From Siphonodentalium dalli (lineage: Eukaryota; Mollusca; Scaphopoda; Gadilida; Siphonodentaliidae), in the NCBI GenBank assembly GCA_032622095.1, contig CP136061.1, positions 135,495,587-135,559,586 on the forward strand: a DNA stretch of 64,000 nt, given 5' to 3'. The notes under the pieces were generated by a model. It was not told the origin of the DNA and did no database searches. It saw nothing but the letters and a program-made list of their open reading frames with translations. The position numbers and the translations under genes were made by a program. Below, piece by piece: positions 1 to 64,000 of the stretch. Each line of letters starts with the position of its first letter. The first letter of the stretch is position 1.

Positions 1-54
1 TCACAAAATGACAGAGCAATCTGAAGGTCGTGAGTTCGATCCTCACTCGGGGCA
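1..54 (+). tRNA. tRNA-Met-CAT: tRNA-Met(CAT), unit 1, cut by window edge
   Basis: Only the intron, anticodon 3' strand, T arm and acceptor 3' strand lie in the window. Confidence 0.9.
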
Positions 55-283
55 GAAATCTTTTGCCTGTGATTTTTAATGTTACCCTTCGGAGCAGATC
101 CATTTTGACAGCCAAGTTGAAAGAAAAAGAAAACCATCAAAATGTTCTTTTCTGTCTGGATTTTGGTTGGCAGAAACAGCAAACAAGCTATGTGAAATAT
201 CAAACTCATAGAGATGGTGCCAAGAAGTTCACAGGTCAACTGTCGCTTCCATGTGAGCAAGCAAAATGCAAACAAAAAAGTAT

Positions 284-398
284 AGTCAGAAGTGGGGTTC
301 GAACCCACGCCCACATTCGTGGACCAGAACTCCCATAACCTCGAACGAGGAAGGCAGTACCTTGAGTCTGGCGCCTTAGACCACTCGGCCATCCTGAC
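284..398 (-). tRNA. tRNA-Leu-CAA: tRNA-Leu(CAA), unit 1, discriminator T73
   Basis: Intact fold and intron, but base 73 (284) is T on the sense strand instead of A. Confidence 0.87.
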
Positions 399-655
399 TT
401 ATGAAATGAAGACCAAAACTGTTGCAGTCCCGCGCGCACGTCACGTGGTTACAGCTGAAGAGCAAGTTCTCTGTAATTTCGGCATACTAATTAATATTCA
501 CGTATTTTGTCAACAGATTTGCTGAAACGTCGCACAAACTTTTAGTGAACATGGATTCGGGTGACGTCACATGTAGTTTTTAGACCGATTTTTTTGTTAT
601 AAGAAATTTTCAAATGCACGTTTTACAGTGTATAAGAGCTTATTCCAACACCGAA

Positions 656-728
656 GTTTCCGTAGTGTAGTGGTTATCACGCTCGCCTAACACGCGAGAG
701 GTCCTGAGTTCGAGCCTCAGCGGAAACA
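656..728 (+). tRNA. tRNA-Val-AAC: tRNA-Val(AAC), unit 1
   Basis: As the unit 2 gene. Confidence 0.96.
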
Positions 729-958
729 ACCGGAACAGTTTTGCTGAGTTTTGCCTACAGACAAATAATGTTTCGTGTTGCCCGTGGCCAAAGTACTCAC
801 ACTAAACTGAAACTTGATTGCCAAAATACATTTTTGTATGATTGAAAGCCCCTCAATTTACTGACCGTCGATCATTTTTGCTTGAGATGAAGAATAAAAC
901 ACAAACACTTAAAATTGCGTTATTTGTCAAAAACAAAATTGATTCACCAACTAAAATT

Positions 959-1031
959 TGTTCCCGCTGGGGCTCGAACCCAGGACCTCTCGCGTGTGAA
1001 GCGAGCGTGATAACCACTACACTACGGAAAC
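959..1031 (-). tRNA. tRNA-Val-CAC: tRNA-Val(CAC), unit 1
   Basis: As the unit 2 gene. Confidence 0.96.
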
Positions 1032-1247
1032 TTCGCATACTGGCACAATTTTAAATGCGCTCGGGATGATTCGACTAGATCAAAACTTACTTCGGTCTGA
1101 GAAAATGTTATGACGGTTAGATAGCTTCCTAATTCCCGCGCAGTACGGCCTGATCACGATGGACAAACTGAGGTTGCACAAATTAATGCCCCGGGCATAG
1201 CATCAATCAACATGAAGACAACATTTTGTTCAAAGTTATACCTGTAC

Positions 1248-1260
1248 ACTATAATATAGT
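1248..1260 (+). promoter_or_regulatory. Palindromic TATA-like element upstream of tRNA-Met
   Basis: ACTATAATATAGT, a near-perfect palindrome about 28 bp before the gene, the spacing at which TFIIIB-bound TATA-like sequences sit. Before units 23-25 it is lengthened by one TA. Confidence 0.55.
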
Positions 1261-1288
1261 ACCCAAACTGTTAGGAAAATCCCCATGT

Positions 1289-1380
1289 GCCTCGGTAGCG
1301 CAGTAGGCAGCGCGTCAGTCTCATAATCACAAAATGACAGAGCAATCTGAAGGTCGTGAGTTCGATCCTCACTCGGGGCA
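1289..1380 (+). tRNA. tRNA-Met-CAT: Elongator tRNA-Met(CAT) with intron, unit 2 (reference copy)
   Basis: Reads AUG codons. Without a 19-nt insert the gene folds into a 73-nt elongator tRNA-Met: acceptor strands GCCTCGG and TCGGGGC, D arm GCGC/GCGC, anticodon CAT at 1322-1324 in loop CTCATAA, T arm GTGAG/CTCAC and discriminator A. The insert at 1326-1344 starts one base 3' of the anticodon, the canonical site for introns cut by tRNA-splicing endonuclease; its exact ends are ambiguous by one A. It is not initiator tRNA-Met, since the body matches the elongator type. The internal A and B boxes are present, a TATA-like box lies about 28 bp upstream and TTTT follows 6 bp downstream. An intron in an animal tRNA-Met is unusual; plants have one. 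Confidence 0.96.
1326..1344 (+). other. 19-nt intron of tRNA-Met (reference copy)
   Basis: Lies directly 3' of base 37. It is AC-rich with no obvious hairpin of its own. All full Met copies in the window carry an insert of the same length at the same place. Confidence 0.85.
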
Positions 1381-1386
1381 GAAATC

Positions 1387-1390
1387 TTTT
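1387..1390 (+). terminator. Pol III terminator of tRNA-Met
   Basis: TTTT six bases after the tRNA end. It is conserved in nearly all units; in unit 22 the run is broken to TTGT. Confidence 0.8.
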
Positions 1391-1599
1391 GCCTGTGATT
1401 TTTAATGTTACCCTTCGGAGCAGATCCATTTTGACAGCCAAGTTGAAAGAAAAAGAAAACCATCAAAATGTTCTTTTCTGTCTGGATTTTGGTTGGCAGA
1501 AACAGCAAACAAGCTATGTGAAATATCAAACTCATAGAGATGGTGCCAAGAAGTTCACAGGTCAACTGTCGCTTCCATGTGAGCAAGCAAAATGCAAAC

Positions 1600-1605
1600 A
1601 AAAAA
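1600..1605 (-). terminator. Pol III terminator of tRNA-Leu
   Basis: Six A on the + strand, so T6 on the transcribed sense, four bases past the tRNA-Leu 3' end. Confidence 0.85.
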
Positions 1606-1609
1606 GTAT

Positions 1610-1724
1610 TGTCAGAAGTGGGGTTCGAACCCACGCCCACATTCGTGGACCAGAACTCCCATAACCTCGAACGAGGAAGGCAGTACCTTGAGTCTGGCGC
1701 CTTAGACCACTCGGCCATCCTGAC
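1610..1724 (-). tRNA. tRNA-Leu-CAA: tRNA-Leu(CAA) with 31-nt intron, unit 2 (reference copy)
   Basis: Reads UUG codons. On the minus strand the gene has acceptor GTCAGGA/TTCTGAC, D arm and loop of the class II type, anticodon CAA (complement of 1688-1690), a long variable arm (GTCCACGAATGTGGGC) and T arm GTGGG/CCCAC, with discriminator A73 at 1610. The 31-nt intron (1656-1686) follows base 37; introns in tRNA-Leu-CAA are common in animals. The body matches the vertebrate gene closely. Insertions elsewhere in the array all hit this gene at the GGCGCC of its D/anticodon arms. Confidence 0.96.
1656..1686 (-). other. 31-nt intron of tRNA-Leu(CAA)
   Basis: Sits one base 3' of the anticodon. It contains a self-complementary CCTCG-TT-CGAGG hairpin. 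Base changes between units concentrate here more than in the mature part. Confidence 0.85.
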
Positions 1725-1767
1725 TTATGAAATGAAGACCAAAACTGTTGCAGTCCCGCGCGCACGT

Positions 1768-1773
1768 CACGTG
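1768..1773. promoter_or_regulatory. E-box CACGTG upstream of tRNA-Leu
   Basis: Palindromic CACGTG 44 bp upstream of the Leu gene, in a CpG-rich stretch, with CAGCTG six bases further. It is present in most units and lost in units 7 and 14. A Myc/USF-type site is possible; function is inference. Confidence 0.4.
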
Positions 1774-1887
1774 GTTACAGCTGAAGAGCAAGTTCTCTGT
1801 AATTTCGGCATACTAATTAATATTCACGAATTTTGTCAACAGATTTGCTGAAACGTCGCACAAACTTTTAGTGAACATGGATTCGGG

Positions 1888-1895
1888 TGACGTCA
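1888..1895. promoter_or_regulatory. Perfect CRE palindrome TGACGTCA
   Basis: The consensus CREB/ATF site lies between the divergently read Leu and Val-AAC genes, about 164 bp from Leu and 86 bp from Val. It was conserved in every unit examined. Function is inference. Confidence 0.45.
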
Positions 1896-1953
1896 CATGT
1901 AGTTTTTAGACCGATTTTTTGTTATAAGAAATTTTCAAATGCACGTTTTACAG

Positions 1954-1963
1954 TTTATAAGAG
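1954..1963 (+). promoter_or_regulatory. TATA-like element upstream of tRNA-Val(AAC)
   Basis: TTTATAAGAG 17 bp before the gene, shared by all units. Confidence 0.45.
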
Positions 1964-1980
1964 CTTATTCCAACACCGAA

Positions 1981-2053
1981 GTTTCCGTAGTGTAGTGGTT
2001 ATCACGCTCGCCTAACACGCGAGAGGTCCTGAGTTCGAGCCTCAGCGGAAACA
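1981..2053 (+). tRNA. tRNA-Val-AAC: tRNA-Val(AAC), unit 2 (reference copy)
   Basis: Reads GUU and, once A34 is inosine, GUC/GUA. It is 73 nt without intron: acceptor GTTTCCG/CGGAAAC, anticodon stem CTCGC/GCGAG around loop CTAACAC, T arm CTGAG/CTCAG and discriminator A. Close to the vertebrate gene. Two TTTT runs follow at 2064-2067 and 2074-2077. Confidence 0.97.
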
Positions 2054-2063
2054 ACCGGAAAAG

Positions 2064-2067
2064 TTTT
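2064..2067 (+). terminator. Pol III terminator of tRNA-Val(AAC)
   Basis: TTTT 10 bases past the tRNA, backed up by a second TTTT at 2074-2077. Confidence 0.75.
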
Positions 2068-2277
2068 GCTGAGTTTTGCCTACAGACAAATAATGTTTCG
2101 TGTTGCCCGTGGCCAAAGTACTCACACTAAACTGAAACTTGATTGCCAAAATACATTTTTGTATGATTGAAAGCCCCTCAATTTACTGACCGTCGATCAT
2201 TTTTGATTGAGATGAAGAATAAAACACAAACACTTAAAATTGCGTTATTTGTCAAAAACAAAATTGATTCACCAACT

Positions 2278-2281
2278 AAAA
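2278..2281 (-). terminator. Pol III terminator of tRNA-Val(CAC)
   Basis: AAAA on the + strand, so TTTT two bases after the tRNA 3' end on the minus strand. Confidence 0.75.
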
Positions 2282-2283
2282 TT

Positions 2284-2356
2284 TGTTCCCGCTGGGGCTC
2301 GAACCCAGGACCTCTCGCGTGTGAAGCGAGCGTGATAACCACTACACTACGGAAAC
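2284..2356 (-). tRNA. tRNA-Val-CAC: tRNA-Val(CAC), unit 2 (reference copy)
   Basis: Reads GUG. It is 73 nt, with acceptor GTTTCCG/CGGGAAC (one T-G wobble), anticodon stem CTCGC/GCGAG around loop TTCACAC and T arm CTGGG/CCCAG. It differs from the facing Val-AAC at five bases, two of them a compensated pair in the T stem, so both derive from one ancestor. It lies in inverted orientation to Val-AAC. A TATA-like ATTTAAAAT lies 16-25 bp upstream (2373-2381). Confidence 0.97.
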
Positions 2357-2613
2357 TTCGCATACTGTCACAATTTTAAATGCGCTCGGGATGATTCGAC
2401 TAGATCAAAACTTACTTCGGTCTGAGAAAATGTTATGACGGTTAGATAGCTTCCTAATTCCCGCTCAGTACGGCCTGATCACGATGGACAAACTGAGGTT
2501 GCACAAATTAATGCCCCGGGCATAGCATCAATCAACACGAAGACAACATTTTGTTCAAAGTTATACCTGTACACTATAATATAGTACCCAAACTGTTAGG
2601 AAAATCCCCATGT
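2357..2613. other. Val-Met spacer (reference)
   Basis: 257 bp between Val-CAC and the next Met. It holds the upstream TATA-like elements of both genes and no gene. Confidence 0.8.
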
Positions 2614-2825
2614 GCCTCGGTAGCGCAGTAGGCAGCGCGTCAGTCTCATAATCACAAAATGACAGAGCAATCTGAAGGTCGTGAGTTCGATCCTCACTCG
2701 GGGCAGAAATCTTTTGCCTGTGATTTTTAATGTTACCCTTCGGAGCAGATCCATTTTGACAGCCAAGTTGAAAGAAAAAGAAAACCATTAAAATGTTCTT
2801 TTCTGTCTGGATTTTGGTTGGCAGA
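2604..2825 (+). repeat. 222-bp partial unit duplication with an extra tRNA-Met
   Basis: The region from just upstream of tRNA-Met to about 120 bp downstream of it is repeated before unit 3. The right junction (2825/2826) joins the Met-Leu spacer (ggcagaa) directly to the Met leader (tccccatgtg), with only about 2 bp of shared sequence, which suggests an illegitimate rather than a homologous event. Confidence 0.9.
2614..2705 (+). tRNA. tRNA-Met-CAT: tRNA-Met(CAT), extra copy in partial unit
   Basis: Complete gene with leader and terminator, carried by the 222-bp partial duplication; it has no partner Leu or Val genes. Confidence 0.94.
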
Positions 2826-2835
2826 ATCCCCATGT

Positions 2836-2927
2836 GCCTCGGTAGCGCAGTAGGCAGCGCGTCAGTCTCATAATCACAAAATGACAGAGCAATCTGAAGG
2901 TCGTGAGTTCGATCCTCACTCGGGGCA
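2836..2927 (+). tRNA. tRNA-Met-CAT: tRNA-Met(CAT), unit 3
   Basis: As the unit 2 gene. Its upstream TATA-like box is replaced by Met-Leu spacer because of the partial duplication. Confidence 0.94.
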
Positions 2928-3156
2928 GAAATCTTTTGCCTGTGATTTTTAATGTTACCCTTCGGAGCAGATCCATTTTGACAGCCAAGTTGAAAGAAAA
3001 AGAAAACCATCAAAATGTTCTTTTCTGTCTGGATTTTGGTTGGCAGAAACAGCAAACAAGCTATGTGAAATATCAAACTCATAGAGATGGTGCCAAGAAG
3101 TTCACAGGTCAACTGTCGCTTCCATGTGAGCAAGCAAAATGCAAACAAAAAAGTAT

Positions 3157-3271
3157 AGTCAGAAGTGGGGTTCGAACCCACGCCCACATTCGTGGACCAG
3201 AACTCCCATAACCTCGAACGAGGAAGGCAGTACCTTGAGTCTGGCGCCTTAGACCACTCGGCCATCCTGAC
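3157..3271 (-). tRNA. tRNA-Leu-CAA: tRNA-Leu(CAA), unit 3, T73
   Basis: As unit 1, with T73. Confidence 0.87.
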
Positions 3272-3527
3272 TTATGAAATGAAGACCAAAACTGTTGCAG
3301 TCCCGCGCGCACGTCACGTGGTTACAGCTGAAGAGCAAGTTCTCTGTAATTTCGGCATACTAATAAATATTCACGTATTTTGTCAACAGATTTGCTGAAA
3401 CGTCGCACAAACTTTTAGTGAACATGGATTCGGGTGACGTCACATGTAGTTATTAGACCGATTTTTTGTTATAATAAATTTTCAAATGCACGTTTTACAG
3501 TTTATAAGAGCTTATTCCAACACCGAA

Positions 3528-3600
3528 GTTTCCGTAGTGTAGTGGTTATCACGCTCGCCTAACACGCGAGACGTCCTGAGTTCGAGCCTCAGCGGAAACA
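3528..3600 (+). tRNA. tRNA-Val-AAC: tRNA-Val(AAC), unit 3
   Basis: One variable-loop change (G to C), shared with unit 6. Confidence 0.93.
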
Positions 3601-3830
3601 ACCGGAAAACTTTTGCTGAGTTTTGCCTACAGACAAATAATGTTTCGTGTTGCCCGTGGCCAAAGTACTCACACTAAACTGAAACTTGATTGCCAAAATA
3701 CATTTTTGTATGATTGAAAGCCCCTCAATTTACTGACCGTCGATCATTTTTGATTGAGATGAAGAATAAAACACAAACACTTAAAATTGCGTTATTTGTC
3801 AAAAACAAAATTGATTCACCAACTAAAATT

Positions 3831-3903
3831 TGTTCCCGCTGGGGCTCGAACCCAGGACCTCTCGCGTGTGAAGCGAGCGTGATAACCACTACACTACGGA
3901 AAC
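3831..3903 (-). tRNA. tRNA-Val-CAC: tRNA-Val(CAC), unit 3
   Basis: As the unit 2 gene. Confidence 0.96.
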
Positions 3904-4160
3904 TTCGCATACTGTCACAATTTTAAATGCGCTCGGGATGATTCGACTAGATCAAAACTTACTTCGGTCTGAGAAAATGTTATGACGGTTAGATAGCTTC
4001 CTAATTCCCGCGCAGTACGGCCTGATCACGATGGACAAACTGAGGTTGCACAAATTAATGCCCCGGGCATAGCATCAATCAACATGAAGAAAACATTTTG
4101 TTCAAAGTTATACCTGTACACTATAATATAGTACCCAAACTGTTAGGAAAATCCCCATGT

Positions 4161-4252
4161 GCATCGGTAGCGCAGTAGGCAGCGCGTCAGTCTCATAATC
4201 ACAAAATGACAGAGCAATCTGAAGGTCGTGAGTTCGATCCTCACTCGGGGCA
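4161..4252 (+). tRNA. tRNA-Met-CAT: tRNA-Met(CAT), unit 4, acceptor variant
   Basis: C3 changed to A, which breaks the 3-70 acceptor pair. Confidence 0.85.
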
Positions 4253-4481
4253 GAAATCTTTTGCCTGTGATTTTTAATGTTACCCTTCGGAGCAGATCCA
4301 TTTTGACAGCCAAGTTGAAAGAAAAAGAAAACCATCAAAATGTTCTTTTCTGTCTGGATTTTGGTTGGCAGAAACAGCAAACAAGCTATGTGAAATATCA
4401 AACTCATAGAGATGGTGCCAAGAAGTTCACAGGTCAACTGTCGCTTCCATGTGAGCAAGCAAAATGCAAACAAAAAAGTAT

Positions 4482-4596
4482 AGTCAGAAGTGGGGTTCGA
4501 ACCCACGCCCACATTCGTGGACCAGAACTCCCATAACCTCGAACGAGGAAGGCAGTACCTTGAGTCTGGCGCCTTAGACCACTCGGCCATCCTGAC
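4482..4596 (-). tRNA. tRNA-Leu-CAA: tRNA-Leu(CAA), unit 4, T73
   Basis: As unit 1, with T73. Confidence 0.87.
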
Positions 4597-4852
4597 TTAT
4601 GAAATGAAGACCAAAACTGTTGCAGTCCCGCGCGCACGTCACGTGGTTACAGCTGAAGAGCAAGTTCTCTGTAATTTCGGCATACTAATTAATATTCACG
4701 TATTTTGTCAACAGATTTGCTGAAACGTCGCACAAACTTTTAGTGAACATGGATTCGGGTGACGTCACATGTAGTTTTTAGACCGATTTTTTGTTATAAG
4801 AAATTTTCAAATGCACGTTTTACAGTTTATAAGAGCTTATTCCAACACCGAA

Positions 4853-4925
4853 GTTTCCGTAGTGTAGTGGTTATCACGCTCGCCTAACACGCGAGAGGTC
4901 CTGAGTTCGAGCCTCAGCGGAAACA
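4853..4925 (+). tRNA. tRNA-Val-AAC: tRNA-Val(AAC), unit 4
   Basis: As the unit 2 gene. Confidence 0.96.
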
Positions 4926-5155
4926 ACCGGAACAGTTTTGCTGAGTTTTGCCTACAGACAAATAATGTTTCGTGTTGCCCGTGGCCAAAGTACTCACACT
5001 AAACTGAAACTTGATTGCCAAAATACATTTTTGTATGATTGAAAGCCCCTCAATTTACTGACCGTCGATCATTTTTGCTTGAGATGAAGAATAAAACACA
5101 AACACTTAAAATTGCGTTATTTGTCAAAAACAAAATTGATTCACCAACTAAAATT

Positions 5156-5228
5156 TGTTCCCGCTGGGGCTCGAACCCAGGACCTCTCGCGTGTGAAGCG
5201 AGCGTGATAACCACTACACTACGGAAAC
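5156..5228 (-). tRNA. tRNA-Val-CAC: tRNA-Val(CAC), unit 4
   Basis: As the unit 2 gene. Confidence 0.96.
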
Positions 5229-5485
5229 TTCGCATACTGCCACAATTTTAAATGCGCTCGGGATGATTCGACTAGATCAAAACTTACTTCGGTCTGAGAA
5301 AATGTTATGACGGTTAGATAGCTTCCTAATTCCCGCGCAGTACGGCCTGATCACGATGGACAAACTGAGGTTGCACAAATTAATGCCCCGGGCATAGCAT
5401 CAATCAACATGAAGACAACATTTTGTTCAAAGTTATACCTGTACACTATAATATAGCACCCAAACTGTTAGGAAAATCCCCATGT

Positions 5486-5577
5486 GCCTCGGTAGCGCAG
5501 TAGGCAGCGCGTCAGTCTCATAATCACAAAATGACAGAGCAATCTGAAGGTCATTTGTTCGATCCTCACTCGGGGCA
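5486..5577 (+). pseudogene. tRNA-Met(CAT) pseudogene, unit 5
   Basis: T-stem 5' strand GTGAG is replaced by ATTTG, leaving about two of five pairs; the B box is damaged. Confidence 0.8.
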
Positions 5578-5806
5578 GAAATCTTTTGCCTGTGATTTTT
5601 AATGTTACCCTTCGGAGCAGATCCATTTTGACAGCCAAGTTGAAAGAAAAAGAAAACCATCAAAATGTTCTTTTCTGTCTGGATTTTGGTTGGCAGAAAC
5701 AGCAAACAAGCTATGTGAAATATCAAACTCATAGAGATGGTGCCAAGAAGTTCACAGGTCAACTGTCGCTTCCATGTGAGCAAGCAAAATGCAAACAAAA
5801 AAGTAT

Positions 5807-5921
5807 TGTCAGAAGTGGGGTTCGAACCCACGCCCACATTCGTGGACCAGAACTCCCATAACCTCGAACGAGGAAGGCAGTACCTTGAGTCTGGCGCCTT
5901 AGACCACTCGGCCATCCTGAC
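5807..5921 (-). tRNA. tRNA-Leu-CAA: tRNA-Leu(CAA), unit 5, A73
   Basis: As the unit 2 reference, with A73. Confidence 0.95.
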
Positions 5922-6177
5922 TTATGAAATGAAGACCAAAACTGTTGCAGTCCCGCGCGCACGTCACGTGGTTACAGCTGAAGAGCAAGTTCTCTGTAAT
6001 TTCGGCATACTAATTAATATTCACGTATTTTGTCAACAGATTTGCTGAAACGTCGCACAAACTTTTAGTGAACATGGATTCGGGTGACGTCACATGTAGT
6101 TTTTAGACCGATTTTTTGTTATAAGAAATTTTCAAATGCACGTTTTACAGTTTATAAGAGCTTATTCCAACACCGAA

Positions 6178-6250
6178 GTTTCCGTAGTGTAGTGGTTATC
6201 ACGCTCGCCTAACACGCGAGAGGTCCTGAGTTCGAGCCTCAGCGGAAACA
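6178..6250 (+). tRNA. tRNA-Val-AAC: tRNA-Val(AAC), unit 5
   Basis: As the unit 2 gene. Confidence 0.96.
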
Positions 6251-6480
6251 ACCGGAAAAGTTTTGCTGAGTTTTGCCTACAGACAAATAATGTTTCGTGT
6301 TGCCCGTGGCCAAAGTACTCACACTAAACTGAAACTTGATTGCCAAAATACATTTTTGTATGATTGAAAGCCCCTCAATTTACTGACCGTCGATCATTTT
6401 TGCTTGAGATGAAGAATAAAACACAAACACTTAAAATTGCGTTATTTGTCAAAAACAAAATTGATTCACCAACTAAAATT

Positions 6481-6553
6481 TGTTCCCGCTGGGGCTCGAA
6501 CCCAGGACCTCTCGCGTGTGAAGCGAGCGTGATAACCACTACACTACGGAAAC
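6481..6553 (-). tRNA. tRNA-Val-CAC: tRNA-Val(CAC), unit 5
   Basis: As the unit 2 gene. Confidence 0.96.
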
Positions 6554-6810
6554 TTCGCATACTGTCACAATTTTAAATGCGCTCGGGATGATTCGACTAG
6601 ATCAAAACTTACTTCGGTCTGAGAAAATGTTATGACGGTTAGATAGCTTCCTAATTCCCGCTCAGTACGGCCTGATCACGATGGACAAACTGAGGTTGCA
6701 CAAATTAATGCCCCGGGCATAGCATCAATCAACACGAAGACAAAATTTTGTTCAAAGTTATACCTGTACACTATAATATAGTACCCAAACTGTTAGGAAA
6801 ATCCCCATGT

Positions 6811-6902
6811 GCCTCGGTAGCGCAGTAGGCAGCGCGTCAGTCTCATAATCACAAAATGACAGAGCAATCTGAAGGTCGTGAGTTCGATCCTCACTCGGGG
6901 CA
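6811..6902 (+). tRNA. tRNA-Met-CAT: tRNA-Met(CAT), unit 6
   Basis: No difference from the unit 2 gene noticed. Confidence 0.95.
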
Positions 6903-7131
6903 GAAATCTTTTGCCTGTGATTTTTAATGTTACCCTTCGGAGCAGATCCATTTTGACAGCCAAGTTGAAAGAAAAAGAAAACCATCAAAATGTTCTTTTC
7001 TGTCTGGATTTTGGTTGGCAGAAACAGCAAACAAGCTATGTGAAATATCAAACTCATAGAGATGGTGCCAAGAAGTTCACAGGTCAACTGTCGCTTCCAT
7101 GTGAGCAAGCAAAATGCAAACAAAAAAGTAT

Positions 7132-7246
7132 AGTCAGAAGTGGGGTTCGAACCCACGCCCACATTCGTGGACCAGAACTCCCATAACCTCGAACGAGGAA
7201 GGCAGTACCTTGAGTCTGGCGCCTTAGACCACTCGGCCATCCTGAC
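7132..7246 (-). tRNA. tRNA-Leu-CAA: tRNA-Leu(CAA), unit 6, T73
   Basis: As unit 1, with T73. Confidence 0.87.
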
Positions 7247-7502
7247 TTATGAAATGAAGACCAAAACTGTTGCAGTCCCGCGCGCACGTCACGTGGTTAC
7301 AGCTGAAGAGCAAGTTCTCTGTAATTTCGGCATACTAATAAATATTCACGTATTTTGTCAACAGATTTGCTGAAACGTCGCACAAACTTTTAGTGAACAT
7401 GGATTCGGGTGACGTCACATGTAGTTATTAGACCGATTTTTTGTTATAATAAATTTTCAAATGCACGTTTTACAGTTTATAAGAGCTTATTCCAACACCG
7501 AA

Positions 7503-7575
7503 GTTTCCGTAGTGTAGTGGTTATCACGCTCGCCTAACACGCGAGACGTCCTGAGTTCGAGCCTCAGCGGAAACA
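7503..7575 (+). tRNA. tRNA-Val-AAC: tRNA-Val(AAC), unit 6
   Basis: Same variable-loop change as unit 3. Confidence 0.93.
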
Positions 7576-7805
7576 ACCGGAAAACTTTTGCTGAGTTTTG
7601 CCTACAGACAAATAATGTTTCGTGTTGCCCGTGGCCAAAGTACTCACACTAAACTGAAACTTGATTGCCAAAATACATTTTTGTATGATTGAAAGCCCCT
7701 CAATTTACTGACCGTCGATCATTTTTGCTTGAGATGAAGAATAAAACACAAACACTTAAAATTGCGTTATTTGTCAAAAACAAAATTGATTCACCAACTA
7801 AAATT

Positions 7806-7878
7806 TGTTCCCGCTGGGGCTCGAACCCAGGACCTCTCGCGTGTGAAGCGAGCGTGATAACCACTACACTACGGAAAC
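7806..7878 (-). tRNA. tRNA-Val-CAC: tRNA-Val(CAC), unit 6
   Basis: As the unit 2 gene. Confidence 0.96.
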
Positions 7879-8135
7879 TTCGCATACTGTCACAATTTTA
7901 AATGCGCTCGGGATGATTCGACTAGATCAAAACTTACTTCGGTCTGAGAAAATGTTATGACGGTTAGATAGCTTCCTAATTCCCGCTCAGTACGGCCTGA
8001 TCACGATGGACAAACTGAGGTTGCACAAATTAATGCCCCGGGCATAGCATCAATCAACACGAAGACAAAATTTTGTTCAAAGTTATACCTGTACACTATA
8101 ATATAGTACCCAAACTGTTAGGAAAATCCCCATGT

Positions 8136-8227
8136 GCCTCGGTAGCGCAGTAGGCAGCGCGTCAGTCTCATAATCACAAAATGACAGAGCAATCTGAAGG
8201 TCGTGAGTTCGATCCTCACTCGGGGCA
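8136..8227 (+). tRNA. tRNA-Met-CAT: tRNA-Met(CAT), unit 7
   Basis: No difference from the unit 2 gene noticed. Confidence 0.95.
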
Positions 8228-8456
8228 GAAATCTTTTGCCTGTGATTTTTAATGTTACCCTTCGGAGCAGATCCATTTTGACAGCCAAGTTGAAAGAAAA
8301 AGAAAACCATCAAAATGTTCTTTTCTGTCTGGATTTTGGTTGGCAGAAACAGCAAACAAGCTATGTGAAATATCAAACTCATAGAGATGGTGCCAAGAAG
8401 TTCACAGGTCAACTGTCGCTTCCATGTGAGCAAGCAAAATGCAAACAAAAAAGTAT

Positions 8457-8571
8457 AGTCAGAAGTGGGGTTCGAACCCACGCCCACATTCGTGGACCAG
8501 AACTCCCATAACCTCGAACGAGGAAGGCAGTACCTTGAGTCTGGCGCCTTAGACCACTCGGCCATCCTGAC
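8457..8571 (-). tRNA. tRNA-Leu-CAA: tRNA-Leu(CAA), unit 7, T73
   Basis: As unit 1, with T73; the upstream CACGTG reads CACGTT. Confidence 0.86.
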
Positions 8572-8827
8572 TTATGAAATGAAGACCAAAACTGTTGCAG
8601 TCCCGCGCGCACGTCACGTTGTTACAGCTGAAGAGCAAGTTCTCTGTAATTTCGGCATACTAATTAATATTCACGTATTTTGTCAACAGATTTGCTGAAA
8701 CGTCGCACAAACTTTTAGTGAACATGGATTCGGGTGACGTCACATGTAGTTTTTAGACCGATTTTTTGTTATAAGAAATTTTCAAATGCACGTTTTACAG
8801 TTTATAAGAGCTTATTCCAACACCGAA

Positions 8828-8900
8828 GTTTCCGTAGTGTAGTGGTTATCACGCTCGCCTAACACGCGAGAGGTCCTGAGTTCGAGCCTCAGCGGAAACA
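8828..8900 (+). tRNA. tRNA-Val-AAC: tRNA-Val(AAC), unit 7
   Basis: As the unit 2 gene. Confidence 0.96.
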
Positions 8901-9130
8901 ACCGGAACAGTTTTGCTGAGTTTTGCCTACAGACAAATAATGTTTCGTGTTGCCCGTGGCCAAAGTACTCACACTAAACTGAAACTTGATTGCCAAAATA
9001 CATTTTTGTATGATTGAAAGCCCCTCAATTTACTGACCGTCGATCATTTTTGCTTGAGATGAAGAATAAAACACAAACACTTAAAATTGCGTTATTTGTC
9101 AAAAACAAAATTGATTCACCAACTAAAATT

Positions 9131-9203
9131 TGTTCCCGCTGGGGCTCGAACCCAGGACCTCTCGCGTGTGAAGCGAGCGTGATAACCACTACACTACGGA
9201 AAC
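9131..9203 (-). tRNA. tRNA-Val-CAC: tRNA-Val(CAC), unit 7
   Basis: As the unit 2 gene. Confidence 0.96.
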
Positions 9204-9460
9204 TTCGCATACTGTCACAATTTTAAATGCGCTCGGGATGATTCGACTAGATCAAAACTTACTTCGGTCTGAGAAAATGTTATGACGGTTAGATAGCTTC
9301 CTAATTCCCGCGCAGTACGGCCTGATCACGATGGACAAACTGAGGTTGCACAAATTAATGCCCCGGGCATAGCATCAATCAACATGAAGACAACATTTTG
9401 TTCAAAGTTATACCTGTACACTATAATATAGTACCCAAACTGTTAGGAAAATCCCCATGT

Positions 9461-9552
9461 GCCTCGGTAGCGCAGTAGGCAGCGCGTCAGTCTCATAATC
9501 ACAAAATGACAGAGCAATCTGAAGGTCGTGAGTTCGATCCTCACTCGGGGCA
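9461..9552 (+). tRNA. tRNA-Met-CAT: tRNA-Met(CAT), unit 8
   Basis: No difference from the unit 2 gene noticed. Confidence 0.95.
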
Positions 9553-9781
9553 GAAATCTTTTGCCTGTGATTTTTAATGTTACCCTTCGGAGCAGATCCA
9601 TTTTGACAGCCAAGTTGAAAGAAAAAGAAAACCATCAAAATGTTCTTTTCTGTCTGGATTTTGGTTGGCAGAAACAGCAAACAAGCTATGTGAAATATCA
9701 AACTCATAGAGATGGTGCCAAGAAGTTCACAGGTCAACTGTCGCTTCCATGTGAGCAAGCAAAATGCAAACAAAAAAGTAT

Positions 9782-9873
9782 AGTCAGAAGTGGGGTTCGA
9801 ACCCACGCCCACATTCGTGGACCAGAACTCCCATAACCTCGAACGAGGAAGGCAGTACCTTGAGTCTGGCGCC
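9782..9873 (-). pseudogene. tRNA-Leu(CAA) 3' part, unit 8, split by LINE
   Basis: Acceptor 3' strand to anticodon stem; T73. The 5' part is at 11998-12032 across the insertion. Confidence 0.93.
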
Positions 9874-10180
9874 TTTTTTTTTTTTTTTTTTTTATAAAAT
9901 CGACTCAGTTCTGGTTTTCGAGCCCACGGGACCACAACCCAGAGACTGAGCCAGTCCTGGTATATGACTCATTTCGTGGTCTACGGGTATTCAAAACCGG
10001 TTCATCACTGTCGACACGATGTAACTTTATTCAAATGAAAAACAAAAAATACAATATTACAAAATTTAAATATTACAAACCATTTAAGAAAAATTGGAAG
10101 TTAAAACGATCTTAAGGCAAAGGGAAGGATAGTCGGCAGACGTGGATATATTATAGAAAAGGGCGCGACATAGTGAAGCG

Positions 10181-10407
10181 GATCGTCGTAGAATGAGAAC
10201 GATGATATAGGACAAGTCATGGGAGTAAAAGGAGATGAAAGAAAGAGCTGAATTTAAGAGAAGTGGAGCATAAAGACACATAGGAGAGGACTTCACAGGA
10301 TCATCGTAGAAAGAGAACAATGAAATAGGACAAGTCATAGGAATCGAAAGAGCGAGCTGAATTTATGAAAAGGGGATATCAAGATACACAGGAAGGGGCA
10401 GCACAGA
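10181..10407. repeat. Diverged tandem duplication, ~2 copies of 108-119 bp
   Basis: Copy 1 at about 10181-10299 and copy 2 at about 10300-10407 share gatc-tcgtagaa, ataggacaagtcat and gagctgaattta in the same order. They are purine-rich on the + strand and lie in the element A 3' UTR. Confidence 0.75.
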
Positions 10408-10507
10408 AAGGGAACAAAGTAAGAGTAATTTAAGGTAAGTATAATTCTAAATAATTAAATAAATAAACACTAAAAAAAAAAATACAAAAAAAATACAAAA
10501 ATACAAA

Positions 10508-10565
10508 AATAATAATAATAATAATAATAATAATAATTATTATTATTATTACTATTATTATTATA
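10508..10565. repeat. (AAT)n followed by (ATT)n microsatellite
   Basis: About ten AAT repeats switch directly to ATT repeats, making a self-complementary stretch that can form a hairpin. Confidence 0.9.
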
Positions 10566-10694
10566 ATGTTATTAAGCTATGTATTCAAAGTTGATAACAA
10601 ATTCTATCTCGTGAATCGATGGCCAAAGCAGGGTCAATATCAATACCGATTCACATACTGTTCTCTACCATTAACTAATTTAATGCCGATACCA

Positions 10695-11858
10695 TTAACC
10701 CTTATCAATGTCATCAGGATCGATCATCTTCAATCCAGGTTGCCTCTCGTACCAGTGCATGTACAGCACCGCTCCCTTTGGCATTTTCTCGCCTCTAACC
10801 CCTCTCCTCAAAGCACTGAGATACAAACGGTACAGTTCTGAAAAATCTTTTGTGTTTGAATATTTCCAATCTAAGTCCAGCAGGGCAGTCATTGGAATAT
10901 CAGAAACATCACAGAATGCTCCTGACCGAAAGCTTTTTGGAATGGAGTCAATGTGAGTCCTGTCGACTCTCTGGTTGCTTGAACGGGTCAAATAGAAATG
11001 CTCTTCGTCCGCATTATCAGCTTTCCCTTTCTGCTTTTCCACAACTATACTTGTAACACTCGATTTCTGTTTCGACTCTTTGGGTATCGTCGATGGTGGT
11101 TTCGAAATGAAATTTGCCTGGGTAGATATGGACACCTTAGTGGGAGCATCAGTTGCCTGGACGGACACCGTAACCTTAGTGGGAGCGTCAGTAGCCTGAG
11201 TGGATACAGTGGCCTTAGAATACACCTCAGTCGTCTGAGTAGATGTGCATTTAACACCATAAGTAGGCTGGTTATCCGAAATTAACCTAGCAGGACATGA
11301 GTACATTTTATGCTGCGGTGATAGACACAATGCGCATACCTGGGGGCGTCCCTGCACAGTGACAATAGCCCGTCCGTTCCCATAGTCCAAAGAATAAGGC
11401 ACCGTTTTCCCCTCATTAACTCTGACAGTTAACTCACGCACGCCGTTATGAATCAGAACGCCATTGCACGTAGTGCCTAAGTACCGTTGTTCTAACACTG
11501 TCCCAAAATCCGCACACAACGTTGGCAGTCTATCTGGGGCGATAAAGTATGGTAAACGATGAACTTTAATCGTGCAAATCGCCAAAGCAATATCAAAGAA
11601 ATAAAGCGAAGAGTTATTTACAGAGAAAGGTGATTGTCCGATCACACTCGACGCAACGTCAGGGTCGGTGAACACCACTATCCACAAGCTCTGTTGACCA
11701 TCGCGGCACACAGCTGTAACTTTATTGAGGTCAATGCAATGGCTGACTGCCTTCAACACCTCTCCGTGGTCACGTAGATTAGGTCCTCGTATCAGTAGCT
11801 TCACACTTTTCGACAAAATATCAGCACTGAACTCCATTTCTGACCAAACAATTGTCAC
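10695..11858 (-). CDS. LINE ORF1 protein, RNA-binding, single CCHC knuckle
   Basis: 387 aa. The N-terminal ~170 residues look like the RRM-like region of ORF1 in L1/Tx1-type LINEs, and one knuckle CX2CX4HX4C follows (C175, C178, H183, C188, the same residue numbers as the first knuckle of ORF1 in element C). After it come short Thr/Val-rich repeats containing STQATDAPTK-like units (about residues 205-250) and a charged tail. Known ORF1 proteins bind the element RNA as a particle. Two Met codons lie near the start (residues 1 and 8); the first is kept because it gives the longest frame. It has no stop or frameshift, so it may still be made. Assignment rests on position, the knuckle and the shared 5' end. 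Confidence 0.75.
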   Translation of the reverse strand: MTIVWSEMEFSADILSKSVKLLIRGPNLRDHGEVLKAVSHCIDLNKVTAVCRDGQQSLWIVVFTDPDVASSVIGQSPFSVNNSSLYFFDIALAICTIKVHRLPYFIAPDRLPTLCADFGTVLEQRYLGTTCNGVLIHNGVRELTVRVNEGKTVPYSLDYGNGRAIVTVQGRPQVCALCLSPQHKMYSCPARLISDNQPTYGVKCTSTQTTEVYSKATVSTQATDAPTKVTVSVQATDAPTKVSISTQANFISKPPSTIPKESKQKSSVTSIVVEKQKGKADNADEEHFYLTRSSNQRVDRTHIDSIPKSFRSGAFCDVSDIPMTALLDLDWKYSNTKDFSELYRLYLSALRRGVRGEKMPKGAVLYMHWYERQPGLKMIDPDDIDKG

Positions 11859-11997
11859 TAACCTTCAGTATAAATCATCTGCTCAACATAGTCCGTGAAA
11901 TTATGACAATATATATCATAAACCGCACATAAATGCACAATTTGCGACAGCGAAATTAAACACGTCTTCCGTAATCCAAAGCTAACCGGAAGTTCTC
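11859..11997 (-). other. 5' UTR of element A
   Basis: 139 bp from the element's 5' end to the ORF1 start. The first bases on the sense strand, GAGAACTTCCGGTT, match the 5' end of element C. An internal Pol II promoter is expected for such elements but none was identified. Confidence 0.6.
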
Positions 11998-12032
11998 GAG
12001 TCTGGCGCCTTAGACCACTCGGCCATCCTGAC
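11998..12032 (-). pseudogene. tRNA-Leu(CAA) 5' part, unit 8, split by LINE
   Basis: First 35 bases of the gene including the duplicated GAGTCTGGCGCC (11998-12009). Confidence 0.93.
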
Positions 12033-12288
12033 TTATGAAATGAAGACCAAAACTGTTGCAGTCCCGCGCGCACGTCACGTGGTTACAGCTGAAGAGCAAG
12101 TTCTCTGTAATTTCGGCATACTAATTAATATTCACGTATTTTGTCAACAGATTTGCTGAAACGTCGCACAAACTTTTAGTGAACATGGATTCGGGTGACG
12201 TCACATGTAGTTTTTAGACCGATTTTTTGTTATAAGAAATTTTCAAATGCACGTTTTACAGTTTATAAGAGCTTATTCCAACACCGAA

Positions 12289-12361
12289 GTTTCCGTAGTG
12301 TAGTGGTTATCACGCTCGCCTAACACGCGAGAGGTCCTGAGTTCGAGCCTCAGCGGAAACA
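12289..12361 (+). tRNA. tRNA-Val-AAC: tRNA-Val(AAC), unit 8
   Basis: As the unit 2 gene; first intact gene right of the LINE. Confidence 0.96.
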
Positions 12362-12591
12362 ACCGGAACAGTTTTGCTGAGTTTTGCCTACAGACAAATA
12401 ATGTTTCGTGTTGCCCGTGGCCAAAGTACTCACACTAAACTGAAACTTGATTGCCAAAATACATTTTTGTATGATTGAAAGCCCCTCAATTTACTGACCG
12501 TCGATCATTTTTGCTTGAGATGAAGAATAAAACACAAACACTTAAAATTGCGTTATTTGTCAAAAACAAAATTGATTCACCAACTAAAATT

Positions 12592-12664
12592 TGTTCCCGC
12601 TGGGGCTCGAACCCAGGACCTCTCGCGTGTGAAGCGAGCGTGATAACCACTACACTACGGAAAC
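12592..12664 (-). tRNA. tRNA-Val-CAC: tRNA-Val(CAC), unit 8
   Basis: As the unit 2 gene. Confidence 0.96.
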
Positions 12665-12921
12665 TTCGCATACTGTCACAATTTTAAATGCGCTCGGGAT
12701 GATTCGACTAGATCAAAACTTACTTCGGTCTGAGAAAATGTTATGACGGTTAGATAGCTTCCTAATTCCCGCGCAGTACGGCCTGATCACGATGGACAAA
12801 CTGAGGTTGCACAAATTAATGCCCCGGGCATAGCATCAATCAACATGAAGACAACATTTTGTTCAAAGTTATACCTGTACACTATAATATAGTACCCAAA
12901 CTGTTAGGAAAATCCCCATGT

Positions 12922-13013
12922 GCCTCGGTAGCGCAGTAGGCAGCGCGTCAGTCTCATAATCACAAAATGACAGAGCAATCTGAAGGTCGTGAGTTCGATC
13001 CTCACTCGGGGCA
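12922..13013 (+). tRNA. tRNA-Met-CAT: tRNA-Met(CAT), unit 9
   Basis: No difference from the unit 2 gene noticed. Confidence 0.95.
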
Positions 13014-13242
13014 GAAATCTTTTGCCTGTGATTTTTAATGTTACCCTTCGGAGCAGATCCATTTTGACAGCCAAGTTGAAAGAAAAAGAAAACCATCAAA
13101 ATGTTCTTTTCTGTCTGGATTTTGGTTGGCAGAAACAGCAAACAAGCTATGTGAAATATCAAACTCATAGAGATGGTGCCAAGAAGTTCACAGGTCAACT
13201 GTCGCTTCCATGTGAGCAAGCAAAATGCAAACAAAAAAGTAT

Positions 13243-13357
13243 AGTCAGAAGTGGGGTTCGAACCCACGCCCACATTCGTGGACCAGAACTCCCATAACCT
13301 CGAACGAGGAAGGCAGTACCTTGAGTCTGGCGCCTTAGACCACTCGGCCATCCTGAC
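13243..13357 (-). tRNA. tRNA-Leu-CAA: tRNA-Leu(CAA), unit 9, T73
   Basis: As unit 1, with T73. Confidence 0.87.
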
Positions 13358-13613
13358 TTATGAAATGAAGACCAAAACTGTTGCAGTCCCGCGCGCACGT
13401 CACGTGGTTACAGCTGAAGAGCAAGTTCTCTGTAATTTCGGCATACTAATTAATATTCACGTATTTTGTCAACAGATTTGCTGAAACGTCGCACAAACTT
13501 TTAGTGAACATGGATTCGGGTGACGTCACATGTAGTTTTTAGACCGATTTTTTGTTATAAGAAATTTTCAAATGCACGTTTTACAGTTTATAAGAGCTTA
13601 TTCCAACACCGAA

Positions 13614-13686
13614 GTTTCCGTAGTGTAGTGGTTATCACGCTCGCCTAACACGCGAGAGGTCCTGAGTTCGAGCCTCAGCGGAAACA
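13614..13686 (+). tRNA. tRNA-Val-AAC: tRNA-Val(AAC), unit 9
   Basis: As the unit 2 gene. Confidence 0.96.
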
Positions 13687-13916
13687 ACCGGAACAGTTTT
13701 GCTGAGTTTTGCCTACAGACAAATAATGTTTCGTGTTGCCCGTGGCCAAAGTACTCACACTAAACTGAAACTTGATTGCCAAAATACATTTTTGTATGAT
13801 TGAAAGCCCCTCAATTTACTGACCGTCGATCATTTTTGCTTGAGATGAAGAATAAAACACAAACACTTAAAATTGCGTTATTTGTCAAAAACAAAATTGA
13901 TTCACCAACTAAAATT

Positions 13917-13989
13917 TGTTCCCGCTGGGGCTCGAACCCAGGACCTCTCGCGTGTGAAGCGAGCGTGATAACCACTACACTACGGAAAC
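13917..13989 (-). tRNA. tRNA-Val-CAC: tRNA-Val(CAC), unit 9
   Basis: As the unit 2 gene. Confidence 0.96.
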
Positions 13990-14246
13990 TTCGCATACTG
14001 TCACAATTTTAAATGCGCTCGGGATGATTCGACTAGATCAAAACTTACTTCGGTCTGAGAAAATGTTATGACGGTTAGATAGCTTCCTAATTCCCGCGCA
14101 GTACGGCCTGATCACGATGGACAAACTGAGGTTGCACAAATTAATGCCCCGGGCATAGCATCAATCAACATGAAGACAACATTTTGTTCAAAGTTATACC
14201 TGTACACTATAATATAGTACCCAAACTGTTAGGAAAATCCCCATGT

Positions 14247-14338
14247 GCCTCGGTAGCGCAGTAGGCAGCGCGTCAGTCTCATAATCACAAAATGACAGAG
14301 CAATCTGAAGGTCGTGAGTTCGATCCTCACTCGGGGCA
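14247..14338 (+). tRNA. tRNA-Met-CAT: tRNA-Met(CAT), unit 10
   Basis: No difference from the unit 2 gene noticed. Confidence 0.95.
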
Positions 14339-14567
14339 GAAATCTTTTGCCTGTGATTTTTAATGTTACCCTTCGGAGCAGATCCATTTTGACAGCCAAG
14401 TTGAAAGAAAAAGAAAACCATCAAAATGTTCTTTTCTGTCTGGATTTTGGTTGGCAGAAACAGCAAACAAGCTATGTGAAATATCAAACTCATAGAGATG
14501 GTGCCAAGAAGTTCACAGGTCAACTGTCGCTTCCATGTGAGCAAGCAAAATGCAAACAAAAAAGTAT

Positions 14568-14682
14568 AGTCAGAAGTGGGGTTCGAACCCACGCCCACAT
14601 TCGTGGACCAGAACTCCCATAACCTCGAACGAGGAAGGCAGTACCTTGAGTCTGGCGCCTTAGACCACTCGGCCATCCTGAC
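14568..14682 (-). tRNA. tRNA-Leu-CAA: tRNA-Leu(CAA), unit 10, T73
   Basis: As unit 1, with T73. Confidence 0.87.
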
Positions 14683-14938
14683 TTATGAAATGAAGACCAA
14701 AACTGTTGCAGTCCCGCGCGCACGTCACGTGGTTACAGCTGAAGAGCAAGTTCTCTGTAATTTCGGCATACTAATTAATATTCACGTATTTTGTCAACAG
14801 ATTTGCTGAAACGTCGCACAAACTTTTAGTGAACATGGATTCGGGTGACGTCACATGTAGTTTTTAGACCGATTTTTTGTTATAAGAAATTTTCAAATGC
14901 ACGTTTTACAGTTTATAAGAGCTTATTCCAACACCGAA

Positions 14939-15011
14939 GTTTCCGTAGTGTAGTGGTTATCACGCTCGCCTAACACGCGAGAGGTCCTGAGTTCGAGCCT
15001 CAGCGGAAACA
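14939..15011 (+). tRNA. tRNA-Val-AAC: tRNA-Val(AAC), unit 10
   Basis: As the unit 2 gene. Confidence 0.96.
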
Positions 15012-15240
15012 ACCGGAACAGTTTTGCTGAGTTTTGCCTACAGACAAATAATGTTTCGTGTTGCCCGTGGCCAAAGTACTCACACTAAACTGAAACTTGA
15101 TTGCCAAAATACATTTTTGTATGATTGAAAGCCCCTCAATTTATGACCGTCGATCATTTTTGCTTGAGATGAAGAATAAAACACAAACACTTAAAATTGC
15201 GTTATTTGTCAAAAACAAAATTGATTCACCAACTAAAATT

Positions 15241-15313
15241 TGTTCCCGCTGGGGCTCGAACCCAGGACCTCTCGCGTGTGAAGCGAGCGTGATAACCACT
15301 ACACTACGGAAAC
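15241..15313 (-). tRNA. tRNA-Val-CAC: tRNA-Val(CAC), unit 10
   Basis: As the unit 2 gene; the Val-Val spacer is 1 bp shorter, as in unit 12. Confidence 0.96.
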
Positions 15314-15570
15314 TTCGCATACTGCCACAATTTTAAATGCGCTCGGGATGATTCGACTAGATCAAAACTTACTTCGGTCTGAGAAAATGTTATGACGGTT
15401 AGATAGCTTCCTAATTCCCGCGCAGTACGGCCTGATCACGATGGACAAACTGAGGTTGCACAAATTAATGCCCCGGGCATAGCATCAATCAACATGAAGA
15501 AAACATTTTGTTCAAAGTTATACCTGTACACTATAATATAGTACCCAAACTGTTAGGAAAATCCCCATGT

Positions 15571-15662
15571 GCATCGGTAGCGCAGTAGGCAGCGCGTCAG
15601 TCTAATAATCACAAAATGACAGAGCAATCTGAAGGTCGTGAGTTCGATCCTCACTCGGGGCA
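15571..15662 (+). tRNA. tRNA-Met body with anticodon AAT, unit 11
   Basis: Anticodon CAT is changed to AAT (15604-15606), an Ile anticodon on a Met body; C3 is also changed to A. Charging and decoding are uncertain. Confidence 0.75.
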
Positions 15663-15891
15663 GAAATCTTTTGCCTGTGATTTTTAATGTTACCCTTCGG
15701 AGCAGATCCATTTTGACAGCCAAGTTGAAAGAAAAAGAAAACCATCAAAATGTTCTTTTCTGTCTGGATTTTGGTTGGCAGAAACAGCAAACAAGCTATG
15801 TGAAATATCAAACTCATAGAGATGGTGCCAAGAAGTTCACAGGTCAACTGTCGCTTCCATGTGAGCAAGCAAAATGCAAACAAAAAAGTAT

Positions 15892-16006
15892 AGTCAGAAG
15901 TGGGGTTCGAACCCACGCCCACATTCGTGGACCAGAACTCCCATAACCTCGAACGAGGAAGGCAGTACCTTGAGTCTGGCGCCTTAGACCACTCGGCCAT
16001 CCTGAC
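15892..16006 (-). tRNA. tRNA-Leu-CAA: tRNA-Leu(CAA), unit 11, T73
   Basis: As unit 1, with T73. Confidence 0.87.
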
Positions 16007-16262
16007 TTATGAAATGAAGACCAAAACTGTTGCAGTCCCGCGCGCACGTCACGTGGTTACAGCTGAAGAGCAAGTTCTCTGTAATTTCGGCATACTAATT
16101 AATATTCACGTATTTTGTCAACAGATTTGCTGAAACGTCGCACAAACTTTTAGTGAACATGGATTCGGGTGACGTCACATGTAGTTTTTAGACCGATTTT
16201 TTGTTATAAGAAATTTTCAAATGCACGTTTTACAGTTTATAAGAGCTTATTCCAACACCGAA

Positions 16263-16335
16263 GTTTCCGTAGTGTAGTGGTTATCACGCTCGCCTAACAC
16301 GCGAGAGGTCCTGAGTTCGAGCCTCAGCGGAAACA
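16263..16335 (+). tRNA. tRNA-Val-AAC: tRNA-Val(AAC), unit 11
   Basis: As the unit 2 gene. Confidence 0.96.
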
Positions 16336-16565
16336 ACCGGAACAGTTTTGCTGAGTTTTGCCTACAGACAAATAATATTTCGTGTTGCCCGTGGCCAAAG
16401 TACTCACACTAAACTGAAACTTGATTGCCAAAATACATTTTTGTATGATTGAAAGCCCCTCAATTTACTGACCGTCGATCATTTTTGCTTGAGATGAAGA
16501 ATAAAACACAAACACTTAAAATTGCGTTATTTGTCAAAAACAAAATTGATTCACCAACTAAAATT

Positions 16566-16638
16566 TGTTCCCGCTGGGGCTCGAACCCAGGACCTCTCGC
16601 GTGTGATGCGAGCGTGATAACCACTACACTACGGAAAC
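16566..16638 (-). tRNA. tRNA-Val-CAC: tRNA-Val(CAC), unit 11
   Basis: T32 changed to A in the anticodon loop. Confidence 0.9.
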
Positions 16639-16895
16639 TTCGCATACTGTCACAATTTTAAATGCGCTCGGGATGATTCGACTAGATCAAAACTTACTTC
16701 GGTCTGAGAAAATGTTATGACGGTTAGATAGCTTCCTAATTCCCGCGCAGTACGGCCTGATCACGATGGACAAACTGAGGTTGCACAAATTAATGCCCCG
16801 GGCATAGCATCAATCAACATGAAGACAACATTTTGTTCAAAGTTATACCTGTACACTATAATATAGTACCCAAACTGTTAGGAAAATCCCCATGT

Positions 16896-16987
16896 GCCTC
16901 GGTAGCGCAGTAGGCAGCGCGTCAGTCTCATAATCACAAAATGACAGAGCAATCTGAAGGTCGTGAGTTCGATCCTCACTCGGGGCA
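16896..16987 (+). tRNA. tRNA-Met-CAT: tRNA-Met(CAT), unit 12
   Basis: No difference from the unit 2 gene noticed. Confidence 0.95.
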
Positions 16988-17216
16988 GAAATCTTTTGCC
17001 TGTGATTTTTAATGTTACCCTTCGGAGCAGATCCATTTTGACAGCCAAGTTGAAAGAAAAAGAAAACCATCAAAATGTTCTTTTCTGTCTGGATTTTGGT
17101 TGGCAGAAACAGCAAACAAGCTATGTGAAATATCAAACTCATAGAGATGGTGCCAAGAAGTTCACAGGTCAACTGTCGCTTCCATGTGAGCAAGCAAAAT
17201 GCAAACAAAAAAGTAT

Positions 17217-17331
17217 AGTCAGAAGTGGGGTTCGAACCCACGCCCACATTCGTGGACCAGAACTCCCATAACCTCCAACGAGGAAGGCAGTACCTTGAGT
17301 CTGGCGCCTTAGACCACTCGGCCATCCTGAC
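17217..17331 (-). tRNA. tRNA-Leu-CAA: tRNA-Leu(CAA), unit 12, T73
   Basis: T73 and one base change in the intron hairpin. Confidence 0.86.
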
Positions 17332-17587
17332 TTATGAAATGAAGACCAAAACTGTTGCAGTCCCGCGCGCACGTCACGTGGTTACAGCTGAAGAGCAAGT
17401 TCTCTGTAATTTCGGCATACTAATTAATATTCACGTATTTTGTCAACAGATTTGCTGAAACGTCGCACAAACTTTTAGTGAACATGGATTCGGGTGACGT
17501 CACATGTAGTTTTTAGACCGATTTTTTGTTATAAGAAATTTTCAAATGCACGTTTTACAGTTTATAAGAGCTTATTCCAACACCGAA

Positions 17588-17660
17588 GTTTCCGTAGTGT
17601 AGTGGTTATCACGCTCGCCTAACACGCGAGAGGTCCTGAGTTCGAGCCTCAGCGGAAACA
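17588..17660 (+). tRNA. tRNA-Val-AAC: tRNA-Val(AAC), unit 12
   Basis: As the unit 2 gene; one change just downstream. Confidence 0.96.
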
Positions 17661-17889
17661 CCCGGAACAGTTTTGCTGAGTTTTGCCTACAGACAAATAA
17701 TGTTTCGTGTTGCCCGTGGCCAAAGTACTCACACTAAACTGAAACTTGATTGCCAAAATACATTTTTGTATGATTGAAAGCCCCTCAATTTATGACCGTC
17801 GATCATTTTTGCTTGAGATGAAGAATAAAACACAAACACTTAAAATTGCGTTATTTGTCAAAAACAAAATTGATTCACCAACTAAAATT

Positions 17890-17962
17890 TGTTCCCGCTG
17901 GGGCTCGAACCCAGGACCTCTCGCGTGTGAAGCGAGCGTGATAACCACTACACTACGGAAAC
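17890..17962 (-). tRNA. tRNA-Val-CAC: tRNA-Val(CAC), unit 12
   Basis: As the unit 2 gene. Confidence 0.96.
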
Positions 17963-18219
17963 TTCGCATACTGCCACAATTTTAAATGCGCTCGGGATGA
18001 TTCGACTAGATCAAAACTTACTTCGGTCTGAGAAAATGTTATGACGGTTAGATAGCTTCCTAATTCCCGCGCAGTACGGCCTGATCACGATGGACAAACT
18101 GAGGTTGCACAAATTAATGCCCCGGGCATAGCATCAATCAACATGAAGAAAACATTTTGTTCAAAGTTATACCTGTACACTATAATATAGTACCCAAACT
18201 GTTAGGAAAATCCCCATGT

Positions 18220-18311
18220 GCATCGGTAGCGCAGTAGGCAGCGCGTCAGTCTAATAATCACAAAATGACAGAGCAATCTGAAGGTCGTGAGTTCGATCCT
18301 CACTCGGGGCA
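18220..18311 (+). tRNA. tRNA-Met body with anticodon AAT, unit 13
   Basis: Same two changes as unit 11 (AAT at 18253-18255, A3), so the two were copied from one another. Confidence 0.75.
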
Positions 18312-18540
18312 GAAATCTTTTGCCTGTGATTTTTAATGTTACCCTTCGGAGCAGATCCATTTTGACAGCCAAGTTGAAAGAAAAAGAAAACCATCAAAAT
18401 GTTCTTTTCTGTCTGGATTTTGGTTGGCAGAAACAGCAAACAAGCTATGTGAAATATCAAACTCATAGAGATGGTGCCAAGAAGTTCACAGGTCAACTGT
18501 CGCTTCCATGTGAGCAAGCAAAATGCAAACAAAAAAGTAT

Positions 18541-18655
18541 AGTCAGAAGTGGGGTTCGAACCCACGCCCACATTCGTGGACCAGAACTCCCATAACCTCG
18601 AACGAGGAAGGCAGTACCTTGAGTCTGGCGCCTTAGACCACTCGGCCATCCTGAC
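18541..18655 (-). tRNA. tRNA-Leu-CAA: tRNA-Leu(CAA), unit 13, T73
   Basis: As unit 1, with T73. Confidence 0.87.
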
Positions 18656-18911
18656 TTATGAAATGAAGACCAAAACTGTTGCAGTCCCGCGCGCACGTCA
18701 CGTGGTTACAGCTGAAGAGCAAGTTCTCTGTAATTTCGGCATACTAATTAATATTCACGTATTTTGTCAACAGATTTGCTGAAACGTCGCACAAACTTTT
18801 AGTGAACATGGATTCGGGTGACGTCACATGTAGTTTTTAGACCGATTTTTTGTTATAAGAAATTTTCAAATGCACGTTTTACAGTTTATAAGAGCTTATT
18901 CCAACACCGAA

Positions 18912-18984
18912 GTTTCCGTAGTGTAGTGGTTATCACGCTCGCCTAACACGCGAGAGGTCCTGAGTTCGAGCCTCAGCGGAAACA
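18912..18984 (+). tRNA. tRNA-Val-AAC: tRNA-Val(AAC), unit 13
   Basis: As the unit 2 gene. Confidence 0.96.
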
Positions 18985-19214
18985 ACCGGAACAGTTTTGC
19001 TGAGTTTTGCCTACAGACAAATAATATTTCGTGTTGCCCGTGGCCAAAGTACTCACACTAAACTGAAACTTGATTGCCAAAATACATTTTTGTATGATTG
19101 AAAGCCCCTCAATTTACTGACCGTCGATCATTTTTGCTTGAGATGAAGAATAAAACACAAACACTTAAAATTGCGTTATTTGTCAAAAACAAAATTGATT
19201 CACCAACTAAAATT

Positions 19215-19287
19215 TGTTCCCGCTGGGGCTCGAACCCAGGACCTCTCGCGTGTGAAGCGAGCGTGATAACCACTACACTACGGAAAC
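19215..19287 (-). tRNA. tRNA-Val-CAC: tRNA-Val(CAC), unit 13
   Basis: As the unit 2 gene. Confidence 0.96.
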
Positions 19288-19544
19288 TTCGCATACTGTC
19301 ACAATTTTAAATGCGCTCGGGATGATTCGACTAGATCAAAACTTACTTCGGTCTGAGAAAATGTTATGACGGTTAGATAGCTTCCTAATTCCCGCGCAGT
19401 ACGGCCTGATCACGATGGACAAACTGAGGTTGCACAAATTAATGCCCCGGGCATAGCATCAATCAACATGAAGACAACATTTTGTTCAAAGTTATACCTG
19501 TACACTATAATATAGTACCCAAACTGTTAGGAAAATCCCCATGT

Positions 19545-19636
19545 GCCTCGGTAGCGCAGTAGGCAGCGCGTCAGTCTCATAATCACAAAATGACAGAGCA
19601 ATCTGAAGGTCGTGAGTTCGATCCTCACTCGGGGCA
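19545..19636 (+). tRNA. tRNA-Met-CAT: tRNA-Met(CAT), unit 14
   Basis: No difference from the unit 2 gene noticed. Confidence 0.95.
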
Positions 19637-19865
19637 GAAATCTTTTGCCTGTGATTTTTAATGTTACCCTTCGGAGCAGATCCATTTTGACAGCCAAGTT
19701 GAAAGAAAAAGAAAACCATCAAAATGTTCTTTTCTGTCTGGATTTTGGTTGGCAGAAACAGCAAACAAGCTATGTGAAATATCAAACTCATAGAGATGGT
19801 GCCAAGAAGTTCACAGGTCAACTGTCGCTTCCATGTGAGCAAGCAAAATGCAAACAAAAAAGTAT

Positions 19866-19980
19866 AGTCAGAAGTGGGGTTCGAACCCACGCCCACATTC
19901 GTGGACCAGAACTCCCATAACCTCGAACGAGGAAGGCAGTACCTTGAGTCTGGCGCCTTAGACCACTCGGCCATCCTGAC
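19866..19980 (-). tRNA. tRNA-Leu-CAA: tRNA-Leu(CAA), unit 14, T73
   Basis: T73; the upstream E-box CACGTG is lost (CAGTTG). Confidence 0.86.
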
Positions 19981-20236
19981 TTATGAAATGAAGACCAAAA
20001 CTGTTGCAGTCCCGCGCGCACGTCAGTTGGTTACAGCTGAAGAGCAAGTTCTCTGTAATTTCGGCATACTAATTAATATTCACGTATTTTGTCAACAGAT
20101 TTGCTGAAACGTCGCACAAACTTTTAGTGAACATGGATTCGGGTGACGTCACATGTAGTTTTTAGACCGATTTTTTGTTATAAGAAATTTTCAAATGCAC
20201 GTTTTACAGTTTATAAGAGCTTATTCCAACACCGAA

Positions 20237-20309
20237 GTTTCCGTAGTGTAGTGGTTATCACGCTCGCCTAACACGCGAGAGGTCCTGAGTTCGAGCCTCA
20301 GCGGAAACA
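20237..20309 (+). tRNA. tRNA-Val-AAC: tRNA-Val(AAC), unit 14
   Basis: As the unit 2 gene. Confidence 0.96.
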
Positions 20310-20539
20310 ACCGGAACAGTTTTGCTGAGTTTTGCCTACAGACAAATAATATTTCGTGTTGCCCGTGGCCAAAGTACTCACACTAAACTGAAACTTGATT
20401 GCCAAAATACATTTTTGTATGATTGAAAGCCCCTCAATTTACTGACCGTCGATCATTTTTGCTTGAGATGAAGAATAAAACACAAACACTTAAAATTGCG
20501 TTATTTGTCAAAAACAAAATTGATTCACCAACTAAAATT

Positions 20540-20612
20540 TGTTCCCGCTGGGGCTCGAACCCAGGACCTCTCGCGTGTGAAGCGAGCGTGATAACCACTA
20601 CACTACGGAAAC
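20540..20612 (-). tRNA. tRNA-Val-CAC: tRNA-Val(CAC), unit 14
   Basis: As the unit 2 gene. Confidence 0.96.
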
Positions 20613-20869
20613 TTCGCATACTGTCACAATTTTAAATGCGCTCGGGATGATTCGACTAGATCAAAACTTACTTCGGTCTGAGAAAATGTTATGACGGTTA
20701 GATAGCTTCCTAATTCCCGCGCAGTACGGCCTGATCACGATGGACAAACTGAGGTTGCACAAATTAATGCCCCGGGCATAGCATCAATCAACATGAAGAC
20801 AACATTTTGTTCAAAGTTATACCTGTACACTATAATATAGTACCCAAACTGTTAGGAAAATCCCCATGT

Positions 20870-20961
20870 GCCTCGGTAGCGCAGTAGGCAGCGCGTCAGT
20901 CTCATAATCACAAAATGACAGAGCAATCTGAAGGTCGTGAGTTCGATCCTCACTCGGGGCA
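20870..20961 (+). tRNA. tRNA-Met-CAT: tRNA-Met(CAT), unit 15
   Basis: No difference from the unit 2 gene noticed. Confidence 0.95.
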
Positions 20962-21190
20962 GAAATCTTTTGCCTGTGATTTTTAATGTTACCCTTCGGA
21001 GCAGATCCATTTTGACAGCCAAGTTGAAAGAAAAAGAAAACCATCAAAATGTTCTTTTCTGTCTGGATTTTGGTTGGCAGAAACAGCAAACAAGCTATGT
21101 GAAATATCAAACTCATAGAGATGGTGCCAAGAAGTTCACAGGTCAACTGTCGCTTCCATGTGAGCAAGCAAAATGCAAACAAAAAAGTAT

Positions 21191-21305
21191 AGTCAGAAGT
21201 GGGGTTCGAACCCACGCCCACATTCGTGGACCAGAACTCCCATAACCTCGAACGAGGAAGGCAGTACCTTGAGTCTGGCGCCTTAGACCACTCGGCCATC
21301 CTGAC
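21191..21305 (-). tRNA. tRNA-Leu-CAA: tRNA-Leu(CAA), unit 15, T73
   Basis: As unit 1, with T73. Confidence 0.87.
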
Positions 21306-21561
21306 TTATGAAATGAAGACCAAAACTGTTGCAGTCCCGCGCGCACGTCACGTGGTTACAGCTGAAGAGCAAGTTCTCTGTAATTTCGGCATACTAATTA
21401 ATATTCACGTATTTTGTCAACAGATTTGCTGAAACGTCGCACAAACTTTTAGTGAACATGGATTCGGGTGACGTCACATGTAGTTTTTAGACCGATTTTT
21501 TGTTATAAGAAATTTTCAAATGCACGTTTTACAGTTTATAAGAGCTTATTCCAACACCGAA

Positions 21562-21634
21562 GTTTCCGTAGTGTAGTGGTTATCACGCTCGCCTAACACG
21601 CGAGAGGTCCTGAGTTCGAGCCTCAGCGGAAACA
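21562..21634 (+). tRNA. tRNA-Val-AAC: tRNA-Val(AAC), unit 15
   Basis: As the unit 2 gene. Confidence 0.96.
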
Positions 21635-21864
21635 ACCGGAACAGTTTTGCTGAGTTTTGCCTACAGACAAATAATGTTTCGTGTTGCCCGTGGCCAAAGT
21701 ACTCACACTAAACTGAAACTTGATTGCCAAAATACATTTTTGTATGATTGAAAGCCCCTCAATTTACTGACCGTCGATCATTTTTGCTTGAGATGAAGAA
21801 TAAAACACAAACACTTAAAATTGCGTTATTTGTCAAAAACAAAATTGATTCACCAACTAAAATT

Positions 21865-21937
21865 TGTTCCCGCTGGGGCTCGAACCCAGGACCTCTCGCG
21901 TGTGAAGCGAGCGTGATAACCACTACACTACGGAAAC
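21865..21937 (-). tRNA. tRNA-Val-CAC: tRNA-Val(CAC), unit 15
   Basis: As the unit 2 gene. Confidence 0.96.
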
Positions 21938-22194
21938 TTCGCATACTGCCACAAATTTAAATGCGCTCGGGATGATTCGACTAGATCAAAACTTACTTCG
22001 GTCTGAGAAAATGTTATGACGGTTAGATAGCTTCCTAATTCCCGCGCAGTACGGCCTGATCACGATGGACAAACTGAGGTTGCACAAATTAATGCCCCGG
22101 GCATAGCATCAATCAACATGAAGACAACATTTTGTTCAAAGTTATACCTGTACACTATAATATAGTACCCAAACTGTTAGGAAAATCCCCATGT

Positions 22195-22286
22195 GCCTCG
22201 GTAGCGCAGTAGGCAGCGCGTCAGTCTCATAATCACAAAATGACAGAGCAATCTGAAGGTCGTTTGTTCGATCCTCACTCGGGGCA
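22195..22286 (+). pseudogene. tRNA-Met(CAT) pseudogene, unit 16
   Basis: T-stem 5' strand reads GTTTG, sharing most of the unit 5 lesion; two T-stem pairs are lost. Confidence 0.75.
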
Positions 22287-22515
22287 GAAATCTTTTGCCT
22301 GTGATTTTTAATGTTACCCTTCGGAGCAGATCCATTTTGACAGCCAAGTTGAAAGAAAAAGAAAACCATCAAAATGTTCTTTTCTGTCTGGATTTTGGTT
22401 GGCAGAAACAGCAAACAAGCTATGTGAAATATCAAACTCATAGAGATGGTGCCAAGAAGTTCACAGGTCAACTGTCGCTTCCATGTGAGCAAGCAAAATG
22501 CAAACAAAAAAGTAT

Positions 22516-22630
22516 TGTCAGAAGTGGGGTTCGAACCCACGCCCACATTCGTGGACCAGAACTCCCATAACCTCGAACGAGGAAGGCAGTACCTTGAGTC
22601 TGGCGCCTTAGACCACTCGGCCATCCTGAC
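22516..22630 (-). tRNA. tRNA-Leu-CAA: tRNA-Leu(CAA), unit 16, A73
   Basis: A73, in the same unit as the T-stem-damaged tRNA-Met, exactly as in unit 5. Confidence 0.95.
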
Positions 22631-22886
22631 TTATGAAATGAAGACCAAAACTGTTGCAGTCCCGCGCGCACGTCACGTGGTTACAGCTGAAGAGCAAGTT
22701 CTCTGTAATTTCGGCATACTAATTAATATTCACGTATTTTGTCAACAGATTTGCTGAAACGTCGCACAAACTTTTAGTGAACATGGATTCGGGTGACGTC
22801 ACATGTAGTTTTTAGACCGATTTTTTGTTATAAGAAATTTTCAAATGCACGTTTTACAGTTTATAAGAGCTTATTCCAACACCGAA

Positions 22887-22959
22887 GTTTCCGTAGTGTA
22901 GTGGTTATCACGCTCGCCTAACACGCGAGAGGTCCTGAGTTCGAGCCTCAGCGGAAACA
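22887..22959 (+). tRNA. tRNA-Val-AAC: tRNA-Val(AAC), unit 16
   Basis: As the unit 2 gene. Confidence 0.96.
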
Positions 22960-23189
22960 ACCGGAACAGTTTTGCTGAGTTTTGCCTACAGAAAAATAAT
23001 ATTTCGTGTTGCCCGTGGCCAAAGTACTCACACTAAACTGAAACTTGATTGCCAAAATACATTTTTGTATGATTGAAAGCCCCTCAATTTACTGACCGTC
23101 GATCATTTTTGCTTGAGATGAAGAATAAAACACAAACACTTAAAATTGCGTTATTTGTCAAAAACAAAATTGATTCACCAACTAAAATT

Positions 23190-23262
23190 TGTTCCCGCTG
23201 GGGCTCGAACCCAGGACCTCTCGCGTGTGAAGCGAGCGTGATAACCACTACACTACGGAAAC
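23190..23262 (-). tRNA. tRNA-Val-CAC: tRNA-Val(CAC), unit 16
   Basis: As the unit 2 gene. Confidence 0.96.
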
Positions 23263-23519
23263 TTCGCATACTGTCACAATTTTAAATGCGCTCGGGATGA
23301 TTCGACTAGATCAAAACTTACTTCGGTCTGAGAAAATGTTATGACGGTTAGATAGCTTCCTAATTCCCGCGCAGTACGGCCTGATCACGATGGACAAACT
23401 GAGGTTGCACAAATTAATGCCCCGGGCATAGCATCAATCAACATGAAGACAACATTTTGTTCAAAGTTATACCTGTACACTATAATATAGTACCCAAACT
23501 GTTAGGAAAATCCCCATGT

Positions 23520-23611
23520 GCCTCGGTAGCGCAGTAGGCAGCGCGTCAGTCTCATAATCACAAAATGACAGAGCAATCTGAAGGTCGTGAGTTCGATCCT
23601 CACTCGGGGCA
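23520..23611 (+). tRNA. tRNA-Met-CAT: tRNA-Met(CAT), unit 17
   Basis: No difference from the unit 2 gene noticed. Confidence 0.95.
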
Positions 23612-23840
23612 GAAATCTTTTGCCTGTGATTTTTAATGTTACCCTTCGGAGCAGATCCATTTTGACAGCCAAGTTGAAAGAAAAAGAAAACCATCAAAAT
23701 GTTCTTTTCTGTCTGGATTTTGGTTGGCAGAAACAGCAAACAAGCTATGTGAAATATCAAACTCATAGAGATGGTGCCAAGAAGTTCACAGGTCAACTGT
23801 CGCTTCCATGTGAGCAAGCAAAATGCAAACAAAAAAGTAT

Positions 23841-23955
23841 AGTCAGAAGTGGGGTTCGAACCCACGCCCACATTCGTGGACCAGAACTCCCATAACCTCG
23901 AACGAGGAAGGCAGTACCTTGAGTCTGGCGCCTTAGACCACTCGGCCATCCTGAC
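23841..23955 (-). tRNA. tRNA-Leu-CAA: tRNA-Leu(CAA), unit 17, T73
   Basis: As unit 1, with T73. Confidence 0.87.
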
Positions 23956-24211
23956 TTATGAAATGAAGACCAAAACTGTTGCAGTCCCGCGCGCACGTCA
24001 CGTGGTTACAGCTGAAGAGCAAGTTCTCTGTAATTTCGGCATACTAATTAATATTCACGTATTTTGTCAACAGATTTGCTGAAACGTCGCACAAACTTTT
24101 AGTGAACATGGATTCGGGTGACGTCACATGTAGTTTTTAGACCGATTTTTTGTTATAAGAAATTTTCAAATGCACGTTTTACAGTTTATAAGAGCTTATT
24201 CCAACACCGAA

Positions 24212-24284
24212 GTTTCCGTAGTGTAGTGGTTATCACGCTCGCCTAACACGCGAGAGGTCCTGAGTTCGAGCCTCAGCGGAAACA
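24212..24284 (+). tRNA. tRNA-Val-AAC: tRNA-Val(AAC), unit 17
   Basis: As the unit 2 gene. Confidence 0.96.
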
Positions 24285-24514
24285 ACCGGAAAAGTTTTGC
24301 TGAGTTTTGCCTACAGACAAATAATGTTTCGTGTTGCCCGTGGCCAAAGTACTCACACTAAACTGAAACTTGATTGCCAAAATACATTTTTGTATGATTG
24401 AAAGCCCCTCAATTTACTGACCGTCGATCATTTTTGCTTGAGATGAAGAATAAAACACAAACACTTAAAATTGCGTTATTTGTCAAAAACAAAATTGATT
24501 CACCAACTAAAATT

Positions 24515-24587
24515 TGTTCCCGCTGGGGCTCGAACCCAGGACCTCTCGCGTGTGAAGCGAGCGTGATAACCACTACACTACGGAAAC
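24515..24587 (-). tRNA. tRNA-Val-CAC: tRNA-Val(CAC), unit 17
   Basis: As the unit 2 gene. Confidence 0.96.
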
Positions 24588-24844
24588 TTCGCATACTGTC
24601 ACAATTTTAAATGCGCTCGGGATGATTCGACTAGATCAAAACTTACTTCGGTCTGAGAAAATGTTATGACGGTTAGATAGCTTCCTAATTCCCGCGCAGT
24701 ACGGCCTGATCACGATGGACAAACTGAGGTTGCACAAATTAATGCACCGGGCATAGCATCAATCAACATGAAGACAACATTTTGTTCAAAGTTATACCTG
24801 TACACTATAATATAGTACCCAAACTGTTAGGAAAATCCCCATGT

Positions 24845-24936
24845 GCCTCGGTAGCGCAGTAGGCAGCGCGTCAGTCTCATAATCACAAAATGACAGAGCA
24901 ATCTGAAGGTCGTGAGTTCGATCCTCACTCGGGGCA
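24845..24936 (+). tRNA. tRNA-Met-CAT: tRNA-Met(CAT), unit 18
   Basis: No difference from the unit 2 gene noticed. Confidence 0.95.
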
Positions 24937-25165
24937 GAAATCTTTTGCCTGTGATTTTTAATGTTACCCTTCGGAGCAGATCCATTTTGACAGCCAAGTT
25001 GAAAGAAAAAGAAAACCATCAAAATATTCTTTTCTGTCTGGATTTTGGTTGGCAGAAACAGCAAACAAGCTATGTGAAATATCAAACTCATAGAGATGGT
25101 GCCAAGAAGTTCACAGGTCAACTGTCGCTTCCATGTGAGCAAGCAAAATGCAAACAAAAAAGTAT

Positions 25166-25280
25166 AGTCAGAAGTGGGGTTCGAACCCACGCCCACATTC
25201 GTGGATCAGAACTCCCATAACCTCGAACGAGGAAGGTAGTACCTTGAGTCTGGCGCCTTAGACCACTCGGCCATCCTGAC
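25166..25280 (-). tRNA. tRNA-Leu-CAA: tRNA-Leu(CAA), unit 18, T73
   Basis: T73; G43 changed to A breaks the first anticodon-stem pair; one intron change. Confidence 0.8.
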
Positions 25281-25536
25281 TTATGAAATGAAGACCAAAA
25301 CTGTTGCAGTCCCGCGCGCACGTCACGTGGTTACAGCTGAAGAGCAAGTTCTCTGTAATTTCGGCATACTAATTAATATTCACGTATTTTGTCAACAGAT
25401 TTGCTGAAACGTCGCACAAACTTTTAGTGAACATGGATTCGGGTGACGTCACATGTAGTTTTTAGACCGATTTTTTGTTATAAGAAATTTTCAAATGCAC
25501 GTTTTACAGTTTATAAGAGCTTATTCCAACACCGAA

Positions 25537-25609
25537 GTTTCCGTAGTGTAGTGGTTATCACGCTCGCCTAACACGCGAGAGGTCCTGAGTTCGAGCCTCA
25601 GCGGAAACA
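25537..25609 (+). tRNA. tRNA-Val-AAC: tRNA-Val(AAC), unit 18
   Basis: As the unit 2 gene. Confidence 0.96.
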
Positions 25610-25839
25610 ACCGGAAAAGTTTTGCTGAGTTTTGCCTACAGACAAATAATGTTTCGTGTTGCCCGTTGCCAAAGTACTCACACTAAACTGAAACTTGATT
25701 GCCAAAATACATTTTTGTATGATTGAAAGCCCCTCAATTTACTGACCGTCGATCATTTTTGCTTGAGATGAAGAATAAAACACAAACACTTAAAATTGCG
25801 TTATTTGTCAAAAACAAAATTGATTCACCAACTAAAATT

Positions 25840-25912
25840 TGTTCCCGCTGGGGCTCGAACCCAGGACCTCTCGCGTGTGAAGCGAGCGTGATAACCACTA
25901 CACTACGGAAAC
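25840..25912 (-). tRNA. tRNA-Val-CAC: tRNA-Val(CAC), unit 18
   Basis: As the unit 2 gene. Confidence 0.96.
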
Positions 25913-26169
25913 TTCGCATACTGTCACAATTTTAAATGCGCTCGGGATGATTCGACTAGATCAAAACTTACTTCGGTCTGAGAAAATGTTATGACGGTTA
26001 GATAGCTTCCTAATTCCCGCGCAGTACGGCCTGATCACGATGGACAAACTGAGGTTGCACAAATTAATGCACCGGGCATAGCATCAATCAACATGAAGAC
26101 AACATTTTGTTCAAAGTTATACCTGTACACTATAATATAGTACCCAAACTGTTAGGAAAATCCCCATGT

Positions 26170-26261
26170 GCCTCGGTAGCGCAGTAGGCAGCGTGTCAGT
26201 CTCATAATCACAAAATGACAGAGCAATCTGAAGGTCGTGAGTTCGATCCTCACTCGGGGCA
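26170..26261 (+). tRNA. tRNA-Met-CAT: tRNA-Met(CAT), unit 19
   Basis: C25 changed to T in the D stem, giving a tolerated G-U pair. Confidence 0.93.
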
Positions 26262-26490
26262 GAAATCTTTTGCCTGTGATTTTTAATGTTACCCTTCGGA
26301 GCAGATCCATTTTGACAGCCAAGTTGAAAGAAAAAGAAAACCATCAAAATATTCTTTTCTGTCTGGATTTTGGTTGGCAGAAACAGCAAACAAGCTATGT
26401 GAAATATCAAACTCATAGAGATGGTGCCAAGAAGTTCACAGGTCAACTGTCGCTTCCATGTGAGCAAGCAAAATGCAAACAAAAAAGTAT

Positions 26491-26605
26491 AGTCAGAAGT
26501 GGGGTTCGAACCCACGCCCACATTCGTGGATCAGAACTCCCATAACCTCGAACGAGGAAGGCAGTACCTTGAGTCTGGCGCCTTAGACCACTCGGCCATC
26601 CTGAC
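26491..26605 (-). tRNA. tRNA-Leu-CAA: tRNA-Leu(CAA), unit 19, T73
   Basis: T73 and the same G43A as unit 18. Confidence 0.8.
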
Positions 26606-26861
26606 TTATGAAATGAAGACCAAAACTGTTGCAGTCCCGCGCGCACGTCACGTGGTTACAGCTGAAGAGCAAGTTCTCTGTAATTTCGGCATACTAATTA
26701 ATATTCACGTATTTTGTCAACAGATTTGCTGAAACGTCGCACAAACTTTTAGTGAACATGGATTCGGGTGACGTCACATGTAGTTTTTAGACCGATTTTT
26801 TGTTATAAGAAATTTTCAAATGCACGTTTTACAGTTTATAAGAGCTTATTCCAACACCGAA

Positions 26862-26934
26862 GTTTCCGTAGTGTAGTGGTTATCACGCTCGCCTAACACG
26901 CGAGAGGTCCTGAGTTCGAGCCTCAGCGGAAACA
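26862..26934 (+). tRNA. tRNA-Val-AAC: tRNA-Val(AAC), unit 19
   Basis: As the unit 2 gene. Confidence 0.96.
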
Positions 26935-27164
26935 ACCGGAAAAGTTTTGCTGAGTTTTGCCTACAGACAAATAATGTTTCGTGTTGCCCGTGGCCAAAGT
27001 ACTCACACTAAACTGAAACTTGATTGCCAAAATACATTTTTGTATGATTGAAAGCCCCTCAATTTACTGACCGTCGATCATTTTTGCTTGAGATGAAGAA
27101 TAAAACACAAACACTTAAAATTGCGTTATTTGTCAAAAACAAAATTGATTCACCAACTAAAATT

Positions 27165-27237
27165 TGTTCCCGCTGGGGCTCGAACCCAGGACCTCTCGCG
27201 TGTGAAGCGAGCGTGATAACCACTACACTACGGAAAC
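27165..27237 (-). tRNA. tRNA-Val-CAC: tRNA-Val(CAC), unit 19
   Basis: As the unit 2 gene. Confidence 0.96.
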
Positions 27238-27494
27238 TTCGCATACTGTCACAATTTTAAATGCGCTCGGGATGATTCGACTAGATCAAAACTTACTTCG
27301 GTCTGAGAAAATGTTATGACGGTTAGATAGCTTCCTAATTCCCGCGCAGTACGGCCTGATCACGATGGACAAACTGAGGTTGCACAAATTAATGCCCCGG
27401 GCATAGCATCAATCAACATGAAGACAACATTTTGTTCAAAGTTATACCGGTACACTATAATATAGTACCCAAACTGTTAGGAAAATCCCCATGT

Positions 27495-27586
27495 GCCTCG
27501 GTAGCGCAGTAGGCAGCGCGTCAGTCTCATAATCACAAAATGACAGAGCAATCTGAAGGTCGTGAGTTCGATCCTCACTCGGGGCA
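27495..27586 (+). tRNA. tRNA-Met-CAT: tRNA-Met(CAT), unit 20
   Basis: No difference from the unit 2 gene noticed. Confidence 0.95.
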
Positions 27587-27815
27587 GAAATCTTTTGCCT
27601 GTGATTTTTAATGTTACCCTTCGGAGCAGATCCATTTTGACAGCCAAGTTGAAAGAAAAAGAAAACCATCAAAATGTTCTTTTCTGTCTGGATTTTGGTT
27701 GGCAGAAACAGCAAACAAGCTATGTGAAATATCAAACTCATAGAGATGGTGCCAAGAAGTTCACAGGTCAACTGTCGCTTCCATGTGAGCAAGCAAAATG
27801 CAAACAAAAAAGTAT

Positions 27816-27930
27816 TGTCAGAAGTGGGGTTCGAACCCACGCCCACATTCGTGGACCAGAACTCCCATAACCTCGAACGAGGAAGGCAGTACCTTGAGTC
27901 TGGCGCCTTAGACCACTCGGCCATCCTGAC
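27816..27930 (-). tRNA. tRNA-Leu-CAA: tRNA-Leu(CAA), unit 20, A73
   Basis: A73; from this unit rightward every Leu copy has A73. Confidence 0.95.
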
Positions 27931-28186
27931 TTATGAAATGAAGACCAAAACTGTTGCAGTCCCGCGCGCACGTCACGTGGTTACAGCTGAAGAGCAAGTT
28001 CTCTCCAATTTCGGCATACTAATTACTATTCACGTATTTTGTCAACAGATTTGCTGAAACGTCGCACAAACTTTTAGTGAACATGGATTCGGGTGACGTC
28101 ACATGTAGTTTTTAGACCGATTTTTTGTTATAAGAAATTTTCAAATGCACGTTTTACAGTTTATAAGAGCTTATTCCAACACCGAA

Positions 28187-28259
28187 GTTTCCGTAGTGTA
28201 GTGGTTATCACGCTCGCCTAACACGCGAGAGGTCCTGAGTTCGAGCCTCAGCGGAAACA
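28187..28259 (+). tRNA. tRNA-Val-AAC: tRNA-Val(AAC), unit 20
   Basis: As the unit 2 gene. Confidence 0.96.
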
Positions 28260-28489
28260 ACCGGAAAAGTTTTGCTGAGTTTTGCCTACAGACAAATAAT
28301 GTTTCGTGTTGCCCGTGGCCAAAGTACTCACACTAAACTGAAACTTGATTGCCAAAATACATTTTTGTATGATTGAAAGCCCCTCAATTTACTGACCGTC
28401 GATCATTTTTGCTTGAGATGAAGAATAAAACACAAACACTTAAAATTGCGTTATTTGTCAAAAACAAAATTGATTCACCAACTAAAATT

Positions 28490-28562
28490 TGTTCCCGCTG
28501 GGGCTCGAACCCAGGACCTCTCGCGTGTGAAGCGAGCGTGATAACCACTACACTACGGAAAC
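28490..28562 (-). tRNA. tRNA-Val-CAC: tRNA-Val(CAC), unit 20
   Basis: As the unit 2 gene. Confidence 0.96.
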
Positions 28563-28819
28563 TTCGCATACTGTCACAATTTTAAATGCGCTCGGGATGA
28601 TTCGACTAGATCAAAACTTACTTCGGTCTGAGAAAATGTTATGACGGTTAGATAGCTTCCTAATTCCCGCGCAGTACGGCCTGATCACGATGGACAAACT
28701 GAGGTTGCACAAATTAATGCCCCGGGCATAGCATCAATCAACATGAAGACAACATTTTGTTCAAAGTTATACCGGTACACTATAATATAGTACCCAAACT
28801 GTTAGGAAAATCCCAATGT

Positions 28820-28911
28820 GCCTCGGTAGCGCAGTAGGCAGCGCGTCAGTCTCATAATCACAAAATGACAGAGCAATCTGAAGGTCGTGAGTTCGATCCT
28901 CACTCGGGGCA
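28820..28911 (+). tRNA. tRNA-Met-CAT: tRNA-Met(CAT), unit 21
   Basis: Gene as in unit 2; one base differs in the leader. Confidence 0.95.
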
Positions 28912-29140
28912 GAAATCTTTTGCCTGTGATTTTTAATGTTACCCTTCGGAGCAGATCCATTTTGACAGCCAAGTTGAAAGAAAAAGAAAACCATCAAAAT
29001 GTTCTTTTCTGTCTGGATTTTGGTTGGCAGAAACAGCAAACAAGCTATGTGAAATATCAAACTCATAGAGATGGTGCCAAGAAGTTCACAGGTCAACTGT
29101 CGCTTCCATGTGAGCAAGCAAAATGCAAACAAAAAAGTAT

Positions 29141-29232
29141 TGTCAGAAGTGGGGTTCGAACCCACGCCCACATTCGTGGACCAGAACTCCCATAACCTCG
29201 AACGAGGAAGGCAGTACCTTGAGTCTGGCGCC
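29141..29232 (-). pseudogene. tRNA-Leu(CAA) 3' part, unit 21, split by LINE
   Basis: A73; interrupted at the same GGCGCC as unit 8. Confidence 0.93.
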
Positions 29233-29610
29233 TTTTTTTTTTTTTTTTTATATTTTATTTATAAAAATCATAATGTAATATGACATATACAAAATATTGA
29301 AACATTGCACACAACATATAAAAATAATGATAATAATAACAGTATTCACTATAATAAATGGAATTTGTCATCACTTGTTGTTATATAACATGTGGTCTTA
29401 CTATACAAAATTGTATGCTGTATTTAAGTAGTTAACTCTATTCCTATTCCTAAAAGGAAGTTGAACTGGATTTTTAGCATTATAAACTGAATCTCCTGTT
29501 ATTCAACTCGATAGATAGCTGATATGTTTCAAATTTAATTATGATAATATTCAACTCGATTGTAATGTGACGTACAGTTTTGTCGGCAAATTGTCGTACA
29601 GTAATCGATA
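29233..29610 (-). mobile_element. 5'-truncated LINE 3' end in tRNA-Leu (element B)
   Basis: T17 (29233-29249) follows GGCGCC of the unit 21 tRNA-Leu, then 360 bp that match the start of element C (46170-46530) with only scattered differences, by eye about 95%. The 5' junction lies in shared GCG bases, and the usual 12-14 bp duplication is cut to GCGCC(TT). It holds no gene. It looks like a short abortive reverse transcription product of the same family. Confidence 0.88.
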
Positions 29611-29638
29611 GCGCCTTAGACCACTCGGCCATCCTGAC
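29611..29638 (-). pseudogene. tRNA-Leu(CAA) 5' part, unit 21
   Basis: First 28 bases; starts at GCGCC, so the full 12-14 bp duplication is not present here. Confidence 0.9.
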
Positions 29639-29894
29639 TTATGAAATGAAGACCAAAACTGTTGCAGTCCCGCGCGCACGTCACGTGGTTACAGCTGAAG
29701 AGCAAGTTCTCTGTAATTTCGGCATACTAATTAATATTCACGTATTTTGTCAACAGATTTGCTGAAACGTCGCACAAACTTTTAGTGAACATGGATTCGG
29801 GTGACGTCACATGTAGTTTTTAGACCGATTTTTTGTTATAAGAAATTTTCAAATGCACGTTTTACAGTTTATAAGAGCTTATTCCAACACCGAA

Positions 29895-29967
29895 GTTTCC
29901 GTAGTGTAGTGGTTATCACGCTCGCCTAACACGCGAGAGGTCCTGAGTTCGAGCCTCAGCGGAAACA
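29895..29967 (+). tRNA. tRNA-Val-AAC: tRNA-Val(AAC), unit 21
   Basis: As the unit 2 gene. Confidence 0.96.
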
Positions 29968-30197
29968 ACCGGAAAAGTTTTGCTGAGTTTTGCCTACAGA
30001 CAAATAATGTTTCGTGTTGCCCGTGGCCAAAGTACTCACACTAAACTGAAACTTGATTGCCAAAATACATTTTTGTATGATTCAAAGCCCCTCAATTTAC
30101 TGACCGTCGATCATTTTTGCTTGAGATGAAGAATAAAACACAAACACTTAAAATTGCATTATTTGTCAAAAACAAAATTGATTCACCAACTAAAATT

Positions 30198-30270
30198 TGT
30201 TCCCGCTGGGGCTCGAACCCAGGACCTCACGCGTGCGAAGCGAGCGTGATAACCACTACACTACGGAAAC
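30198..30270 (-). tRNA. tRNA-Val body with anticodon CGC, unit 21
   Basis: Anticodon middle base changed: CAC becomes CGC (complement of 30235-30237), an Ala anticodon on a Val body. One anticodon-stem pair is also broken. Either a decayed gene or a mischarging chimera. Confidence 0.75.
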
Positions 30271-30527
30271 TTCGCATACTGTCACAATTTTAAATGCGCT
30301 CGGGATGATTCGACTAGATCAAAACTTACTTCGGTCTGAGAAAATGTTATGACGGTTAGATAGCTTCCTAATTCCCGCGCAGTACGGCCTGATCACGATG
30401 GACAAACTGAGGTTGCACAAATTAATGCCCCGGGCATAGCATCAATCAACATGAAGACAACATTTTGTTCAAAGTTATACCGGTACACTATAATATAGTA
30501 CCCAAACTGTTAGGAAAATCCCCATGT

Positions 30528-30619
30528 GCCTCGGTAGCGCAGTAGGCAGCGCGTCAGTCTCATAATCACAAAATGACAGAGCAATCTGAAGGTCGTGAGT
30601 TCGATCCTCACTCGGGGCA
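30528..30619 (+). tRNA. tRNA-Met-CAT: tRNA-Met(CAT), unit 22, terminator mutated
   Basis: Gene as in unit 2, but the downstream TTTT reads TTGT, so read-through toward tRNA-Leu is likely. Confidence 0.94.
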
Positions 30620-30848
30620 GAAATCTTGTGCCTGTGATTTTTAATGTTACCCTTCGGAGCAGATCCATTTTGACAGCCAAGTTGAAAGAAAAAGAAAACC
30701 ATCAAAATGTTCTTTTCTGTCTGGATTTTGGTTGGCAGAAACAGCAAACAAGCTATGTGAAATATCAAACTCATAGAGATGGTGCCAAGAAGTTCACAGG
30801 TCAACTGTCGCTTCCATGTGAGCAAGCAAAATGCAAACAAAAAAGTAT

Positions 30849-30963
30849 TGTCAGAAGTGGGGTTCGAACCCACGCCCACATTCGTGGACCAGAACTCCCA
30901 TAACCTCGAACGAGGAAGGCAGTACCTTGAGTCTGGCGCCTTAGACCACTCGGCCATCGTGAC
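30849..30963 (-). tRNA. tRNA-Leu-CAA: tRNA-Leu(CAA), unit 22, acceptor mismatch
   Basis: A73; G5 changed to C gives a C-C mismatch at 5-68. Confidence 0.82.
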
Positions 30964-31219
30964 TTATGAAATGAAGACCAAAACTGTTGCAGTCCCGCGC
31001 GAACGTCACGTGGTTACAGCTGAAGAGCAAGTTCTCTGTAATTTCGGCATACTAATTAATATTCACGTATTTTGTCAACAGATTTGCTGAAACGTCGCAC
31101 AAACTTTTAGTGAACATGGATTCGGGTGACGTCACATGTAGTTTTTAGACCGATTTTTTGTTATAAGAAATTTTCAAATGCACGTTTTACAGTTTATAAG
31201 AGCTTATTCCAACACCGAA

Positions 31220-31292
31220 GTTTCCGTAGTGTAGTGGTTATCACGCTCGCCTAACACGCGAGAGGTCCTGAGTTCGAGCCTCAGCGAAAACA
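31220..31292 (+). tRNA. tRNA-Val-AAC: tRNA-Val(AAC), unit 22, acceptor mismatch
   Basis: G68 changed to A (C-A mismatch). Confidence 0.85.
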
Positions 31293-31522
31293 ACCGGAAA
31301 AGTTTTGCTGAGTTTTGCCTACAGACAAATAATGTTTCGTGTTGCCCGTGGCCAAAGTACTCACACTAAACTGAAACTTGATTGCCAAAATACATTTTTG
31401 TATGATTGAAAGCCCCTCAATTTACTGACCGTCGATCATTTTTGCTTGAGATGAAGAATAAAACACAAACACTTAAAATTGCGTTATTTGTCAAAAACAA
31501 AATTGATTCACCAACTAAAATT

Positions 31523-31595
31523 TGTTCCCGCTGGGGCTCGAACCCAGGACCTCTCGCGTGTGAAGCGAGCGTGATAACCACTACACTACGGAAAC
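31523..31595 (-). tRNA. tRNA-Val-CAC: tRNA-Val(CAC), unit 22
   Basis: As the unit 2 gene. Confidence 0.96.
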
Positions 31596-31854
31596 TTCGC
31601 ATACTGTCACAATTTTAAATGCGCTCGGGATGATTCGACTAGATCAAAACTTACTTCGGTCTGAGAAAATGTTATGACGGTTAGATAGCTTCCTAATTCC
31701 CGCGCAGTACGGCCTGATCACGATGGACAAACTGAGGTTGCACAAATTAATGCCCCGGGCATAGCATCAATCAACATGAAGACAACATTTTGTTCAAAGT
31801 TATACCTGTACACTATAATATATAGTACCCAAACTGTTAGGAAAATCCCCATGT

Positions 31855-31946
31855 GCCTCGGTAGCGCAGTAGGCAGCGCGTCAGTCTCATAATCACAAAA
31901 TGACAGAGCAATCTGAAGGTCGTGAGTTCGATCCTCACTCGGGGCA
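31855..31946 (+). tRNA. tRNA-Met-CAT: tRNA-Met(CAT), unit 23
   Basis: Gene as in unit 2; TATA-like box longer by TA. Confidence 0.95.
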
Positions 31947-32175
31947 GAAATCTTTTGCCTGTGATTTTTAATGTTACCCTTCGGAGCAGATCCATTTTGA
32001 CAGCCAAGTTGAAAGAAAAAGAAAACCATCAAAATGTTCTTTTCTGTCTGGATTTTGGTTGGCAGAAACAGCAAACAAGCTATGTGAAATATCAAACTCA
32101 TAGAGATGGTGCCAAGAAGTTCACAGGTCAACTGTCGCTTCCATGTGAGCAAGCAAAATGCAAACAAAAAAGTAT

Positions 32176-32290
32176 TGTCAGAAGTGGGGTTCGAACCCAC
32201 GCCCACATTCGTGGACCAGAACTCCCATAACCTCGAACGAGGAAGGCAGTACCTTGAGTCTGGCGCCTTAGACCACTCGGCCATCGTGAC
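32176..32290 (-). tRNA. tRNA-Leu-CAA: tRNA-Leu(CAA), unit 23, acceptor mismatch
   Basis: A73 with G5C as unit 22. Confidence 0.82.
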
Positions 32291-32546
32291 TTATGAAATG
32301 AAGACCAAAACTGTTGCAGTCCCGCGCGCACGTCACGTGGTTACAGCTGAAGAGCAAGTTCTCTGTAATTTCGGCATACTAATTAATATTCACGTATTTT
32401 GTCAACAGATTTGCTGAAACGTCGCACAAACTTTTAGTGAACATGGATTCGGGTGACGTCACATGTAGTTTTTAGACCGATTTTTTGTTATAAGAAATTT
32501 TCAAATGCACGTTTTACAGTTTATAAGAGCTTATTCCAACACCGAA

Positions 32547-32619
32547 GTTTCCGTAGTGTAGTGGTTATCACGCTCGCCTAACACGCGAGAGGTCCTGAGT
32601 TCGAGCCTCAGCGGAAACA
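32547..32619 (+). tRNA. tRNA-Val-AAC: tRNA-Val(AAC), unit 23
   Basis: As the unit 2 gene. Confidence 0.96.
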
Positions 32620-32849
32620 ACCGGAAAAGTTTTGCTGAGTTTTGCCTACAGACAAATAATGTTTCGTGTTGCCCGTGGCCAAAGTACTCACACTAAACTG
32701 AAACTTGATTGCCAAAATACATTTTTGTATGATTGAAAGCCCCTCAATTTACTGACCGTCGATCATTTTTGCTTGAGATGAAGAATAAAACACAAACACT
32801 TAAAATTGCGTTATTTGTCAAAAACAAAATTGATTCACCAACTAAAATT

Positions 32850-32922
32850 TGTTCCCGCTGGGGCTCGAACCCAGGACCTCTCGCGTGTGAAGCGAGCGTG
32901 ATAACCACTACACTACGGAAAC
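32850..32922 (-). tRNA. tRNA-Val-CAC: tRNA-Val(CAC), unit 23
   Basis: As the unit 2 gene. Confidence 0.96.
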
Positions 32923-33181
32923 TTCGCATACTGTCACAATTTTAAATGCGCTCGGGATGATTCGACTAGATCAAAACTTACTTCGGTCTGAGAAAATGTT
33001 ATGACGGTTAGATAGCTTCCTAATTCCCGCGCAGTACGGCCTGATCACGATGGACAAACTGAGGTTGCACAAATTAATGCCCCGGGCATAGCATCAATCA
33101 ACATGAAGACAACATTTTGTTCAAAGTTATACCTGTACACTATAATATATAGTACCCAAACTGTTAGGAAAATCCCCATGT

Positions 33182-33273
33182 GCCTCGGTAGCGCAGTAGG
33201 CAGCGCGTCAGTCTCATAATCACAAAATGACAGAGCAATCTGAAGGTCGTGAGTTCGATCCTCACTCGGGGCA
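33182..33273 (+). tRNA. tRNA-Met-CAT: tRNA-Met(CAT), unit 24
   Basis: Gene as in unit 2; TATA-like box longer by TA. Confidence 0.95.
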
Positions 33274-33502
33274 GAAATCTTTTGCCTGTGATTTTTAATG
33301 TTACCCTTCGGAGCAGATCCATTTTGACAGCCAAGTTGAAAGAAAAAGAAAACCATCAAAATGTTCTTTTCTGTCTGGATTTTGGTTGGCAGAAACAGCA
33401 AACAAGCTATGTGAAATATCAAACTCATAGAGATGGTGCCAAGAAGTTCACAGGTCAACTGTCGCTTCCATGTGAGCAAGCAAAATGCAAACAAAAAAGT
33501 AT

Positions 33503-33617
33503 TGTCAGAAGTGGGGTTCGAACCCACGCCCACATTCGTGGACCAGAACTCCCATAACCTCGAACGAGGAAGGCAGTACCTTGAGTCTGGCGCCTTAGAC
33601 CACTCGGCCATCGTGAC
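33503..33617 (-). tRNA. tRNA-Leu-CAA: tRNA-Leu(CAA), unit 24, acceptor mismatch
   Basis: A73 with G5C as unit 22. Confidence 0.82.
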
Positions 33618-33873
33618 TTATGAAATGAAGACCAAAACTGTTGCAGTCCCGCGCGCACGTCACGTGGTTACAGCTGAAGAGCAAGTTCTCTGTAATTTCG
33701 GCATACTAATTAATATTCACGTATTTTGTCAACAGATTTGCTGAAACGTCGCACAAACTTTTAGTGAACATGGATTCGGGTGACGTCACATGTAGTTTTT
33801 AGACCGATTTTTTGTTATAAGAAATTTTCAAATGCACGTTTTACAGTTTATAAGAGCTTATTCCAACACCGAA

Positions 33874-33946
33874 GTTTCCGTAGTGTAGTGGTTATCACGC
33901 TCGCCTAACACGCGAGAGGTCCTGAGTTCGAGCCTCAGCGGAAACA
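33874..33946 (+). tRNA. tRNA-Val-AAC: tRNA-Val(AAC), unit 24
   Basis: As the unit 2 gene. Confidence 0.96.
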
Positions 33947-34176
33947 ACCGGAAAAGTTTTGCTGAGTTTTGCCTACAGACAAATAATGTTTCGTGTTGCC
34001 CGTGGCCAAAGTACTCACACTAAACTGAAACTTGATTGCCAAAATACATTTTTGTATGATTGAAAGCCCCTCAATTTACTGACCGTCGATCATTTTTGCT
34101 TGAGATGAAGAATAAAACACAAACACTTAAAATTGCGTTATTTGTCAAAAACAAAATTGATTCACTAACTAAAATT

Positions 34177-34249
34177 TGTTCCCGCTGGGGCTCGAACCCA
34201 GGACCTCTCGCGTGTGAAGCGAGCGTGATAACCACTACACTACGGAAAC
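34177..34249 (-). tRNA. tRNA-Val-CAC: tRNA-Val(CAC), unit 24
   Basis: As the unit 2 gene. Confidence 0.96.
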
Positions 34250-34508
34250 TTCGCATACTGTCACAATTTTAAATGCGCTCGGGATGATTCGACTAGATCA
34301 AAACTTACTTCGGTCTGAGAAAATGTTATGACGGTTAGATAGCTTCCTAATTCCCGCGCAGTACGGCCTGATCACGATGGACAAACTGAGGTTGCACAAA
34401 TTAATGCCCCGGGCATAGCATCAATCAACATGAAGACAACATTTTGTTCAAAGTTATACCTGTACACTATAATATATAGTACCCAAACTGTTAGGAAAAT
34501 CCCCATGT

Positions 34509-34600
34509 GCCTCGGTAGCGCAGTAGGCAGTGCGTCAGTCTCATAATCACAAAATGACAGAGCAATCTGAAGGTCGTGAGTTCGATCCTCACTCGGGGCA
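34509..34600 (+). tRNA. tRNA-Met-CAT: tRNA-Met(CAT), unit 25
   Basis: C23 changed to T in the D stem (G-U pair); TATA-like box longer by TA. Confidence 0.93.
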
Positions 34601-34824
34601 GAAATCTTTTGCCTGTGATTTTTAATGTTACCCTTCGGAGCAGATCCATTTTGACAGCCAAGTTGAAAGAAAAAGAAAACCATCAAAATGTTCTTTTCTG
34701 TCTGGATTTTGGTTGGCAGAAACAGCAAACAAGCTATGTGAAATATCAAACTCATAGAGATGGTGCCAAGAAGTTCACAGGTCAACTGTCGCTTCCATGT
34801 GAGCAAGCAAAATGCAAACAAAAA

Positions 34825-34948
34825 AGTATTGTCAGAAGTGGGGTTCGAACCCACGCCCACATTCGTGGACCAGAACTCCCATAACCTCGAACGAGGAAGG
34901 CAGCACCTTGAGTCTGGCGCCTTAGACCACTCGGCCATCCTGACTTAT
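34825..34948. repeat. Left copy of 124-bp target-site duplication
   Basis: From agtattgtcag to gacttat, covering tRNA-Leu of unit 25 and a few bases each side. Identical to 38161-38284. Confidence 0.88.
34830..34944 (-). tRNA. tRNA-Leu-CAA: tRNA-Leu(CAA), unit 25, left duplicate
   Basis: A73, mature part normal, one intron change. Its 5' flank is replaced by a TA-rich LINE end, its terminator is kept. Confidence 0.93.
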
Positions 34949-35159
34949 ATATATATATCTTTATTCCTCCATATAATGAAGAGCATATATATAAACATTA
35001 TAAATAAATTGAGAACACAAATACATCCTGCATGCAGGAATTTGGCTATACAATATATAGGGTTATATAATTTGACTGACAAAGACAAATACGAACATAT
35101 TTGAGGGCATATAAGTATGTATACCCTCACGAGCACCGGCACGATCACACATCCGCACA

Positions 35160-35470
35160 TTCACATACACGCCCACCCTCACATACATACATACATACAC
35201 ATAGATACACACATACATACATATACATACACATGTATATACTCATATATACATATATATACGAAAATATACATGAAAACACATATAAATGCGCGCGAGA
35301 GCGCAAATGCACGTACACAGCCGCGCCAGAACTCTTGAATATATGCATGGTTATATACATATATATAAATGTTCATTTACATATATATGCTTATATTCAT
35401 ATACATACATTCACGTAGACATACACACACCAACACACACATATATGAATACATATGTAACGGTCAGGTA
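35160..35470. repeat. Compound (TACA)n/(TATA)n/(CA)n microsatellite
   Basis: Interrupted tetranucleotide and dinucleotide repeats typical of some invertebrate genomes. Confidence 0.9.
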
Positions 35471-35804
35471 CCTATATATGCACGTTTATATGTGCATGTA
35501 TATCTGATTGAATATACACCAAGGCATATATGGAACATGGCTGTATGATGAAGTAAAGGGTATGGAATAATTCGCATTGAGCTGAAGCGGGACGTTTTAT
35601 GCTGTGTTAAAGAAAGGTTATTCTTTGTTAAGACGGTTATCTGAAGTGCAAGCGAGATAACTCCAAAGTTTGGATAATTGCGAAAGTCATATGGCATGAA
35701 TATACATATATATATATATATATACACATGCATATGTATATATACACCTATACACATGTATATATATATTCTTACGCCTATATATGTATACACACATACA
35801 ATTA

Positions 35805-35886
35805 CACATGGGTATGGCTTGTGTTATCATGCATCCGGGAGAATACACATGGGTATGGTTTGTGTGATCATGCATCCGGGAGAATA
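35805..35886 (+). repeat. 41-bp tandem duplication
   Basis: Two copies (35805-35845 and 35846-35886) of a unit starting cacatgggtatgg and ending ccgggagaata, with two differences. Confidence 0.9.
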
Positions 35887-36134
35887 CTAAGATTCATGGA
35901 TGTCCGTTGAAGTGAGCTTAGTGAGGCTATGTGAAGTGTATAGTACGTAAACTGTAAACAGTGTATACATGTAGGAAATATGGGTAATTTTAAATATATA
36001 CATATTTGGCGGAAGGATGCATGGTACTGAATTGGCCAATGCTACATGTGACAGAGATAATTTACCAAATAACAGTAAATGAATTAATAGAACATTAACG
36101 CTATTCTACTCCGAAAGAGCGCTGGTCACTTTAG

Positions 36135-38160
36135 TTAACCATTATCAAAATGAAACCGTTTCCACATAAATGCAGATGTCCTAACGAGCAAGCGAGACAG
36201 ATTAGAGTGGTTATCTGAGAGTAGAGCGAGATCTCTAGGTGGCGATCCCAGAAGGGCAGACAGTAGCTGCAAACGGGGTATTTGGTCTAGGTAGAGGAAA
36301 CAGTCAATGCCATAATTGTCAATGATGTGGTACCACATGTCATTCCGAATATGTAGCAATGACGGGCATTCTAACAAGATATGTTGTACTACACATGAGT
36401 AGGTCGCTAAACAATGTTTGCATATATCATTTTGTCCGAAAGCTGTATGTGCGATTATGCGACCGATCAAGAGGAATACAAATTTTTCCTCCGGAAATTG
36501 TGAGCATAGTTTCCATATACCGATCGTCCGTAGCGTGGGGTGAATGGTACGGAATGCTGTTAAAGAGGAGTCGTCGGAGATACGATTATACCAGTCAAGT
36601 TCATCTAACTCCTTTACAGCTGTCCTTACCAAGCGTTTCCACACCACGGGCGATGGAAATTCATTGGAATTAGCATATTCAATAAGGTGATGTTCCATAT
36701 TATATTTGCATAGAATGCGCCATATGTCATGTATAAAAGATGTTTCATCCGTTGACAGACCAGATATGAAATCATACAAACGTCGTAGGAATAACTGTTT
36801 TGATGCTTTCTCGTGATTTGGCCCACAGAAAGCGCCAAGCATTGAGAGTTTCCGACGATCGATCCACGATTCTAGCGAGGAACAGCCTAGACAGCCTTGT
36901 GCAATAACTGTTCGGGTCCTCGTCGGAAAACCTTGCATATGCTTGATGCAAACTCTGTGGGCCTTCTCAAGCTTATCTATTTGTGTTGTGTTTAGGTTCC
37001 AGAGAAGTTCACTGCCATACAACCCTGAAGGGATGACTATTGTTCTGTAAAGTTTGTATGAACTTTGAGGAGAGATACCACCAGGGTATAGGCCAACATC
37101 GGAGAGGCCGAAATATGCCCCCCTTAATTTTGTGCATATAGCATCGACAAATTTGTTATTGAAATAGGATTTGGAAAGCAGAATTCCCAGGTGAGTATAG
37201 GAGTCAACTTCTCCGAGAAAGGATGATCCAAATGGCCATGATCTTGCACATTTATCGGCTTCTTGTTTTGATTCATTGAAAACCATTATGACGGTTTTCG
37301 ATGAATTATAACTGAAGCGCCATTTATTACTGTATTCAATGCATAATTCATATAAGCCAATAAGACCTGGGCGGGATAGAGAGAGAAGCATCATATCATC
37401 GGCTTGGGTGGGAGATGAACAATTCAGTGAGTGGATACGAAGGCCCAATTTTGATTTTTCAATAATATGGAGGAGATCGTCTGCGTATATTTTGTACCAC
37501 AGAGGTGATAATATTGATCCTTGTCTGGTTCCTTGGGACAAGGAGAACCAGTCGGAATATGTTCCGTCGCTGCGGATACAACATTTTATGCCAGATAATA
37601 AATCTCGTATGATGAGCCATGTTTTGCCTTGTAATCCTCTGTGAAATAATTTGTACAAGAGGCCATTTATCCATACACAGTCGAAAGCTTTACGCACGTC
37701 CAATAGACACGAGTAAAGCTTATTGTGTTGTTCCCTGGCGTAACTAATACATTCTTGTACAAAACAGGATGTCATGGTGCAACTGATCCCTTTTTCGAAA
37801 CCGTGCTGTAACGGATGGACGGCGATTGAAGATGGCATATACGTTTCCAATCTAAGAGATACCACTCTCTCAAATAGCTTGTAAATGGCAGGTAATATGG
37901 TAATTGCTCTATAGCTATCAAAGCTGTCTTTAGGTTTTCGACCACCCTTGTAAAGAGACACCATGACGCCCCGTTTCGCTGCAAGAGGTACATGTGAGTA
38001 TTCAAACATATATGAGAATAAATGTGCGAGGCAATTGAGCAACGCTTCACCACCGAAAATTATGTGCTCATAGGAAATTGAGTCGTATCCATGTGCTTTG
38101 TTCCTATCTAATCTGTTGAGTAATTTACTGAGTTCACATGCGGTTACAGGGTGTGTAATA
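36135..38160 (-). pseudogene. Reverse transcriptase of second LINE, 5'-truncated
   Basis: About 675 residues belong to the element; the frame stays open by chance into the flanking tRNA-Leu. It shows NKAHGYD, LYKGGRKPKDSFDSYRAI, catalytic Asp in LLDVRKAFD, RQGSILSP and the second catalytic site as QADDMMLL with Gln where Tyr or Phe is usual. A C-terminal finger CX2CX9HX4C (CKHC...HILLEC) is of the kind found in I/Jockey/R1-type LINEs. No endonuclease domain of either APE or REL type is present; an APE domain would have been upstream of the truncation. The clade is uncertain. No internal stop, so the insertion is young. Confidence 0.85.
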
Positions 38161-38284
38161 AGTATTGTCAGAAGTGGGGTTCGAACCCACGCCCACATTC
38201 GTGGACCAGAACTCCCATAACCTCGAACGAGGAAGGCAGCACCTTGAGTCTGGCGCCTTAGACCACTCGGCCATCCTGACTTAT
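38161..38284. repeat. Right copy of 124-bp target-site duplication
   Basis: Identical to 34825-34948; beyond it the unit continues normally. Confidence 0.88.
38166..38280 (-). tRNA. tRNA-Leu-CAA: tRNA-Leu(CAA), unit 25, right duplicate
   Basis: Identical to the left duplicate including the private intron base. It keeps the native 5' flank but has lost the T-run terminator, since LINE sequence follows. Confidence 0.92.
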
Positions 38285-38536
38285 GAAATGAAGACCAAAA
38301 CTGTTGCAGTCCCGCGCGCACGTCACGTGGTTACAGCTGAAGAGCAAGTTCTCTGTAATTTCGGCAAACTAATTAATATTCACGTATTTTGTCAACAGAT
38401 TTGCTGAAACGTCGCACAAACTTTTAGTGAACATGGATTCGGGTGACGTCACATGTAGTTTTTAGACCGATTGTTTGTTATAAGAAATTTTCAAATGCAC
38501 GTTTTACAGTTTATAAGAGCTTATTCCAACACCGAA

Positions 38537-38609
38537 GTTTCCGTAGTGTAGTGGTTATCACGCTCGCCTAACACGCGAGAGGTCCTGAGTTCGAGCCTCA
38601 GCCGAAACA
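38537..38609 (+). tRNA. tRNA-Val-AAC: tRNA-Val(AAC), unit 25, acceptor mismatch
   Basis: G67 changed to C (C-C mismatch), shared with unit 28. Confidence 0.85.
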
Positions 38610-38839
38610 ACCGGAAAAGTTTTGCTGAGTTTTGCCTACAGACAAATAATGTTTCGTGTTGCCCGTGGCCAAAGTACTCACACTAAACTGAAACTTGATT
38701 GCCAAAATACATTTTTGTATGATTGAAAGCCCCTCAATTTACTGACCGTCGATCATTTTTGCTTGAGATGAAGAATAAAACACAAACACTTAAAATTGCG
38801 TTATTTGTCAAAAACAAAATTGATTCACCAACTAAAATT

Positions 38840-38912
38840 TGTTCCCGCTGGGGCTCGAACCCAGGACCTCTCGCGTGTGAAGCGAGCGTGATAACCACTA
38901 CACTACGGAAAC
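38840..38912 (-). tRNA. tRNA-Val-CAC: tRNA-Val(CAC), unit 25
   Basis: As the unit 2 gene. Confidence 0.96.
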
Positions 38913-39169
38913 TTCGCATACTGTCACAATTTTAAATGCGCTCGGGATGATTCGACTAGATCAAAACTTACTTCGGTCTGAGAAAATGTTATGACGGTTA
39001 GATAGCTTCCTAATTCCCGCGCAGTACGGCCTGATCACGATGGACAAACTGAGGTTGCACAAATTAATGCCCCGGGCATAGCATCAATCAACATGAAGAC
39101 AACATTTTGTTCAAAGTTATACCGGTACACTATAATATAGTACCCAAACTGTTAGGAAAATCCCCATGT

Positions 39170-39261
39170 GCCTCGGTAGCGCAGTAGGCAGCGCGTCAGT
39201 CTCATAATCACAAAATGACAGAGCAATCTGAAGGTCGTGAGTTCGATCCTCACTCGGGGCA
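39170..39261 (+). tRNA. tRNA-Met-CAT: tRNA-Met(CAT), unit 26
   Basis: No difference from the unit 2 gene noticed. Confidence 0.95.
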
Positions 39262-39490
39262 GAAATCTTTTGCCTGTGATTTTTAATGTTACCCTTCGGA
39301 GCAGATCCATTTTGACAGCCAAGTTGAAAGAAAAAGAAAACCATCAAAATGTTCTTTTCTGTCTGGATTTTGGTTGGCAGAAACAGCAAACAAGCTATGT
39401 GAAATATCAAACTCATAGAGATGGTGCCAAGAAGTTCACAGGTCAACTGTCGCTTCCATGTGAGCAAGCAAAATGCAAACAAAAAAGTAT

Positions 39491-39605
39491 TGTCAGAAGT
39501 GGGGTTCGAACCCACGCCCACATTCGTGGACCAGAACTCCCATAACGTCGAACGAGGAAGGCAGCACCTTGAGTCTGGCGCCTTAGACCACTCGGCCATC
39601 CTGAC
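39491..39605 (-). tRNA. tRNA-Leu-CAA: tRNA-Leu(CAA), unit 26
   Basis: A73; two intron changes, one shared with unit 25. Confidence 0.93.
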
Positions 39606-39861
39606 TTATGAAATGAAGACCAAAACTGTTGCAGTCCCGCGCGCACGTCACGTGGTTACAGCTGAAGAGCAAGTTCTCTGTAATTTCGGCATACTAATTA
39701 ATATTCACGTATTTTGTCAACAGATTTGCTGAAACGTCGCACAAACTTTTAGTGAACATGGATTCGGGTGACGTCACATGTAGTTTTTAGACCGATTGTT
39801 TGTTATAAGAAATTTTCAAATGCACGTTTTACAGTTTATAAGAGCTTATTCCAACACCGAA

Positions 39862-39934
39862 GTTTCCGTAGTGTAGTGGTTATCACGCTCGCCTAACACG
39901 CGAGAGGTCCTGAGTTCGAGCCTCAGCGGAAACA
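39862..39934 (+). tRNA. tRNA-Val-AAC: tRNA-Val(AAC), unit 26
   Basis: As the unit 2 gene. Confidence 0.96.
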
Positions 39935-40164
39935 ACCGGAAAAGTTTTGCTGAGTTTTGCCTACAGACAAATAATGTTTCGTGTTGCCCGTGGCCAAAGT
40001 ACTCACACTAAACTGAAACTTGATTGCCAAAATACATTTTTGTATGATTGAAAGCCCCTCAATTTACTGACCGTCGATCATTTTTGCTTGAGATGAAGAA
40101 TAAAACACAAACACTTAAAATTGCGTTATTTGTCAAAAACAAAATTGATTCACTAACTAAAATT

Positions 40165-40237
40165 TGTTCCCGCTGGGGCTCGAACCCAGGACCTCTCGCG
40201 TGTGAAGCGAGCGTGATAACCACTACACTACGAAAAC
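40165..40237 (-). tRNA. tRNA-Val-CAC: tRNA-Val(CAC), unit 26
   Basis: C5 changed to T (T-G wobble), shared with unit 27. Confidence 0.92.
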
Positions 40238-40494
40238 TTCGCATACTGTCACAATTTTAAATGCGCTCGGGATGATTCGACTAGATCAAAACTTACTTCG
40301 GTCTGAGAAAATGTTATGACGGTTAGATAGCTTCCTAATTCCCGCGCAGTACGGCCTGATCACGATGGACAAACTGAGGTTGCACAAATTAATGCCCCGG
40401 GCATAGCATCAATCAACATGAAGACAACATTTTGTTCAAAGTTATACCTGTACACTATAATATAGTACCCAAACTGTTAGGAAAATCCCCATGT

Positions 40495-40586
40495 GCCTCG
40501 GTAGCGCAGTAGGCAGCGCGTCAGTCTCATAATCACAAAATGACAGAGCAATCTGAAGGTCGTGAGTTCGATCCTCACTCGGGGCA
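40495..40586 (+). tRNA. tRNA-Met-CAT: tRNA-Met(CAT), unit 27
   Basis: No difference from the unit 2 gene noticed. Confidence 0.95.
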
Positions 40587-40815
40587 GAAATCTTTTGCCT
40601 GTGATTTTTAATGTTACCCTTCGGAGCAGATCCATTTTGACAGCCAAGTTGAAAGAAAAAGAAAACCATCAAAATGTTCTTTTCTGTCTGGATTTTGGTT
40701 GGCAGAAACAGCAAACAAGCTATGTGAAATATCACAATCATAGAGATGGTGCCAAGAAGTTCACAGGTCAACTGTCGCTTCCATGTGAGCAAGCAAAATG
40801 CAAACAAAATAGTAT

Positions 40816-40903
40816 TGTCAGAAGTGGACCAGAACTCCCATAACCTCGAACGAGGAAGGCAGTACCTTGAGTCTGGCGCCTTAGACCACTCGGCCATCCT
40901 GAC
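40816..40903 (-). pseudogene. tRNA-Leu(CAA) pseudogene, unit 27
   Basis: A 27-bp deletion between two GTGG repeats removes most of the T arm, B box and variable arm. Confidence 0.9.
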
Positions 40904-41159
40904 TTATGAAATGAAGACCAAAACTGTTGCAGTCCCGCGCGCACGTCACGTGGTTACAGCTGAAGAGCAAGTTCTCTGTAATTTCGGCATACTAATTAAT
41001 ATTCACGTATTTTGTCAACAGATTTGCTGAAACGTCGCACAAACTTTTAGTGAACATGGATTCGGGTGACGTCACATGTAGTTTTTAGACCGATTGTTTG
41101 TTATAAGAAATTTTCAAATGCACGTTTTACAGTTTATAAGAGCTTATTCCAACACCGAA

Positions 41160-41232
41160 GTTTCCGTAGTGTAGTGGTTATCACGCTCGCCTAACACGCG
41201 AGAGGTCCTGAGTTCGAGCCTCAGCGGAAACA
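41160..41232 (+). tRNA. tRNA-Val-AAC: tRNA-Val(AAC), unit 27
   Basis: As the unit 2 gene. Confidence 0.96.
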
Positions 41233-41462
41233 ACCGGAAAAGTTTTGCTGAGTTTTGCCTACAGACAAATAATGTTTCGTGTTGCCCGTGGCCAAAGTAC
41301 TCACACTAAACTGAAACTTGATTGCCAAAATACATTTTTGTATGATTGAAAGCCCCTCAATTTACTGACCGTCGATCATTTTTGCTTGAGATGAAGAATA
41401 AAACACAAACACTTAAAATTGCGTTATTTGTCAAAAACAAAATTGATTCACTAACTAAAATT

Positions 41463-41535
41463 TGTTCCCGCTGGGGCTCGAACCCAGGACCTCTCGCGTG
41501 TGAAGCGAGCGTGATAACCACTACACTACGAAAAC
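41463..41535 (-). tRNA. tRNA-Val-CAC: tRNA-Val(CAC), unit 27
   Basis: C5T as unit 26. Confidence 0.92.
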
Positions 41536-41792
41536 TTCGCATACTGTCACAATTTTAAATGCGCTCGGGATGATTCGACTAGATCAAAACTTACTTCGGT
41601 CTGAGAAAATGTTATGACGGTTAGATAGCTTCCTAATTCCCGCGCAGTACGGCCTGATCACGATGGACAAACTGAGGTTGCACAAATTAATGCCCCGGGC
41701 ATAGCATCAATCAACATGAAGACAACATTTTGTTCAAAGTTATACCTGTACACTATAATATAGTACCCAAACTGTTAGGAAAATCCCCATGT

Positions 41793-41884
41793 GCCTCGGT
41801 AGCGCAGTAGGCAGCGCGTCAGTCTCATAATCACAAAATGACAGAGCAATCTGAAGGTCGTGAGTTCGATCCTCACTCGGGGCA
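41793..41884 (+). tRNA. tRNA-Met-CAT: tRNA-Met(CAT), unit 28
   Basis: No difference from the unit 2 gene noticed. Confidence 0.95.
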
Positions 41885-42113
41885 GAAATCTTTTGCCTGT
41901 GATTTTTAATGTTACCCTTCGGAGCAGATCCATTTTGACAGCCAAGTTGAAAGAAAAAGAAAACCATCAAAATGTTCTTTTCTGTCTGGATTTTGGTTGG
42001 CAGAAACAGCAAACAAGCTATGTGAAATATCACAATCATAGAGATGGTGCCAAGAAGTTCACAGGTCAACTGTCGCTTCCATGTGAGCAAGCAAAATGCA
42101 AACAAAATAGTAT

Positions 42114-42201
42114 TGTCAGAAGTGGACCAGAACTCCCATAACCTCGAACGAGGAAGGCAGTACCTTGAGTCTGGCGCCTTAGACCACTCGGCCATCCTGA
42201 C
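42114..42201 (-). pseudogene. tRNA-Leu(CAA) pseudogene, unit 28
   Basis: Same 27-bp deletion as unit 27; the two units are near-identical neighbours. Confidence 0.9.
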
Positions 42202-42457
42202 TTATGAAATGAAGACCAAAACTGTTGCAGTCCCGCGCGCACGTCACGTGGTTACAGCTGAAGAGCAAGTTCTCTGTAATTTCGGCATACTAATTAATAT
42301 TCACGTATTTTGTCAACAGATTTGCTGAAACGTCGCACAAACTTTTAGTGAACATGGATTCGGGTGACGTCACATGTAGTTTTTAGACCGATTTTTTGTT
42401 ATAAGAAATTTTCAAATGCACGTTTTACAGTTTATAAGAGCTTATTCCAACACCGAA

Positions 42458-42530
42458 GTTTCCGTAGTGTAGTGGTTATCACGCTCGCCTAACACGCGAG
42501 AGGTCCTGAGTTCGAGCCTCAGCCGAAACA
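42458..42530 (+). tRNA. tRNA-Val-AAC: tRNA-Val(AAC), unit 28, acceptor mismatch
   Basis: G67C as unit 25. Confidence 0.85.
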
Positions 42531-42760
42531 GCCGGAAAAGTTTTGCTGAGTTTTGCCTACAGACAAATAATGTTTCGTGTTGCCCGTGGCCAAAGTACTC
42601 ACACTAAACTGAAACTTGATTGCCAAAATACATTTTTGTATGATTGAAAGCCCCTCAATTTACTGACCGTCGATCATTTTTGCTTGAGATGAAGAATAAA
42701 ACACAAACACTTAAAATTGCGTTATTTGTCAAAAACAAAATTGATTCACCAACTAAAATT

Positions 42761-42833
42761 TGTTCCCGCTGGGGCTCGAACCCAGGACCTCTCGCGTGTG
42801 AAGCGAGCGTGATAACCACTACACTACGGAAAC
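42761..42833 (-). tRNA. tRNA-Val-CAC: tRNA-Val(CAC), unit 28
   Basis: As the unit 2 gene. Confidence 0.96.
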
Positions 42834-43090
42834 TTCGCATACTGTCACAATTTTAAATGCGCTCGGGATGATTCGACTAGATCAAAACTTACTTCGGTCT
42901 GAGAAAATGTTATGACGGTTAGATAGCTTCCTAATTCCCGCGCAGTACGGCCTGATCACGATGGACAAACTGAGGTTGCACAAATTAATGCCCCGGGCAT
43001 AGCATCAATCAACATGAAGACAACATTTTGTTCAAAGTTATACCGGTACACTATAATATAGTACCCAAACTGTTAGGAAAATCCCCATGT

Positions 43091-43182
43091 GCCTCGGTAG
43101 CGCAGTAGGCAGCGCGTCAGTCTCATAATCACAAAATGACAGAGCAATCTGAAGGTCGTGAGTTCGATCCTCACTCGGGGCA
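43091..43182 (+). tRNA. tRNA-Met-CAT: tRNA-Met(CAT), unit 29
   Basis: No difference from the unit 2 gene noticed. Confidence 0.95.
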
Positions 43183-43411
43183 GAAATCTTTTGCCTGTGA
43201 TTTTTAATGTTACCCTTCGGAGCAGATCCATTTTGACAGCCAAGTTGAAAGAAAAAGAAAACCATCAAAATGTTCTTTTCTGTCTGGATTTTGGTTGGCA
43301 GAAACAGCAAACAAGCTATGTGAAATATCAAACTCATAGAGATGGTGCCAAGAAGTTCACAGGTCAACTGTCGCTTCCATGTGAGCAAGCAAAATGCAAA
43401 CAAAAAAGTAT

Positions 43412-43526
43412 TGTCAGAAGTGGGGTTCGAACCCACGCCCACATTCGTGGACCAGAACTCCCATAACCTCGAACGAGGAAGGCAGTACCTTGAGTCTGGC
43501 GCCTTAGACCACTCGGCCATCGTGAC
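43412..43526 (-). tRNA. tRNA-Leu-CAA: tRNA-Leu(CAA), unit 29, acceptor mismatch
   Basis: A73 with the G5C of units 22-24, although 10 kb away. Confidence 0.82.
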
Positions 43527-43782
43527 TTATGAAATGAAGACCAAAACTGTTGCAGTCCCGCGCGCACGTCACGTGGTTACAGCTGAAGAGCAAGTTCTCT
43601 GTAATTTCGGCATACTAATTAATATTCACGTATTTTGTCAACAGATTTGCTGAAACGTCGCACAAACTTTTAGTGAACATGGATTCGGGTGACGTCACAT
43701 GTAGTTTTTAGACCGATATTTTGTTATATGAAATTTTCAAATGCACGTTTTACAGTTTATAAGAGCTTATTCCAACACCGAA

Positions 43783-43855
43783 GTTTCCGTAGTGTAGTGG
43801 TTATCACGCTCGCCTAACACGCGAGAGGTCCTGAGTTCGAGCCTCAGCGGATACA
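43783..43855 (+). tRNA. tRNA-Val-AAC: tRNA-Val(AAC), unit 29, acceptor mismatch
   Basis: A70 changed to T (T-T mismatch). Confidence 0.85.
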
Positions 43856-44085
43856 ACCGGAAAAGTTTTGCTGAGTTTTGACTACAGACAAATAATGTTT
43901 CGTGTTGCCCGTGGCCAAAGTACTCACACTAAACTGAAACTTGATTGCCAAAATACATTTTTGTATGATTGAAAGCCCCTCAATTTACTGACCGTCGATC
44001 ATTTTTGCTTGAGATGAAGAATAAAACACAAACACTTAAAATTGCGTTATTTGTCAAAAACAAAATTGATTCACCAACTAAAATT

Positions 44086-44158
44086 TGTTCCCGCTGGGGC
44101 TCGAACCCAGGACCTCTCGCGTGTGAAGCGAGCATGATAACCACTACACTACGGAAAC
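44086..44158 (-). tRNA. tRNA-Val-CAC: tRNA-Val(CAC), unit 29
   Basis: C25 changed to T in the D stem (G-U pair). Confidence 0.92.
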
Positions 44159-44415
44159 TTCGCATACTGTCACAATTTTAAATGCGCTCGGGATGATTCG
44201 ACTAGATCAAAACTTACTTCGGTCTGAGAAAATGTTATGACGGTTAGATAGCTTCCTAATTCCCGCGCAGTACGGCCTGATCACGATGGACAAACTGAGG
44301 TTGCACAAATTAATGCCCCGGGCATAGCATCAATCAACATGAAGACAACATTTTGTTCAAAGTTATACCGGTACACTATAATATAGTACCCAAACTGTTA
44401 GGAAAATCCCCATGT

Positions 44416-44507
44416 GCCTCGGTAGCGCAGTAGGCAGCGCGTCAGTCTCATAATCACAAAATGACAGAGCAATCTGAAGGTCGTGAGTTCGATCCTCACT
44501 CGGGGCA
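44416..44507 (+). tRNA. tRNA-Met-CAT: tRNA-Met(CAT), unit 30
   Basis: No difference from the unit 2 gene noticed. Confidence 0.95.
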
Positions 44508-44735
44508 GAAATCTTTTGCCTGTGATTTTTAATGTTACCCTTCGGAGCAGATCCATTTTGACAGCCAAGTTGAAAGAAAAAGAAAACCATCAAAATGTCT
44601 TTTCTGTCTGGATTTTGGTTGGCAGAAACAGCAAACAAGCTATGTGAAATATCAAACTCATAGAGATGGTGCCAAGAAGTTCACAGGTCAACTGTCGCTT
44701 CCATGTGAGCAAGCAAAATGCAAACAAAAAAGTAT

Positions 44736-44850
44736 TGTCAGAAGTGGGGTTCGAACCCACGCCCACATTCGTGGACCAGAACTCCCATAACCTCGAACGA
44801 GGAAGGCAGTACCTTGAGTCTGGCGCCTTAGACCACTCGGCCATCCTGAC
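44736..44850 (-). tRNA. tRNA-Leu-CAA: tRNA-Leu(CAA), unit 30
   Basis: A73, as reference. Confidence 0.95.
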
Positions 44851-45106
44851 TTATGAAATGAAGACCAAAACTGTTGCAGTCCCGCGCGCACGTCACGTGG
44901 TTACAGCTGAAGAGCAAGTTCTCTGTAATTTCGGCATACTAATTAATATTCACGTATTTTGTCAACAGATTTGCTGAAACGTCGCACAAACTTTTAGTGA
45001 ACATGGATTCGGGTGACGTCACATGTAGTTTTTAGACCGATTTTTTGTTATAAGAAATTTTCAAATGCACGTTTTACAGTTTATAAGAGCTTATTCCAAC
45101 ACCGAA

Positions 45107-45179
45107 GTTTCCGTAGTGTAGTGGTTATCACGCTCGCCTAACACGCGAGAGGTCCTGAGTTCGAGCCTCAGCGGAAACA
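45107..45179 (+). tRNA. tRNA-Val-AAC: tRNA-Val(AAC), unit 30
   Basis: As the unit 2 gene. Confidence 0.96.
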
Positions 45180-45409
45180 ACCGGAAATGTTTTGCTGAGT
45201 TTTGCCTACAGACAAATAATGTTTCGTGTTGCCCGTGGCCAAAGTACTCACACTAAACTGAAACTTGATTGCCAAAATACATTTTTGTATGATTGACAGC
45301 CCCTCAATTTACTGACCGTCGATCATTTTTGCTTGAGATGAAGAATAAAACACAAACACTTAAAATTGCGTTATTTGTCAAAAACAAAATTGATTCACCA
45401 ACTAAAATT

Positions 45410-45482
45410 TGTTCCCGCTGGGGCTCGAACCCAGGACCTCTCGCGTGTGAAGCGAGCGTGATAACCACTACACTACGGAAAC
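45410..45482 (-). tRNA. tRNA-Val-CAC: tRNA-Val(CAC), unit 30
   Basis: As the unit 2 gene. Confidence 0.96.
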
Positions 45483-45739
45483 TTCGCATACTGTCACAAT
45501 TTTAAATGCGCTCGGGATGATTCGACTAGATCAAAACTTACTTCGGTCTGAGAAAATGTTATGACGGTTAGATAGCTTCCTAATTCCCGCGCAGTACGGC
45601 CTGATCACGATGGACAAACTGAGGTTGCACAAATTAATGCCCCGGGCATAGCATCAATCAACATGAAGACAACATTTTGTTCAAAGTTATACCGGTACAC
45701 TATAATATAGTACCCAAACTGCTAGGAAAATCCCCATGT

Positions 45740-45831
45740 GCCTCGGTAGCGCAGTAGGCAGCGCGTCAGTCTCATAATCACAAAATGACAGAGCAATCTG
45801 AAGGTCGTGAGTTCGATCCTCACTCGGGGCA
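45740..45831 (+). tRNA. tRNA-Met-CAT: tRNA-Met(CAT), unit 31
   Basis: No difference from the unit 2 gene noticed. Confidence 0.95.
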
Positions 45832-46060
45832 GAAATCTTTTGCCTGTGATTTTTAATGTTACCCTTCGGAGCAGATCCATTTTGACAGCCAAGTTGAAAG
45901 AAAAAGAAAACCATCAAAATGTTCTTTTCTGTCTGGATTTTGGTTGGCAGAAACAGCAAACAAGCTATGTGAAATATCAAACTCATAGAGATGGTGCCAA
46001 GAAGTTCACAGGTCAACTGTCGCTTCCATGTGAGCAAGCAAAATGCAAACAAAAAAGTAT

Positions 46061-46152
46061 TGTCAGAAGTGGGGTTCGAACCCACGCCCACATTCGTGGA
46101 CCAGAACTCCCATAACCTCGAACGAGGAAGGCAGTACCTTGAGTCTGGCGCC
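46061..46152 (-). pseudogene. tRNA-Leu(CAA) 3' part, unit 31, split by LINE
   Basis: A73; the 5' part is at 54323-54357. Confidence 0.94.
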
Positions 46153-46879
46153 TTTTTTTTTTTTTTTTTATCTTTTATTTATAAAAATCATAATGTAATA
46201 TGACATATACAAAATATTATAACATTGCACAAACATATAAAAATAATGATAATAATAACAGTATTCACTACAATAAATGGAATTTGTCATCACTTGTTGT
46301 TATATAACATGTGGTCTTACAATACAAAATTGTATGCTGTATTTATGTAGCGAACTCTATTCTTATTCCTAAAAGGAAGTTGAACTGGATTTTTAGCATT
46401 ATAAACTGGATCTCCTGTTATTCAACTCGATAGATAGCTGATATGTTTCAAATTTATTTGTGATAATATTCAACTCGATTGTACTATGACGTACAGTTTT
46501 GTCGGCAAATTGTCGTACAGTAATCGATAGCGTGGAAGTGATGATAGAGTTACTTCCCTTCCGTTGCACATGGAATTTTGAAAAAGAAAAGTTTTTTCTG
46601 CTGGAGATTATTGTAAAATTCCAAATAACCATGGGTCTATATGCTCTTTAATCTAATTCGAAAGGTATGTAAGAGTGTTGTCTCGGCGAGGATAGGGTTC
46701 CATAGTGTTCAGGGCGGTTATGAAATGCGTCAACGTTTGAGCAAAATGTACGTGTCCATTTTTCGTGTAATCCCAGTTCAGCGTGACAACAATCGTGACC
46801 TCATATCTATATTGAGATTGAAAATTACCAATCTAACGTTATCCATCAAATATATTAACTGGTTCCCCCAGTTGTATGT

Positions 46880-47196
46880 TCAGCTATCATCAGCCATTGA
46901 CTCGGCACCCTAGATCATGCCACGAATCCCCACTCTGGCTACTGCATAGTGGAGATTCGTGGCATGATCCATCGGCACCCCAGGCCTCTGTCAGTGTCAA
47001 ATCTGATTACGACAATGGCGACTCCAGTAGTATTTTCAGCAATCATCAGCCATTGACTAGGCACTCTAGATCATGCCATGAACCTCCACTCTGGCTAACG
47101 CCCGTGTATAGTAGAGATTCATGGCATGATCCATCGGCACCCCAGACCTCTGTCGGTGTAAATTCTGTTTACGACAATGGTGATTCCTCCTCTTAA
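46880..47196. repeat. Two tandem ~165-bp repeats, each with a long hairpin
   Basis: Both copies run from tcagccattgact to gacaatgg-gattcc/ctcc. In copy 1, 46913-46928 pairs with 46954-46969 over 16 perfect bases; in copy 2, 47069-47084 pairs with 47116-47131 over 15 of 16. Differences between the arms are partly compensatory (CACGAAT/ATTCGTG against CATGAA/TTCATG). Confidence 0.8.
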
Positions 47197-47570
47197 AATT
47201 CTGTTCTGAAAATAATCGTTTCGTGTAAATGTGCAATTTATAATTTAATAATACAGTTATGTACACATAATTTTTCAACATTATTGTGGGCACATGATGA
47301 TGCCGCACATCCGAGCAGCTTCACCATAATATTTATTTCTTTTTTTCCTTTAAAATGATCATTCACTAATTTGTTATGCCTTAATATGAGAAGCGTAGCA
47401 TATCGCTTAACATTAAATGTTGTTCCTGAATAACTTTCTTCCCGTGGCAAATTTTCGACTCGTAAATAAACCATTTATTGATTCTGAACTCCTTGTGACC
47501 TACTTGCGATTACCAGTTTGTCACGTGATCTTCGAAATTAATCTAATTTGAAATATACATATTCTTTCAG

Positions 47571-47649
47571 ATACCCATTGGAAGTTAACAGAAATTGGTA
47601 CGGCTATGGCTCCCTGCTAACATGGGTGCAGATAATCGATGAGAATAAG
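47571..47649 (+). other. Exon-like segment, candidate A
   Basis: 79 bp between a pyrimidine-rich acceptor (ttctttcag) and a donor (AAG|gtaatt). One frame is open throughout (starting YPLEVNRNWYGYG), another reads THWKLTEIG and stops. No family recognised. It could be an exon of a host gene carried into element C, or chance. Confidence 0.3.
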
Positions 47650-48223
47650 GTAATTATTACTAGTTAGAAGCATGTCTAGTAAATTATAAGATATTTCAGC
47701 TATGAAACAAACTCTAATAGAGCACTACTAGTACTGGTGGCCACATGAAATCAGTCAAAATGACAGGCTATATTTTCTGAATGGTTACTTAATTAATCAC
47801 AAAGGGTGACTGTTAGTGTTTCCTGTAGCATGGCATACGCTCCACAATAAACATCAACCCTTTATAATAAGGCCAGGAGTGGTATGAATAATGGGGTGGG
47901 TGATGTGGTTCGGGGGGGGTGTAATTGGGATGCATTGAAATATAAAAACAATTTAAAAAACTGGAAAGTTTGGTCATGATAATCCTTTTACACTCTTTCT
48001 CTTTGATAGCTCGCTAGCATTGTAATAACATTTCTGCCGGGATGTTTACGAGACCGGGCGAGGGGGGGGTGCCAAAAATTAGAATTTTTCCTTTATATAT
48101 ATATAATTTTTCTCATTTTAGTTCTTTTCTACTTTGTAAATTATTCGTGATCCACTTTTTTTTTTTTTTTGGTGGAGTTGGGTGGAGTATACAAAAAAAA
48201 AAAAAATTAAATTTTTTTTCAAT

Positions 48224-48228
<5 letters not shown>

Positions 48229-48264
<36 letters not shown>
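48229..48264 (-). other. Internal A36 run with AATAAA upstream, probable original LINE 3' end
   Basis: On the minus strand A36 begins 20 bases after AATAAA (48284-48289), 380 bp past the ORF2 stop. That is the layout of a genuine polyadenylated LINE end, yet the element continues for 2 kb before the tail at the target. Confidence 0.65.
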
Positions 48265-48270
<6 letters not shown>

Positions 48271-48380
48271 TAAACTTTTGACTTTTATTGATTGCTGCTT
48301 AATGCCATCTCAGTTATTACATTGTTGATATGAATTTTTAACCAATTTTCTTATTTATATGTTTTGTTATTCTATTTCAG

Positions 48381-48474
48381 CACAGATATGCATGGGCATC
48401 TCTACCAGAATCCAGAACTGAAAAAAGAATGGATACTGCTGGATGAAGTTGTTTTGTATGACAGATCTTGCTAA
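48381..48474 (+). other. Exon-like segment, candidate B (terminal)
   Basis: After acceptor ttctatttcag a frame reads TDMHGHLYQNPELKKEW onward for 31 codons-equivalents to a TAA stop at 48472-48474. Its protein-like composition suggests a terminal exon, on the strand opposite to the LINE. It needs two bases from the previous exon, which does not match the fully open frame of candidate A, so the two may not belong together. Confidence 0.3.
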
Positions 48475-48646
48475 TTACATTTGACATTGGTTGCTCAACA
48501 TTAAAAGGAAACAGCTTCATATACATTGGATTGCCGTTGGAAAATCATATGCATGTCAGGTCATGCATGCAAGCTAATTCTTTCTACGGTTTCTTAACTT
48601 TAAAGGAGGATATCTTTATATGGATCAGAAGTTGTGTCTTCTGTTT
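48475..48646. other. 3' flank of ORF2
   Basis: Short stretch between the ORF2 stop and candidate exon B; nothing recognised. Confidence 0.5.
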
Positions 48647-51600
48647 TCAAATTGAAAAGTGGATCTGTTCGGCGATATAATATATTAGTGTGTTATTATT
48701 CAGGATAAATTTATCGAATAATTCAGACTTGTTTTTCCTATCGTAATAAATCTTCAGCATTGTTATGTGATTTTTCAAAACTGGCTGTAGTAATTTATCT
48801 GCTGGTAATCTTTTGTTATCATACAAGTAGAAATTCCTTGACCGATATACAGCTATTCTGTATGCACACAATAACAGGTTGATAAACATAATATTTATAT
48901 TTTTTCCTTTTCTACCTGAGCCGAAGATCAACATTTTGCTAAATTCATCTTCGGTGACAATTTTGTCTTTTGCAAAGAGGTGATCTATATATAGTCTACA
49001 TTTATCTTTAATCTCCTGTAAATATTTACATCCAAAAAATATATGCTTTATATCCTCAACGTCAATGTGACATAAAGGACATGTATCAGTGTCTGATTGC
49101 TTGACTATAAATTGTCTGCGCCGAGTAAATAACATGTTATGATATATTTTCAGATCCAGTTCAATCATCTCTGTTGACTTTACACATAAATGGACTAAAG
49201 TCCAATTCAATTTGAAATTGGGACCATATTGCTTCTGCCAATAGGACACACTTGTTGGCATTTCAAATACCTTTGCTATTATTTGTGAATATGCAATCTT
49301 AGTGGTAAGATGAGAAGTAGATGTTAGTTCTCCATTGTTAATGAATGGAATGGCATTTTCCCCACAGGTTTTTCCATTTATATCACTGTAGGAATTTGCC
49401 ATTTCATTTCCATTAACAAGTTCTTTCCATTCACAAGGCAGTGCATTCAAAATAGACGTGTAGTTATTCGATACAGTTACACAGTTACACATTGAATCAC
49501 CGCATACCATTTCATGTATGGCCATTTCTGGCAAAAATCCAGGAATGACCTCATATGTCAGGTGTTTAATTCTTACTAGCCCAGCCATAACAAAGGTGTC
49601 AAAATAGAACATTTTCCCCTCTGATGTTATTAGCCCATTGTCAAATAAGGGTTGGTCTAGTACATTTAACGTGGAATTAATGAGATGACGCGAATCGTCA
49701 GTTATGATTTTCCAAGCTCTTAAGACATCAGCATAGAACTGAGGTAATTTGACTGCATACCTCTCATATATATTAATGAAGAGTGTGTCTTTTCCTAATC
49801 TTAAGTTACGGTACTTATCAAAATAGAAAAGCATAAAATATTTCCAAGGGAATTGACTGACTTCCATTTTTTTTATCCATTTGCATCTCAAGGCTAATTT
49901 TTTCTTTTCAACATCGGGTAGCTTTAATCCGCCCACATTAAGGTCACCAATCAAGGTTGTGTACTTAATTTTATGGATCGTATTATCCCAAAGAAAGCTC
50001 AACACTATTGCTTTTAGCTTCTTCTCGTACATTTCTGGCAATTCTGTTACATTTAAAGTGTACCACAATGTTGAAAGATAAAGTGATTGAAGAACAGTAA
50101 TTTTACCTTTAATAGTTAACTTTCTTTGCTTCCATAAATGCAAAATATTAGAAATTTTCTGTAACTTTTTGGACCAATTTACATCAATTGCTTCTTTCTC
50201 ATTATTGCCGAGATAAATTCCTAAGATTTCAACTGGACCTTGAACAATTTGTAAAGGCAAATCTCTGGGCAAAATTACATTGCCAATAGGCATTATCTCT
50301 GATTTATCATAATTAATTTGACTTCCTGATCCTTTTGCAAATGTTTCGAAACATTGTAAAACTAATTTGACTGAATTCTCATCAGCAACGACTAATTTGT
50401 TATCATCAGCATGTTGGAAGAGCTTTGCTGGCATATTACAACCTGGAATGGGAATACCCCGTATGTTATGATTATTATTTATCAATTGTGCAATAGGTTC
50501 TGAACACAGTATATACAAGAGTGGTGACAAAGGGCATCCCTGTCTAACTGAAGATTCAATTTTGATCCATGAAGATAAATGACCATTCATTTTTATACTG
50601 CTTTTCGAATTTTGATACAAAATTTTAACCCAACGGACAAAATTTTCACCAAAGCCTACTTCCTCTAGAACTTTGAAAAGGTAACCGTGGTCAATTTTGT
50701 CGAAAGCTTTATACAAATCTATCTTCAAAAGGACTGCATCCAGATTGCTGTCGTTAATATACCGAATCATGTCTTTTAGACTTAGAACGGTTTCACTCAA
50801 GTCTCTACCTGGTACTGAGCAAGTTTGAAAATCGGATACTAATGTTGCAATAATCGTCTTCATCCTATTGGCTAGAATTTTGGCAATTAATTTTCTATCA
50901 ACACCTAATAAGGAAATTGGTCTCCAGTTAGAGAGGTCTCTCTTGTCACCTTTTTTCTTATAAATCAAAGTGATAAGGCCTTTTTCCATTGAAGGAGATA
51001 GTCTGCCATTACAACTAATTTCTGTGATCAGCTTTACAAACAGCGGTTCAAAAATGGTATAAAACCTCTTAAAAAATGTTGCTGTTAATCCATCTAAACC
51101 TGGAGATTTCCCATCTGACATTGAAAATAAGGCCTCATAAATTTCACTACTTTCAAAATCAGTGTCAATTATATCTGAATTTTCTTTGTTCAGTTTTTTC
51201 TCAATCACTTCAAGTAAAATATTTTGTTTTTCCTCTATGATAATTGGTGTTGAATATAGATTTCCATAGAAGTGTTCGGCTATTTTCAACATATCAAATG
51301 GATTGGTGACAATTGAACCATTCCTATCTACAACTGCTGGAAATGTGTTGAAATCTTGTCTGTATTTTTCCAAAGACAAAAAATATTTTGTACAACGGTC
51401 ATCTTCCAATGCATGATTACACTTACTTCTTATGATAGCTCCCTGGCATTTGAGTATTTCATGTTCTTCGATATCGGATTTTAGAAGGGAAATTTTGGAA
51501 ATGTCTGTAAATTGAGAGGGTCTGCTTAATTCAATCGAAAGTTTTCTTTGTAGCTCATATTCATTTGACTTGCGCTCTCTAGATAATTTTTGAGCATAAA

Positions 51601-52516
51601 AGATAGAGGCTTTCTTTATTTTATACTTTAGATTGTCCCACCATACCAGATATTCCCTGTCAAATAATGGACAACTTTTTTCTTTGTTGACTAGCTCATT
51701 TATTAACAACACATAGTTGGGATTGTCTAAAAGTGAGTCATTCAGGATCCAAACGCCTGGACCTTTCTCTACCCCATGGAAATTAAACTTGGCAATTACC
51801 AGGGAGTGATCACTAAAGGAAGTGTAGTTCATGAAACAATACATATTCAAGCTAATCAATGAGTTTGTACATAAAATATAATCAATTCTGCTTTGTTGTA
51901 ATTTATTTTCAACAATTCTGAGCCAGCTGTATTGTTTTTTCCCGGGGTTTCGATACCTCCAAGAATCTAGTAAATGATTTTTAGTTAAAAAATTTTGAAA
52001 GTCCACTGTTGTTCCATCAGTGTTGCCACTGTATCTGTCAATACTCTGGTACACTGTGTTGAAATCACCCATGATAATCTTTTCTGAACTAATTTTACAG
52101 ATGTTTTCTAGGGATTTGAGGAAAAGTTTCCGGTCTTTATAATCATTCGGGGCATATACTGAAAAAAAGGAATATTTTTTGTCATTGAACATTAAGTTAA
52201 TGCCAACTAGTCGTCCATGGTCATCTTTAATTTTTAATTCACATGTTTTACCAAATTCTTTGCTGACCAAAATAGCTACACCTCTGCTGTTATCTTTATA
52301 GTTGGAGCTGAAACATTTACCCTTCCACAAGTGCTTAATGCTATCAACATAATCATCATCCCAAAAAGTCTCCTGTAAAGCAATCACGCCAAATCTGCGC
52401 TCCTCAAATAAGCTGAACAACCCTTTAATCTTATTCATATTTCTCATACCTCTCACATTCAAGGAGCACAGAGTTGCCATGAATGCAACCAGAAAAACTT
52501 TCTGCAAAAATTCCAT
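48647..52516 (-). CDS. LINE ORF2: APE endonuclease and reverse transcriptase
   Basis: 1,289 aa, intact. The N-terminal exonuclease-endonuclease-phosphatase domain has N20 (SLNVRGM), E49 (LQET), GDFN at 150-153, SRIDYIL from 209 and SDHS at 235-238, the catalytic set for target nicking. The reverse transcriptase follows: SPGLDG (471-476), NWRPISLL (530-537), catalytic D600 in KIDLYKAFD, RQGCPLSP (658-665) and HADD (702-705) in place of the usual YADD or FADD. A C-terminal CX2CX8HX4C finger sits at C1146/C1149/H1158/C1163. Length and order fit L1/Tx1 ORF2. Met13 (MATLCSLNVRG) is an alternative start closer to typical ORF2 starts. Given four insertions at one nucleotide, its endonuclease probably supplies the tRNA-Leu specificity. 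Confidence 0.93.
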   Translation of the reverse strand: MEFLQKVFLVAFMATLCSLNVRGMRNMNKIKGLFSLFEERRFGVIALQETFWDDDYVDSIKHLWKGKCFSSNYKDNSRGVAILVSKEFGKTCELKIKDDHGRLVGINLMFNDKKYSFFSVYAPNDYKDRKLFLKSLENICKISSEKIIMGDFNTVYQSIDRYSGNTDGTTVDFQNFLTKNHLLDSWRYRNPGKKQYSWLRIVENKLQQSRIDYILCTNSLISLNMYCFMNYTSFSDHSLVIAKFNFHGVEKGPGVWILNDSLLDNPNYVLLINELVNKEKSCPLFDREYLVWWDNLKYKIKKASIFYAQKLSRERKSNEYELQRKLSIELSRPSQFTDISKISLLKSDIEEHEILKCQGAIIRSKCNHALEDDRCTKYFLSLEKYRQDFNTFPAVVDRNGSIVTNPFDMLKIAEHFYGNLYSTPIIIEEKQNILLEVIEKKLNKENSDIIDTDFESSEIYEALFSMSDGKSPGLDGLTATFFKRFYTIFEPLFVKLITEISCNGRLSPSMEKGLITLIYKKKGDKRDLSNWRPISLLGVDRKLIAKILANRMKTIIATLVSDFQTCSVPGRDLSETVLSLKDMIRYINDSNLDAVLLKIDLYKAFDKIDHGYLFKVLEEVGFGENFVRWVKILYQNSKSSIKMNGHLSSWIKIESSVRQGCPLSPLLYILCSEPIAQLINNNHNIRGIPIPGCNMPAKLFQHADDNKLVVADENSVKLVLQCFETFAKGSGSQINYDKSEIMPIGNVILPRDLPLQIVQGPVEILGIYLGNNEKEAIDVNWSKKLQKISNILHLWKQRKLTIKGKITVLQSLYLSTLWYTLNVTELPEMYEKKLKAIVLSFLWDNTIHKIKYTTLIGDLNVGGLKLPDVEKKKLALRCKWIKKMEVSQFPWKYFMLFYFDKYRNLRLGKDTLFINIYERYAVKLPQFYADVLRAWKIITDDSRHLINSTLNVLDQPLFDNGLITSEGKMFYFDTFVMAGLVRIKHLTYEVIPGFLPEMAIHEMVCGDSMCNCVTVSNNYTSILNALPCEWKELVNGNEMANSYSDINGKTCGENAIPFINNGELTSTSHLTTKIAYSQIIAKVFEMPTSVSYWQKQYGPNFKLNWTLVHLCVKSTEMIELDLKIYHNMLFTRRRQFIVKQSDTDTCPLCHIDVEDIKHIFFGCKYLQEIKDKCRLYIDHLFAKDKIVTEDEFSKMLIFGSGRKGKNINIMFINLLLCAYRIAVYRSRNFYLYDNKRLPADKLLQPVLKNHITMLKIYYDRKNKSELFDKFILNNNTLIYYIAEQIHFSI

Positions 52517-52525
52517 TATTAAAAA

Positions 52526-54112
52526 TTATACATTCTGATCATTCGAAGCATCAATATCAATATTAACTTTAGATTTTATCTTAATTTTAGATCTCTTGTT
52601 ATTGTCAATTGGTTGATCTTTGACTTCCTGTTTCGGAGAACCGTCTCTGTCATGTTTTCTCTTAATTGAACTTTTCCTGGTTTCCTCTCCCATTTCGTGA
52701 TCAGACTCAGAATAACTAATGGAAAGGCGAGAATCGTTCATCTCAGAATCTGCATCCTCGAAATACTCCTCTCCCTCAGATTTTGAACTACCAAGAGGTG
52801 AATAGGTGAATTCTTCCATTTCCACTCCATCGATAGAAACTTTTACTTTTCCATCAGAATTTTCTGCTGATCCAGTCTTCACTTTTTCCAAACTTTTAAT
52901 TGTCAAATTTTCTTTCACAGAATTTTCCTCTGACCCAACCACATTTTCCTCCGACATTTTTTCCTTCGTTAGATTTTCCTTTTCAGAATTTTCCACTGAC
53001 ACAATAACCACATTTTCTTCAGGTAATTTATCTGTCGTTAAATTTTCCTTTTCAGAATTTTCCGCTGACCCAATAACCACATTTTCTTCAGGTAATTTAT
53101 TTGTCGTTGAATTTTCCTTCGCAGAATTTTCCGCTGACCCAATAACCACTTTTTCCTCAGACATTTTTTCCTTTGAATTTTCCTGTTCAATTTTTTCAGA
53201 AATGTTCGCATCATCAGCTTCTTTATCCCAATCTTCCTTTTCACCCGTTTCCTGAATTTTTTCCTTAGGGGGCGGGGCCTTCAATGTCCAAGGTTCTGTC
53301 GTCGCAGCTGCCCAATTACCACTGTCGCTTGAAGGCTGGATTATTCCTTCATTTTCCTCCGCGTTGTCTTGCTCCATATCGTTCGCTGCTGATTTATTAA
53401 CATTTTCTTTTTTGGCATTCCTTTCCCTGCGTTCTTCTTCAAATCTCGGGCATACACAGACATATCTTGCACATGTAAAACATTTCGTCTTCTCACACCG
53501 TCTGGAAACATGACCATATTCTCGACATTTAAAACATTGAGTCTTCGGACATGAGACATAGATATGTTGATCAGACCCACACTCTGAACAAACTTTGACT
53601 TGATTGTCATGTAACACTCGAAAATATCTAAAACTGTCAGCCGTCTCGAATTTCATTGAGTAAGGTAGAGCCTTTACTTCTGGTGGGAACTCCACTTTCA
53701 TGAATCGTGTTCCATCTACTATATTGGTTTTTGGATAAACTCTTCGTTTAATTGGCGAAATGATTTTCAGATTAAAGTCATTTGTTAATCTCTCTGTAAT
53801 TTTTTCATCAGTGATATATGCGGGCAAATGTAGTATTGATACAACTACCTGCCTTGTGTAAACACGCGCTCCATTTATCTTCTTGCCATGAACCTCGATT
53901 CCACCACTGAGAATATCAGTGGCAGCTATGTCACAGACTGTCACCTCAAATGTATCACTGCCAACTGGGACACAAGCCAGAATAGCATCATTCCCACAAA
54001 AGCTGCCTGTAGCTTCAATAATATCAATAGCTTTGATTTTGCTATTATCACCAACATTTAGTCGGACAGTGTGTTCTTTTATTGGAGGGCCACTGTTGCC
54101 CTCCACACCCAT
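52526..54112 (-). CDS. LINE ORF1 protein, RRM-like plus CCHC knuckles
   Basis: 528 aa nucleic-acid-binding ORF1 protein of an L1/Tx1-type LINE; the body resembles ZCCHC3-like and other gag-like ORF1 proteins. Residues ~15-170 form an RRM-like region (HLPAYITDEKI, then YPKTNIVDGTRFMKVEFPP). Two CX2CX4HX4C knuckles follow at C175/C178/H183/C188 and C193/C196/H201/C206, then a Cys-rich third stretch (C211-C221). Residues ~319-421 are four to five tandem 23-aa acidic/Lys repeats with core GSAENS-KEN; the C-terminus is charged with a possible nuclear-localisation cluster (KRKHDR, NNKRSKIKIKSK). Its UAA is nine bases before the ORF2 AUG. Confidence 0.88.
   Translation of the reverse strand: MGVEGNSGPPIKEHTVRLNVGDNSKIKAIDIIEATGSFCGNDAILACVPVGSDTFEVTVCDIAATDILSGGIEVHGKKINGARVYTRQVVVSILHLPAYITDEKITERLTNDFNLKIISPIKRRVYPKTNIVDGTRFMKVEFPPEVKALPYSMKFETADSFRYFRVLHDNQVKVCSECGSDQHIYVSCPKTQCFKCREYGHVSRRCEKTKCFTCARYVCVCPRFEEERRERNAKKENVNKSAANDMEQDNAEENEGIIQPSSDSGNWAAATTEPWTLKAPPPKEKIQETGEKEDWDKEADDANISEKIEQENSKEKMSEEKVVIGSAENSAKENSTTNKLPEENVVIGSAENSEKENLTTDKLPEENVVIVSVENSEKENLTKEKMSEENVVGSEENSVKENLTIKSLEKVKTGSAENSDGKVKVSIDGVEMEEFTYSPLGSSKSEGEEYFEDADSEMNDSRLSISYSESDHEMGEETRKSSIKRKHDRDGSPKQEVKDQPIDNNKRSKIKIKSKVNIDIDASNDQNV
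52850..53158 (-). repeat. In-frame tandem repeats within ORF1 (69 bp, 4-5 copies)
   Basis: Each copy encodes about 23 residues around ENVVIGSAENS-KEN-TT-KLP; the last copies are degenerate. Copy number is likely variable between elements. Confidence 0.85.
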
Positions 54113-54322
54113 TTTCGAGGGTGATGAAAGTCAAATCCAACTATCTGGAAATTCGTTGGACAAAACCCTCGAATAGCTACCTGACTATTTACTTCACATC
54201 TTTACGAATTGAGTTACATCAAATTTGAGATATAAATCTAGTCAGAAACTATGGATTGCAACAGATTTGCTCACTCTGGAAAACAAACGATGTCATCCAT
54301 CCGCCATTAAACCGGAAGTCTC
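54113..54322 (-). other. 5' UTR of element C
   Basis: 210 bp. On the sense strand it starts GAGACTTCCGGTT, shared with element A apart from one base. GGCGGATGG follows shortly after. A CTTCCGG core is an ETS-type motif, so an internal promoter is plausible but not shown. Confidence 0.6.
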
Positions 54323-54357
54323 GAGTCTGGCGCCTTAGACCACTCGGCCATCCTGAC
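54323..54357 (-). pseudogene. tRNA-Leu(CAA) 5' part, unit 31
   Basis: First 35 bases including the duplicated GAGTCTGGCGCC (54323-54334). Confidence 0.94.
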
Positions 54358-54613
54358 TTATGAAATGAAGACCAAAACTGTTGCAGTCCCGCGCGCACGT
54401 CACGTGGTTACAGCTGAAGAGCAAGTTCTCTGTAATTTCGGCATACTAATTAATATTCACGTATTTTGTCAACAGATTTGCTGAAACGTCGCACAAACTT
54501 TTAGTGAACATGGATTCGGGTGACGTCACATGTAGTTTTTAGACCGATTTTTTGTTATAAGAAATTTTCAAATGCACGTTTTACAGTTTATAAGAGCTTA
54601 TTCCAACACCGAA

Positions 54614-54686
54614 GTTTCCGTAGTGTAGTGGTTATCACGCTCGCCTAACACGCGAGAGGTCCTGAGTTCGAGCCTCAGCGGAAACA
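54614..54686 (+). tRNA. tRNA-Val-AAC: tRNA-Val(AAC), unit 31
   Basis: As the unit 2 gene. Confidence 0.96.
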
Positions 54687-54916
54687 ACCGGAAAAGTTTT
54701 GCTGAGTTTTGCCTACAGACAAATAATGTTTCGTGTTGCCCGTGGCCAAAGTACTCACACTAAACTGAAACTTGATTGCCAAAATACATTTTTGTATGAT
54801 TGAAAGCCCCTCAATTTACTGACCGTCGATCATTTTTGCTTGAGATGAAGAATAAAACACAAACACTTAAAATTGCGTTATTTGTCAAAAACAAAATTGA
54901 TTCACCAACTAAAATT

Positions 54917-54989
54917 TGTTCCCGCTGGGGCTCGAACCCAGGACCTCTCGCGTGTGAAGCGAGCGTGATAACCACTACAGTACGGAAAC
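54917..54989 (-). tRNA. tRNA-Val-CAC: tRNA-Val(CAC), unit 31, D-stem mismatch
   Basis: G10 changed to C breaks 10-25 and touches the A box. Confidence 0.83.
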
Positions 54990-55246
54990 TTCGCATACTG
55001 TCACAATTTTAAATGCGCTCGGGATGATTCGACTAGATCAAAACTTACTTCGGTCTGAGAAAATGTTATGACGGTTAGATAGCTTCCTAATTCCCGCGCA
55101 GTACGGCCTGATCACGATGGACAAACTGAGGTTGCACAAATTAATGCCCCGGGCATAGCATCAATCAACATGAAGACAACATTTTGTTCAAAGTTATACC
55201 GGTACACTATAATATAGTACCCAAACTGTTAGGAAAATCCCCATGT

Positions 55247-55338
55247 GCCTCGGTAGCGCAGTAGGCAGCGCGTCAGTCTCATAATCACAAAATGACAGAG
55301 CAATCTGAAGGTCGTGAGTTCGATCCTCACTCGGGGCA
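55247..55338 (+). tRNA. tRNA-Met-CAT: tRNA-Met(CAT), unit 32
   Basis: No difference from the unit 2 gene noticed. Confidence 0.95.
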
Positions 55339-55567
55339 GAAATCTTTTGCCTGTGATTTTTAATGTTACCCTTCGGAGCAGATCCATTTTGACAGCCAAG
55401 TTGAAAGAAAAAGAAAACCATCAAAATGTTCTTTTCTGTCTGGATTTTGGTTGGCAGAAACAGCAAACAAGCTATGTGAAATATCAAACTCATAGAGATG
55501 GTGCCAAGAAGTTCACAGGTCAACTGTCGCTTCCATGTGAGCAAGCAAAATGCAAACAAAAAAGTAT

Positions 55568-55682
55568 TGTCAGAAGTGGGGTTCGAAACCACGCCCACAT
55601 TCGTGGACCAGAACTCCCATCACCTCGAACGAGGAAGGCAGTACCTTGAGTCTGGCGCCTTAGACCACTCGGCCATCCTGAC
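55568..55682 (-). tRNA. tRNA-Leu-CAA: tRNA-Leu(CAA), unit 32, T-stem mismatch
   Basis: G53 changed to T breaks the conserved 53-61 pair; one intron change. Confidence 0.78.
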
Positions 55683-55938
55683 TTATGAAATGAAGACCAA
55701 AACTGTTGCAGTCCCGCGCGCACGTCACGTGGTTACAGCTGAAGAGCAAGTTCTCTGTAATTTCGGCATACTAATTACTATTCACGTATTTTGTCAACAG
55801 ATTTGCTGAAACGTCGCACAAACTTTTAGTGAACATGGATTCGGGTGACGTCACATGTAGTTTTTAGACCGATTTTTTGTTATAAGAAATTTTCAAATGC
55901 ACGTTTTACAGTTTATAAGAGCTTATTCCAACACCGAA

Positions 55939-56011
55939 GTTTCCGTAGTGTAGTGGTTATCACGCTCGCCTAACACGCGAGAGGTCCTGAGTTCGAGCAT
56001 CAGCGGAAACA
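55939..56011 (+). tRNA. tRNA-Val-AAC: tRNA-Val(AAC), unit 32, T-stem mismatch
   Basis: C61 changed to A breaks the conserved 53-61 pair. Confidence 0.82.
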
Positions 56012-56241
56012 ACCGGAAAAGTTTTGCTGAGTTTTGCCTACAGACAAATAATGTTTCGTGTTGCCCGTGGCCAAAGTACTCACACTAAACTGAAACTTGA
56101 TTGCCAAAATACATTTTTGTATGATTGAAAGCCCCTCAATTTACTGACCGTCGATCATTTTTGCATGAGATGAAGAATAAAACACAAACACTTAAAATTG
56201 CGTTATTTGTCAAAAACAAAATTGATTCACCAACTAAAATT

Positions 56242-56314
56242 TGTTCCCGCTGGGGCTCGAACCCAGGACCTCTCGCGTGTGAAGCGAGCGTGATAACCAC
56301 TACACTACGGAAAC
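56242..56314 (-). tRNA. tRNA-Val-CAC: tRNA-Val(CAC), unit 32
   Basis: As the unit 2 gene. Confidence 0.96.
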
Positions 56315-56571
56315 TTCGCATACTGTCACAATTTTAAATGCGCTCGGGATGATTCGACTAGATCAAAACTTACTTCGGTCTGAGAAAATGTTATGACGGT
56401 TAGATAGCTTCCTAATTCCCGCGCAGTACGGCCTGATCACGATGGACAAACTGAGGTTGCACAAATTAATGCCCCGGGCATAGCATCAATCAACATGAAG
56501 ACAACATTTTGTTCAAAGTTATACCGGTACACTATAATATAGTACCCAAACTGTTAGGAAAATCCCCATGT

Positions 56572-56663
56572 GCCTCGGTAGCGCAGTAGGCAGCGCGTCA
56601 GTCTCATAATCACAAAATGACAGAGCAATCTGAAGGTCGTGAGTTCGATCCTCACTCGGGGCA
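56572..56663 (+). tRNA. tRNA-Met-CAT: tRNA-Met(CAT), unit 33
   Basis: No difference from the unit 2 gene noticed. Confidence 0.95.
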
Positions 56664-56892
56664 GAAATCTTTTGCCTGTGATTTTTAATGTTACCCTTCG
56701 GAGCAGATCCATTTTGACAGCCAAGTTGAAAGAAAAAGAAAAACATCAAAATGTTCTTTTCTGTCTGGATTTTGGTTGGCAGAAACAGCAAACAAGCTAT
56801 GTGAAATATCAAACTCATAGAGATGGTGCCAAGAAGTTCACAGGTCAACTGTCGCTTCCATGTGAGCAAGCAAAATGCAAACAAAAAAGCAT

Positions 56893-57007
56893 TGTCATAA
56901 GTGGGGTTCGAACCCACGCCCACATTCGTGGACCAGAACTCCCATAACCTCGACCGAGGAAGGCAGTACCTTGAGTCTGGCGCCTTAGACCACTCGGCCA
57001 TCCTGAC
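56893..57007 (-). tRNA. tRNA-Leu-CAA: tRNA-Leu(CAA), unit 33, acceptor mismatch
   Basis: C68 changed to A (mismatch with G5); one intron change. Confidence 0.78.
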
Positions 57008-57263
57008 TTATGAAATGAAGACCAAAACTGTTGCAGTCCCGCGCGCACGTCACGTGGTTACAGCTGAAGAGCAAGTTCTCTGTAATTTCGGCATACTAAT
57101 TACTATTCACGTATTTTGTCAACAGATTTGCTGAAACGTCGCACAAACTTTTAGTGAACATGGATTCGGGTGACGTCACATGTAGTTTTTAGACCGATTT
57201 TTTGTTATAAGAAAGTTTCAAATGCACGTTTTACAGTTTATAAGAACTTATTCCAACACCGAA

Positions 57264-57336
57264 GTTTCCGTAGTGTAGTGGTTATCACGCTCGCCTAACA
57301 CGCGAGAGGTCCAGAGTTCGAGCCTCAGCGGAAACA
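57264..57336 (+). tRNA. tRNA-Val-AAC: tRNA-Val(AAC), unit 33, T-stem mismatch
   Basis: T50 changed to A (A-A mismatch). Confidence 0.83.
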
Positions 57337-57566
57337 ACCGGAAAAGTTTTGCTGAGTTTTGCCTACAGACAAATAATGTTTCGTGTTGCCCGTGGCCAAA
57401 GTACTCACACTAAACTGAAACTTGATTACCAAAATACATTTTTGTATGATTGAAAGCCCCTCAATTTACTGACCGTCGATCATTTTTGCTTGAGATGAAG
57501 AATAAAACACAAACACTTAAAATTGCGTTATTTGTCAAAAACAAAATTGATTCACCAACTAAAATT

Positions 57567-57639
57567 TGTTCCCGCTGGGGCTCGAACCCAGGACCTCTCG
57601 CGTGTGAAGGGAGCGTGATAACCACTACACTACGGAAAC
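57567..57639 (-). tRNA. tRNA-Val-CAC: tRNA-Val(CAC), unit 33, anticodon-stem mismatch
   Basis: G30 changed to C (C-C mismatch), shared with units 34 and 35. Confidence 0.82.
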
Positions 57640-57896
57640 TTCGCATACTGTCACAATTTTAAATGCGCTCGGGATGATTCGACTAGATCAAAACTTACTT
57701 CGGTCTGAGAAAATGTTATGACGGTTAGATAGCTTCCTAATTCCCGCGCAGTACGGCCTGATCACGATGGACAAACTGAGGTTGCACAAATTAATGCCCC
57801 GGGCATAGCATCAATCAACATGAAGACAACATTTTGTTCAAAGTTATACCGGTACACTATAATATAGTACCCAAAATGTTAGGAAAATCCCCATGT

Positions 57897-57988
57897 GCCT
57901 CGGTAGCGCAGTAGGCAGCGCGTCAGTCTCATAATCACAAAATGACAGAGCAATCTGAAGGTCGTGAGTTCGATCCTCACTCGGGGCA
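57897..57988 (+). tRNA. tRNA-Met-CAT: tRNA-Met(CAT), unit 34
   Basis: No difference from the unit 2 gene noticed. Confidence 0.95.
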
Positions 57989-58217
57989 GAAATCTTTTGC
58001 CTGTGATTTTTAATGTTACCCTTCGGAGCAGATCCATTTTGACAGCCAAGTTGAAAGAAAAAGAAAACCATCAAAATGTTCTTTTCTGTCTGGATTTTGG
58101 TTGGCAGAAACAGCAAACAAGCTATGTGAAATATCAAACTCATAGAGATGGTGCCAAGAAGTTCACAGGTCAACTGTCGCTTCCATGTGAGCAAGCAAAA
58201 TGCAAACAAAAAAGTAT

Positions 58218-58309
58218 TGTCATAAGTGGGGTTCGAACCCACTCCCACATTCGTGGACCAGAACTCCCATAACCTCGACCGAGGAAGGCAGTACCTTGAG
58301 TCTGGCGCC
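58218..58309 (-). pseudogene. tRNA-Leu(CAA) 3' part, unit 34, broken by LINE
   Basis: C68A as unit 33; ends at GGCGCC with poly-T following. No matching 5' part: the array restarts further upstream. Confidence 0.92.
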
Positions 58310-58720
58310 TTTTTTTTTTTATCTTTTATTATAAAAACATTATTAAGCAATGTGCTACAGTAAAAACAAAACGACAACATTTGTATACACATGAGATTAC
58401 AATGAAAACAATGATAGTTCTTATATGTTATGTTTCCTAATAGAAAGCTGAATAGAAGCCTATAGTATGAAATATATATCAGGTATATGCGATCTGTTGT
58501 CCAAATGTCGTTGGTTGTTGACTTTCCTTGTTAATTTTTAATTTTTTCCTCGACTAATGTTAGTTCCATGGAATTTTTAGCAGTGTATCGAAATTATAAT
58601 GTTTCGGTATGATGTAGGCGAAGTAACTCTAAAATTTGTCGAGTATTTGAATTTGGCAATCTCCGTGTATCTCCGTAAGCATACGAAGATTGACGAGGTT
58701 TACGGAATTATTCGGACCAG

Positions 58721-59059
58721 TTATTGCACGTGTTTTTGGCTAAACATTTTCTTTCTAAAATGGACTAATATCCATATAATTAGGTTATTGAAGTGTTGTC
58801 GATGTTGACTGTTATCTCTATGAAATCTACGGTGAGTTTCCCAAAGGAAAATAACCATATTTCTGTAGGAAAAAACACTTTTGTTTCGCCAAATTTTTGT
58901 GTTGATGTCTTCGGCATCTTCCGTGTTCAGCCGAGCCCGATGGGGCCAACATCGGTCATCCAATGTGAAACATGTCAAAATGTGAATATGAAAATTGGTA
59001 CTGATGCTGTGATAGAATTTTAACTTCAAGAGTCTTAATTTGACATGATAGTTAAACAT
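58721..59059 (-). pseudogene. Possible remnant of LINE ORF2 C-terminus
   Basis: A 112-codon open frame with a Cys/His-containing stretch (TCFTLDDRCWPHRARLNTED) followed by EDINTKIW, loosely like the finger region of ORF2 in element C. Evidence is weak and could be coincidental. Confidence 0.25.
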
Positions 59060-59200
59060 CTCACCAGTTTTTGTGATAAAATGAATATGATTTTATGAAT
59101 ATATTTGTTGTTTCGCCTTGCAATTGGGTGAATTTATAAATTATAAATAATGTTTAATAATAATAATATATTAATAATAAATTGGTTTGTTATTATACCA

Positions 59201-59740
59201 TCAACATGACTTCCCGGTGCGCCACGGTTCATCAAAATCCCGACATGAATGACCAACAACCATAAGGCCCACCAGAGGCCCGAGACAACAGTCAAAGGCC
59301 TCTAATAGGCCCGAGGGCCGCCAAACACGCATGGAGGTCTGCCAAAAAATATATACACCATGGCGCCTGACAAAAAAACGCCGTTACTTTTATTACCATT
59401 CTGGCCTGGTATGATCACGTGGTCTGTGACTTGACCAGAAAAGGGCGGCGGCCCCAGCGAAAACAAAAATTCACTAAATCCTGCCGCACTCCTCTAGTCA
59501 ATTTTATCTCAAACTTGTAAATCTTATTGTGCAGGTAAATACTCTTAATCTACTTGAGAAAGCCCTCTAAAATGGTAATAATTATTCATAGCAACATACA
59601 TGCACATGAATCTGTGTACATTTATATTTTTACGACTGATTTGTGTTAACATTGTTCCATTATGATAATCATAAAATCTGAATGGCATAAAATTGTGTCT
59701 GTTTTGCATACAGATGGATACTTATTGTCTGTTTACTTGT
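59201..59740. other. Unassigned sequence within element D
   Basis: Includes a GC-rich part with four AGGCC(C) motifs (59270-59335), a CACGTG (59416) and AT-rich DNA. No open frame or known repeat was recognised. Confidence 0.5.
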
Positions 59741-59749
59741 TTTTTCCAG

Positions 59750-59838
59750 GTAAAACTTATTTGTATGCTGCATCTGACGACTCGGTGACAAGTTGGAAAT
59801 TTCAGAAACTGGCACTTGTGGGATTTGGCCTTGGATAG
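59750..59838 (+). other. Terminal exon-like segment, possible WD40 C-terminus
   Basis: Behind a strong polypyrimidine tract and acceptor (ttgttttttccag) lies a frame entered in phase 1 that reads KTYLYAASDDSVTSWKF and stops at TAG (59836-59838) after a short hydrophobic tail. The Y-AASDDS-VTSWKF pattern is like the last strands of a WD40 blade. It would be the last exon of a host gene on the strand opposite to the LINE; upstream exons are not visible, so here it is at best a fragment. Confidence 0.4.
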
Positions 59839-60090
59839 GTATTCTTCGGCATGTCGGTTTGACTATGCTCTGTTCTAGAAAAGGGCTGGAGACCAAAACT
59901 TATCAGTTATGATGTGTCTTACTAGTATCCCATGATACAGTCTGTGAACAGTGGACCAGTTTTCTTGTATGGCTTAAAACTGGGATCTAAAGATCAATAA
60001 CATATTTTTAGGTGAGAAAAAGTCATGTAAAGTATCCATACTCAATGTACTCACTATCGTATATATTACATTACATCCTCCGGGAAAATC
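59839..60090. other. Sequence between exon-like segment and array restart
   Basis: Could be the 3' UTR of the exon-like segment; nothing else recognised. The array restarts within shared tcggagcagat. Confidence 0.5.
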
Positions 60091-60283
60091 GGAGCAGATG
60101 CATTTTGACAGCCAAGTTGAAAGAAAAAGAAAACCATCAAAATGTTCTTTTCTGTCTGGATTTTGGTTGGCAGAAACAGCAAACAAGCTATGTGAAATAT
60201 CAAACTCATAGAGATGGTGCCAAAAAGTTCACAGGTCAACTGTCGCTTCCGTGTGAGCAAGCAAAATGCAAACAAAAAAGTAT

Positions 60284-60398
60284 TGTCAGATGTGGGGTTC
60301 GAACCCACGCCCACATTCGTGGACCAGAACTCCCATAACCTCGAACGAGGAAGGCAGTACCTTGAGTCTGGCGCCTTAGACCACTCGGCCATCCTGAC
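60284..60398 (-). tRNA. tRNA-Leu-CAA: tRNA-Leu(CAA), unit 34, right of insertion
   Basis: A73; T66 changed to A (mismatch with A7). Confidence 0.82.
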
Positions 60399-60654
60399 TT
60401 ATGAAATGAAGACCAAAACTGTTGCAGTCCCGCGCGCACGTCACGTGGTTACAGCTGAAGAGCAAGTTCTCTGTAATTTCGGCATACTAATTACTATTCA
60501 CGTATTTTGTCAACAGATTTGCTGAAAAGTCGCACAAACTTTTAGTGAACATGGATTCGGGTGACGTCACATGTAGTTTTTAGACCGATTTTTTGTTATA
60601 AGAAATTTTCAAATGCACGTTTTACAGTTTATAAGAGCTTATTCCAACACCGAA

Positions 60655-60727
60655 GTTTCCGTAGTGTAGTGGTTATCACGCTCGCCTAACACGCGAGAGG
60701 TCCTGAGTTCGAGCCTCAGCGGAAACA
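60655..60727 (+). tRNA. tRNA-Val-AAC: tRNA-Val(AAC), unit 34
   Basis: As the unit 2 gene. Confidence 0.96.
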
Positions 60728-60951
60728 ACCGGAAAAGTTTTGCTGAGTTTTGCCTACAGACAAATAATGTTTCGTGTTGCCCGTGGCCAAAGTACTCACA
60801 CTAAACTGAAACTTGATTGCCAAAATACATTTTTGTATGATTGAAAGCCCCTCAATTTACTGACCGTCGATCATTTTTGCTTGAGATGAAGAATAAAACA
60901 CTTAAAATTGCGTTATTTGTCAAAAACAAAATTGATTCACCAACTAAAATT

Positions 60952-61024
60952 TGTTCCCGCTGGGGCTCGAACCCAGGACCTCTCGCGTGTGAAGGGAGCG
61001 TGATAACCACTACACTACGGAAAC
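60952..61024 (-). tRNA. tRNA-Val-CAC: tRNA-Val(CAC), unit 34, anticodon-stem mismatch
   Basis: G30C as unit 33; the spacer lacks 6 bp. Confidence 0.82.
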
Positions 61025-61281
61025 TTCGCATACTGTCACAATTTTAAATGCGCTCGGGATGATTCGACTAGATCAAAACTTACTTCGGTCTGAGAAAATG
61101 TTATGACGGTTAGATAGCTTCCTAATTCCCGCGCAGTACGGCCTGATCACGATGGACAAACTGAGGTTGCACAAATTAATGCCCCGGGCATAGCATCAAT
61201 CAACATGAAGACAACATTTTGTTCAAAGTTATACCGGTACACTATAATATAGTACCCAAACTGTTAGGAAAATCCCCATGT

Positions 61282-61373
61282 GCCTCGGTAGCGCAGTAGG
61301 CAGCGCGTCAGTCTCATAATCACAAAATGACAGAGCAATCTGAAGGTCGTGAGTTCGATCCTCACTCGGGGCA
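61282..61373 (+). tRNA. tRNA-Met-CAT: tRNA-Met(CAT), unit 35
   Basis: No difference from the unit 2 gene noticed. Confidence 0.95.
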
Positions 61374-61602
61374 GAAATCTTTTGCCTGTGATTTTTAATG
61401 TTACCCTTCGGAGCAGATCCATTTTGACAGCCAAGTTGAAAGAAGAAGAAAACCATCAAAATGTTCTTTTCTGTCTGGATTTTGGTTGGCAGAAACAGCA
61501 AACAAGCTATGTGAAATATCAAACTCATAGAGATGGTGCCAAGAAGTTCACAGGTCAACTGTCGCTTCCATGTGAGCAAGCAAAATGCAAACAAAAAAGT
61601 AT

Positions 61603-61717
61603 TGTCAGAAGTGGGGTTCGAACCCACGCCCACATTCGTGGACCAGAACTCCCATAACCTCGAACGAGGAAGGCAGTACCTTGAGTCTGGCGCCTTAGAC
61701 CACTCGGCCATCCTGAC
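61603..61717 (-). tRNA. tRNA-Leu-CAA: tRNA-Leu(CAA), unit 35
   Basis: A73, as reference. Confidence 0.95.
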
Positions 61718-61973
61718 TTATGAAATGAAGACCAAAACTGTTGCAGTCCCGCGCGCACGTCACGTGGTTACAGCTGAAGAGCAAGTTCTCTGTAATTTCG
61801 GCATACTAATTACTATTCACGTATTTTGTCAACAGATTTGCTGAAACGTCGCACAAACTTTTAGTGAACATGGATTCGGGTGACGTCACATGTAGTTTTT
61901 AGACCGATTTTTTGTTATAAGAAATTTTCAAATGCACGTTTTACAGTTTATAAGAGCTTATTCCAACACCGAA

Positions 61974-62046
61974 GTTTCCGTAGTGTAGTGGTTATCACGC
62001 TCGCCTAACACGCGAGAGGTCCTGAGTTCGAGCCTCAGCGGAAACA
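61974..62046 (+). tRNA. tRNA-Val-AAC: tRNA-Val(AAC), unit 35
   Basis: As the unit 2 gene. Confidence 0.96.
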
Positions 62047-62270
62047 ACCGGAAAAGTTTTGCTGAGTTTTGCCTACAGACAAATAATGTTTCGTGTTGCC
62101 CGTGGCCAAAGTACTCACACTAAACTGAAACTTGATTGCCAAAATACATTTTTGTATGATTGAAAGCCCCTCAATTTACTGACCGTCGATCATTTTTGCT
62201 TGAGATGAAGAATAAAACACTTAAAATTGCGTTATTTGTCAAAAACAAAATTGATTCACCAACTAAAATT

Positions 62271-62343
62271 TGTGCCCGCTGGGGCTCGAACCCAGGACCT
62301 CTCGCGTGTGAAGGGAGCGTGATAACCACTACACTACGGAAAC
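62271..62343 (-). tRNA. tRNA-Val-CAC: tRNA-Val(CAC), unit 35, two mismatches
   Basis: G30C plus an acceptor change (A70 to C). Confidence 0.75.
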
Positions 62344-62600
62344 TTCGCATACTGTCACAATTTTAAATGCGCTCGGGATGATTCGACTAGATCAAAACTT
62401 ACTTCGGTCTGAGAAAATGTTATGACGGTTAGATAGCTTCCTAATTCCCGCGCAGTACGGCCTGATCACGATGGACAAACTGAGGTTGCACAAATTAATG
62501 CCCCGGGCATAGCATCAATCAACATGAAGACAACATTTTGTTCAAAGTTATACCGGTACACTATAATATAGAACCCAAACTGTTAGGAAAATCCCCATGT

Positions 62601-62692
62601 GCCTCGGTAGCGCAGTAGGCAGCGCGTCAGTCTCATAATCACAAAATGACAGAGCAATCTGAAGGTCGTGAGTTCGATCCTCACTCGGGGCA
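62601..62692 (+). tRNA. tRNA-Met-CAT: tRNA-Met(CAT), unit 36
   Basis: Gene as in unit 2; one base of the upstream TATA-like palindrome flank differs. Confidence 0.95.
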
Positions 62693-62921
62693 GAAATCTT
62701 TTGCCTGTGATTTTTAATGTTACCCTTCGGAGCAGATCCATTTTGACAGCCAAGTTGAAAGAAGAAGAAAACCATCAAAATGTTCTTTTCTGTCTGGATT
62801 TTGGTTGGCAGAAACAGCAAACAAGCTATGTGAAATATCAAACTCATAGAGATGGTGCCAAGAAGTTCACAGGTCAACTGTCGCTTCCATGTGAGCAAGC
62901 AAAATGCAAACAAAAAAGTAT

Positions 62922-63036
62922 TGTCAGAAGTGGGGTTCGAACCCACGACCACATTCGTGGACCAGAACTCCCATAACCTCGAACGAGGAAGGCAGTACCT
63001 TGAGTCTGGCGCCTTAGACCACTCGGCCATCCTGAC
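62922..63036 (-). tRNA. tRNA-Leu-CAA: tRNA-Leu(CAA), unit 36
   Basis: A73; one change at the end of the variable arm. Confidence 0.92.
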
Positions 63037-63292
63037 TTATGAAATGAAGACCAAAACTGTTGCAGTCCCGCGCGCACGTCACGTGGTTACAGCTGAAGAG
63101 CAAGTTCTCTGTAATTTCGGCATACTAATTACTATTCACGTATTTTGTCAACAGATTTGCTGAAACGTCGCACAAACTTTTAGTGAACATGGATTCGGGT
63201 GACGTCACATGTAGTTTTTAGACCGCTTTTTTGTTATAAGAAATTTTCAAATGCACGTTTTACAGTTTATAAGAGCTTATTCCAACACCGAA

Positions 63293-63365
63293 GTTTCCGT
63301 AGTGTAGTGGTTATCACGCTCGCCTAACACGCGAGAGGTGCTGAGTTCGAGCCTCAGCGGAAACA
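63293..63365 (+). tRNA. tRNA-Val-AAC: tRNA-Val(AAC), unit 36
   Basis: C48 changed to G in the variable loop. Confidence 0.92.
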
Positions 63366-63595
63366 ACCGGAAAAGTTTTGCTGAGTTTTGCCTACAGACA
63401 AATAATGTTTCGTGTTGCCCGTGGCCAAAGTACTCACACTAAACTGAAACTTGATTGCCAAAATACATTTTTGTATGATTGAAAGCCCCTCAATTTACTG
63501 ACCGTCGATCATTTTTGCTTGAGATGAAGAATAAAACACAAACACTTAAAATTGCGTTATTTGTCAAAAACAAAATTGATTCACCAACTAAAATT

Positions 63596-63668
63596 TGTTC
63601 CCGCTGGGGCTCGAACCCAGGACCTCTCGCGTGTGAAGCGAGCGTGATAACCACTACACTACGGAAAC
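63596..63668 (-). tRNA. tRNA-Val-CAC: tRNA-Val(CAC), unit 36
   Basis: As the unit 2 gene. Confidence 0.96.
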
Positions 63669-63925
63669 TTCGCATACTGTCACAATTTTAAATGCGCTCG
63701 GGATGATTCGACTAGATCAAAACTTACTTCGGTCTGAGAAAATGTTATGACGGTTAGATAGCTTCCTAATTCCCGCGCAGTACGGCCTGATCACGATGGA
63801 CAAACTGAGGTTGCACAAATTAATGCCCCGGGCATAGCATCAATCAACATGAAGACAACATTTTGTTCAAAGTTATACCGGTACACTATAATATAGTACC
63901 CAAACTGTTAGGAAAATCCCCATGT

Positions 63926-64000
63926 GCCTCGGTAGCGCAGTAGGCAGCGCGTCAGTCTCATAATCACAAAATGACAGAGCAATCTGAAGGTCGTGAGTTC
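63926..64000 (+). tRNA. tRNA-Met-CAT: tRNA-Met(CAT), unit 37, cut by window edge
   Basis: The first 75 of 92 bases are present; the T-arm 3' strand and acceptor lie outside. Confidence 0.9.

Follow-up and report, generated by a model that had tools for sequence, protein, structure and literature searches.

L1-group LINEs and gag-only hitch-hikers that very probably insert at a single structural position within tRNA genes

Within tRNA genes, a clade of L1-group LINEs and the gag-only hitch-hikers that accompany it very probably insert at one constant structural position. The elements were found in a 64,000-nucleotide stretch of Siphonodentalium dalli DNA (the window) and then across the genome. 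As read from the junction sequences, the poly-A end joins the tRNA gene, in the sense of the tRNA, between nucleotides 21 and 22 (21|22), where the D-loop ends and the D-stem's 3' strand begins. In copies with two intact ends, the target duplication extends to position 32-34, at the anticodon. We consider it likely that one enzyme of this clade uses many, perhaps most, tRNA genes, which it probably finds via the Pol III complex and A-box/D-arm DNA, that it nicks at the single coordinate 21|22 and that gag-only parasites use the same machinery. If this is true, the retrotransposon unites three properties: it targets tRNA genes generically, inserts within the gene and is exact to the nucleotide.

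The window (1..64000) is a tandem tDNA array with a unit of ~1325 bp containing tRNA-Val(AAC) on the plus strand, Val(CAC) on the minus strand, Met on the plus strand and Leu(CAA) on the minus strand. The Met gene carries an intron-like insert and the Leu(CAA) gene an intron. ARAGORN labels both wrongly, the Met gene as SeC and the Leu gene as Ser(cga). The window holds 40 occurrences of GAGTCTGGCGCC vs 0 expected, and poly-T follows this sequence directly at four sites, 9862, 29221, 46141 and 58298, just as the initial annotation had described for four same-strand insertions at one exact tRNA-Leu nucleotide. The coding sense of all four is the minus strand, which is the tRNA-Leu strand. These insertions are real, and they have a common start nucleotide in tRNA-Leu(CAA) and the sense of the tRNA. 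Genome-wide, GAGTCTGGCGCC followed by T8 was found 10 times in the forward direction, 0 times in reverse and 0 times in a reversed control; these 10 junctions compare with 168 intact GAGTCTGGCGCCTTAGACC sites.

All four insertions, and the target duplications of A and D, are annotated on the minus strand. Insertion A (9874..11997, poly-A end at 9874) is a complete gag-only element of 2124 bp, and insertion D (46153..54322) is a complete LINE of 8170 bp; other D copies start 2 bp further in than D. Two of the four insertions had been credited with complete 5' ends and 12-14 bp duplications, and A and D have them. For A, the GAGTCTGGCGCC copy on the poly-A side is at 9862..9873 and the 5' side at 11998..12009, with a second GAGTCTGGCGCC(TT) at 11998. 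For D, the corresponding copies are at 46141..46152 and 54323..54334, with the second GAGTCTGGCGCC(TT) at 54323. Insertion B (29233..~29611) is a 5'-truncated relative of D, 96% identical to it over 377 bp, that rejoins the array at CGCCTTAGACC; no 12-bp duplication was found at its flanks. Insertion E (58310..~60091) is a 5'-truncated copy of a LINE family other than D's, followed by a 287-bp unit repeat. A 12-bp duplication was rejected for E, whose flanks instead have this 287-bp unit stretch in common at 97.6% identity (7 differences). A further insertion, C (~34948-38163), was set aside as a different LINE away from the Leu-CAA junction site.

Judging by their sequences, B and D are one LINE, E is a copy of another and A is a short gag-only element. 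The bodies of A and E differ from B/D, and a single LINE family for all four insertions was therefore rejected; more than one family is involved, and one of these is gag-only. For the same reason A and E each count as an event separate from the other and from the B/D pair, and the initial annotation was right that there were several separate events.

The ORF2 of D (48647..52525, minus strand, 1292 aa stop to stop) has an APE endonuclease, a reverse transcriptase and a weak C-terminal zinc motif. Pfam placed Exo_endo_phos at 20-240 and RVT_1 at 524-770, in agreement with the annotated LINE with an apurinic-type endonuclease. The best solved relative is L1 ORF2p (E 1.4e-74, vs ~1e-15 for R2). 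As in the L1 group (L1/Tx1), the endonuclease precedes the reverse transcriptase, the 3' end is poly-A and the target duplication is of the TPRT kind; the earlier claim that the elements enter an array of many gene copies by target-primed insertion also holds. The ORF1 of D (52526..54130, minus strand, 534 aa stop to stop) has zinc-knuckle motifs, read by eye, and its Pfam zf-CCHC match (E 0.011) is under the Pfam cut-off. A zinc-knuckle ORF1 is usual for the Tx1 clade. The ORF of A (10695..11864, minus strand, 389 aa stop to stop) has a CCHC-like motif and distantly resembles the ORF1 of D (25.6% over 133 aa, E 7e-4); a Pfam search with it gave no family at E 0.1.

The ORF2 residues that we take to be catalytic are invariant in 16 aligned copies, and no stop interrupts 26 of the 39 ORF2 matches. 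dN/dS between families was 0.086 and 0.090, at high dS, while young pairs gave 0.15 to 1.5 with few changes behind the values, and three deep pairs were saturated. In the ORF2 tree, which comprises copies from this genome only, proteins at least 97% identical were found in different tRNAs; therefore, one enzyme serves many targets. The dispersed ORF1 relative L130 was taken as an outgroup, and its ORF2 matches D at only 23% over 403 aa. ARAGORN found no tRNA in 9 kb for L130, whose undefined ends make it a weak control.

The 3' ends of the D, E and A types were scored against tRNA genes in the 2.23-Gb genome, in a survey that leaves out decayed or distant ORF relatives outside clusters. All 12 D-type ends (all 26 candidates scored) and all 35 E-type ends (40 scored of 276 candidates) lie in tRNA genes, as do 34 of 38 A-type ends (40 scored of 299). 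The four A-type ends lacking an adjoining tRNA half comprise three on C4 and one in a Glu array, with its flank lost. Together with one further copy, the ends in tRNA genes gave 82 mapped junctions, every one inside the gene and in the tRNA sense, and 75 of the 82 fit 21|22. The seven off-point junctions are in Tyr (4), His (1) and Asn (2). Targets span 24 anticodon types and 12 amino acids, so that tRNA-Leu(CAA), once taken as the specific target, is only one of the types used at the equivalent structural position. Target duplications were seen in Leu-CAA, Leu-UAG, Arg-ACG and Asn; for D-type 5' ends in the Asn, Arg, Thr and Lys arrays, no clean duplication could be assigned. Use of the tRNA genes is unequal: exact junctions in the C1 unit number 10 for Leu-CAA, 1 for both Val genes together and 0 for Met, and Cys genes elsewhere have 0. 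Therefore, a purely generic signal is excluded.

These observations are consistent with the following mechanism. The ORF2 endonuclease would nick the antisense strand, which is the template, next to the conserved A21, and from the freed 3' end the poly-A RNA of the element would be reverse-transcribed. A second cut, 12-14 bp off and ahead of the anticodon, would open the other strand. Choice of the target would depend on features that tRNA genes share, namely A-box and D-arm DNA, and not on any single tRNA sequence. Some tRNAs would be preferred over others in a graded way, and bound Pol III factors are probably part of the recognition. The host presumably tolerates losing one copy from a large array.

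It is possible, though we think it the lesser prospect, that the endonuclease alone reads the A-box/D-arm sequence (~GGTTA^GCG) with no host factor, tRNA genes serving as motif carriers. A21 is present in 23/23 native target contexts and is preceded by strong G, G and T, and the graded preference among tRNAs of one array also fits direct reading. Yet the contexts hold 10.3 bits within ±5 bases and 20.9 bits over -13 to +13, which we estimate would leave ~2000 chance sites in the genome, and every one of the 47 D- and E-type ends lies within a tRNA gene. The off-position junctions in Tyr, His and Asn are still within tRNA genes as well.

Strict specificity of one LINE family for tRNA-Leu(CAA) would explain the 10 exact junctions in that array and their absence from reverse and control searches, but it is now very improbable. 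Other tRNA genes hold most copies of the same families, and of two copies practically identical in their EN+RT part, D is in Leu-CAA and L102 in Lys-UUU. The worry that copies might mostly sit in unrelated sequence is correct in that most lie elsewhere, but nearly all those examined are in other tRNA genes. Array amplification of one or few events accounts for subsets with common flanks and tails: L019/L021/L022, L044/L045, L031/L046, five C9 Arg-ACG copies and four Tyr copies. The first of these, 3 of the 10 Leu-CAA junctions, have a common odd 5' end and are apparently copies of one event. As a general explanation, amplification is hardly credible, since the copies, spread over eight of nine contigs, differ in body, truncation point, tail and tRNA gene, and the duplications match the sequence of each different tRNA.

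Insertion by one clade into many tRNA genes at 21|22 thus remains our preferred reading. For the most part, each known site-specific LINE has a single target sequence. Here one fixed cut is already available in 24 natural target types, which allows a clear test of the way a retrotransposon locates a gene class. The system is also relevant to target-specific insertion tools, to the upkeep of copy number in tDNA arrays and to the spread of target range among related genes.

The comparisons that follow apply to known elements as described in the papers cited. The dictyostelid non-LTR retrotransposons TRE5, TRE3, NLTR-A and NLTR-B use many kinds of tRNA genes, and the TRE elements are listed as L1 type with an APE endonuclease and two ORFs (PMC5911963; PMC5006619). 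They land outside the gene (TRE5 40-54 bp upstream, TRE3 40-150 bp downstream, NLTR-A 2-6 bp upstream and NLTR-B 39-64 bp upstream; PMC5911963; PMC5006619), whereas 82/82 junctions here are inside. Dewa, a zebrafish non-LTR element, is said to target the tRNA-Leu spacer (PMC3706591); both systems are tied to tRNA-Leu genes, but the present one uses the gene body and 24 anticodon types. The non-LTR elements NeSL-1_TV, LIN15_SM and LIN25_SM target one tRNA each (tRNA-Pro, tRNA-Arg and tRNA-Glu), and NeSL-related elements form a group with a restriction-like endonuclease (PMC4640811), in contrast to the APE type and many tRNAs seen here. Dada DNA transposons occupy equivalent sites in different tRNA genes, near the anticodon or at nucleotides 8-13, with each lineage mainly using one or few tRNAs (PMC8869645). 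However, these are DDE transposons with 6-7 bp duplications (PMC8869645), while the present elements have a reverse transcriptase, a poly-A end and 12-14 bp duplications. Keno, Mutsu and other Tx1 elements are, by description, like the present LINEs in being APE-type and exact for a small-RNA gene, but they use one gene kind each, U2 or 5S (PMC3706591; PMC4640811), rather than many tRNA kinds. The tRNA-targeted LINEs compared here thus insert beside tRNA genes or into single tRNAs, and the present ones inside many.

The segment studied (C1:135495587-135559586, in a 2.23-Gb genome of 9 contigs) lies inside a tandem tDNA array with a unit of ~1325 bp that carries genes for Val-AAC, Val-CAC, Met, and Leu-CAA. 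The last of these is named Ser(cga) by ARAGORN because of its intron; we read it as Leu-CAA, as the initial annotation did. In the elongator tRNA-Met(CAT) gene of this array, 19 bases resembling an intron are inserted beside the anticodon (window 9460-9553 and other units), which is unusual to our knowledge. The window contains 40 copies of GAGTCTGGCGCC, against 0 expected; this sequence is antisense to the part of Leu-CAA between D-stem and anticodon, and four of the copies pass directly into poly-T. This bore out four insertions joined by poly-T right after the Leu-CAA site, as the initial annotation had described, but not its assignment of all four to a single LINE family.

All four insertions are on the minus strand. 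D (46153-54322) is a complete LINE of 8.2 kb with both ORF1 and ORF2 open, and B (29233-29611) is a 5'-truncated relative with 96% identity. E (58310-60091) is a truncated member of another LINE family, and its 3' end was found at 17 further places with 95-100% identity and at one with 87%. A (9874-11997) is a 2.1-kb element that lacks a reverse transcriptase; its ORF (389 aa) has a distant likeness to D ORF1 (25.6% over 133 aa, E 7e-4). Its insertion mode and duplication are of the same kind as those of the LINE copies, the 5' starts of A and D are similar (GAGAACTTCCGG, GAGACTTCCGG), and A was probably mobilised by a LINE enzyme via its poly-A tail. Another LINE with reverse transcriptase, C (34825-38284; ORF 36135-38330), lies immediately upstream of a tRNA-Leu and ends in TA repeats. 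On either side of it is one copy of a perfect direct repeat of 124 bp, each copy holding an entire tRNA-Leu gene.

In the genome, the exact junction of GAGTCTGGCGCC with T8 was found 10 times forward, 0 times reverse, and 0 times with a reversed control. All 10 are in the C1 array, as are 100 of 100 listed places among the 168 intact GAGTCTGGCGCC sites. Leu-CAA is a genuine target, but not the only one as had been proposed: the suggested searches with 3' ends also returned copies elsewhere, and nearly all of those examined were in other tRNA genes. All 26 D-type candidates were scored, and the 12 near-complete 3' ends were all in tRNA genes (Leu-CAA 3, Asn 3, Val-UAC 2, and Arg-ACG, Arg-CCU, Glu-CUC, and Lys-UUU 1 each); the remaining 14 were either short tails belonging to related families or fragments that lacked the D 3' end. 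For the E type, 35 of 35 3' ends were in tRNA genes, a lower bound from 40 of 276 candidates, the other five scored being 107-bp internal pieces. For the A type, likewise a lower bound, 40 of 299 candidates gave 47 rows: 38 A-type 3' ends, two mere flanks of B and D, and seven internal repeats. Of the 38, 34 were in tRNA genes; one was in the Glu array but no longer had a tRNA half beside it, and three on C4 had no adjoining tRNA half visible.

These 12, 35, and 34 ends, plus one of a further family in Ser-CGA (L037), brought to 82 the number of junctions that were placed on native genes from the fetched loci. All 82 were in tRNA-sense orientation, and 75 fit a nick between positions 21 and 22, counted back from the anticodon in standard tRNA numbering. 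Leu, Ser, and most Arg genes have a further A at position 22, so in these the poly-A tail masks one base. Two of the 75 were placed by eye (L011, with a variant Leu-CAA flank, and L081, with an interrupted tail). The fitting junctions cover 24 anticodon types: Leu CAA, UAA, UAG, AAG, and CAG; Ser CGA, UGA, and GCU; Arg UCG, ACG, CCU, and UCU; Asn GUU; Glu CUC and UUC; Lys UUU; Val UAC and AAC; Gly UCC; Asp GUC; Tyr GUA; Ile UAU; and Thr CGU and AGU. Leu-CAG and Arg-UCU were identified by flank alone, and Lys-UUU by a gene without an ARAGORN name. The seven off-point junctions were in Tyr (four, 6 nt upstream), His (one, 12 nt upstream), and Asn (two, 2 nt downstream); the near-identical Tyr elements probably represent one event, as do the Asn copies, given their identical flank. 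A decayed D-like 3' end (C8:165219150-165219700) adjoins half of a tRNA-Ser(CGA) that is decayed as well; judged by eye, the position is roughly the usual one, which hints that the tRNA-gene habit is old.

Among copies with interpretable 5' flanks, which excludes several D-type copies, those with an intact 5' end have a duplicated target ending at position 32-34: A, D, L019, L024, and L053 in Leu-CAA, L010 in Leu-UAG, L013 in Arg-UCG, L014 in Arg-ACG, and L016 in Asn. The truncated B and E lack it. What lies between the two cuts is therefore the D-stem's 3' strand together with the 5' strand of the anticodon stem. A gag-only element in Leu-CAA bears at its 5' end (L019:3757-3800, also L021 and L022) a tRNA-Thr stretch of ~28 bp that begins at G18 and reaches into the anticodon stem. 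Either 5' transduction from an insertion in tRNA-Thr or a template switch to a tRNA fragment might account for it.

The endonuclease and reverse transcriptase stretches of 17 ORF2 copies formed six families. ORF2 copies at least 97% identical occur in different tRNAs: D in Leu-CAA with L102 in Lys-UUU; L103 in Asn with L104 in Arg-ACG; L115 in Glu-UUC with L116 in Ser-GCU; and L109 in Glu-CUC with L110 in Lys-UUU, L111 in Val-AAC, L112 in Gly-UCC, and L117 in Ile-UAU. Each copy was given the target of the 3' end found 2.3-3.8 kb downstream on the same contig, by proximity for L102, L110, L112, L115, L116, and L117; assignments leave out L105, L107, L108, L113, and L114, and L106 was assigned to Leu-CAA via its 5' junction. 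Families diverge by up to 55% and share this target class. Between families, dN/dS was 0.086 (D vs L103, dS 1.65) and 0.090 (L109 vs L114, dS 2.5), both near saturation, with three deep pairs saturated; young pairs gave 0.15 to 1.5 from few changes, one with zero synonymous change. Of 39 ORF2 matches, 26 were stop-free, one of the 17 stretches (L108) had a stop, and the residues we presume to be catalytic in both domains were invariant in 16 aligned copies.

Long ORF1 matches (at least 33%) lie within the clusters holding the ORF2 copies, with a few short decayed pieces outside (C4, C5, C6) and dispersed relatives, L130 among them, at 23-32%. Gag-only relatives of A at 29-39% also occur outside the clusters. 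Several further gag-only families related to A, ~40-63% identical, are in the same tRNA regions (C3:126.05-126.13 Mb, C9:63.2 Mb, C8:151.1 Mb, and others).

The position, strand, poly-A end, duplications, and use of many tRNAs by one enzyme are shown by the sequence data. The template strand would be nicked at A21, the nicked end would then prime, and a second cut would fall ahead of the anticodon. A21 and T33 are constant across 23 distinct native contexts, which hold 10.3 bits within ±5 bases and 20.9 bits over -13 to +13. This local sequence seems too weak to explain why all 47 ends of the D and E types fall in tRNA genes, and off-position hits are still in tRNA genes, which favours assistance from the Pol III complex in finding the gene. 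The four genes of the C1 unit are about equally numerous (~60-77 each by ARAGORN in fetched loci), and exact junction patterns numbered 10 for Leu-CAA, 1 for both Val genes together, and 0 for Met; pattern search also found 0 for Cys, in a separate array. With equal chances, at least 10 of 11 in Leu-CAA has a probability of 8e-6, or 1e-4 for at least 8 of 9 with a triplicate counted once. Target choice therefore also depends on sequence or gene activity.

The best solved relative of ORF2 is L1 ORF2p, which places the elements in the L1 group. In the open-access literature searched, we found no LINE with a generic, intragenic, and exact tRNA target; an earlier description may exist elsewhere. 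Dictyostelid TRE and NLTR elements insert outside tRNA genes (PMC5006619, PMC5911963), whereas the present elements insert inside them. Dewa is said to target a tRNA-Leu spacer (PMC3706591) rather than the inside of many tRNA genes, and NeSL-1_TV and LIN elements are each described with single tRNAs (PMC4640811), in contrast to 24 anticodon types. Dada transposons use equivalent sites in several tRNAs (PMC8869645), and in this the present elements resemble them.
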